Below, piece by piece: positions 1 through 35,403 of a DNA stretch of 35,403 nt. How positions within the stretch are numbered: the stretch's first letter is position 1; each line of letters begins with the position of its first letter. The stretch covers positions 1-35,403 of the forward strand of contig JAJYXE010000045.1 in the NCBI GenBank assembly GCA_021791145.1. Direction: 5' to 3'. A model generated the notes under the pieces. That model did not search any database. It was not told the origin of the DNA and saw only the letters and a program-made list of their open reading frames with translations. This stretch comes from Actinomycetes bacterium (GTDB taxonomy: Bacteria > Actinomycetota > Acidimicrobiia > Acidimicrobiales > RAAP-2). A program made the translations under genes and the position numbers.

Positions 1-144
1 ATAGGTGGTGAAGATGCCGGTCGTGATCGAGATGAACGACATCGGGATCGCGAAGGAGGCAAAGCGACGGAAGCTCCGCTTGAACTCCTGGCGGTAGCCG
101 AATTCCTCGAGTTGCTTGGCTGCTCGTGTGAGCTCGGTGGTCAT
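1..144 (-). CDS. APC-type amino acid permease, N-terminal fragment
   Basis: Only the first 48 codons lie in the window; the gene runs off the left edge. The translation opens MTTELTRAAKQLEEFGYRQE, a charged cytoplasmic stretch, and continues FKRSFRRFASFAIPMSFIS then ITTGIFTTY. The pattern GY-x-Q-E-x-K-R followed by a first membrane helix with an ITGIF-type motif is typical of the start of APC-superfamily amino acid/GABA permeases, which import amino acids or amines by ion or substrate coupling. The start is the ATG at 144, preceded by a purine-rich AAGGGGGG ribosome site. It lies 90 bases downstream of the deoR-family gene on the same strand, so the two may be co-transcribed. Family assignment rests on the N-terminus alone, and substrate cannot be told. 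Confidence 0.65.
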   Translation of the reverse strand, partial: MTTELTRAAKQLEEFGYRQEFKRSFRRFASFAIPMSFISITTGIFTTY

Positions 145-163
145 GCGCCCCCCTTGCGGTGTC

Positions 164-186
164 GACTGGGCCCGGTCGGCCCAGTC
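164..186. other. inverted repeat in permease leader
   Basis: Perfect 8-base arms, gactgggc and gcccagtc, around a 7-base loop, lying between the stop of the DeoR-type gene and the start of the permease. A wider pair, gtcgact at 161-167 and agtcgac at 211-217, flanks it. There is no T-run, so it may be an operator or RNA leader hairpin rather than a classical terminator. Confidence 0.3.
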
Positions 187-233
187 GGTGTGGTCTGCAA
201 ACTGCTGCTCAGTCGACCCCTGCCCCCCGACCG

Positions 234-1040
234 CTACGCCTCTGCACCTCCCGGGGGTCTCTCCACGTCCGCGACCAGCACGGTCGCGCCCACCGCGCGC
301 AGCTCGGCGAGCGATCGGTCCGTCACCCGGGAGTCCGTCACGACTGCGGTCACGTCCTGGAGGTCGCAGACCTTGCACAGGGCGATGTGGCCCACCTTGG
401 TGGCATCGGCGAGCACGTAGGTCTCGGCGGCGTGCTTCAGGACGATCTGGCGCGCAGCGACCTCGGCGGGGTAGTAGTCCGTGAGGCCGGCTGTGGGGTG
501 CACCGCGCCGGAACCGAGGATCGCCTTGTCGACGTAGAAGTCGCCGAGGAACCGTTCCGCCTGACGTCCTGAGAGCGCCATGTCACCGTGGCGCATCTGC
601 CCGCCGGTCACCAGCACCTCGACGCCCTCGTGGCTGTCCAGCGCTGCGGCGACCGGAAGTGACGGCGTGAGCACACGCCCGTGGAAGTCCCACGGCAGCT
701 GGCGCGCCACCTCGGCGACCGAAGTGCCCACGTCGAGCAGGATCGTGTTGCCGGGCGCGAGCAGCGAGACGACGAGCGACGCCATGGCCCGCTTGGCGGG
801 GAGCTCTCGACGTCTGCGTTCGTGCTCCGGCGGCTCGAAGGTGCGCGCGGGCACGCCACGGGCGCCGCCGTAGACACGCTCCAAGACTCCCTGGCTCTCG
901 AGCGCCACGAGGTCTCGACGCACGGTCTCGACCGACACCCCGAAGCGGGCGGAGAGCTCCCCGGCGCGCACCAGGGGCTGCCGTCGGATCGCCGCTGCGA
1001 TCGCCAGCCGGCGCTCCTCGGGGATGGTCGCCACGGCCAT
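234..1040 (-). CDS. DeoR/GlpR-family transcriptional regulator
   Basis: A 268-residue protein of normal family length. The N-terminal winged helix-turn-helix occupies about residues 5-60 and contains the signature helix FGVSVETVRRDLVAL followed by the wing ERVYGGARG. The remainder (about 80-235) is the DeoR C-terminal sensor domain, with the conserved LDVGTSVAEVA segment that in this family binds phosphosugars or related effectors. The ATG at 1040 is chosen because a GGAGGTGGGC ribosome site precedes it. Longer in-frame starts reach 1118 but would include the promoter. DeoR proteins usually repress a neighbouring catabolic or transport operon; here the adjacent target would be the permease at 1-144. 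Ligand unknown. Confidence 0.92.
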   Translation of the reverse strand: MAVATIPEERRLAIAAAIRRQPLVRAGELSARFGVSVETVRRDLVALESQGVLERVYGGARGVPARTFEPPEHERRRRELPAKRAMASLVVSLLAPGNTILLDVGTSVAEVARQLPWDFHGRVLTPSLPVAAALDSHEGVEVLVTGGQMRHGDMALSGRQAERFLGDFYVDKAILGSGAVHPTAGLTDYYPAEVAARQIVLKHAAETYVLADATKVGHIALCKVCDLQDVTAVVTDSRVTDRSLAELRAVGATVLVADVERPPGGAEA

Positions 1041-1089
1041 GCCCACCTCCATCTGTGGACAACCGAGGGGTAACGAGGATCTGTGTGTA

Positions 1090-1118
1090 GTTATAACCGA
1101 AGTCGTGGAATCTTGCAA
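1090..1118 (-). promoter_or_regulatory. sigma-70-like promoter for the DeoR-family gene
   Basis: On the minus strand TTGCAA (1118-1113) and TATAAC (1095-1090) are separated by exactly 17 bases, and the ATG at 1040 follows about 50 bases downstream. This is a good match to the housekeeping promoter consensus in otherwise GC-rich DNA. Confidence 0.5.
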
Positions 1119-1672
1119 GCACCGCGGGGCGTCAGAAGATTGGGTGAGATTGCGTAGTGCGCGAACGGCCCTGGGTCATCTCGCTGAGATCGACGAGCAC
1201 GCGTCTGCGCTCGACGACCTTGACGTCGTCGGCGTCGAGGCAGGGGCTGACGTTGGCGATGTCGTAGCCGTCTTTCGAGCAGATCTACCTCAGAGCCTGA
1301 AGACGCAGCCGTCCCACAGCGCGACAGGTCGCCGGCGAAGCACCCCGCGCAGTTTGATGTCGAGTCGCCGCGGGCAGCCCGCAGCAGCAAGGAAGAAGAC
1401 CCTGACGGGGCCTTCGACCGGGAGCGGGGCATAACGTGTGGCGTCCCGCGGTCGGCGAGTCGTCGAACGGAGCCACGTCGTTCCATAACAGCAGCGCTGG
1501 CGAGAGGAACGCACCCAGAGCGAGCCGCCGTGCGCTTGCACGTACTGGCTCGCCGCCTCCTCCACCTGCACCTGCACCTGCACAACTGCATAGTAGACGG
1601 AAGTACGTCCGGGAACTGCCGTTTCTCCAGGCTGGCCAGGGATGTTCGCTGCGGACGTCGACTCGTTGCTGA
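1119..1672. other. decayed intergenic DNA
   Basis: No intact gene is supported. On the minus strand, about 1132-1285 translates to a sensible-looking 51-codon tail (…YDIANVSPCLDADDVKVVE… ending SHPIF, stop at 1132-1134). It is closed upstream by an in-frame TAG and could be the 3' scrap of a lost gene; I do not recognise it. Around 1560-1580 there is a short tract of cacctg hexamer repeats. The rest shows only overlapping arginine-rich open frames in several phases, typical of non-coding GC-rich sequence. Confidence 0.3.
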
Positions 1673-2010
1673 CTACGCGAGGCGCAGCGGGATCGGGACC
1701 TCGACGAGCTCGAAAGCCTTTCGCAGGGCCTCGGTCGGCTCGAAGAGACGTCCGAAGGCGACGGTGGTTCCCGGCACCGTGGAGGGGTTGCGCGCGAGGT
1801 TCGCCAAGTGATCGAGAAGCCCTTGTGAGGTGCACTCCTTCCACTTGGGCGGTCGCCGCCCGGTCTGTGCGCTGCGGTGGCTCCTCGTCGCGGATTGTGA
1901 GCGGCGCCCAGGCCTTGCGCAGGTGCCATACGAGGTGAGCATCGAGGAGACAGAACAGACAGAGCAGATTGGACCGGCCTTGGTTTCGTTGCAGGTCGAC
2001 CAGGTAGAGT
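1673..2010 (-). pseudogene. degenerate IS1634-like transposase, C-terminal remnant
   Basis: Two minus-strand frames together spell the end of an IS1634/IS1549-type DDE transposase. The first (about 1990-1835) reads …LVWHLRKAWAPLTIRDEEPP…, matching the conserved YLVEWHLRQAWAPL-type segment. The second (about 1834-1673) reads …GLLDHLANLARNPST then VAFGRLFEPTEALRKAFELV, matching the family's terminal LL..LATLTRNT…PT.LQ..AFEL block. The switch of frame near 1830 and the missing N-terminal two thirds show the element is dead. Terminal inverted repeats were not found. Family assignment is from remembered motif similarity. Confidence 0.6.
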
Positions 2011-2590
2011 CGACTGGTTCACTGATTCACTGAGCGTCTACGATGCGTCGGTTCGCCGGCTTCACGCCCTTCATCGTATTTGCCACCTTGGGATACCAAC
2101 GTCCCGGGACGAGCACGACCTGCACGAAAGGTCCCTGTCGAACTTGTCGGAGAGGAGCGCGCCCTCCCCACGGCGCTCGCACAACCACCGTTGCTCTCGC
2201 GATCCGATCAGCCTCGCGCTCCTCCTCTCCTCCTGGCCAGTCCCATCCGGCCACCGTTACTGGAACGCACCTGTAGGTCCGAGCAGCGGTGGCTCACGGC
2301 GATGCGCGTGCTCGGCAGTCTCGCACGGCCAAGCGGTGACGATCGCCGGCAAGTTGAGGGGATGGAGCAGCTGGGCCGACACGCGCTCCGGCCCCGCCGT
2401 GGAGCGGACCCGGTGTCCATGTGCCCAGCCTCAGGCTGCCACAGCTGGGCCCGCTTGAACAAACGTCCCAAACTACGCACCACTCCTTGGAGCAATGTCC
2501 GTGGCCAGCGCAACGGGCCAGGGTTAGTGTGCCAATGACCGGTCGATGGACCTGCCGCCTGGAGCGATCGACGGGATCGGAGGCGAACGC
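2011..2590. other. intergenic region upstream of the hydroxyproline operon
   Basis: About 580 bases without a supported gene between the transposase remnant and the DapA-family gene. Short open frames in all phases have no recognisable motif. The perfect 8-base palindrome gaccggtc at 2537-2544 lies about 50 bases upstream of the first start codon, and GGAGG at 2579-2583 is the ribosome site for the ATG at 2591. No convincing -35/-10 pair was found. Confidence 0.4.
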
Positions 2591-3484
2591 ATGGAGAGAA
2601 GAGCTGAGCCGAGGTTCGAAGGCGTGTACGTGGCCATCGCCACGCCTTTCGGTCCGGACGGCGCGCTCGATCTCGACGCACTGGGTCGGAATTGCGAGCA
2701 GTTGATCGAGCGCGGGGTCCACGGCATCGTGCCGTGTGGTTCGCTCGGCGAGTACGAGGCGCTGACCGACGACGAGCGCTCGGGCGTCGTCAAGGCGACC
2801 CTGGACGCAGCAGCCGGACGCGTCGAGATCGTACCGGGGGTCTCGGGCAAGTCCGCCGCGGAGGCCCGGCGGTGGGCGGACGCGGCGGCCTCGCTCGGAT
2901 GCCGAGCCGTCATGTGCCTCCCCCCGACCGCGCACACGCCGACCCCTGACGAGGTCGTCGCCCACTTCGACGAGGTGGGACGGACCGGAGTCGAGATCAT
3001 CGCCTACAACAACCCCTTCTCGACCCGCGTGGACCTCACCCCGAGCCTGTTGTCTCGTCTGGCTGAGAACGACGCGATCGTGGCCGTGAAGGAGTTCTCT
3101 CAGGACGTCCGTCGAGTCGCGGCCATTCGTCAGTCGGCTCCTCGCCTCCAAGTCATCTGTGGTTGCGACGACACCTACGTCGAGGCGGCCCTCATGGGCG
3201 CGACGTGCTGGATCGCCGGGTTCGCCAACGCTTTCCCGGCGGCGTCGGTCGAGCTCCACGGCCTCTGCCGTGCTGGCCGGTGGGACGAAGCGATCGGCCT
3301 CTACCTGCGGATGCTCCCGCTTCTGCGCTGGGACGCGGACCCACGATTCGTGCAGGCGATCAAGCTTGCGATGGACGAGACGGGCTTCGTCGGCGGCGCG
3401 GTCCGCTTGCCTCGGCTGCCGCTGGTGCCCCAAGACGCCGACCAGGTCCGCCACCAGGTCCGCCAATTCGTCGAGAGCGATTGA
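2591..3484 (+). CDS. DapA-family lyase, probable pyrroline-4-hydroxy-2-carboxylate deaminase
   Basis: A 297-residue member of the dihydrodipicolinate synthase/N-acetylneuraminate lyase family, (beta/alpha)8 barrel Schiff-base enzymes. The family marker GTTGE appears as GSLGE at residues 50-54. The catalytic tyrosine is Y139 in IAYNNPFSTRVDL and the Schiff-base lysine is K167 in AVKEFSQD. True DapA is unlikely because the gene heads an operon with a hydroxyproline epimerase and dehydrogenase. In that setting the homologue (LhpC/HypD type) deaminates delta-1-pyrroline-4-hydroxy-2-carboxylate to alpha-ketoglutarate semialdehyde. The start ATG follows GGAGG with 7-base spacing, and the stop shares one base with the next ATG (TGATG), indicating translational coupling. 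The fold is certain; the substrate is inferred from context. Confidence 0.88.
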   Translation: MERRAEPRFEGVYVAIATPFGPDGALDLDALGRNCEQLIERGVHGIVPCGSLGEYEALTDDERSGVVKATLDAAAGRVEIVPGVSGKSAAEARRWADAAASLGCRAVMCLPPTAHTPTPDEVVAHFDEVGRTGVEIIAYNNPFSTRVDLTPSLLSRLAENDAIVAVKEFSQDVRRVAAIRQSAPRLQVICGCDDTYVEAALMGATCWIAGFANAFPAASVELHGLCRAGRWDEAIGLYLRMLPLLRWDADPRFVQAIKLAMDETGFVGGAVRLPRLPLVPQDADQVRHQVRQFVESD

Positions 3485-4497
3485 TGCGGTCGAGCCTGGT
3501 CGTCACCGCCGTCGACAGCCACACCGAAGGCATGCCGACGCGGGTCGTGACGGGAGGGTTCGGCGAGCTGCCGGGCGACACCATGGCCGATCGGCGGCTC
3601 TACGTCATCCACGAGCGCGACCACATCCGCCGCTTCCTCATGCACGAGCCGCGCGGGCACAGCGCGATGTCCGGCGCCGTCCTGCAGCGACCCACGCGCC
3701 CGGACGCCGACGTCGGCGTCGTGTTCATCGAAGTGTCGGGATGCCTCCCGATGTGCGGGCACGGCACCATCGGCGCCGCCACCGTGCTCGTCGAGACCGG
3801 CATGGTCGAAGTCAAGGAGCCCGAGACGGTCATCCGCTTCGACACGCCCGCCGGGCTCGTCAGCGCCTCGGTCGACGTGCAGGAGGGCCACGCGACGAGC
3901 GTCACCATCCGCAACGTCCCGGCCTACTTGCACCTGCGCGACGCGACGGTCGAGGTTCCCGGCATCGGCCCCGTGGTGCTGGACCTCGCATGGGGCGGCA
4001 ATTTCTACGCCATCTTGCCCGCGGCGGCACTCGGCCTCCAGGTCGACCCCGGCGCGCACGACCAGCTGATCCAGGCAGGTCTCGCCGTCATGGCCGCGGT
4101 CAACGACCAGCTGCAGTTCTGTCACCCCGAGCACACCACGGTCGACTACTGCCACCACGTCATGCTCACCGAACCAGGCGACGGCGAGGTGTCCGGGCGG
4201 GCCGCCACCGCGATCCACCCGGGCTGGCTGGACCGCTCACCGTGCGGCACGGGCACGAGCGCCCGCATGGCGCAGCTCCACGCCCGGGGGGCGCTCGGTC
4301 TCGAGCAGGACTACGTCCACGCGTCGGTGATCGGCTCCCGCTTCGTCGGACGGCTCCTCGGCACGGCGAAGGTCGGCGAGTTCGACGCGGTCCTGCCGAG
4401 CTTCCGGGGCAGAGCCTGGATCACGGGCCTCGCCAGCTATCTGCTCGACCCCGACGACCCCTACCCGACGGGGTTCCTGCTCGGCCGACAGGATTGA
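3484..4497 (+). CDS. proline racemase family, 4-hydroxyproline 2-epimerase
   Basis: A 337-residue cofactor-independent racemase/epimerase. Both catalytic cysteines are present: C91 in PMCGHGTIGAA and C254 in RSPCGTGTSARMA. Two cysteines distinguish racemases/epimerases from the related trans-3-hydroxyproline dehydratases, which replace one with threonine. The N-terminal VDSHTEGMPTRVV is also family-typical. Such enzymes interconvert trans-4-hydroxy-L-proline and cis-4-hydroxy-D-proline, the first step of bacterial hydroxyproline catabolism. The downstream D-amino-acid type dehydrogenase and upstream deaminase support that role over proline racemase. The ATG overlaps the upstream stop by one base, and the stop overlaps the next gene's TTG. 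Confidence 0.92.
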   Translation: MRSSLVVTAVDSHTEGMPTRVVTGGFGELPGDTMADRRLYVIHERDHIRRFLMHEPRGHSAMSGAVLQRPTRPDADVGVVFIEVSGCLPMCGHGTIGAATVLVETGMVEVKEPETVIRFDTPAGLVSASVDVQEGHATSVTIRNVPAYLHLRDATVEVPGIGPVVLDLAWGGNFYAILPAAALGLQVDPGAHDQLIQAGLAVMAAVNDQLQFCHPEHTTVDYCHHVMLTEPGDGEVSGRAATAIHPGWLDRSPCGTGTSARMAQLHARGALGLEQDYVHASVIGSRFVGRLLGTAKVGEFDAVLPSFRGRAWITGLASYLLDPDDPYPTGFLLGRQD

Positions 4498-5699
4498 GCG
4501 AGCTCGCCGGCCCGAAGTGGAGCGACGAGCTCCCTGCGGGCGCAGACGTCGTGGTCGTGGGCGCCGGCATCGTGGGCGCCGCCATCGCCGCCCGACTGGC
4601 GAGGGCCGGTGCGGAGGTGTGCCTCCTCGAGCGATCAGGGCCCGCCGCCGGTTCCAGCTCGTCAGGAGAGGGCAACCTGCTCGTCTCGGACAAGCTCCCG
4701 GGCCCGGAGCTGGACCTCGCGCTGCGCAGCCTCGTCCTCTGGCAGGAGGTCGACGCCGAGGCCGCCGAACGGATCGAGCTCGAGCGCAAGGGCGGGCTCG
4801 TGGTGGCGTGGGACGAGGCGCAGCTCGCGGCGCTCCAGGCCCTCGCCGCGGCACAGGAGGCCGCCGGTGTCGCGATCCGCCACCTGGGCGGCACCGAGCT
4901 CGTCGACGCCGAGCCGCACCTCAGTGGCGAGGTGGCCGGGGCGGTCTTCTACGAGGCCGACTCCCAGGTACAGCCGATGTACGCGGTCGCCCACCTGCTC
5001 GCGCAGGCCGCGGCCAATGGCTGTCGAATGATGCGGGGTACCGAAGTGTGCGGGTGGCGTACCACTCCGAGGGGCTCGCAGGCGCTCGAGACGACGCTCG
5101 GGTCGCTACGGGTCGGCACGGCGGTCGTGAACGCCGCGGGGTCCTGGGCGGGAGAGCTCGCCGCGCGCTTGGGATCCGACCTCCCTGTCGCTCCGCGCAG
5201 GGGGCACGTGCTCGTGACCGAGCCGATGCCCGTCGTCACGGCCCACAAGGTCTACGAGGCCGACTACGTGGGCTCGATCCACGACCAGGACGACGGATGG
5301 CGCTGCTCGAGCGTCGTGGAGGCGACCGCCAGCGGCACGATGCTGCTCGGCTCTTCCCGTGAGCTCGTGGGCTGGTCGGCGGTGCCGGACCCCCAGATCG
5401 TCGCCAGCATCGCCGCGAGGGCGATCAGGCTGTTCCGGGGGCTGGCCGCCGCCAAACTGCTGCGGACGTACGTGGGGTTCCGGCCTGCGACGCCCGACCG
5501 GCTCCCGGCGATCGGATGGGACGCTCGCGTCCCTGGGCTGCTGCACGCGACCGGCCACGAGGGTGCGGGCATCGGCCTTTCCCTCGCGACCGCCGAAGCC
5601 GTGCAGTGCCTCCTCTGCAAGACGGTGCCACCGGTAGGGCTGCAACCCTTCGATCCGGCTCGCTTCTCGAAGACGACCGAGACCCGACCGGAGCCGTGA
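4494..5699 (+). CDS. DadA-like FAD oxidoreductase, probable D-hydroxyproline dehydrogenase catalytic subunit
   Basis: A 401-residue FAD-dependent DAO-family enzyme. The dinucleotide-binding motif GAGIVG is at residues 23-28, followed by E46 (LLERSGPAAG) for the FAD ribose. The C-terminal GFRPATPDRLPAIGW and ATGHEGAGIGLSLATAEAV blocks are conserved in DadA, glycine oxidase and HcnC/LhpB-type subunits. It most likely oxidises cis-4-hydroxy-D-proline to the pyrroline and passes electrons to the iron-sulfur partner encoded next. The start is taken as TTG at 4494, overlapping the upstream TGA (TTGA). It is the only candidate that leaves the FAD motif intact, but its ribosome site is weak. Exact substrate (D-hydroxyproline, D-proline or both) is inferred. 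Confidence 0.87.
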   Translation: MSELAGPKWSDELPAGADVVVVGAGIVGAAIAARLARAGAEVCLLERSGPAAGSSSSGEGNLLVSDKLPGPELDLALRSLVLWQEVDAEAAERIELERKGGLVVAWDEAQLAALQALAAAQEAAGVAIRHLGGTELVDAEPHLSGEVAGAVFYEADSQVQPMYAVAHLLAQAAANGCRMMRGTEVCGWRTTPRGSQALETTLGSLRVGTAVVNAAGSWAGELAARLGSDLPVAPRRGHVLVTEPMPVVTAHKVYEADYVGSIHDQDDGWRCSSVVEATASGTMLLGSSRELVGWSAVPDPQIVASIAARAIRLFRGLAAAKLLRTYVGFRPATPDRLPAIGWDARVPGLLHATGHEGAGIGLSLATAEAVQCLLCKTVPPVGLQPFDPARFSKTTETRPEP

Positions 5700-5700
5700 T

Positions 5701-7515
5701 GTGACAGACCTCGAGGTGCACTTCACGTTCGACGGCCGGCCGCTCGAAGCCCCGCTCGGTGCGAGCGTCGCGTCCGCCCTTCTCGCCAACGGGGTCCGGT
5801 CCTGGCGTCGCACCCGGTCGACGGGCGCAGCGCGCGGGCTCCTGTGCGGGATCGGCAACTGCTTCGACTGCCTCGTCGACGTGGGCTCCGCGCACGCGGT
5901 GCGCGCGTGCGTCACGCCGCTGCACGAGGGCGACGCGCTCCGCACGTCGGTGTCGCGGGGCTCCATCGAGGTCGGGCCACTCGAGAAGCGCTCTGGCGAA
6001 GACACGGGGGGCGCCAGGGCGGCGGGGAACGCCGCACGAGCGCTGCGCGGTGACGTCCTCGTGGTCGGGGGAGGTCCGGCGGGACTGGCGGCCGCCGAGG
6101 CCGCGATCGGACGCGGGGTCTCGGTCGTGCTCGTCGACAATGCAGCGCGACTAGGAGGCCAGCTGTACCGCCAGCCATCGTCGGACCAGACAGGAGGTGC
6201 CAGGCCGATCGGCCCCCAGCTCGCGGCTCGCCATCCGAGGCTCGCCGACCCACCGGGGCTCGTCGTCGCCACCGGGGCCGCGGTCTGGCAGCTCCGCGCC
6301 GCACCGGGCGGCGTCGTCGCGTGGCTGGAGGATGGAAGACGGGTCCAGGCGACCGCCGCGGTGCTCGCCCCGGGCGCCACCGAGCTCCTCGTCCCCTTCC
6401 CCGGCTGGGAGCTGCCGGGCGTGGTCAGCGCAGGCGCCGCCCAGTCCCTGCTCAAGGCGCACGGTCAGCTGGTCGGTCGCCGGCTGCTGGTCGCGGGGTC
6501 CGGTCCGTTCCTCTTCCCGGTCGCCACCAGCCTGGCGGACGCCGGTGCCGAGGTCCTCGCCGTCGTCGAAGCCTTGCCGGCCGGCCGGCTGACGCCGATC
6601 TTCGCGGCGCTGGCGCACCATCCGAGCAAGGCGAGCGAGGCTGCCGCCTACGTCGCCTCCCTCGCCCGGCGCGGCGTCCCCATCCGGACCAACCGGGTGA
6701 TCGCACGCTGCGAACCAGGGAGCGACGGCGCGCTGCGGCAGGCGGTGGTCATCCCGACTGTAGAGGCGCGCGACGGGTTCGGATCCAGGGACTTCCGCGG
6801 GCGCGTGTACGACGTGGACGCGGTCTGCACCTCCTATGGGTTCGTCCCGCGCCTCGAGCTCGCCCGGCAGCTGGGTGTGGACGAAGTGCGTCTTCCTGGG
6901 CAGCCGTTCTCAGCGGTCGCGTGCGACGCCGCCCAGGCCACCTCCGTGCCCGGCGTCTTCGCCGCAGGCGAAGTGACCGGCATCGCCGGCGGAGAGGTGG
7001 CTGCGCTCGAAGGCTCGGTGGCGGGCGCCTCGGCTGCTGCCTACTGCCTCGGGCGGGCGCTGCGGGCTCAGGACGGCTGCAGCCCTTCAGACGATGGCGG
7101 CGATCGTCACCCCGGCGTGACGATCGGCCGGAGGCTGCGGCGGGCTCGACGGTTCGCAGAGCGCCTCAGCCATGTGTACGGTCACTCCGTCCCGCTCGGG
7201 CTCATCAGTGACGAGACGGTCGTGTGCCGCTGCGAGGACGTGCACGCAGGAGCGATCTTCGCCGCACTCGGCGCCGGAGCGATGACGGCGAGGGAGGTGC
7301 GGAATGTGACGCGTTGCGGGATGGGTTACTGCCAGGGGAGGACCTGTGGTCCCCTGGTGCAGCTGATCCTGGCCGAGGCGCTCGGTACCGGCACCTCGCA
7401 GGTCGGCGACCTGCACAAGCGCCCCGTGGCGACTCCCGTCCCGCTCGCGGTGGTCGCGCAGGTTGCGAGCCCAGGTATGGGGACGGGGACGTCCACTGCA
7501 ACGACGAGCTCGTGA
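5701..7515 (+). CDS. fused [2Fe-2S]-FAD/NAD-BFD oxidoreductase, D-hydroxyproline dehydrogenase electron-transfer subunit
   Basis: A 604-residue three-part protein. Residues 1-85 form a plant-type [2Fe-2S] domain with cysteines C49, C54, C57 and C70. Residues about 117-480 form a pyridine nucleotide-disulfide type FAD domain (GGGPAG at 123-128, GGQLYRQ, later GVFAAGEVTGIAGG). Residues about 505-560 form a BFD-like [2Fe-2S] domain with C509 and C511 (CRCED) and C539, C544 and C549 nearby. In LhpBEF or HcnABC-type dehydrogenases the first [2Fe-2S] domain is often a separate small subunit; here it is fused. The GTG start lies one base after the previous stop, with GGAG upstream. With the DadA-like subunit it should form a membrane- or quinone-linked dye-reducing dehydrogenase complex. 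Confidence 0.88.
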   Translation: MTDLEVHFTFDGRPLEAPLGASVASALLANGVRSWRRTRSTGAARGLLCGIGNCFDCLVDVGSAHAVRACVTPLHEGDALRTSVSRGSIEVGPLEKRSGEDTGGARAAGNAARALRGDVLVVGGGPAGLAAAEAAIGRGVSVVLVDNAARLGGQLYRQPSSDQTGGARPIGPQLAARHPRLADPPGLVVATGAAVWQLRAAPGGVVAWLEDGRRVQATAAVLAPGATELLVPFPGWELPGVVSAGAAQSLLKAHGQLVGRRLLVAGSGPFLFPVATSLADAGAEVLAVVEALPAGRLTPIFAALAHHPSKASEAAAYVASLARRGVPIRTNRVIARCEPGSDGALRQAVVIPTVEARDGFGSRDFRGRVYDVDAVCTSYGFVPRLELARQLGVDEVRLPGQPFSAVACDAAQATSVPGVFAAGEVTGIAGGEVAALEGSVAGASAAAYCLGRALRAQDGCSPSDDGGDRHPGVTIGRRLRRARRFAERLSHVYGHSVPLGLISDETVVCRCEDVHAGAIFAALGAGAMTAREVRNVTRCGMGYCQGRTCGPLVQLILAEALGTGTSQVGDLHKRPVATPVPLAVVAQVASPGMGTGTSTATTSS

Positions 7516-7523
7516 GACCCGAC

Positions 7524-7540
7524 GACCGCCTGGCGCGGTC
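7524..7540. promoter_or_regulatory. inverted repeat GACCG-N7-CGGTC upstream of the PucR gene
   Basis: Perfect 5-base arms in the 100-base gap between the dehydrogenase gene and the PucR start. Related arms occur at 10451-10465 (5-base spacer) and as the palindrome gaccggtc at 2537-2544. It is a candidate operator, but the arms are short and the spacing varies. Confidence 0.25.
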
Positions 7541-7615
7541 GGCGGATCGCCGGCCCCGGGTCTAGATTCGCCAGCGATCGGCCGGGATGGGCCGCAAGCC
7601 GGGGGGGCGAACTCT

Positions 7616-8845
7616 TTGGCATCTGATCTGCAATTTTTAGTCGACCAGCTCTCCAACCGGATCGGAGCGGCGGCAGTCCTCGAGGACCACGAGCAGCGCG
7701 CCATCGTCCACTCGAGCCAGGCGGGTCCCATCGACTCGGTTCGCCGAGACTCGATCCTCCACCGGACCACCTCGGCTGAGCTCATGACCTGGTTCCGAAG
7801 CTTCGGCATCACCACCAGCCGGGACATCGTCCGGATCCCTGCGAACCCGACGTTGGAGATCCTTCCTCGCGTGTGCGCGCCGGTCCGCTACCGCGGTCGG
7901 CTGCTCGGGTTCCTGTGGCTGATCGACGCGGGCGAGTCGTTCTCGGCTGGCGACCTCGAGGTCATCCAAAAGGCTTCCGAGCACGCCGCGCTGCTGCTGT
8001 ACGAGGACCACTTGGCGGAGCGATTGGTCGGCCAGGCGCTCTCCCACCTGCTCTCGTCCTCCGAAGAGCTGCGCGAAGCGGCAGCGATGCAGCTCGTGGA
8101 CCAGGCGCTCGCCCGTGACGGCGAGCCGACCGTCGTGGTGGTCGTCCAGCCGATCGCAGACGGCATGGACCTGCGAATCGCGATCGACGAGGCGCTGTTC
8201 GACGTAGCCTGGGACGCGCCTCCCGGATCCCTGCTCCGGCTCACGCAGGCCGACCACGGCGTCTTGTTCGTCCATTTGCCAGACGTGTCCGACGACAAAG
8301 CCGCGACCACCTTGTCGCTTGCCTGTCGAGAGCGTCTCGAGCGCCGCGCGGCAAAGGAGCTGGCCGCACCGGTGCGGGTGGTCGCGACCCTCGGCGATCC
8401 CCAGACTGAGCTCACGAAGGTCGTCTTGTCGTACCGTCAGGCGCGCCAGGCGATGAAGGTGGCGAGCGCCATCCCAGTGATGGGCGACGTGGTGCGCTGG
8501 CGCGATCTCGGGGTGTTCCGCGCGCTCGCCCAACTGCCGAACAGAGAGGCCGTCACCTCGGCCATCGATCCGAGGGTCAGCACGCTCTTGCGCTCGGGGG
8601 ACGACGCGCTCGTCGTCACGCTCGAGACGTACCTGGACCTGGCGTGCGACGCGCGGGCGACGGCAGCGCACCTGCACCTGCACCGTGGAACGCTGTACTA
8701 CCGCCTCGAGAAGGCGGCCCGGCTGGCATCCATCGACATGGGCAACGGGTACGACCGGCTCTCCGTGCATCTCGGACTGAAGCTCGCCCGGCTTGCAGGT
8801 CAGCCGGTCCCGGGCCAACCGGTGCGTCTCAACTCGGATGTCTGA
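7616..8845 (+). CDS. PucR/CdaR-family transcriptional regulator
   Basis: A 409-residue regulator. The N-terminal part opens LVDQLSNRIGAAAVLED, a GAF-like sensor start common in PucR proteins, with a second block around PVRYRGRLLGFLWLID. The C-terminal about 60 residues carry the PucR helix-turn-helix (LETYLDLACDARATAAHLHL then HRGTLYYRLEKAARL). Family members activate purine, amino acid and polyamine catabolic operons on sensing substrate or nitrogen status. Position between the hydroxyproline enzymes and the amidohydrolase/importer genes suggests it controls one or both. No ATG exists in the right place; TTG at 7616 after a G-rich stretch fits the expected N-terminus best, so the start is uncertain by a few codons. 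Confidence 0.87.
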   Translation: MASDLQFLVDQLSNRIGAAAVLEDHEQRAIVHSSQAGPIDSVRRDSILHRTTSAELMTWFRSFGITTSRDIVRIPANPTLEILPRVCAPVRYRGRLLGFLWLIDAGESFSAGDLEVIQKASEHAALLLYEDHLAERLVGQALSHLLSSSEELREAAAMQLVDQALARDGEPTVVVVVQPIADGMDLRIAIDEALFDVAWDAPPGSLLRLTQADHGVLFVHLPDVSDDKAATTLSLACRERLERRAAKELAAPVRVVATLGDPQTELTKVVLSYRQARQAMKVASAIPVMGDVVRWRDLGVFRALAQLPNREAVTSAIDPRVSTLLRSGDDALVVTLETYLDLACDARATAAHLHLHRGTLYYRLEKAARLASIDMGNGYDRLSVHLGLKLARLAGQPVPGQPVRLNSDV

Positions 8846-8962
8846 TCCGAAAGACGAGATGACCCCCGAGCGCCCGCCGGAGCTGCGCCGGAGCTTGCCA
8901 CGTCTCGACGGTGCTGGCCCCTGAGCTGGAAGCTTCACCCCGACCATCTCGGCCCGGAAAGG

Positions 8963-8994
8963 GGAGCGACCGATGAAAAGGAGCGACCGATGAA
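8963..8994 (+). promoter_or_regulatory. duplicated ribosome site and start with six-codon leader ORF
   Basis: The 15-base string ggagcgaccgatgaa occurs at 8963-8977 and again at 8980-8994. Each copy has GGAG plus an ATG. The first ATG (8973) opens a six-codon frame, MKRSDR, whose TGA (8991-8993) overlaps the second ATG (8990) as ATGA. The second is the start of the amidohydrolase. This looks like a tandem duplication that created a coupled leader peptide. Confidence 0.6.
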
Positions 8995-10252
8995 GAGGAT
9001 GGGAAGAAGCGGGGTCCTCGTCCTGAGCGAGGCGATCGTGATCACCGCGACCGGTGCAGAGCCGTTCGAGGGTGCCGTCGTCGTGGAAGAAGATCGCATC
9101 GTCGACATCCTGGAAGGTGCAAGCGACGGGGGTGACGCGCCCGATGGCGCCAGGGTCGTGCGGCTCGCAGGGCGCAGCCTGATCCCCGGACTGATCGACG
9201 CCCACGTGCACGCGGCCGCGGTCGACGCCGACCTGGCCGGCCAGGCCCACCGACGCTACGAGAGCGAGGTCGCGCTGCTCGCGGGCGTCTCGCTCGAGAG
9301 GATGCTGGCACGCGGTTTTACCACGGTGCGTGATGCAGGTGGTGTCGACGCGGGGTTCCGGCGGGCGATCGAGAGCGGTGCGATCGCCGGACCACGGCTG
9401 CTCGTCTCGGGCCGTCCGCTCACCCAGACCGGGGGGCACGGAGACCAGCGGATGCCGGCGGAGATCTCGACCCTCGGTGGTTGCGCTCCGCACGTGGGCA
9501 TGGTCCACGCGCTCGCAGACGGACCGGACGAAGTGCGCCGGACCGCGCGGGAGGAGCTGCGCCGGGGCGCGGACCAGGTCAAGGTCATGGCAGGCGGCGG
9601 CGTCGTCTCGCCGGCCGACAGGCTCGAGTCGGTGCAGTACTCCTACGAGGAGCTGGCGGCGGCTGTCGCTGCGGCCAGCGCCGCAGGGAGCTACGTGCTC
9701 GCGCACGCCTACACGCCCCAAGCGATCCAGGTGTGCGTCGAAGCGGGCGTTCGGTCCATCGAGCACGGCAACCTGCTCGACGAGCCAAGCGCGAAGCTCA
9801 TGGCAGCGCACGGCACCTACCTCGTCCCGACCCTCGTGACCTACGAGAAGCTCCACGAAGAAGGAGAGCAGCACGGGATCGCAAAGGAGAGCTTGGACAA
9901 GCTCGAGCGTGTGCTGGACGCCGGCCTGGAGAGCCTGCGCATCGCGACCCAAGCCGGCGTGAAGATCGCCTCGGGGTCGGACCTGCTCGGACCGATGCGC
10001 CGCTACCAGGGAGAGGAGATCGGGATCAAGGCCAGAGCGCTCTCGTCGATGGGTGCGATCGTCGCCGCGACGCGCACCAACGCCGAGCTGCTCGGTCTCA
10101 CAGCCGAGATCGGCACCATCGAGCCTGGCAAGGTCGCAGACCTTGTCGTCGCCAACGGGAACGTCCTCGAGGATCCCGCCCTGCTCGGCCGCGCCGATGG
10201 GATCGGGCTCGTGGTGCAGGCCGGGAAGGTGGTGCACGAGCGCCTCTCCTGA
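8990..10252 (+). CDS. metal-dependent amidohydrolase (Xaa-Pro dipeptidase/imidazolonepropionase-like)
   Basis: A 420-residue amidohydrolase-superfamily enzyme with the full binuclear metal set: H72 and H74 (DAHVHA), K198 as the bridging lysine (DQVKVMAGGG), H239 (LAHAYT), H259 (IEHGN) and D331 (ASGSDLLG). The C-terminal IEPGKVADLVV is typical. The subgroup holding the G-K-V-MAGGG motif includes carboxypeptidases for Xaa-Arg/Lys and prolidases for Xaa-Pro, so a dipeptide or cyclic amide substrate is reasonable. It has no signal peptide and should be cytoplasmic. It sits between the hydroxyproline enzymes and the importer/hydantoinase genes, compatible with releasing proline or hydroxyproline from an imported conjugate. 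The start ATG follows AAGGAG at 7 bases. Substrate unproven. Confidence 0.88.
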   Translation: MKRMGRSGVLVLSEAIVITATGAEPFEGAVVVEEDRIVDILEGASDGGDAPDGARVVRLAGRSLIPGLIDAHVHAAAVDADLAGQAHRRYESEVALLAGVSLERMLARGFTTVRDAGGVDAGFRRAIESGAIAGPRLLVSGRPLTQTGGHGDQRMPAEISTLGGCAPHVGMVHALADGPDEVRRTAREELRRGADQVKVMAGGGVVSPADRLESVQYSYEELAAAVAAASAAGSYVLAHAYTPQAIQVCVEAGVRSIEHGNLLDEPSAKLMAAHGTYLVPTLVTYEKLHEEGEQHGIAKESLDKLERVLDAGLESLRIATQAGVKIASGSDLLGPMRRYQGEEIGIKARALSSMGAIVAATRTNAELLGLTAEIGTIEPGKVADLVVANGNVLEDPALLGRADGIGLVVQAGKVVHERLS

Positions 10253-10482
10253 GCGCGTGCCTTCGCCGTCGTTCGCGCGACGCACAATGGACAGCCGTCG
10301 GACGAATGGCATCTAGGTTACAACATTTGTCGATGTCTTTGGGTCATTCGGCGCACTAGCATTTCGCGACCAGGGGTCGTCAGCCCGGTCCGTGGCGGCC
10401 AAGCGTTCATGCCGCACCAGCCGGGCACGGCCAAATCGACGAAATCACACGACCGGTGATCGGTCGAGAACAGGGGGGCGAG
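10253..10482. promoter_or_regulatory. intergenic leader of the first importer operon
   Basis: This 230-base gap likely holds the promoter for the importer/hydantoinase genes. The inverted repeat GACCG-N5-CGGTC at 10451-10465 sits just upstream of the ribosome site (GGGGGG, 10473-10478). A 26-base stretch at 10308-10333 resembles 7618-7644 at the PucR start (about 19 matches, shared ggcatct and gtcga ends). No clear -35/-10 pair was found. Confidence 0.35.
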
Positions 10483-11511
10483 ATGAACCTCACGCGACGG
10501 GCAATGCGGATGGCGGGGGCGGTCATGGTCCTCGCGGGTGTCGGAGCGACGCTGCCTGCGCTCTCACAGGGCACTGCAGCGGGAAGCACCGCGAAGAAGC
10601 AGGTCAACCTGGCGTTCTTCGGCTACTCGGCGGCGAATGCGTACACGCAGGCTGCGCTCTTGGGGGTGAAGGACGTCGCGAAGAAGTACGGCGCGAGCGT
10701 CACCGTCTACACGCCGACAGCGACAGCGACAAAGCAGGAGGCGCAGGTCGAGGACGCCGCCACGTCGGGGAAATTCAATGGCATGGTGGTGTACTCGGTG
10801 TCCGGTGACGCGGTCGTCCCGGGTGTGAAGGAAGCCATCGCCAAAGGCATCAAGGTAGTGGCGGACTTCGTCGCGATCGGCCCGACAATCAACGCCATCA
10901 AGCCTCAGGTGAAAGGCCTCTCCGGAAGCGTCATCGCGCCGATCGACGAGACCGGCACCGCGTCGGGCGACCTGGTTGTGAAGGCCTGCACGGGGATCGA
11001 TCCGTGCCACGTCGTCTACCTGACCGGGACAGCAAAGCTCCCCCTTACAGTCGACCGCACCGACCACTTCATGGCGGTCATCAAGAAGCACGCCAACATC
11101 CACATCGTGGGAACGATCACAGGCGGCTACACATCGAGCAAGGGGTACGCAGCTGGAGAGGACGCGCTTTCCGCCCATCCGACAGTCAACGTGATCGCTT
11201 CACCGGCGGACCAGGCGATCGTCGGCGTGGAGGAGGCGGTCAAGCAGGCCGGCGATCTCAAGAAGGTCAAGCTCATCGGGGGCGGCGGCACCTACCAGGC
11301 GATCGCCGGTCTCAAGAGCGGGGACTGGTTCGGCACCGTGAACTACTGCCCCACCCGCGAAGCCGAACGCGCCACCCGGATCGACATCCAGGCCGTCCTG
11401 GGGCAAAAGGTAAAGCAACCCTACGTGAACAGCTTGACCCTTTGCGGAGCTCCGCTGGAGCTCACCAAGTCGAACGTCGGCTCGTACAAGGGAGAGTGGA
11501 CGGCCGGATGA
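10483..11511 (+). CDS. ribose-type ABC transporter substrate-binding protein
   Basis: A 342-residue exported binding protein of the periplasmic-binding-protein type I, sugar-like (Peripla_BP_4) family. An n-region MNLTRRAMRM and a hydrophobic stretch AGAVMVLAGVGATLPAL form a Sec signal peptide, with likely cleavage near residue 33. No lipobox cysteine is present. The mature part has two lobes; four cysteines (C169, C175, C289, C321) could form disulfides. It is clearly homologous to the second binding protein at 28299-29402, sharing AIKPQVKG, VVYL-G-LPLTV-RT, GGYT-S-G and LSAHPTVNVI. It should capture the extracellular ligand for the ATPase and permease that follow. The ATG at 10483 is preceded by CAGGGGGGCGAG. 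The ligand need not be a sugar given the gene neighbourhood. Confidence 0.9.
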   Translation: MNLTRRAMRMAGAVMVLAGVGATLPALSQGTAAGSTAKKQVNLAFFGYSAANAYTQAALLGVKDVAKKYGASVTVYTPTATATKQEAQVEDAATSGKFNGMVVYSVSGDAVVPGVKEAIAKGIKVVADFVAIGPTINAIKPQVKGLSGSVIAPIDETGTASGDLVVKACTGIDPCHVVYLTGTAKLPLTVDRTDHFMAVIKKHANIHIVGTITGGYTSSKGYAAGEDALSAHPTVNVIASPADQAIVGVEEAVKQAGDLKKVKLIGGGGTYQAIAGLKSGDWFGTVNYCPTREAERATRIDIQAVLGQKVKQPYVNSLTLCGAPLELTKSNVGSYKGEWTAG

Positions 11512-11554
11512 GCTCTGCGCGTCTTGTGTGCGGGTGCTCCTCATCTCGCCACCA

Positions 11555-11591
11555 GCGTCACCGTCCGGCACGTCGTGCCGGACGGTGACGC
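11555..11591 (+). promoter_or_regulatory. perfect intercistronic hairpin between binding protein and ATPase
   Basis: A 17-base arm, gcgtcaccgtccggcac (11555-11571), is followed by the loop gtc and its exact reverse complement at 11575-11591. The hairpin ends one base before the ATPase ATG (11593) and would bury its ribosome-binding region. No T-run follows, so simple termination is unlikely. Such hairpins can protect upstream mRNA and lower downstream translation, giving excess binding protein. Confidence 0.8.
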
Positions 11592-11592
11592 G

Positions 11593-13119
11593 ATGAGCGC
11601 GAACCCTGACCAGCTCATCGCGGAGGTCCGCGCGGTCACCAAGCGGTTCGGATCAGTCCAGGCGCTCCGGGGCGTCGACGTGTCGGTTGCCAGGCAGACG
11701 GTCCACGCGCTCGTCGGAGAGAACGGAGCCGGGAAATCCACCCTCGGACGAGTGTTCTCGGGGATCCTCCAGCCCGACACGGGGTCGCTGTACATCGACG
11801 GTTCGCCGGTCCGGTTCCGACGGCCCCGAGACGCTCAGCGGGCTGGGATCGTCGCGGTGAGCCAAGAGCTCACGCTGGTCCCGCAGCTCAGCGTGATCGA
11901 CAACGTGTTCCTGGGGGTCGAGGAGCGCCGAGCCGGACTAGTGGAAAGGAGGAAAGCACGCGAGCGATTCCAGAAGCTGACGGAGCAATTCGGCTTCGAC
12001 CTTCCCGCGCAGCGACCCGTCGGCCACCTCAGCGTTGCCGATCGCCAGAAGGCAGAGATCCTGAGGGCCCTTGCACGCACAGCGCGGCTCGTCGTGTTGG
12101 ACGAGCCGACGTCTGCCCTCGTCGCCAATGAGGTCGCTCAGCTTCTCGACATCGTTCGACGGATCGTTGCAAAGGGAATGACGGTCATCTTCGTGTCCCA
12201 CGCATTGCAGGACGTCCTCGACGTCGCCGACACGGTAACCGTCATGCGTGACGGCCTCGTCGTGTGGAACGGACCGGCCAGCTCCCAGACTCCGGACAGC
12301 CTCGCAGCGGCGATGCTCGGCAGAGCGCACGACCTTAGCTTTCCTACCCGGCACGAACCGGCCCGCGGAGATCCCGTGCTCGCCATCCGTGGCCTGGGCC
12401 TGCGTCGACGGTTCGAGGACGTGTCCTTCGAGCTACGGCCAGGTGAGATCGTCGGGATCGCGGGTCTGGTGGACAGCGGAGCCAGCATGGTCGCGGGTGC
12501 GGTCGCGGGCGTCGTTCGTCCGACGCGCGGACAGATCCTCGTCGGCGACAGACGCGTGCGCCTCTCCTCTCCGACCGACGCGCTGCGCCACGGCATCTCG
12601 CTTCTCCCCGAGAGCCGGAGGGAAGGGGGTCTCTTCATGCGGCGACCGATCCGCGAGAACGTGACGATCGGGAACGCGGCCGCCGTGTCGCGCTGGGGCG
12701 TAGTACGACGGCATGCCGAGGCGGCGCTGGTACAGAGCCGGCTACGGAGGTTCGACGTTCGCATGTCCTCCATCGACGCGCGCGTCGACACGCTCTCGGG
12801 CGGAAATCAGCAAAAGGTCCTGCTGGCCAAATGCGTGTTCGTCAACCCGAAGGTGCTCGTCGCCATGCAGCCGACCCGAGGCGTCGACGTCGGTGCAAAG
12901 TCGTCGATCTACGGGTTGCTGTCCGATCTCGCGAAGAGCGGGATGGCGATCCTCATGGTGAGCCCCGAGATCGAGGAGGTCTACGGTCTCGCCCACCGGA
13001 TCCTCGTCATGCACCGCCGCCGGATCGTCGCAGAGGTCGACCCCAAAGAGACGACCTACGACGAAGTCATGCGTCTCGTGCTCACCGCAGGTCGGACCGG
13101 GACGAAGGGAGCCGCATGA
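11593..13119 (+). CDS. ribose-type ABC transporter ATPase, two nucleotide-binding domains
   Basis: A 508-residue RbsA/YufO-like double ATPase. The first domain (about 8-245) has Walker A GENGAGKST, signature LSVADRQKAE and Walker B VVLDEPTSAL. The second (about 260-500) has signature LSGGNQQKV, but its Walker B region reads VLVAMQPTRGVDVGA. M425 and Q426 replace the Asp-Glu pair found in the second ATPase of this window (VLIADEPTRG). Its phosphate loop is also divergent (GLVDSGASM, residues 291-299). A non-DE Walker B in the second domain is known in nucleoside (BMP/YufO) type ATPases, so one site is probably non-hydrolytic. The ATG at 11593 sits right behind a strong hairpin. The stop overlaps the permease start as ATGA. 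Confidence 0.92.
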   Translation: MSANPDQLIAEVRAVTKRFGSVQALRGVDVSVARQTVHALVGENGAGKSTLGRVFSGILQPDTGSLYIDGSPVRFRRPRDAQRAGIVAVSQELTLVPQLSVIDNVFLGVEERRAGLVERRKARERFQKLTEQFGFDLPAQRPVGHLSVADRQKAEILRALARTARLVVLDEPTSALVANEVAQLLDIVRRIVAKGMTVIFVSHALQDVLDVADTVTVMRDGLVVWNGPASSQTPDSLAAAMLGRAHDLSFPTRHEPARGDPVLAIRGLGLRRRFEDVSFELRPGEIVGIAGLVDSGASMVAGAVAGVVRPTRGQILVGDRRVRLSSPTDALRHGISLLPESRREGGLFMRRPIRENVTIGNAAAVSRWGVVRRHAEAALVQSRLRRFDVRMSSIDARVDTLSGGNQQKVLLAKCVFVNPKVLVAMQPTRGVDVGAKSSIYGLLSDLAKSGMAILMVSPEIEEVYGLAHRILVMHRRRIVAEVDPKETTYDEVMRLVLTAGRTGTKGAA

Positions 13120-14126
13120 CGGGCCGGTCCACCGTGACACCCGAGCAGCTCGACGCGCCGACCGCGCGGCCGTTTCGTCGGCTGCCCCTCCCGGCCCTCC
13201 CGGGCCTGAAGAGAGCCCAGGACTACGCGATCGTCGTGATCTTCCTCCTCCTGTTCATCGCCTTGAGCCTCTGGACGAGCGCCTTCCTGACGAAGACGAA
13301 CCTCGTCAACGTGCTCGACCAGAACGCCGCCATGGGAGCCCTGGCGCTCGGGGAGACGTTCGCGATCATCAGCGGCAACTTCGACCTGTCGGTGGGGTCC
13401 GTGTACTCGTTGGCGGGCATCGTCGGCATCATGCTCGTTCCCGTGCTGGGTCCCGTGTCGGCGTGCGTCATCGCAGTCCTGTGCGGAACCGTGCTCGGCA
13501 TCATGAACGGCGGGCTTGTCGTCCTGGGCCGTGTGCACTCGTTCATCGCAACCTTGGCGACCCAGTACATCATCTACGGCCTGGCACTGGTGGTGACCGG
13601 TGGAGTGATCGTCCTGGACACGAACCCTGGTTTCCTGGTCGTCGGGCAGGGACGTGGCGGAGGGGTCGAGTGGGCGGTCTGGATCATGCTCGGCTTGGCA
13701 ATTGCAGCAGGACTGCTTCTTGCCCGCTCGGTGTTCGGTCGGTACGTGTACGCCGTCGGCGGCAACCGGGAGGCGGCGAGGCTCTCGGGTGTCCGGATTG
13801 GCTTCGTCGTCGTCGCCGCCTTCGCCATCAGCGGAACCACCGCTGCGATCGGCGGCATCCTGGCAGCATCTCTGGTCGGCACCGCTCAGGCCGGGACCGG
13901 GACGGGATTGGTCCTGCCCGCGATCGCCAGCGTCATCATCGGCGGCACCAGCATCTTCGGCGGCGAAGGAGCCATCTGGAGGACCGTCCTCGGCGTGCTC
14001 CTCTTCGCAATGATCGGCAACGGCTTCGCCCTTTTGAGCTTGAACGCGACGTACCAGGAGATCGTCGAAGGCGCGCTGATCATCATCGCGGTGGTCGCGG
14101 ACGCATGGGCGAGGTCGGGAACGTGA
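13116..14126 (+). CDS. ribose-type ABC transporter permease
   Basis: A 336-residue integral membrane protein of the BPD_transp_2 (RbsC) family, with about nine to ten hydrophobic segments from residue 38 on. The family marker near the first third is present (ETFAIISGNFDLSVGSVYSL), as are VHSFIATLATQYI, YAVGGNREAARLSGV and the late IIGGTSIFGGEGAIWRT loop that contacts the ATPase. It should form a homodimer channel with the ATPase and binding protein encoded upstream. The ATG overlaps the ATPase stop by four bases. A cytoplasmic N-terminal extension of about 35 residues rich in proline and arginine precedes the first helix. It is the paralogue of the permease at 25726-26709. Confidence 0.92.
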   Translation: MTGRSTVTPEQLDAPTARPFRRLPLPALPGLKRAQDYAIVVIFLLLFIALSLWTSAFLTKTNLVNVLDQNAAMGALALGETFAIISGNFDLSVGSVYSLAGIVGIMLVPVLGPVSACVIAVLCGTVLGIMNGGLVVLGRVHSFIATLATQYIIYGLALVVTGGVIVLDTNPGFLVVGQGRGGGVEWAVWIMLGLAIAAGLLLARSVFGRYVYAVGGNREAARLSGVRIGFVVVAAFAISGTTAAIGGILAASLVGTAQAGTGTGLVLPAIASVIIGGTSIFGGEGAIWRTVLGVLLFAMIGNGFALLSLNATYQEIVEGALIIIAVVADAWARSGT

Positions 14127-14226
14127 GCAACGCGGGCAGCCCCTCGGCGCGAGGTGACCGCGTGCGCGCCGGGGTGGTTCTTCGGGCCACGAACAGCAGA
14201 TCACGAGATCCGGATGCGGAGGAACG

Positions 14227-17200
14227 ATGAGCACGTACCGAGTCGCAATCGATATCGGAGGCACCTTCACGGACTTCGTCCTTCAGGACGCTGCATCGGG
14301 TGAAACGCGAACGGGCAAGATCCTGAGCACGCCGTCGGATCCCGCACAAGCCGTGCTCGCCGGCCTCGGGACGTTCGTGCCCAGCGGCAGTGAGATCAGT
14401 TTCCTTGTGCATGGCACCACCGTCGGCCTGAACGCGGTCGTCGAACGCCGCGGCGCGCGGCTGGCGATCGTGACGACCGAGGGCTTCGGCGACGTCTATA
14501 CCATCGCGGGGAACGACCGGCGCGACATCTTCGACTTCCGCTATCGCAAACCGGTGCCGCTGGTACCGCCTGACCGTGTCGTCGAGGTCAGGGAGCGCTT
14601 GGCCGCAGACGGTTCCGTCGTCGTCCCGCTCGACCCGGCTTCGATCGACGCCGTCGTCGAATTCGCCCGCCGAGAGCGGATCGAGGCGATCGCGGTGTGC
14701 CTGCTCTTCTCCTATCTCGATCCGCGTCACGAGGTGGCGCTGGCCCAGCAGCTCTCCGAACGCCTTCCTGACGTGACCGTCACGGCGTCGCACCAGGTGT
14801 CTCGGCAGTGGCGTGAGTATGCTCGAACCTCCACGGCGGCCCTCAACGCCTATGTCGCGCCCGTCGTGACGCGCTACCTGACGACGCTGATCGATCGACT
14901 GGAGAAGCACTCACCCGCTCCGCTGTTCGTGATGCAATCGAACGGCGGCCTCACGGTGGCGCGAGCAGCACGCGACACGCCGGTTCAGACCCTCTTGTCA
15001 GGGCCCGTCGGGGGCGCGATCGGCGCCCAGCAGCTTTCCCGGATGCTGGGCCGTGACAACCTGGTGAGCATCGACATGGGCGGCACCTCGTTCGACGTGA
15101 GCCTGATCGTGGACGGCTCTGCGACGATCGTCGACGAAGCGACAATCGAAGGGCTGCCAGTCCAGATGCCGATCGTGGAGATCAATGGGATCGGAGCGGG
15201 AGGCGGCTCGATCGGCTGGACCGAAGCAGGCGCGATGCGGGTCGGGCCGCGGAGTGCCGGGGCCGATCCGGGACCCGCCTGCTACGGGCGCGGCGGGACC
15301 GAACCCACCGTGACGGACGCCAACCTGCTCCTCGGCCGGATCGACGAGCGCAGGTTCGCCGGCGGCGGCATGCCCCTCGACATCGAAGCAGCGAGCAAGG
15401 CAGCAGCGCGGCTGGGAGAGCAGCTCGGTCTCGACGTGCGCGCGACCGCGCAAGGCATCGTCGACATCGTCAACGCGAAGATGGCCGACGCCATCCGCAC
15501 CGCCACGGTGCGGAGAGGGATCGATCCGCGTGAGTTCAGTCTCGTGGCGTTCGGCGGGGCCGGACCGATGCACGCCGTCGAGCTCGCCGAGCAGCTGGAA
15601 ATCTCCGAGGTCGTCATCCCCGTCTCGCCCGGGACGTTCTCTGCGTCAGGCATGCTGGAGACCGACATCCGACACGACGTCCGCCGAACCTTCTATGCGT
15701 CCCTCGCTCAGGTCGACCGCGACACCTTGGAGGCCGCCTTCCTCGAAGTCCAAGAGGAGGGAAGCACGCTGCTACGAGATGAAGGCGTCGAGAGCCATGA
15801 CATGAGCTTCGAGCGCGTCGCCGACCTGCGCTACCAGGGCCAGGAGTACTCGCTCACCCTCTCCCTCGGCCCGCCAGGACCGATCGACCTGCTGCAGCTG
15901 CGCAGACGGTTCGACCAGCTCTATCTCGACCGTTACGGCCACTCCAGTCCCGAAGCTCCGGTCGAGATCGTGCGTCTCGGGGTCGCTGCGACGGGGACGG
16001 TGCCACGGCCGGCTCCCTGCGAGCCGCCGTGCGAGCCCAGGGGCGACTGGCCCTTGCGCGGGGTGGTCTTCAAGGGAGCCGTGATCGACACCGCCATCGT
16101 ACCCAGGGAGCAGCTGGCTCCGAGTGAGACGTACCCAGGGCCGATGATCATCACGGAGGCCACGGCGACGGCGGTCGTCCCGCCCGGTTGGTCGGTCTGC
16201 CGGATGCCCGGTGGCCATCTGTCAATTCGCCGTACCGGTGCTGCAACGAAGCAGGTCGCGAACGCTCGAGGGAAGCCGAATCGAGCTGACGCAGGTAGGG
16301 CCGAGGCCGTGCAAGTCGACCCGGTCACGACGGAGGTCGTTCGGAACTTCATGACCTCGTGCGCGGAGGACATGAACGCCGCCCTGTTCCGATCTGCGTA
16401 CACGCCGGTCATCTACGAAGGACGGGATTGCGCGGTCGCGCTCCTGGACTCCGACGGAGAACCACTCGGCATGTCGACCGGTGTGCCGATCTTCCTCGGC
16501 AACCTCGAGGTCTGCGTGAAGCTCACGATCGAGCAGTTCGGGCTCGACTGGTTCGGCCCGGGCGACGTGGTCGCGATGAACGATCCGTACCTCCAAGGGA
16601 CCCATCTCCACGACGTCACCGTCTTCGGCCCCATCTTCCACGCAGGACGCCTGGTCGGGTTCGCTGCGACGCGTGCCCACTGGCAGGACGTCGGTGGGCG
16701 GGACCCGGGTACCACGATGGGTTCGATCGAAGTGTTCCAAGAGGGCTTCAGGATGGGGCCGACGCGGGTCGTGAAGGGATACGAACCGCTTCCGGAATGG
16801 ATGGACTTCCTTCGGCGTGCAAGCCGCTTCGGCTACGAACTGATGGGTGACTTCAGCGCCCAGGTGGCAGCGATCCGAACTGGTGAAGCGCGGGTGTCTC
16901 GAATGCTCGACCGGATCGGCGTCGACGTGTTCGAAGCAGCGAAGAAACGGATCTTCGAGCAGGCTGAGGCACTGGATCGTGCGGCGATCTCCGAGCTGCC
17001 CGACGGCACGTACCGGGCAGAGGGCTGGCTGGACAATGACGGCTACGGCGCGGAGCCAGTCCGGGTGTGCGTGGCGGTGACGATCGAGGGCGATCGCATG
17101 GTGGTTGACCTCGACGGCAGCGCGCGTGCGACGCGAGGTCCGATCAACTGCGGCTACGCCCAGACCGTCTCTGCCGTACGACTGACGTACAAAGCCCTCG

Positions 17201-19722
17201 TCAACACCCATCTGCCGGTCACCGGCGGGACGTTTGCGACGCTCGACGTCCGCGTGCCTGACGATTGCGTGTTCAATGCCAAAGAGCCCGCGGCCTGCGA
17301 ATGGTACTTCACGGGCCTTGGGCTTCTTTGCGACCTCATCATGACGGCACTCGCGCCTGCGGTCGGCGACAGGGTGGTGGCGCCGCACTACGGCGACTCC
17401 ATGGTCATCAACTTGAACGGCATCGACGCGAGCCGTGCGCGCCCGCTCTGGGTGGTGATCGAGCCCACCGCCGGTGGCTGGGGGGCCCATCCCGGCGGGG
17501 ACGGAGAGAGCGCCCTGATCAATCTGACCAACGGCTCGTTCAAGAACATCCCGGTCGAGATCTACGAGAGCAAGTTCCCGGTCCGCATCGAGCGGTTCGC
17601 CATCCGAACCGACAGCGGCGGCCCAGGACGCTGGCGGGGAGGGTGCGGCGTCGTCCGCGCGTACCGACTGCTCGCCGATGGAAGCCTCTCCTTGTGGTTC
17701 GACCGATCGGTCACGCCCGCGTGGGGCCTGGAAGGCGGCATGCCTGCGACCGGGCCACGAGTACGCGTCGAGGGGCCCGGCGGACCCTGGGAAGGTCTCA
17801 AGGTGAATTGCCTCCCCCTGCGAGCCGGTGCTCTTGTCACGATCGAGACCGGAGGTGGTGGAGGGTACGGTCCCGCCCTGGAGCGGCCGCCGGCGGAGGT
17901 CGCGCGCGACGTCCGGGAGCGATACGTGAGCGCCGAGGGGGCGGCCAGGGATTACGGTGTCGTGGTCGACGCAGCGAGCCTTGACGTCGATGCGGCCGCG
18001 ACCGAGCGGCTGCGGCGCCGTCTTGCAGCCGAGCCGATTGGACACGTCCCCCCTTCGGCGTCGGCACGACGCGAGCAGACGCGAGCAGACGCGAGCAGCA
18101 GAGGAGGAGCGATGGCGAACGGGCTCGTGGCATCCGGCGTCTCCCTCGTCGGGGGAACGGAGCGGCCCGGGGAAGGCGACGGCTTTCGCGCCCGGGACCC
18201 TCGCTCGGGCGAGGAGACCGGGCCGGTGTTCCGCACAGCCGCGGCCGGCGAGGTGACCGAGGCGCTGTCGAGGGCACACGGCGCGTTCGCAGCGGCGCGA
18301 GGAGAAGCTCCTCTCGACGCGCTCTTGGCCGCTGCCGACCTCCTCGACGACCATGTGGCAGCGATCGTCGCCCAAGCGATGGAGGAGACCGGCCTGACCC
18401 AGGAGCGGCTGACCGGCGAGGTCGCGAGGACCTCCGGCCAGCTGCGGTTCATGGCCTCGCTCGCGCGCCGCGGCGAGCGGCTCGACGCGACGATCGACCG
18501 GGCCGACGCCGCGGCGGGGCGGCCGGACCTGCGCAGGGTCGGCATGCCGATCGGCCCGGTCGCCGTGTTCGGCGCGAGCAACTTCCCGATCGCCTTCAGC
18601 GTGCTCGGAGGCGACACGGCCTCCGCGCTCGCCGCCGGCTGTCCGGTCGTGGTGAAGGCCCACGAGTCGCACCCGGCCACCTCCGAGCTGTGCGGTCGGT
18701 TGATGCTGCGCGCGCTCGAGGTCTGCGACCGTGACCAGGGCTGGTTCGCGCTCCTCCAGGGCCGTTCCCACGCGCTGGGCCAGAGTCTCGTGACCGCGCC
18801 GCAGGTCCGGGCGGTGGCCTTCACCGGCAGCCTGCAGGGCGGGCGTGCGCTGTTCGACGCCGCGAGCCGGCGCCCCGACCCGATCCCCGTCTACGCCGAG
18901 ATGGGCAGCCCGAACCCCCTCTTCGTGACCGCCGCGTCCGCCAGATGCCGTGCCGGCGAGATCGCCGACGCGCTCGCCACCTCGCTGAGCGGATCAGCCG
19001 GGCAGCTCTGCACGAAACCGAACCTGATCGTGCTGCCCGAGGGGCCCGAAGGAGAAGCGCTCGAGCGCGCCCTTGCCCGGGCGTTCGGCGAGCGGCCCGT
19101 GCACCCGCTGCTCAACCGAAGCGTGCGCGACGGGTTCCTCGCCTCGATCCGTGCCGCCTCGGCGCTCGAAGGCGTCGCGCAGCTCGGCTCGCAGGCGAAG
19201 GTGCCAGAGGGCGGCACCGCCTCGGACGCCGAGGGGTCCTTTGCCGTCCCAGGCGCCCTGCTCTCGGCCTCCTTCGAGGCGCTGGTCTCCCACGAGACGC
19301 TGCGAAGCGAGCACTTCGGCCCCGCAGGAGTGGTGGTGCGCTGCCGCGAGGAGGCGTTCGTCGCCGTCGCAGAGGCCCTGGAGGGCAGCCTCACCGCGAC
19401 GGTGCACCTCGAGCCCGAGGACGCCCCGAGGTGGTCGTCGTTCGTCCGGCTCCTGGCCGCCAAGGCCGGGAGGGTGATCGTGAACGGCGTGCCGACCGGA
19501 GTGGCCGTGGTGCGGGCGATGCACCACGGGGGCCCCTACCCGGCGACGACCTCGGCTCGCGACACTTCGGTCGGCGCGGCGGCCATCGACCGCTTCCTCC
19601 GCCCGGTGTGCTTCCAGGACGTGCCGGACGTGCTCCTGCCTCCTGCCCTCCAGGACGCCAACCCGCTTCGGATCTGGCGGCGGGTGGACGGCGAGCTCAC
19701 CGCGCCAACGCCGCCCGCGTAG
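14227..19722 (+). CDS. HyuA-HyuB-KGSA dehydrogenase triple fusion (1831 codons)
   Basis: One frame without a stop holds three enzymes. Residues 1-680 are hydantoinase/oxoprolinase A, an actin-like ATPase (DIGGTFTD 9-16, SIDMGGTSFDVSL about 281-293, FGGAGPMHA). Residues about 695-1275 are subunit B (NDPYLQGTHLHD from 785, DSGGPGRWRGG, ETGGGGGYG). Together they resemble fused 5-oxoprolinase in length and order, and would open a cyclic amide with ATP. Residues 1296-1831 are an aldehyde dehydrogenase of the alpha-ketoglutarate semialdehyde class (YAEMGSPNPLF with E1558, GSAGQLCTKPN with C1595), the last step of hydroxyproline breakdown. The start ATG follows GGAGGAACG. Internal starts are possible: GTG at 16309 for HyuB and ATG at 18112 for the dehydrogenase. 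So the product may be one, two or three polypeptides. Confidence 0.88.
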   Translation: MSTYRVAIDIGGTFTDFVLQDAASGETRTGKILSTPSDPAQAVLAGLGTFVPSGSEISFLVHGTTVGLNAVVERRGARLAIVTTEGFGDVYTIAGNDRRDIFDFRYRKPVPLVPPDRVVEVRERLAADGSVVVPLDPASIDAVVEFARRERIEAIAVCLLFSYLDPRHEVALAQQLSERLPDVTVTASHQVSRQWREYARTSTAALNAYVAPVVTRYLTTLIDRLEKHSPAPLFVMQSNGGLTVARAARDTPVQTLLSGPVGGAIGAQQLSRMLGRDNLVSIDMGGTSFDVSLIVDGSATIVDEATIEGLPVQMPIVEINGIGAGGGSIGWTEAGAMRVGPRSAGADPGPACYGRGGTEPTVTDANLLLGRIDERRFAGGGMPLDIEAASKAAARLGEQLGLDVRATAQGIVDIVNAKMADAIRTATVRRGIDPREFSLVAFGGAGPMHAVELAEQLEISEVVIPVSPGTFSASGMLETDIRHDVRRTFYASLAQVDRDTLEAAFLEVQEEGSTLLRDEGVESHDMSFERVADLRYQGQEYSLTLSLGPPGPIDLLQLRRRFDQLYLDRYGHSSPEAPVEIVRLGVAATGTVPRPAPCEPPCEPRGDWPLRGVVFKGAVIDTAIVPREQLAPSETYPGPMIITEATATAVVPPGWSVCRMPGGHLSIRRTGAATKQVANARGKPNRADAGRAEAVQVDPVTTEVVRNFMTSCAEDMNAALFRSAYTPVIYEGRDCAVALLDSDGEPLGMSTGVPIFLGNLEVCVKLTIEQFGLDWFGPGDVVAMNDPYLQGTHLHDVTVFGPIFHAGRLVGFAATRAHWQDVGGRDPGTTMGSIEVFQEGFRMGPTRVVKGYEPLPEWMDFLRRASRFGYELMGDFSAQVAAIRTGEARVSRMLDRIGVDVFEAAKKRIFEQAEALDRAAISELPDGTYRAEGWLDNDGYGAEPVRVCVAVTIEGDRMVVDLDGSARATRGPINCGYAQTVSAVRLTYKALVNTHLPVTGGTFATLDVRVPDDCVFNAKEPAACEWYFTGLGLLCDLIMTALAPAVGDRVVAPHYGDSMVINLNGIDASRARPLWVVIEPTAGGWGAHPGGDGESALINLTNGSFKNIPVEIYESKFPVRIERFAIRTDSGGPGRWRGGCGVVRAYRLLADGSLSLWFDRSVTPAWGLEGGMPATGPRVRVEGPGGPWEGLKVNCLPLRAGALVTIETGGGGGYGPALERPPAEVARDVRERYVSAEGAARDYGVVVDAASLDVDAAATERLRRRLAAEPIGHVPPSASARREQTRADASSRGGAMANGLVASGVSLVGGTERPGEGDGFRARDPRSGEETGPVFRTAAAGEVTEALSRAHGAFAAARGEAPLDALLAAADLLDDHVAAIVAQAMEETGLTQERLTGEVARTSGQLRFMASLARRGERLDATIDRADAAAGRPDLRRVGMPIGPVAVFGASNFPIAFSVLGGDTASALAAGCPVVVKAHESHPATSELCGRLMLRALEVCDRDQGWFALLQGRSHALGQSLVTAPQVRAVAFTGSLQGGRALFDAASRRPDPIPVYAEMGSPNPLFVTAASARCRAGEIADALATSLSGSAGQLCTKPNLIVLPEGPEGEALERALARAFGERPVHPLLNRSVRDGFLASIRAASALEGVAQLGSQAKVPEGGTASDAEGSFAVPGALLSASFEALVSHETLRSEHFGPAGVVVRCREEAFVAVAEALEGSLTATVHLEPEDAPRWSSFVRLLAAKAGRVIVNGVPTGVAVVRAMHHGGPYPATTSARDTSVGAAAIDRFLRPVCFQDVPDVLLPPALQDANPLRIWRRVDGELTAPTPPA
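18071..18098 (+). repeat. tandem decamer at the HyuB/dehydrogenase junction
   Basis: The unit gcgagcagac occurs at 18071-18080 and 18081-18090, with a partial third copy (gcgagcag) at 18091-18098. It encodes part of the linker REQTRADASSRGGA. Because ten is not a multiple of three, gain or loss of one unit would shift the frame between HyuB and the dehydrogenase. Confidence 0.85.
18101..18114 (+). promoter_or_regulatory. internal ribosome site and ATG for the KGSA dehydrogenase
   Basis: GAGGAGGAGCG directly precedes an in-frame ATG at 18112 (MANGLVASGV), exactly where a free-standing 536-residue dehydrogenase would begin. This is among the strongest ribosome sites in the window, so separate translation of 18112-19722 is likely even though no stop separates it from HyuB. 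Confidence 0.65.
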
Positions 19723-19776
19723 CCCCGGGGCTCGCCGGCCGCCCTGCGCCCGCCGCATCGGAGAGGTGCTGGCGGC

Positions 19777-20727
19777 TCAGCGCCGCTCGCGCTCAGGGGC
19801 CAGCAGCTCGAGGAGCAGCTCACCGGCAATCAAGTCCTGACCCGCGGTCCCGACGGACTTGAAGATCGTCCGCGCCGCACCAGCGTAGGGAGATTCTCCA
19901 CGAACGACCGCGTCGAGGGAAACCAGTGTCGTCTCGCTCTGCAACGCTCTCGACTCGAGCGCCGCCAGGACGTCGCCTGCCTCACGAAGTGCCATCTCGA
20001 CGCTGTCCACGACCGTCATCGCTCCATCGAAGGTCGCAGCGTCGAGCTCCCGGGCGCTGGGCTCGTGCGAACCGACGGCATTGACGTGAACCCGCGCTGG
20101 CAGCAGCGATCCGTCGAAGATCGGGGTACGGCTCGTCGTGCACGCACAGACGAGATCGGTGTCGGCGACCGCGTCGGAGGAGACCGCCTCGGCGTCGACA
20201 CCCGACGCGCGCAGGCAAGCGGCCAGTGGCTCGGCGGACTCGGGCGTGCGGCCCACGATGCCCACCCAAGCGATGTCGCGGACGAGCCGCATCGCCTCGA
20301 CGTGGCGTACCGCCTGTGGCCCGGTCCCGAACACGACGAGACGCGACGCGTTGGCGGCCGCCAGGTACTTGGTCGCCACCGCGGACATCGCCGGCGTCCG
20401 AAGCGCCGTGACCCCGGCGGCGTCGACCAGCATCACCGGCGTCATCTCGGGGAGCTCGAAGACGACCAGCACACCCTGCAGGCGCGGGCGATCACGCGCG
20501 ACACCGTCGGGAAGCACCGAGGTGACCTTGACCGCCAACGCGGCGCGGTCCCACCCCGGCATGAGCAAGAGCTGCCCCTCCCCGACTCGATGCACGACGC
20601 GGGCAGGCTCGACCACGTCCCAGCCTCGGGCGAGGCGCTCTTCGATTGCAGAGATGCAGCGCGCCATCACCTCGGGAGACTGCAGCTCGTCGGCCGACAC
20701 GAACCGAACGTCGCTGGAGGTCCTCAC
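19777..20727 (-). CDS. ornithine cyclodeaminase/mu-crystallin family protein, possible pyrroline-2-carboxylate reductase
   Basis: A 316-residue NAD(P)-dependent family member. The N-terminal VRFVSADELQSP, the VGEGQLLLMPGW and LAVKVTSVLPD blocks, and the Rossmann start VVFGTGPQAVRHVEAM followed by VGIVGRTPESA are all characteristic. DLVCACTTSRTPIFDG and VNAVGSHEPSARELD follow. The family covers ornithine cyclodeaminase, ketimine reductases and delta-1-pyrroline-2-carboxylate reductase, which makes L-proline in trans-3-hydroxyproline or D-proline breakdown. With putA and hydroxyproline genes nearby, the reductase role is preferred. The GTG at 20727 fits the family N-terminus; an in-frame GTG at 20814 would add 29 residues, and neither has a strong ribosome site. 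It converges on the triple fusion with a 54-base gap and no obvious terminator. Confidence 0.85.
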   Translation of the reverse strand: MRTSSDVRFVSADELQSPEVMARCISAIEERLARGWDVVEPARVVHRVGEGQLLLMPGWDRAALAVKVTSVLPDGVARDRPRLQGVLVVFELPEMTPVMLVDAAGVTALRTPAMSAVATKYLAAANASRLVVFGTGPQAVRHVEAMRLVRDIAWVGIVGRTPESAEPLAACLRASGVDAEAVSSDAVADTDLVCACTTSRTPIFDGSLLPARVHVNAVGSHEPSARELDAATFDGAMTVVDSVEMALREAGDVLAALESRALQSETTLVSLDAVVRGESPYAGAARTIFKSVGTAGQDLIAGELLLELLAPERERR

Positions 20728-20841
20728 ACGAGGCCCACTCGGAACCGTTGTGCGGATGGGGAGAGCCCGCGCGAGGGGTTCACGAGCTCGGCCGCCTGCC
20801 AGGCATTCGCGCACCTGTACGTCAGCACGCGCAGCTGTGCG

Positions 20842-22020
20842 TCAGTACTCGACCGTGACAGCACCGTTCTGTCCTTCGCCGCCACTGGGCCCGGGACTTC
20901 CCGTACCACCCTTCAACGCGCCAGCACCGACGAAGGGGGTCACCGGCCTGCGTGCCACCCCGCCAACGCCACCGCCATCGTGGCCCGCCTGGCCGCTTGC
21001 GCCTCTGTACGCGCTCTTCGGCGCGCCTTCCCCGAGGAAGCCCCCACCGGCGCCGCCGTCGAGCACGCAGGCCGGCCCAGCGCTCCTACCGGTGGCGCAC
21101 GACGGGCTCGGCCGCGTGCCCGCGCCACCTCCACCTCCATACGCGCCGGCGCCTCCCGCGCCGCCGGGCTGGCCCCAGTGGCAGGCCGCGCCGCCACCGC
21201 CACCACCGCTGAAGGGCAGCCCACTTTGACCCGCTCCTCCGCAGCGCACGCCACCTCGCCCCCCAGGTCCCCCGTACCCTGCCCCGCCGGCGCCAGGGCT
21301 TTCGCCCCGCGCGCCCTGGCCACCGGCTCCGACCACGACAGTGAGCGCCTCACCAGGCCTGACACAGCCGTAGAAGCGGAGCGTGCCGACTGCGCCGGGC
21401 ACCTTCGAGGACAGAGCGCAGGCGTTGGACCGCCCGCCGGCCACGGGGACAAGGACCGCTACCTCCGCCCCGCTCCCACCGTTGCCACCCGAGCCGGAGC
21501 TGCCGTACCCGGCGTCGAGCGTCACGCCACCACCACCGCCGCCGCCCCCGGTGGCGACGAGCAGGAAGCGGCCGGGTCCAGCCAGGGCCGACGCCCCACC
21601 CCCGCCGCCCCCGGCTCCCCAGCACTTTTGGAGAGCCTCGCAGGTGTACGCGGCGCCTTGCCCGTCCCCGCGGACCCATCCGGCGTCACCGCCTCCTCCA
21701 GACCCGCCGAGAACCGACACCGACAAGATGCTTCCCGCAGCCGCGCTCGGCACGACGAAGCGGTAGCGGCCAGGCTTGTCCCAGGTCAGCAGACCCATGC
21801 CCTTGGACGCTTGCACCCCGTCGGTCCGCGCGTGGCCCGAGCCGAGGCTCGAGGCGCTGGACAGCGCCTTTGCGCCTGCCGGAGCGGGCCACCCGGAGAA
21901 CCCTGCAATGGCTACGCTGACACCTCCCGCGAGAGCCAGCCATCTCTTCAGTCGCGCTGCAAACCGGCCTCGGCGATCGGGCCGCGACCTACCCAGCGAG
22001 GGACGCACCATTGCTCGCAA
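20842..22020 (-). CDS. secreted glycine-rich protein
   Basis: A 392-residue protein. Residues 1-50 form an export signal: an arginine-rich n-region, then WLALAGGVSVAIAGFSGWPAPAGA, with cleavage likely near 50. Residues about 75-105 (GRYRFVVPSAAAGSILSVSV) look like a beta-strand module seen at the head of glycine-rich surface proteins. Most of the rest is GGGG-rich, ending NGAVTVEY, which resembles the closing strand of the same module. Eight cysteines are scattered through the mature part, an even number suited to disulfides. TTG at 22020 is taken as start because AGGAG lies 8 bases upstream; the ATG at 22011 would be too far. Codon bias toward GGC/GGG makes both strands look open here, but the signal peptide and ribosome site support this one. 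Function unknown. Confidence 0.75.
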   Translation of the reverse strand: MRAMVRPSLGRSRPDRRGRFAARLKRWLALAGGVSVAIAGFSGWPAPAGAKALSSASSLGSGHARTDGVQASKGMGLLTWDKPGRYRFVVPSAAAGSILSVSVLGGSGGGGDAGWVRGDGQGAAYTCEALQKCWGAGGGGGGASALAGPGRFLLVATGGGGGGGGVTLDAGYGSSGSGGNGGSGAEVAVLVPVAGGRSNACALSSKVPGAVGTLRFYGCVRPGEALTVVVGAGGQGARGESPGAGGAGYGGPGGRGGVRCGGAGQSGLPFSGGGGGGAACHWGQPGGAGGAGAYGGGGGAGTRPSPSCATGRSAGPACVLDGGAGGGFLGEGAPKSAYRGASGQAGHDGGGVGGVARRPVTPFVGAGALKGGTGSPGPSGGEGQNGAVTVEY

Positions 22021-22172
22021 ACTACCAACTCCTGAGTGGCATCCTCAAAGCCGAGAACCACGAGGAACGCGCCGGCGAACGGCTGGAGGGCCATGGTCGC
22101 GCTCGCCAGCGGATGCTTCGCGGCGCCGAGCTACGCGATCTTCTCCATGCCTTCTCCATGATGCCAACCGGC

Positions 22173-25100
22173 TCAATGCCCGCTGCGGGTCGGCGAATGA
22201 GCACCCTCACGCCCCCCGGCAAGATCGACCCTGCCAGGTCGCGAGTCGTCCCGGCGGCTCGCCGATGCCGACCGCAGGACGTTGCCGTGCCGGTGACGGG
22301 TGGTGCTGATGGCCTTCTCGTGCGCCCACCGCAGCATCTCGTAGCGTCCGAGCGCGACCAGTGGCTCGACGTCCAGCTCCAAGCATGCGTCGAGCAGAGC
22401 CAGCCGCAGCTGCGGTGTGCAGCCGACCAGTCGGACCCGTTCCGGTCGTTGCGCGTGCATCCTCCTTACGAACTCCTCGTCGGACTCCTGTCGAACCGCC
22501 CCGGCCAAGCGCTCGGACACCTCCGGTGGCGCCGACACCTCGACGTCGACACCGAGGTGGCCAGCGACGAGCAGTGACAGCTCGAGCACCTGGGCGTCGG
22601 GCGCCGTGCCCAGACGCAGCACCGCGCGCCGAAGCGGCGCCAGGCGAAAGACGTTGCTCTCCGCCGCCAACCCGCTCTCGTCGACACCTCGTAGCAGGCG
22701 ATCTGCAGCGACCCGGACCGCTTCCAGCTCGAAGGCCAGCTCCAGGGGAGCACCTGAGCTGCGCTGCCAGCGCCCGAAGCTGGCGACGTAGTTCGGGCCA
22801 CCCGCCTTCGCATCGGACCCCACCGACGAGCGCTTCCAACCGCCGAAGGGTTGCCGGCGAACGATGGCGCCGGTGATGTGCCGGTTGACGTAGGCGTTGC
22901 CCACCTGGACGTGGCGTTCCCAGAAACGAACCTCTCGTTCGTCCAGGCTGGCGAGGCCGCCGGTCAGACCGTACTGCGTGCCGTTCTGGAGGCGCACCGC
23001 CTCTTCGAGGTCCTTCGCACGCATCACGCCCAGCACCGGCCCGAAGCACTCGGTCAGGTGGAAGAAGCTTGTCGGCGCGACGCCGAGCTTCACCCCCGGG
23101 GACCAAAGCTGTGGGTTCTCGGGCTTCTGACGCGGCTCGACCAGCCACTCCTCACCGGGTGTGAGGGTGGTGAGGGCTCGACGCAGCGGTCCCGCCGGCG
23201 GCCTGATCAACGGTCCCACCGCCGTCGCCGGGTCCTCTGCGGGACCGACCCGCAGGCTCGCCACGGCATCGGCAAGCCGCTGGCGGAAACGCTGGTCGTC
23301 GTAGACCGGCGCCTCCACGATCGCGAGGCTCGCCGCCGAGCACTTCTGGCCGGCGTGCGAGAACGCCGAGTGGACGAGGTCCCGGACGGCGTCTTCCTGG
23401 TCGGCCGCCGCGCTCACCACGTACGCGTTCTTGCCGCTCGTCTCTGCGTGCAACCCCATGTCGGGCCGCCACTGCAAGAACGTGCGCGCCGTGTCGAAGG
23501 CTCCCGTCAGCACGACGGCACCGACGTCCGGGTGCGTCACCAACCGACGACCCGCGTCGTCGTCCGCGCACGGGACGAACTGCAGGACCTCCGCTGGGAC
23601 ACCAGCTTCGTGGCACTGGGAGACCAGGAGCGCGCCGGTGAGCACCGTCTCGGGCGCGGGTTTCAAGATGACCGCGTTCCCCGCGGCGAGCGCTGCCAGC
23701 ACCCCCCCTGCTGGGATCGCGTACGGGAAATTCCACGGGGGCGCCACCACGACAACGCCGTAGGGCTCGAAGGTCCCGTGCGGACCGAAATGCGTGGGGA
23801 GCTCGACAGCGAGCTCTGCGTAGTAGCGGGCGTCGTCGACGGCCTCGGAGACCTCGGAGTCCGCCTCACGCACGATCTTCCCCGCGTCTCGGACCATCGT
23901 CGCGATCGTCCGGAACCTGTCCGCCTCCATCCGCTCGGCGACCGCTCGAAGGATCCGCCGGCGTTCGGCCACCGGCGTCGCCGCCCACGAACTGCCGGCG
24001 CGCCGCGCGACGGCCACCGCCCGCTCGACCGTCTCGGGCGTGGAGGTGACGTAGCGGTACCACTCGACCTCGGGATGAGAGGGGTCACGGCCGATACCCT
24101 CTGCGGGTACCTCGACGCGCTCGGCACCGACGATCGCGGCCACTGGACTCCTCAGCGGTTGCCTCAGCTTCGCGAGCGCGTCGAGCACCGCGGACCGGTT
24201 GTAGACGACGGAGAAATCGGTGTCCGCAGCGTTGGAGAACCCCGACACCTCGCTTCCCTCTCGTCGAGCCACGGCCGCCGTCACCCGGCGCGACGGAGGC
24301 GCAGGGTCGTGACGGTGCGCCACGGCAGCGCGAAATCGAAGGCGCTGGTCCTCCCACGCATCGGACCCTGGCCGCAGCGAAGCCAGGCGCGCGAGGAAAT
24401 TCTCCGGAGCGGTGTTCTCGTCGAAGCGGCGCACGAGGTACGCGACTGCGGACTCGAAATCGCCGCGCTCGACGACGGGCAGGTACACGAGCACGCCTCC
24501 GGTGACGCGCGCCACCGCCTTTGCCTCGGGGCTCGCCATCCCTTCGAGCATCTCGATCTCGACACGGTCGCCGCCACGCTCCCGACCGACCACGATGGCC
24601 CACGCGACGTCGAACAGGTTGTGGCTCGCGACGCCGACCTTCAGTGCACCGGCGTTCTCAGCAGCCAGGGCGATGTCGAGCAACCTCTTGTAGTTCGCGT
24701 CGACGAGCTCCTTGCTCTCGAAGGGAGCCAGTGGCCAGCCTCGCAGCTCCGCCTCGACGCGTTCCATCGCGAGGTTGGCACCCTTCACCAGGCGGACGCG
24801 CAGCGGGGCGCCGCCAGCGTCACGACGCTTGCGCGCCGAGGCGCAGATCTGCTCGAGCACTCCGACGGAGTCGGGAAGGTAGGCCTGGATCGCGACCCCG
24901 ATGGTGACGTCGAGCAGCTCGGGCTCTTCACCGAGTGCCAAGAAGGTGTCCACCGTGATGTGGAGGTCTCGGTACTCCTCCATGTCCAGGTTGACGAGCT
25001 TCACCGGCCGGTGGCGTGCCGCTGCCTCCACGAGTGGCCGAAGCCGGGTGAGCACCCGTTCCCGGCTCTGGTCGTAGGAGAGCACGTCCAACTGGGAGTC

Positions 25101-25706
25101 GAGCGCCGACAGCTTCACCGAGACGCACTCGACATCTGGCAACTCGACGAGCGCCTGGATCATCCGGCTCCGCCGTGCGGCCTGGCCTTCGCCCAGCACG
25201 GCCTCCCCGAGAAGGTTCACATTGCAGCGCATTCCCTCGCGGCGTCGGCGCTGGAGGTGACGGCTCAGGGGTCGCGGCTCCGCCGGGAGGACGAGGGTCT
25301 CCAGCTCGTGGCGCAGCCTCGCCGTGACGAGCCGCACCGTGAGGTCCGGGACCACGCGTGCCGCTCGTCTCGCGAGAAAGAGCGCGACCCGATCGAGGGG
25401 ACCGGCCATCGCGGGCGCCCGGTGGGCGGCGAGCAGCTCCTCCAATCGGGACGCCGCACGGCGACGTGTGCCGATCCGCAGGACTTGGTCGGTCAACGCC
25501 AAGAGGAGCTCGCGGCTGTCCTCGTCGTCGACGAGCCTTGCGACACGCGCACGGCGGCGGCGCTCGGCTCCGTCGATCGACGCCAACGCCTCCTGCAGCA
25601 GGCTCGTCGCCAGCTCCTCCGCCTGGGCGCAGAGGCGTTCGTCGTGCTCGCTCAGCGATGCGTTGCGCTCACCATCTGCCCTCGGGCGCGAAGCGTCGTC
25701 GGGCAC
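22173..25706 (-). CDS. putA: bifunctional proline dehydrogenase/L-glutamate gamma-semialdehyde dehydrogenase
   Basis: A 1177-residue PutA without the N-terminal ribbon-helix-helix repressor domain. The proline dehydrogenase barrel (about 120-470) shows VKLSALDSQLD, VNLDMEEYRDLHIT, VRLVKGANLAMERVE and the active-site YLVRRFDEN arginine pair. The aldehyde dehydrogenase domain (about 520-1000) has VVAPPWNFPYAIPAGG, E755 in HAETSGKNAY and C789 in GQKCSAAS. A further about 170-residue tail follows, as in other long PutA proteins. It oxidises L-proline to glutamate in two channelled steps, first FAD then NAD. GTG at 25706 is preceded by GGAGGGAGG. It begins 19 bases after the permease stop, so it belongs to the importer/hydantoinase transcription unit, tying that unit to proline. 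Confidence 0.95.
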   Translation of the reverse strand: MPDDASRPRADGERNASLSEHDERLCAQAEELATSLLQEALASIDGAERRRRARVARLVDDEDSRELLLALTDQVLRIGTRRRAASRLEELLAAHRAPAMAGPLDRVALFLARRAARVVPDLTVRLVTARLRHELETLVLPAEPRPLSRHLQRRRREGMRCNVNLLGEAVLGEGQAARRSRMIQALVELPDVECVSVKLSALDSQLDVLSYDQSRERVLTRLRPLVEAAARHRPVKLVNLDMEEYRDLHITVDTFLALGEEPELLDVTIGVAIQAYLPDSVGVLEQICASARKRRDAGGAPLRVRLVKGANLAMERVEAELRGWPLAPFESKELVDANYKRLLDIALAAENAGALKVGVASHNLFDVAWAIVVGRERGGDRVEIEMLEGMASPEAKAVARVTGGVLVYLPVVERGDFESAVAYLVRRFDENTAPENFLARLASLRPGSDAWEDQRLRFRAAVAHRHDPAPPSRRVTAAVARREGSEVSGFSNAADTDFSVVYNRSAVLDALAKLRQPLRSPVAAIVGAERVEVPAEGIGRDPSHPEVEWYRYVTSTPETVERAVAVARRAGSSWAATPVAERRRILRAVAERMEADRFRTIATMVRDAGKIVREADSEVSEAVDDARYYAELAVELPTHFGPHGTFEPYGVVVVAPPWNFPYAIPAGGVLAALAAGNAVILKPAPETVLTGALLVSQCHEAGVPAEVLQFVPCADDDAGRRLVTHPDVGAVVLTGAFDTARTFLQWRPDMGLHAETSGKNAYVVSAAADQEDAVRDLVHSAFSHAGQKCSAASLAIVEAPVYDDQRFRQRLADAVASLRVGPAEDPATAVGPLIRPPAGPLRRALTTLTPGEEWLVEPRQKPENPQLWSPGVKLGVAPTSFFHLTECFGPVLGVMRAKDLEEAVRLQNGTQYGLTGGLASLDEREVRFWERHVQVGNAYVNRHITGAIVRRQPFGGWKRSSVGSDAKAGGPNYVASFGRWQRSSGAPLELAFELEAVRVAADRLLRGVDESGLAAESNVFRLAPLRRAVLRLGTAPDAQVLELSLLVAGHLGVDVEVSAPPEVSERLAGAVRQESDEEFVRRMHAQRPERVRLVGCTPQLRLALLDACLELDVEPLVALGRYEMLRWAHEKAISTTRHRHGNVLRSASASRRDDSRPGRVDLAGGREGAHSPTRSGH

Positions 25707-25725
25707 CTTGCCTCCCTCCTCGAAG

Positions 25726-26709
25726 CTACGTCGCCCGGCGACGGAGCAATTGGTCCAGACCGACGGCGACCAGGATGAGCCCGCCGAACACGATGTCCTC
25801 GTACACGGGGTTCATGTCGAGCAACACGAAGCCGTTGTTGATCAGCTCGATGATGACCGTCCCCACGACTGCGCGCCAGATCGCGCCTTCCCCGCCCATG
25901 ATGCTCGTGCCTCCGACCACGGTCGCGGCGATCGCCGTCAGTGCGAGGGTCGATCCCATCGTCGCGTCCGCCGAGCCTGCTTGCGACGCCCCGATCACCC
26001 CGGCCAGCGCTGCGCACGCCCCGCTGATGCCGAACACGAGAACTCGGTAGAGCCAGATCGAGACCCCGGAGAGCCGGGCTGCTTCGGCATTCCCACCGAT
26101 CGCGTAGAGGCCCCGTCCGAACCTCGTGTAGGCGAGGACGATCCCCGTCACGATCGCGACGCCGACGAAGCACCATGCGGCCACGGAGATGCCGCCGTAC
26201 ACGTTGTTCATCACCATGAAGTTGGCTGCACTGGTGGACGCGACGTTCCCTCCGGTCACGACGGTTGCGAGCCCAAGGATCACATAGCTCGACGCCAGCG
26301 TGGCGATGAAGCTGTTGACTCGGCCGAAGGTGATCACACCTCCGTTCCCCGCACCCACGGCGAATCCCACCGCGACCGCGACGACGAACGCGCCCAGCCA
26401 TCCGATCGAGGTCGAGAGCATCACCGCGACGATCCCGCAGAAGGCGTAGACCGACCCCTGGGAGAGGTCGAACCCGCCAGAGATGATCGTCATCGTCGCT
26501 CCGCAGGCGCCGATCCCCTCCCAGCTCATCTGGTTGAACATGTTCGCCACGTTGCCGAACGTGCGGAACGACGACGAGTCGATCGACAGTGCGACGACGA
26601 TCGCGATGACGAAGACCACGATCCCGAAGTCCCGTGCCGACACCCGGCGGCGGCTCGTACCGGCCGTCTCCACGACGCCAGGGACCAGCGCGTGCCGATC
26701 GACGGTCAT
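25726..26709 (-). CDS. second ribose-type ABC transporter permease
   Basis: A 327-residue RbsC-like membrane protein with about nine to ten hydrophobic segments beginning near residue 28. Family landmarks are TIISGGFDLSQGSVYAFCG, GRVNSFIATLASSYVILGL, LYAIGGNAEAARLSGVSIW and VVGGTSIMGGEGAIWRAVVG. It aligns along its length with the first permease (13116-14126). ATG at 26709 overlaps the ATPase stop by four bases (ATGA). It should pair with the ATPase and binding protein encoded upstream on this strand. Its stop lies 19 bases from putA. Confidence 0.93.
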   Translation of the reverse strand: MTVDRHALVPGVVETAGTSRRRVSARDFGIVVFVIAIVVALSIDSSSFRTFGNVANMFNQMSWEGIGACGATMTIISGGFDLSQGSVYAFCGIVAVMLSTSIGWLGAFVVAVAVGFAVGAGNGGVITFGRVNSFIATLASSYVILGLATVVTGGNVASTSAANFMVMNNVYGGISVAAWCFVGVAIVTGIVLAYTRFGRGLYAIGGNAEAARLSGVSIWLYRVLVFGISGACAALAGVIGASQAGSADATMGSTLALTAIAATVVGGTSIMGGEGAIWRAVVGTVIIELINNGFVLLDMNPVYEDIVFGGLILVAVGLDQLLRRRAT

Positions 26710-28208
26710 GAACCGATCCCCGCGCGCGTGGCACCGAAGGCGGCGGCGATCACGCGCCCTTGCTCGATCTCGTCTCCTTCGAACTCCGCCACGACCGAGC
26801 CTTGACGGAACACGACGATCCTGTGCGCGAGGCCGATGAGCTCCTCGAGCTCGGAGGAGATGAGGAGGATCCCGACCCCACGGGCCGCAGTCTCGGCCAG
26901 AACGGTGTGGATCGCGACCTTCGCACCGACGTCCACACCTCGCGTGGGCTCGTCTGCGATCAGGACCTTCGGATTGCACGCGAGCCACTTGGAGAGCAGG
27001 ACCTTCTGCTGGTTGCCCCCCGATAGCTGTCGCACCACGGCCTTTGGATCCGCGGGACGAATGTCGGAACGCTCGATCCACTCTCGCGCGGCGTCCGCCA
27101 AGGTCTTCGGGAGGGCGAAGCCAGCCCAGCCGAGACGGCGTGGCTGGTTCAAGTCGAAGTTCTCTGCGACGGACCTGGCGAGCACGAGGCCCCCGAGCTT
27201 GCGATCTTCTGGCACCATGACAAGGCCGGCGTTGCGAGCGAATCGCGGACCCGCGCGAGGTGGGAGCAGCACGTCCCCCACTCGGACCTCCCCTCGGTCC
27301 CGACGGTCCGCGCCGACGAGACAGCGAGCGAGCTCCGAGCGCCCAGCACCGACGAGGCCGGCCAAGCCCACGATCTCCCCAGCGCGAACGCACAGGTCGA
27401 CGCCGTTCACCACCGGCGATCGGCGCACGCCAGTCGCCTGGAGGACGATCGGAGCACCTGGAGGAGGCGGTCGTTTCTCGGCGAAGGTGAGCTGCAGCGG
27501 ACGTCCCACCATCTTCTGGATCAAGGTCTGCTCGGTTTCGGAACCTGCCGGCCCGGTGCTGACCAGCCGTCCGTCACGTAGGACCGACACGGTGGTCGCC
27601 GTTGCCATCACCTCGTGAAGGTGGTGAGAGACCATGGCAACGGCGACCCCGGCACTCGCCAGATGCTGGAGCAATGCCAGAAGTCTCCTCGCCCGCTCCT
27701 CGTCGAGCGAGGAGGTCGGCTCGTCGAGGATGAGCACCTTCGGGCGGCGGATGAGGGACCGAAGGATCTCCAAGATCTGCTGGTCCGCGATCGACAGCTC
27801 CCGCACGGTCACGTCGGGTGGGAGCTGGAGGCCGGCATCCTCGCACACCTCCTGGAAACGAGCCGCCGCCGCCGATCGACGCAGGGTCCCGACGGCAGCG
27901 ACGGGCTCCCCGAGGAACACGTTCTCGAGAACGCTGCGCGCGGGCACCGACGTGAGCTCTTGAGTCACGATCTCGACTCCTGCCGAGCGAAACGCCCTCC
28001 TTGTGCCCTCCCGAAGTCTTTCGCCTGTGAGCAAGACCGAACCTGCGTCGGGGCGGACCAGGCCGGCGGCAACGCGCATCAGCGTCGACTTGCCCGCGCC
28101 GTTCTCGCCCAAGACGGCGTGGACCTCCCCTTCGCGCAGGGTGAGGTCCACGCCGTCGAGCACCCGGACCGGGCCGTACGACTTCGAGATCGACTTCAGT
28201 TCCAGCAT
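26706..28208 (-). CDS. second ribose-type ABC transporter ATPase, two nucleotide-binding domains
   Basis: A 500-residue RbsA-like double ATPase. The first domain has Walker A GENGAGKST, signature LSIADQQ and Walker B LILDEPTSSLDEE. The second has the usual CUT2 phosphate loop variant GLVGAGRSE, signature LSGGNQQKV and an intact Walker B VLIADEPTRGVDVGAK, unlike the first ATPase in this window. The start ATG at 28208 gives the family N-terminus MLELKSISKSYGPVRVL. An in-frame ATG at 28247 would add 13 residues; neither has a strong ribosome site. The 90-base gap to the upstream binding-protein gene contains a triplicated 14-base repeat. Confidence 0.92.
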   Translation of the reverse strand: MLELKSISKSYGPVRVLDGVDLTLREGEVHAVLGENGAGKSTLMRVAAGLVRPDAGSVLLTGERLREGTRRAFRSAGVEIVTQELTSVPARSVLENVFLGEPVAAVGTLRRSAAAARFQEVCEDAGLQLPPDVTVRELSIADQQILEILRSLIRRPKVLILDEPTSSLDEERARRLLALLQHLASAGVAVAMVSHHLHEVMATATTVSVLRDGRLVSTGPAGSETEQTLIQKMVGRPLQLTFAEKRPPPPGAPIVLQATGVRRSPVVNGVDLCVRAGEIVGLAGLVGAGRSELARCLVGADRRDRGEVRVGDVLLPPRAGPRFARNAGLVMVPEDRKLGGLVLARSVAENFDLNQPRRLGWAGFALPKTLADAAREWIERSDIRPADPKAVVRQLSGGNQQKVLLSKWLACNPKVLIADEPTRGVDVGAKVAIHTVLAETAARGVGILLISSELEELIGLAHRIVVFRQGSVVAEFEGDEIEQGRVIAAAFGATRAGIGS

Positions 28209-28259
28209 GTGGCCCGACGTCTCCCAGTCCCCCGACCTGGTTCCCATGCACCGCGGGAC

Positions 28260-28307
28260 ATGGTTCAGTCTCGATGGAGATGGTTCAGTCTCGATGGTTC
28301 AGTCTCG
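28260..28307 (-). repeat. three copies of a 14-base repeat across the binding-protein stop codon
   Basis: atggttcagtctcg (plus-strand reading) occurs at 28260-28273, 28280-28293 and 28294-28307. The last copy includes the final codons and stop of the binding-protein gene. The other two lie in the spacer before the ATPase gene, so each copy carries the TGA of the original stop. It looks like local duplication of the gene's 3' end. Confidence 0.9.
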
Positions 28308-29402
28308 GTACTGACCCTCCAGGTGGAGCTTCCTCACCACCGGCTGCGTCCAGAGGCCCTTGTTCGGCCCAAGTGTCGCGGAGTTGGTCGCCGTCGGCGG
28401 CTTTCCACCTTCCAACTTCTCGATGCCGAAGAGGGTTGCCTCGTACCCGTCGGTCACCTCCGGAATGCCGAAAGTCGCGTACCAGTCGCCCTTCCGCACG
28501 TATGTGACCGCTGTGACGGAGCCTCCGTTGCCGACCAGCTTCACCTTCCCGAGAAGATGGTGGTCCCGCAGCACGATCGTCGCGCCCTCGATCGCCTGGG
28601 AGGACCCGATGATGACGTTCACTGTCGGGTGCGCGCTCAGGACGTCCTCGGTGACCGTCTCACCTGTCGACGCTGTGTACCCGCCCTTGGGCGTCTCGAG
28701 CACATCCACCTTCGGGTCGGACTTCAGCTCCGCCAACGCGGCCTTCGTGCGAGCGACTGTGAGCGGCAGTGTCGGAAAACCCTGGAGGTACACGACGTTG
28801 CACTTCGGAAGGCTCCCACAGGCGCCGATCCCCAGCTTGCCCAAGTCGGTACCGTTCAGGACGGAGTCCTCGACGACAGAGATCTCCCCTTTCACTTGCG
28901 GCTTGATGGCGGCATAGTTCGAGCCCACCTGGGTGAATTCCGCGACCACCACGATCCCCTTCTTGATCGCGGCCCTCACCTCGGGAACGACCGAGCTGCC
29001 GTCGTTGGCCTGCACCACGAACACGTTGTACTTTCCAGAGGTGATCGCGTCCTCCATCTGGGCGATCTGGGTGGTCGCGGAGAAGTTGCCGTTGAAGAAG
29101 AAGGCCGTTCCCCCGAACTTCTTGGCAGCCTTCTGGACCCCCTTCCACGTCGCTTGAGCGAACGAGTTGTCGGTCGCGAACCCGAAGAAGGCGACGTGCG
29201 GCACCTTCTTCAGCCGTCCCTCGACCCTTGCCGGCGCAGCGCCCGCGATCCCGACCATACCCAGCACGGTGGACGCGGCCACCACGCCGGGAACGGCGCA
29301 CCGAAGCGCCCGCGTCGTGGCGCGTCGTCGACTCTTCCTCCGGCTCTCCACACGCTCCTGTCCTGTCACAGTGCTCTCCCCCCGTCTCTCAATCGATGAC
29401 AT
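28299..29402 (-). CDS. second ribose-type ABC transporter substrate-binding protein
   Basis: A 367-residue exported binding protein, paralogue of 10483-11511. It has a long basic n-region (about residues 1-40, many arginines), then a hydrophobic stretch GVVAASTVLGMVGIAGAAPA with likely cleavage near residue 58. The one cysteine near the signal (ALRCAVPG) precedes the hydrophobic core, so it is not a lipobox. Shared features with the paralogue include AIKPQVKG, VVYL-G-LPLTV-RT, GGYTASTG and LSAHPTVNVI, and the cysteine pair in GACGSLPKCNVV. ATG at 29402 is chosen for its GGGAG ribosome site. An upstream TTG at 29429 overlaps the HyuB stop but is less likely. Its place between HyuB and the ATPase points to a ligand that HyuA/HyuB then acts on. 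Confidence 0.9.
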   Translation of the reverse strand: MSSIERRGESTVTGQERVESRRKSRRRATTRALRCAVPGVVAASTVLGMVGIAGAAPARVEGRLKKVPHVAFFGFATDNSFAQATWKGVQKAAKKFGGTAFFFNGNFSATTQIAQMEDAITSGKYNVFVVQANDGSSVVPEVRAAIKKGIVVVAEFTQVGSNYAAIKPQVKGEISVVEDSVLNGTDLGKLGIGACGSLPKCNVVYLQGFPTLPLTVARTKAALAELKSDPKVDVLETPKGGYTASTGETVTEDVLSAHPTVNVIIGSSQAIEGATIVLRDHHLLGKVKLVGNGGSVTAVTYVRKGDWYATFGIPEVTDGYEATLFGIEKLEGGKPPTATNSATLGPNKGLWTQPVVRKLHLEGQYRD

Positions 29403-29425
29403 CTGTGCTCCCTTCCCTTTCTGTG

Positions 29426-31144
29426 TCAATTCTCGACATACCCATAGACGCGTCTCGCCATCTCCATCGAGATCCTCCCGTCACGGAGATCGGCTTCGAC
29501 CAGCACCCGCGACCGCTCGGCGGGGTCACCGAAGCCGCCTCCCCCTCCGGTCCGACAGACCACGGTGTCGCCCTTTTTCAACCGGAAGGCGTTCACCTTG
29601 AGCATCTTCGTCTCGCCGGGTCGTCCCTCGTTCACCACCACTTCGGGAGGCGTCGCGTCCTGCCCCCCGAACAGCCCCCACGCGGGGGTCTTCGAACGCT
29701 CGAACCACAACGACATGACCCCGTCGGCCTCCAGCACGTACTCACGCTCGACGCCGTTGCCGCCCCGCCAGGTGCCAGGACCGCCTGAGTCCTGCCGGAT
29801 GGCGTACCGCCGAAGGTAGACGGGGTACTTGGTCTCGGCGACTTCGATCGGGACGTCCTTCAGCGACCCGTTCACGTTGTTGATGAGGGCATCCTGGCCG
29901 TCACCGCCTCGCCATGCACCCCATCCGCCCACCGTCGGCTCGTACACGAGGTACGGGAGCCCGTTGCGTGGATCCTTTCCTGCGATCCCGATGACCATCG
30001 AGTCTCCGTAGCTGGCCGCGGCGCAGCGGTCGGGCATGACCGGGGCCAGGGCCTTCACCACGAGGTCGATGAGCAGTCCGAGGGGGGTGAAGTACCACTC
30101 GCACGGCGCAGGCTCTTCTGCAGCGAGGAGAGAGCCCGGTCGCACCTTGACCTCGAGCGGGCGGAACGCACCTCCGTCGACGGGCTTGTCCGGGTTCACG
30201 AGCAGCTTGTACGCGACCCGGGCTGCAGAGACCGCCTGCGCCGCACCACAGTTGACGGGACCCTCCGCCATGTCGTCGGTGCCCGAGAGGTCCAGGACCA
30301 TCCGGTCCCCGACCACCTCGACCCGCACGCGCACCCACCGCGGGACGCCGGGGACCACCCCGTCGTCGTCGAGGCAACCCTCGGCTTCGTAGATCCCGTC
30401 CGGGATCGCCTGGACGGCCGCACGCTCCAGGCGCTCGGTCTGCTCGAAGATCTGCTCCCGAGCTGCTCGGATGGTCTCGATGCCGTAGCGGCGCACCAGG
30501 CGTGCGAGGCGGTCCTGGCCGGTCCTGACGCAGGCGACTTGTGCGAAGAGGTCGCCTCTCGCGGGATAGGGGAACCGTCCGTTCCTCGTGAGCACGTCCA
30601 CGACGTCGTCCAAGAGCTTGCCCCCGTCGACAACCTTCGTCGGACCCAGTCGCAGCCCTTCCTGGAAGATGTCCGTCGAGTCCGTCGAGCCCCCGGCATC
30701 CTTGCTGCCCACGTCGAGCCAGTGCGCTCGGCACGTGGCGAACCCGACGAGCTCGGCGTCCACGAACACCGGCCCGTACACCGTCATGTCGTGAAGGTGG
30801 GTCCCAGCGAGGTACGAGTCGTTCAGGATCCACACGTCGTCAGGGTGCCAACCCTCACGCCCGATCTGTACCTCGGTGAGCTCGGTCACGACCTCCAGGT
30901 TCCCGAGGAAGATCGGAAGACCTGCGGACTGGCCCAGGATCTGGTGCCGGTCGTCGAGCAACCCGACCGAGCAGTCCTTCATCTCGTAGATGACGGGCGT
31001 GTAGGCCGATCGGATCAGGGTGGCGTTCATCTCGTCGGCAGCGGCGTTGAGCCCCGACCTGATGATCTCGGTCGTGATCGGATCGACCGCTCGAGTGAGC
31101 GCTCCTCGTGCGGCCGGCGCGGGGCTGGCCAGCGTGGTCGTCAT
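29426..31144 (-). CDS. hydantoinase/oxoprolinase subunit B
   Basis: A 572-residue HyuB-family protein of normal length. Landmarks are DPITTEIIRSGLNAAADEMN, LIRSAYTPVIYEMKDCSVGL, NDSYLAGTHLHDMTVYGP, RAHWLDVGSKDAGG, IRQDSGGPGTWRGGNGVERE and the glycine-rich close TGGGGGFGDP. In this family subunit B joins the actin-like ATPase subunit A to hydrolyse a ring amide (N-methylhydantoin, 5-oxoproline, caprolactam) at the cost of ATP. It is parallel to residues 695-1275 of the triple fusion but is a free subunit. ATG at 31144 follows GGGAGGCAAGAG. It is 60 bases downstream of HyuA and 23 bases upstream of the binding-protein gene. Substrate unknown. Confidence 0.93.
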   Translation of the reverse strand: MTTTLASPAPAARGALTRAVDPITTEIIRSGLNAAADEMNATLIRSAYTPVIYEMKDCSVGLLDDRHQILGQSAGLPIFLGNLEVVTELTEVQIGREGWHPDDVWILNDSYLAGTHLHDMTVYGPVFVDAELVGFATCRAHWLDVGSKDAGGSTDSTDIFQEGLRLGPTKVVDGGKLLDDVVDVLTRNGRFPYPARGDLFAQVACVRTGQDRLARLVRRYGIETIRAAREQIFEQTERLERAAVQAIPDGIYEAEGCLDDDGVVPGVPRWVRVRVEVVGDRMVLDLSGTDDMAEGPVNCGAAQAVSAARVAYKLLVNPDKPVDGGAFRPLEVKVRPGSLLAAEEPAPCEWYFTPLGLLIDLVVKALAPVMPDRCAAASYGDSMVIGIAGKDPRNGLPYLVYEPTVGGWGAWRGGDGQDALINNVNGSLKDVPIEVAETKYPVYLRRYAIRQDSGGPGTWRGGNGVEREYVLEADGVMSLWFERSKTPAWGLFGGQDATPPEVVVNEGRPGETKMLKVNAFRLKKGDTVVCRTGGGGGFGDPAERSRVLVEADLRDGRISMEMARRVYGYVEN

Positions 31145-31204
31145 CTCTTGCCTCCCTGCTCTCTGGGATCCTCTTGGGCTCTGCGTGCAACGCGCCTCAT
31201 GCTC

Positions 31205-33244
31205 TCACTCACCGACGCTGATGACGAGGGCACCGAGCGGATCGACTCTCACCGCTGCTCCTGGCGGCACGACGGTCGTCGCGGTCTCCTCCAGCACCAC
31301 GACCGGTCCTTCGAGCTCGGCGCCGACCGGGAGCGCGGCGCGCCGGACGATCTGGGTCTCGTGCTCGGCACGACCGAACACGACCAGGCGTCGCTCCGCC
31401 TGCCACCGAGGATCGGGGTCGGGGGCTTTGGGCACCGGCTCGGGTCGGCCGAGGTCGCCGAAGACGGTGGTGCGCAACGCGACGACCTCCATCGGCGCAC
31501 CTGGGTTCGAGTGCCCGAACCGCCTGCGGTGCGCGGCATGGAAGCGATCACCGACGACGTCGACGAAGCTCTCGGCCCGGACCTCGTCCAGGTCTTCGAG
31601 CGGGACGACGAGCGTGTACTCCTGGCCCTCGTAGCGCAGATCCATGCTGTGCTCCACGCGGACCGCCGGCTCCGCGACCCCTTGGTCGAGGAGCGTGATC
31701 CGCCCTTCGCTCTCCATCTCGGCGAGCAGCTTCACCAGCTCCGCGCGGTCCGCGCCGGCGAAGGGCGCGTAGAAGGAGAGCGAGGAGTCCTTCCTGAGCT
31801 CGGTCTCGAGCATCCCCCACGCAGAGAACGCGCCGGGGAGCGGGGGGACGATCACCTCGTCGATCTCGAGCTCTCGCGCCAGGAACACCGCGTGCATCGC
31901 GCCTGCCCCACCGAACGCGACCAAGGAGAAGTCGCGCGGCTCGATGCCCTTCTCGACCGTGAGAGTCCGGATGGCTTGACCCATTTTGGCGTTCACGACG
32001 TCGCAGATCCCCTCAGCGAGCTCGACGGTCTCGAGGCCCAGGGCTTCTCCGAGCGACGCGACTGCCCTGCGGGCGGCGTCGACGTCAAGGGTCATGCGAC
32101 CGCCGGCGAACCAGCTCGGGTCGACACGGCCCAAGACGACGTTCGCGTCCGTCACGGTCGGGCGGGTCCCGCCTCGCCCGTAGGCTGCCGGCCCCGGCTC
32201 CGCGCCAGCGCTCTCCGGCCCGACTCGCAGGCCTCCTGCCTCCAGGTAGGCGATCGAGCCTCCTCCGGCACCGATGGTGTGGATGTTGACGACGGGCAGG
32301 AGGAGGGGGAACCCTTCGAGCGCGGTCTCGGTGGAGACGTCAGGACGACCGTCGACGACCAGGCTCACGTCGAAGCTCGTGCCCCCCATGTCGATGCAGA
32401 CGAGGTTCGGCCGACCGAGCAGACGAGCCAGCGCGACTCCACCCATGGTGCCCCCGACCGGCCCGGAAAGCAGCGTCTGGAGGGTCACGTCGCGCGCGGC
32501 GGCCGCGGAGACCATCCCCCCGCTCGACTGCATCACGTGCAAGGTGACCGAGAGCCCGCGCTCGACCATCTGGCGCTCGAGACGCTCGAGGTACCGGCGG
32601 ACGATCGGTCCGATGTAGGCATCGAGCACCGTAGAAGACGTTCGCTCGTACTCGCGCCACTCCCTCGCGACGGCGTGGGAGAGCGAGATCGACGTGTCCT
32701 CCCCCAGCTCCTTTCGCAGGATCTCGGCCGCGCGACGCTCGTGTGCCGGGTTACGGTAGCTGAAGAGGAACGCCACGGCGATCGACTCGAAGCCTTCTTC
32801 GCGGAAACGCGCGGCGGCGCGCCGCACGGCATCTTCGTCGAGAGGGCACCGTTCCTCCCCTGCGTAGTTCAGCCGGCCGCCGATCTCGATCGTGTCCCGT
32901 CGGGGCACCAACGGCGCCGGCTTGCGGTAGTGCAGGTCGTACAGGTTCATCCGAGGACCGCGCGCGATCTGGTACACGTCTCCGGTGCCCTCGGTGACGA
33001 GCAGGAGCACCCTGGCACCTCGGCGCTCGAGGAACGCGTTCAGCCCTTGGGTGGTCCCGTGCACGGTGAAGGAGATCTCCCCGGGGGAGTCGATGACCTG
33101 ATCGAGCGCTGCGAACACGCCTTCGGTCAAGTCCGCGGGCGTCGTCGACGACTTCGCCGCGGCGTAGGTTCTCGTCTCTTCGTCGTATGCGACGACGTCG
33201 GTGAAGGTGCCGCCGATGTCCATCGACACGCGGTATCGGCTCAT
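31205..33244 (-). CDS. hydantoinase/oxoprolinase subunit A
   Basis: A 679-residue HyuA-family ATPase. The N-terminal MSRYRVSMDIGGTFTDV and central CIDMGGTSFDVSLVVDG are the two phosphate loops of the actin/Hsp70 fold. LLSGPVGGTMGG, TIGAGGGSIAYLEAGGLRVG, PRDFSLVAFGGAGAMHA and the C-terminal RRFGHSNPGAPMEVV are characteristic blocks. It activates the ring amide of the substrate by phosphorylation for subunit B. ATG at 33244 overlaps the stop of the small upstream gene by four bases (ATGA), so the two are co-translated. It is the paralogue of the N-terminal third of the triple fusion on the other arm. Confidence 0.94.
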   Translation of the reverse strand: MSRYRVSMDIGGTFTDVVAYDEETRTYAAAKSSTTPADLTEGVFAALDQVIDSPGEISFTVHGTTQGLNAFLERRGARVLLLVTEGTGDVYQIARGPRMNLYDLHYRKPAPLVPRRDTIEIGGRLNYAGEERCPLDEDAVRRAAARFREEGFESIAVAFLFSYRNPAHERRAAEILRKELGEDTSISLSHAVAREWREYERTSSTVLDAYIGPIVRRYLERLERQMVERGLSVTLHVMQSSGGMVSAAAARDVTLQTLLSGPVGGTMGGVALARLLGRPNLVCIDMGGTSFDVSLVVDGRPDVSTETALEGFPLLLPVVNIHTIGAGGGSIAYLEAGGLRVGPESAGAEPGPAAYGRGGTRPTVTDANVVLGRVDPSWFAGGRMTLDVDAARRAVASLGEALGLETVELAEGICDVVNAKMGQAIRTLTVEKGIEPRDFSLVAFGGAGAMHAVFLARELEIDEVIVPPLPGAFSAWGMLETELRKDSSLSFYAPFAGADRAELVKLLAEMESEGRITLLDQGVAEPAVRVEHSMDLRYEGQEYTLVVPLEDLDEVRAESFVDVVGDRFHAAHRRRFGHSNPGAPMEVVALRTTVFGDLGRPEPVPKAPDPDPRWQAERRLVVFGRAEHETQIVRRAALPVGAELEGPVVVLEETATTVVPPGAAVRVDPLGALVISVGE

Positions 33245-33594
33245 GGCTCTCGGTCCTCGCTGCCACGACGGCCGTGGATCGGTCCGACGGCGATCGCGAC
33301 CTCGTAGAGCGATCCACCGCCGTCCGGACCTTCGACGGGCGTGAACACCGCAGCCGCCCTCTTCGCGTTCTGCGCCCGCCACGGATCCTCGACCCAGGTT
33401 CGGTAGGCCTGCCTGCTCTGCCACAGAGCGGTGACGAGCGCGGGAGCTTCCTCGTCGTCGGGGACCTGCAGCTCCGCCCCGAGGAAGCCCGGGGTCCTGG
33501 CGGATCGCTCCAGCACGCCCTCTGCGGCGAAGAACCGCTCGATCGCACCGGGACCTCCGGAGACCTGCCGCAGGTAGAGCACACTTCTGACCAC
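33241..33594 (-). CDS. small ABM-like (dimeric alpha-beta barrel) protein
   Basis: A 117-residue protein. VRSVLYLRQVSGG, then ERFFAAEGVLERSARTPGFL, LVTALWQSRQAYRTWVEDPW and a terminal YEVAIAVG strand give the strand-helix-strand plan of antibiotic-biosynthesis-monooxygenase-like domains. These domains bind or modify small molecules, often as homodimers. Its role next to HyuA is unknown: an accessory enzyme, a ligand-binding helper or a detoxifying monooxygenase are all possible. GTG at 33594 follows GGGGGGTGAC. It is the first gene of the minus-strand arm, and its stop overlaps HyuA. Family call is by pattern only. Confidence 0.7.
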   Translation of the reverse strand: MVRSVLYLRQVSGGPGAIERFFAAEGVLERSARTPGFLGAELQVPDDEEAPALVTALWQSRQAYRTWVEDPWRAQNAKRAAAVFTPVEGPDGGGSLYEVAIAVGPIHGRRGSEDREP

Positions 33595-33652
33595 GTCACC
33601 CCCCGTGCCGAGCTCGACAACTTTCCGGTTTCACAGAAGTTACCTTTCCCAG

Positions 33653-33682
33653 ACAGTAAACTCGGTGTTCGAAACCAGTCAA
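33653..33682 (-). promoter_or_regulatory. promoter of the minus-strand arm
   Basis: On the minus strand TTGACT (33682-33677) and TACTGT (33658-33653) are 18 bases apart, with the first start codon at 33594. Between them and the gene, TTTCC occurs at 33622-33626 and 33645-33649 (plus strand), each followed by a CACAG or ACAG element. This could be a regulator site for the divergent XRE-cupin proteins. Confidence 0.5.
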
Positions 33683-33830
33683 GTCGGCCGTGGCGGAAGC
33701 CGTCCGCAGCTGGCCACGCACAACGAGACACCAAGGGCGCGATGGGAGTGGCTGGACCTGTCAGGGCCTCTGCGCCGGGCAATCTACGATCGCCAGTGGT
33801 CGGGGCCACGGCACGGCCCCCGGGGGAACG

Positions 33831-34394
33831 ATGACGACAGACGAAGTGGTGAGGAACGTGGGTCGCCAACTTCGGCGCATTCGACGCTCTCGAGGGATGA
33901 CGCTCGCCCAATTGGCCCGTCGGGCTGGCTGCACCGACAGCTACCTGTCGAGCGTCGAGAGCGGAGCGATCACCCCGACGCTGAGCTCGATCTCGACCCT
34001 CGCTGCCGTGCTCGGCGCCGACGTGAGCGCCTTCTTCCGTTCAGCTCCAGAGGAGAGAGTCCACGTCCAGCGAGCCGCGTCTTCGCGTCGCCTGCGGATC
34101 TCGCAGACCGCGAGCCAGACCTACACCATCTTGTCGTCGCGGAGGCTCGAGCCTTCCTTCACCGGCCTGATCGAAGACCTTGCACCGACTCCGGACGAGA
34201 CGTCCTACCGGTATTTCGGCGAGCGATTCCTCGTGATGCTCGAGGGCACGTTAACGGCGTGGATCGGCGCAGAGGAGTACACCCTCGGTCCCTTCGACAC
34301 GCTCCACTACTCTTCACACCCCGCGCACCTCGTCCGCGTCACGTCCCCCCAGCCGGCGCGCATCCTCTGGGTCGTCACCCCTGCGCTCCTGTGA
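33831..34394 (+). CDS. XRE-family regulator with cupin domain (first)
   Basis: A 187-residue protein. The helix-turn-helix spans about residues 8-62 (VGRQLRRIRRSRGMTLAQLA, then CTDSYLSSVESGAITPTLSS). A C-terminal cupin barrel follows at about 100-180 (YRYFGERFLVMLEGTLTAWI, then GPFDTLHYSSHPAHLVRV). XRE-cupin proteins usually sense a small catabolite or amino acid derivative in the cupin and control a neighbouring operon. It is divergent from the hydantoinase/importer/putA arm, whose promoter is about 150 bases away, so that arm is the likely target. ATG at 33831 follows CGGGGGAACG; longer in-frame openings upstream lack support. Confidence 0.9.
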   Translation: MTTDEVVRNVGRQLRRIRRSRGMTLAQLARRAGCTDSYLSSVESGAITPTLSSISTLAAVLGADVSAFFRSAPEERVHVQRAASSRRLRISQTASQTYTILSSRRLEPSFTGLIEDLAPTPDETSYRYFGERFLVMLEGTLTAWIGAEEYTLGPFDTLHYSSHPAHLVRVTSPQPARILWVVTPALL

Positions 34395-35014
34395 CCGACC
34401 CGAGGAACCGACGGCCGTATGGTCCCATGCCCGCCCCTCGTCCCGAAGACCCGAGCACAGGGGCGCCAGCGCAATCTCAGGGCCTTGCGAACACCACCCT
34501 CGCTGCAAGGATCGGCCGTCAGCTCCGCCAGCGACGGAAGGCTCTCGCACTGACCCTCGCTCAGGTCTCCGAACGCTCGACCCTCTCCGTCTCCTTTCTC
34601 TCGGCTGTCGAGAACGGCACGAACCTCCCCTCCCTCCCTTCGCTGGTGCGGATCACCGATGCCCTCGAGACGGACCTGCCGACGCTCCTCGTCGCCGAGG
34701 GAGCGAGCCGGGTCCGCACCGGGAAGCTGTCCGAGGACGAGCCGTTGATCGAGCTCTCTCACCCCGAGCTCCAGCTGACCGCGATCGCACTTCGGTTCTC
34801 CCCTGGAGACGAGCCGCACCTCCCGCTGCCCACCAAAGACCACGACGTCTTCTGCTACGTCGTGTCCGGCGAGCTGCAGGTGTCCCTCGACGAAGCGCCT
34901 CCGATCACGCTGTCGGACGAGGACGCGCTCGACGTTCGCAATGCATCCGTCATCCACATCCGGGCAGGACGCCCGACCTTGTCGGTCTGGACGTCCTGCC
35001 CCGTGCGCGTGTGA
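34391..35014 (+). CDS. XRE-family regulator with cupin domain (second)
   Basis: A 207-residue protein if GTG at 34391 is used; this overlaps the previous stop as GTGA and suggests coupling. ATG at 34427 would give 195 residues; neither has a clear ribosome site. The helix-turn-helix reads IGRQLRQRRKALALTLAQVS then TLSVSFLSAVENGTNLPSLP. The cupin part contains DVFCYVVSGELQVSLDEAPP and DALDVRNASVIHIRAG. It has the same domain order as its neighbour but low sequence identity. The pair may form hetero-oligomers, or one may control the hydroxyproline arm and the other the proline arm. Ligands unknown. Confidence 0.88.
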   Translation: MTDPRNRRPYGPMPAPRPEDPSTGAPAQSQGLANTTLAARIGRQLRQRRKALALTLAQVSERSTLSVSFLSAVENGTNLPSLPSLVRITDALETDLPTLLVAEGASRVRTGKLSEDEPLIELSHPELQLTAIALRFSPGDEPHLPLPTKDHDVFCYVVSGELQVSLDEAPPITLSDEDALDVRNASVIHIRAGRPTLSVWTSCPVRV

Positions 35015-35039
35015 CAACGCGTTCGTCACCAACGCGTTG
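35015..35039. terminator. inverted repeat directly after the second XRE-cupin stop
   Basis: Perfect 9-base arms caacgcgtt and aacgcgttg around a 7-base loop begin on the base after the TGA stop. No T-run follows. It may be an intrinsic terminator of the T-poor kind or a protein-binding site, since aacgcgtt is itself a palindrome. Confidence 0.4.
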
Positions 35040-35202
35040 ATCAACCGCCCTGGCTCAAATGCTGCCGAAGACCCCAAGTACGCAGCAGAGCTCCGGGCAG
35101 TCCTGAACACTCCCGCTGACCAGCTCTCGCGAAATCGGAAGCGTTGCAGACGGTTACACATACCTGTTGGCGACATGACCGGGTGCGGCCGAAAGCTGGA
35201 CC
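35040..35202. other. intergenic, no gene seen
   Basis: Nothing recognisable between the inverted repeat and the transposase scrap, only short open frames in several phases. Confidence 0.4.
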
Positions 35203-35280
35203 ATGCACCGGTAGGCGGAGATCGAGAACAGCTCTTCCTCCTCCCGCCGAGGATGCCCGACTGGCTCCAAGACGGGATCC
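35203..35280 (+). pseudogene. degenerate IS1182-like transposase start
   Basis: Two plus-strand frames together read MHR-stop-AEIEN, then after a frameshift EQLFLLPPRMPDWLQDG. This matches the conserved opening of IS1182-type transposases (…QLFLLPP.M.DWL…). An in-frame TAG, the frameshift near 35230 and loss of similarity after about 35280 show a dead fragment. The match is short, so the family is tentative. Confidence 0.42.
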
Positions 35281-35354
35281 CGTACAGAGCTCCCGTACAG
35301 AGCAAGGACGCCCTCGGTCTCCCCCCGAGCGCACTCCACGGGACGCGTCGCGGG

Positions 35355-35403
35355 CTACGACTTCGTGAACTTCTCCAGCACCGATTCGTCGAGCCCGAGA
35401 TCC
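35355..35403 (-). CDS. 3' end of an unrecognised gene
   Basis: The last 15 sense codons (DLGLDESVLEKFTKS) and a TAG stop at 35357-35355 of a frame that enters from beyond the right edge. The residues look like a protein C-terminus, but too little is visible to name it or to be sure it is coding. Confidence 0.3.
   Translation of the reverse strand, partial: DLGLDESVLEKFTKS

What the first reader, a model, noticed from the sequence alone, without database searches (positions are those of the whole stretch)
2591..34394. Two convergent arms, each a CUT2 importer plus HyuA/HyuB plus Pro/Hyp catabolism: candidate scavenging island for cyclic-amide forms of proline and hydroxyproline
The left arm carries all four steps from trans-4-hydroxy-L-proline to alpha-ketoglutarate (epimerase, dehydrogenase, deaminase, KGSA dehydrogenase). 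The right arm carries PutA and a possible pyrroline-2-carboxylate reductase. Both arms have paralogous ribose-type importers and ATP-dependent ring-amide hydrolases, and the left has a possible Xaa-Pro dipeptidase. Together they could import a cyclic amide such as cyclo(X-Pro/Hyp), a prolyl hydantoin or an oxoproline, open it with ATP, release the imino acid and burn it. Such a dedicated system is not one I can name.
Basis: inference. Interest (0 to 1): 0.85.

Follow-up and report, generated by a model that had tools for sequence, protein, structure and literature searches.

The report
Importer-to-pathway island for proline cyclic dipeptides
A bacterium carries two paired sets of genes that look built to take up ring-shaped proline- or hydroxyproline-containing dipeptides, open the ring with ATP, split the dipeptide and burn the pieces; similar gene sets occur in other bacteria, but the actual substrate has not been tested.

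Summary
The left arm (2591-19722, +) encodes the four-step trans-4-hydroxyproline pathway, a PucR regulator, a COG1228 amidohydrolase, a CUT2 importer and HyuA-HyuB. The right arm (33244-19777, -) encodes HyuA, HyuB, a second CUT2 importer, PutA and an OCD-family reductase. Most of the left arm is syntenic in an Acidimicrobiales MAG; similar kits recur in Amycolatopsis, Quadrisphaera, Streptomyces and Paractinoplanes, and SAR11-type genomes have HyuAB beside an M24 peptidase, cis-3-hydroxyproline dehydratase and PutA. Both window HyuBs fall in one clade; Pro/Hyp genes lie within 10 kb of 17 of 73 members against 4 of 122 outside. The closest solved relatives of the amidohydrolase include a prolidase; the binding proteins lack residues that hold sugars in ribose-binding proteins. 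I read the island as a scavenging system for cyclo(Xaa-Pro) and cyclo(Xaa-Hyp): HyuAB chemistry needs a secondary amide, so ring opening should yield Xaa-Pro/Xaa-Hyp, a prolidase substrate. The substrate is inference, and peptidase neighbours do not single out this clade (p = 0.47). The 1831-codon HyuA-HyuB-ALDH frame is probably a repeat-length variant.

The parts
2591..3484 (+). [quoted passage not shown]
   Evidence: PF00701; 84% identical syntenic copy in L131; 159 bits to DapA, below its cut-off of 206
3484..4497 (+). 4-hydroxyproline 2-epimerase / proline racemase family, Cys-Cys
   Evidence: PF05544; NF010578 361 bits, cut-off 376; MCGHG and SPCGTG motifs
4494..5699 (+). FAD-dependent D-amino-acid dehydrogenase subunit (DAO)
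   Evidence: ThiO/D-amino acid dehydrogenase hits, below cut-offs; 76% identical syntenic copy; start codon uncertain
5701..7515 (+). 2Fe-2S / FAD / BFD subunit, predicted part of the D-hydroxyproline dehydrogenase
   Evidence: PF13510, PF07992, PF04324
7616..8845 (+). PucR-type regulator
   Evidence: PF13556; start uncertain
8990..10252 (+). COG1228-type amidohydrolase, predicted Xaa-Pro/Xaa-Hyp dipeptidase
   Evidence: PF01979; closest solved chains 3mkv and 3feq/3n2c (named prolidase); motifs DAHVH, QVKVM, LAHAY, SIEHG, SGSDL
10483..11511 (+). CUT2-type substrate-binding protein, left arm
   Evidence: PF13407; 39% identical to the right-arm SBP; sugar-contact positions replaced
11593..13119 (+). 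CUT2 ATPase, left arm
   Evidence: PF00005, two stretches
13116..14126 (+). CUT2 permease, left arm
   Evidence: PF02653
14227..16308 (+). HyuA (ATP-dependent lactam-activating subunit), left arm; in frame with HyuB, boundary inferred
   Evidence: PF05378, PF01968, PF19278; ATP motifs DIGGTFTD, DMGGT, GADPGP
16309..18111 (+). HyuB (metal-dependent hydrolytic subunit), left arm, boundary inferred
   Evidence: PF02538; metal-ligand motifs YEGRDC, GTHLHD, RAHWQD
18112..19722 (+). ALDH family, predicted alpha-ketoglutaric semialdehyde dehydrogenase, with its own ATG and SD-like AGAGGAGGAG
   Evidence: PF00171; NCBIfam hits shown all far below cut-off; homologues beside HypE-HPCD in L171, L193, L195
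18068..18098 (+). three copies of an 11-nt repeat at 10-nt spacing just before the ALDH; copy number would set whether ALDH is in frame with HyuB
19777..20814 (-). OCD/mu-crystallin family, predicted pyrroline-2-carboxylate reductase; start uncertain
   Evidence: PF02423; best NCBIfam PRK06141, 208.6 bits, cut-off 322
22173..25706 (-). PutA, proline dehydrogenase plus glutamate-semialdehyde dehydrogenase
   Evidence: PF01619 and PF00171; PRK11904 406.9 bits, below its cut-off of 747
25726..26709 (-). CUT2 permease, right arm
   Evidence: PF02653
26706..28247 (-). CUT2 ATPase, right arm
   Evidence: PF00005
28299..29402 (-). CUT2-type substrate-binding protein, right arm
   Evidence: PF13407
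29426..31144 (-). HyuB, right arm
   Evidence: PF02538; metal-ligand motifs
31205..33244 (-). HyuA, right arm
   Evidence: PF05378, PF01968; ATP motifs
34427..35014 (+). XRE-type regulator, divergent from the right arm
   Evidence: HTH_31/HTH_3; a homologue precedes HyuA in L055. A cupin-like tail is my reading of the sequence; no cupin model was hit

Best explanation
The island imports and degrades cyclic dipeptides (2,5-diketopiperazines) that contain proline or hydroxyproline. Two CUT2-type importers with apparently non-sugar binding sites bring the cyclic dipeptide in. HyuA spends ATP to activate the only secondary amide of cyclo(Xaa-Pro) or cyclo(Xaa-Hyp), the Pro-CO-NH-Xaa bond, as a lactim, and the metal site of HyuB hydrolyses it. 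The product is the linear Xaa-Pro or Xaa-Hyp dipeptide. The COG1228 amidohydrolase, acting as a prolidase, splits it. Hydroxyproline then goes through epimerase, D-hydroxyproline dehydrogenase, deaminase and KGSA dehydrogenase to alpha-ketoglutarate; L-proline goes through PutA to glutamate; D-proline made by the epimerase or present in the substrate is oxidised by the same dehydrogenase and returned to L-proline by the OCD-family pyrroline-2-carboxylate reductase. Shown here: the genes, their families and main motifs, their paralogy, and recurrence of the association. Inferred: the substrate, the bond cleaved, the order of steps and co-regulation.
For: (1) Both window HyuBs lie in one clade (80 of 206 tips, support 98). 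Pro/Hyp genes (racemase family, HPCD, OCD, ProDH or c3HypD) lie within 10 kb of 17 of 73 usable members against 4 of 122 outside (Fisher 2.2e-5); OCD 12 of 73 against 1 of 122. Three of the four outside (L193, L195, L209) sit in islands that also hold a clade member. (2) Similar kits in other layouts: Streptomyces sp. NP160 (L193 with L172), Quadrisphaera (L195 with L168), four Amycolatopsis, Paractinoplanes. (3) In SAR11-type loci HyuAB is followed by an M24 peptidase whose best NCBIfam hit is PepQ (below cut-off), a cis-3-hydroxy-L-proline dehydratase above NCBI's cut-off (535.3 of 500) and PutA (1325 of 747); one representative of each was scanned. (4) The amidohydrolase is closest to 3mkv and to 3feq/3n2c, a sequence named prolidase in the PDB. 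(5) The binding proteins have replaced the N190, D215 and Q235 equivalents of ribose-binding protein (read by eye, residue list recalled). (6) All mechanisms considered for CapAB go through a lactim, which for a proline diketopiperazine predicts Xaa-Pro as product.
Against: No substrate was tested. Xaa-Pro peptidases do not single out the window's HyuB clade: 17 of 73 inside, 23 of 122 outside (p = 0.47); they extend to outside members at 36% identity or more (17 of 38) and are rare only in distant HyuBs (6 of 84). 56 of 73 clade members show no Pro/Hyp gene within 10 kb, and 29 of the 45 with at least 8 kb on both sides. In the sample from the order of G017, none of 43 anchors, the 4 closest included, has a Pro/Hyp gene. 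No peptidase was identified in the right arm itself. The SBP model matches only sugar-type CUT2 proteins among the 50 rows shown. HyuA and HyuB score far below the NCBIfam equivalog cut-offs, so family naming gives no substrate. Loci are related, so Fisher values overstate the evidence.
Confidence: 0.5

Rival explanations
1. HyuAB opens a pyroglutamyl ring: free 5-oxoproline, or pyroglutamyl-Pro/Hyp dipeptides, giving glutamate or Glu-Pro/Hyp, which the amidohydrolase then cleaves.
For: HyuA/HyuB belong to the oxoprolinase/hydantoinase superfamily. Glu-Pro would also be a prolidase substrate.
Against: Free 5-oxoproline would not explain the prolidase or the hydroxyproline genes. Five of the top PF02538 scorers lie in open frames over 1200 codons (L151, L152, L154-L156; possibly true 5-oxoprolinases, not tested) and fall outside the window clade at 29-32% HyuB identity.
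Confidence: 0.12
2. The two HyuAB pairs act on unrelated lactams or hydantoins, and the hydroxyproline and proline genes are only neighbours in a general catabolic island.
For: 56 of 73 clade HyuB loci show no Pro/Hyp gene within 10 kb; many Streptomyces members show only DUF917 or no marker.
Against: OCD or hydroxyproline genes recur beside the clade in Amycolatopsis, Quadrisphaera, Paractinoplanes, SAR11-type and Acidimicrobiales genomes in different gene orders, with 4 of 122 outside it.
Confidence: 0.2
3. The substrate is a bicyclic prolyl or hydroxyprolyl hydantoin; HyuAB gives N-carbamoyl-(hydroxy)proline, which the amidohydrolase cleaves.
For: HyuAB is named for hydantoins; the top-scoring solved relative is an N-methylhydantoinase (7hk5); DUF917 (S-methyl-thiohydantoin desulfurase-like family) sits in many actinomycete loci.
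Against: No carbamoylase was identified among the open frames scanned; M24 peptidases, the alternative partner in relatives, score best to PepQ (two representatives); prolyl hydantoins are not a known abundant nutrient (recalled).
Confidence: 0.1
4. The importers and prolidase handle linear Xaa-Pro/Xaa-Hyp peptides, and HyuAB serves another step.
For: Oligopeptide (Dpp-type) permeases accompany some relatives: 6 of 73 in the clade, 10 of 122 outside. One SBP relative (L135) has an M24 peptidase and no HyuAB in the fetched stretch.
Against: HyuAB is then unexplained, although the SBP subfamily and HyuAB travel together: 12 of 15 SBP places at E <= 1e-40 in 10 genomes (all chosen from HyuB loci) have a HyuB in the fetched stretch.
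Confidence: 0.08

Closest known systems
ATP-dependent caprolactamase CapAB (Pseudomonas jessenii)
   Same: Best NCBIfam match for both HyuA and HyuB; ATP motifs and the Asp-His-Asp-His metal ligands conserved
   Different: Scores 508/257 and 512/287 bits against cut-offs of 1000; sits beside Pro/Hyp genes and an amidohydrolase, with no caprolactam pathway genes identified in the window
trans-4-hydroxy-L-proline catabolic clusters (4HypE, D-Hyp dehydrogenase, deaminase, KGSADH, P2C reductase)
   Same: All four steps plus a P2C-reductase-like OCD, families as in the eLife 2014 neighbourhood study (PMC4113996, passages seen)
   Different: Placed with an importer, HyuAB and a prolidase-like amidohydrolase; the text of PMC4113996 holds no occurrence of hydantoin or oxoprolinase, nor does that of the Streptomyces HypR paper PMC6608401
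COG1228 prolidases (3feq/3n2c, and 3mkv)
   Same: Closest solved relatives; shared LAHAYT, VPTLVTY and SDLLG stretches in the alignments, give or take a residue
   Different: Here encoded beside a ring-opening enzyme; activity untested. 3mkv is deposited as putative amidohydrolase; that it is a prolidase (Sgx9260b) is recalled
Ribose-type CUT2 importers
   Different: Sugar-contact positions replaced: D215 equivalent is Gly in 18 of 18 aligned members, N190 equivalent Ser or Ala in 18 of 18

Membership tests
Caprolactamase CapAB equivalog (NF050156/NF050157) | score over NCBI's curated cut-off | tested here: not met
   HyuA 508.1 and 512.1, HyuB 256.8 and 286.7 bits; cut-off 1000
ATP-dependent HyuA/HyuB lactamase-hydantoinase superfamily | Hydant_A_N, Hydantoinase_A and Hydantoinase_B domains over the gathering scores | tested here: met
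ATP-dependent HyuA/HyuB lactamase-hydantoinase superfamily | ATP phosphate and adenosine motifs in HyuA; Asp-His-Asp-His metal ligands in HyuB | tested here: met
   Motifs found in both copies, as described for CapAB; alignment to 6yra_B
5-oxoprolinase | activity on 5-oxoproline | not testable with these tools
   No oxoprolinase equivalog among the NCBIfam hits; tree position apart from the top-scoring long HyuAB frames, whose own identity was not tested
trans-4-hydroxyproline catabolic pathway | 4HypE, D-Hyp dehydrogenase, deaminase and KGSADH encoded together | tested here: met
   Families present in one arm, Cys-Cys pair in the epimerase. The epimerase scores 361 against a cut-off of 376; dehydrogenase, deaminase and ALDH are named by family and context
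Pyrroline-2-carboxylate reductase (OCD family) | score over NF004793 cut-off | tested here: not met
   208.6 against 322 bits, though it is the best hit; function named by family and context
PutA equivalog NF008869 | score over cut-off | tested here: not met
   406.9 against 747 bits, best hit; both Pro_dh and Aldedh domains are present
Xaa-Pro dipeptidase, COG1228 type | closest solved relatives are prolidases | tested here: met
   3mkv 334 bits (putative amidohydrolase in the PDB), 3feq/3n2c 307 bits (named prolidase), next chain 173 bits
Xaa-Pro dipeptidase, COG1228 type | metal-site motifs kept | tested here: met
   DAHVH, QVKVM, LAHAY, SIEHG, SGSDL, aligned with 3mkv and 3feq; their role as metal ligands is recalled
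Xaa-Pro dipeptidase, COG1228 type | score over NF051886 (XaaProDiPepCaul) cut-off | tested here: not met
   254.5 against 500 bits, best hit
CUT2 sugar importer | SBP, duplicated ATPase and BPD_transp_2 permease | tested here: met
CUT2 sugar importer | sugar-contact residues of the SBP conserved | tested here: not met
   N190, D215 and Q235 equivalents replaced, Arg141 equivalent kept, read by eye from the profile alignments; the RbsB contact list is recalled

The most novel reading that the evidence does not exclude
A widespread dedicated pathway for peptidase-resistant proline and hydroxyproline diketopiperazines, in which an ATP-dependent HyuAB cleaves the single secondary amide and hands the obligatory Xaa-Pro/Xaa-Hyp product to a co-encoded prolidase; it occurs in Actinobacteria and, with a different peptidase, in SAR11-type marine bacteria.
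Probability: 0.45. Interest if true: 0.8.

Novelty: new variant of a known kind. Interest (0 to 1): 0.6.

Why it matters
Proline diketopiperazines are common natural products that resist ordinary peptidases. Perzborn et al. 2013 (PMC3852281; abstract, first part of the Discussion and its section on general aspects read) detected no cleavage with 15 peptidases and eleven diketopiperazines, left the responsible enzymes unclear, and found no examined strain able to degrade cyclo(Pro-Tyr). If this reading is right, the island names candidate importer, ring-opening enzyme, dipeptidase and downstream pathway for that catabolism, with sharp predictions: Xaa-Pro as product, no action on cyclo(Pro-Pro) or cyclo(Pro-Hyp). 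It would also give a function to a clade of genes in the hydantoinase/5-oxoprolinase superfamily.

Tried and rejected
Triple fusion HyuA-HyuB-ALDH as a Rosetta-stone link: rejected. A near-identical homologue, P0004 (1339 aa), leaves the frame at the repeat before the ALDH (its DNA was not seen, so the repeat as cause is inference), and the ALDH has its own SD-like site and ATG. No protein with both HyuB and ALDH domains appears among the 39 hits. The HyuA-HyuB frame is also single in L001.

Ectoine utilisation (EutC is OCD family, DoeA is M24): rejected. The OCD scores 92 bits to EutC against 208.6 to P2C reductase; the two M24 representatives score 93.7 and 61.7 to their better ectoine hydrolase model against 190 and 139 to PepQ.

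Caprolactamase: rejected by equivalog cut-off. A test on Lys40 (said in PMC8453981 to be absent from oxoprolinases) was considered and dropped because I could not place that number on the aligned CapA chain.

Peptidase neighbours as a clade-specific signal: not supported (17 of 73 against 23 of 122, p = 0.47).

SBP fold comparison: only sugar-type CUT2 proteins among the rows shown, so the fold does not discriminate ligand.

Promoter and terminator scan of 17500-26000 found nothing above chance. No tRNA and no Rfam match over gathering scores in the window.

Literature: ten searches., aimed at hydroxyproline plus hydantoinase, listed no title on such an island (20 of 47 and 10 of 21 papers shown). 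One search, for six names of a diketopiperazine hydrolase, found one paper, PMC6061476. A HyuAB-type cyclodipeptide hydrolase from Leifsonia is a vague memory that I could not confirm. The Sinorhizobium hydroxyproline/D-proline paper is recalled only (not held).
Full report
What is there. I scanned 25 chosen open frames with Pfam, not every open frame. The left arm, + strand from 2591, runs deaminase, epimerase, two-part D-hydroxyproline dehydrogenase, PucR regulator, COG1228-type amidohydrolase, CUT2 binding protein, ATPase, permease, HyuA, HyuB and an aldehyde dehydrogenase. The first genes overlap by a few bases, as do ATPase and permease in both arms. The right arm, - strand, runs HyuA, HyuB, binding protein, ATPase, permease, PutA, a Gly-rich open frame with no Pfam match and an OCD-family reductase. 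The two arms converge 54 bases apart. Their HyuA, HyuB and importer proteins are paralogues (39-54% identity).

The long frame. HyuA, HyuB and ALDH form one 1831-codon frame here. A near-identical homologue, P0004, matches HyuA-HyuB, then leaves the frame just before the ALDH and ends at 1339 residues. The change falls at a repeat of 10-base period (three copies of 11 nt, 18068-18098); a different copy number is the likely cause, though P0004's DNA was not seen. The ALDH start is preceded by AGAGGAGGAG. I treat the ALDH as a separate gene. HyuA-HyuB is also a single frame in the Acidimicrobiales locus L001.

Is it conserved? One scan of genome contigs for HyuB kept the best 80 of 192 loci. In L001 and the same contig upstream (L131, genome G017), deaminase (84%), epimerase (86%), DAO (76%), Fe-S subunit (66-68%), PucR (85%), amidohydrolase (80%), importer (78-86%), HyuA (82%) and HyuB (89%) are syntenic with the left arm. 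No ALDH match follows HyuB there; an SDR-like gene does (label by reading). The same contig also carries an OCD (64%), a second racemase-family protein and a protein whose best NCBIfam hit is cis-3-hydroxyproline dehydratase (377 bits, cut-off 500). The right arm is matched in L055: XRE-type regulator 50%, HyuA 79%, HyuB 82%, binding protein 79%, ATPase 66%, permease 72%, then an amidohydrolase 66% identical to the left-arm one. The closest loci thus tie the amidohydrolase to both arm types.

Wider recurrence. I fetched the neighbourhoods of HyuB genes found in 16 genomes with PF02538 (stretches). These genomes were picked from the 80 loci, partly because of interesting neighbours, so their rate is not an estimate. 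In 9 of the 16 (G005, G006, G007, G008, G010, G012, G013, G014, G015) two HyuAB pairs flank a CUT2 importer; in 8 of these 9 (not G007) an amidohydrolase of the same family follows the second pair; in 6 of the 9 (G006, G008, G010, G012, G014, G015) hydroxyproline genes are seen. Streptomyces sp. NP160 carries DAO, Fe-S subunit, deaminase, epimerase, ALDH, amidohydrolase, HyuB, HyuA, importer, HyuA-like half, DUF917, PucR, HyuB, HyuA, OCD and PutA in one island (L193 with L172). In nine loci that I call SAR11-type (L007-L015; L007 is titled Pelagibacterales, the rest only Alphaproteobacteria or Proteobacteria) HyuB is followed by a small gene read as GAF-like and an M24 peptidase; the cis-3-hydroxyproline dehydratase family is in 7 of the 9, PutA in 6 and the CUT2 importer in 6, several of these contigs being short. 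One representative each of the M24, the dehydratase and PutA was scanned.

Statistics. From all fetched loci and the window I took 298 HyuB matches, 206 after removing duplicates. On a tree of these, the smallest clade holding both window HyuBs has 80 tips, support 98, all at least 50% identical to a window HyuB. Loci with under 6000 bases of flank in total were dropped, and the two window copies were not counted: 73 of 80 inside and 122 of 126 outside remain. Pro/Hyp genes within 10 kb: 17 of 73 against 4 of 122, p = 2.2e-5. The four outside are L187, L193, L195 and L209; the last three lie in islands that also hold a clade member. OCD: 12 of 73 against 1 of 122. ProDH: 4 of 73 against 0 of 122. 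CUT2 binding protein: 25 of 73 against 20 of 122, p = 0.0051. Xaa-Pro peptidase (amidohydrolase or M24): 17 of 73 against 23 of 122, p = 0.47, so this marker does not separate the clade; outside it splits into 17 of 38 for HyuBs of 36% identity or more and 6 of 84 for the rest. With at least 8 kb of flank on both sides, Pro/Hyp genes are near 16 of 45 clade members. Dpp-type permeases: 6 of 73 against 10 of 122, no difference. In the sample from the order of G017, taken by score without regard to neighbours (40 stretches, 43 usable anchors), the 4 anchors at 45% identity or more, which fall just outside the clade, all have an M24 peptidase and a Dpp-type permease, against 2 with an Xaa-Pro-type peptidase and 1 with a Dpp-type permease of the 39 others; none of the 43 has a Pro/Hyp gene. 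Loci are related, so p values are indicative; the fewest changes on the tree were 12 for Pro/Hyp genes, 20 for the peptidases and 19 for the CUT2 binding protein. Marker thresholds were set by me in the script.

Mechanism. CapAB is the lactamase of this family whose structure paper I read in passages. Its authors consider three mechanisms, all through an activated lactim (PMC8453981). A lactim needs an amide N-H. In cyclo(Xaa-Pro) and cyclo(Xaa-Hyp) the bond to the proline nitrogen is tertiary; only Pro-CO-NH-Xaa can be activated. Opening it gives Xaa-Pro or Xaa-Hyp, the substrate of a prolidase, which is what this island and many relatives appear to encode in one of two unrelated forms. This step is inference. 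The OCD fits D-proline salvage: eLife 2014 (PMC4113996, passages) assigns P2C reductase to OCD-family neighbours of the proline racemase superfamily.

What is known. PMC6061476 (passages) says that many genes annotated 5-oxoprolinase may be caprolactamase or cyclic dipeptide hydrolase genes. PMC3852281 (abstract and Discussion sections) reports that diketopiperazines resisted the peptidases tested and that the enzymes were unclear in 2013. PMC4113996 and PMC6608401 hold no occurrence of hydantoin or oxoprolinase. In my searches (calls listed under Tried and rejected) I saw no paper describing this island. Most subscription papers are not held, so absence from print is not established.

Verdict. 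All parts belong to known families; the assembly and the predicted function are new to me. Interest 0.6: a specialist would not find any single gene surprising, but the island makes an open question directly testable.

Noticed in passing
window 18068-18098: Three copies of an 11-nt repeat at 10-nt spacing would set whether the ALDH is in frame with HyuA-HyuB; a near-identical homologue (P0004) has a different frame there.
   Followed up: yes
window 20842-22020 (-): Gly-rich open frame with a signal-peptide-like start (by reading) between OCD and PutA; no Pfam match; unclear whether it is a gene.
   Followed up: no
L131:5499-14540: Beside the syntenic left arm in the Acidimicrobiales MAG: OCD, a Ser-Cys racemase-family protein, a cis-3-hydroxyproline-dehydratase-like enolase (below cut-off) and a branched-chain-type importer (by reading), suggesting 3-hydroxyproline use as well.
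   Followed up: partly
L007-L015 (for example L009:61-7669): SAR11-type genomes carry HyuA-HyuB and an M24 peptidase in one run, most also cis-3-hydroxyproline dehydratase and PutA.
   Followed up: yes
L164:3956-7784, L168:4617-8492 and similar: A conserved block of HyuA-like half protein, DUF917 (S-Me-THD-like) and PucR accompanies the importer in many actinomycete islands; DUF917 was not seen in the window. Role unknown.
   Followed up: partly
L135:700-5537: A relative of the binding protein with ATPase, permease and an M24 peptidase but no HyuAB in the fetched stretch.
   Followed up: no
window 10483-10560 and 29402-29300: Neither window binding protein shows a lipobox-like cysteine near its start, whereas many actinomycete relatives have an ACS motif there (by reading).
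   Followed up: no
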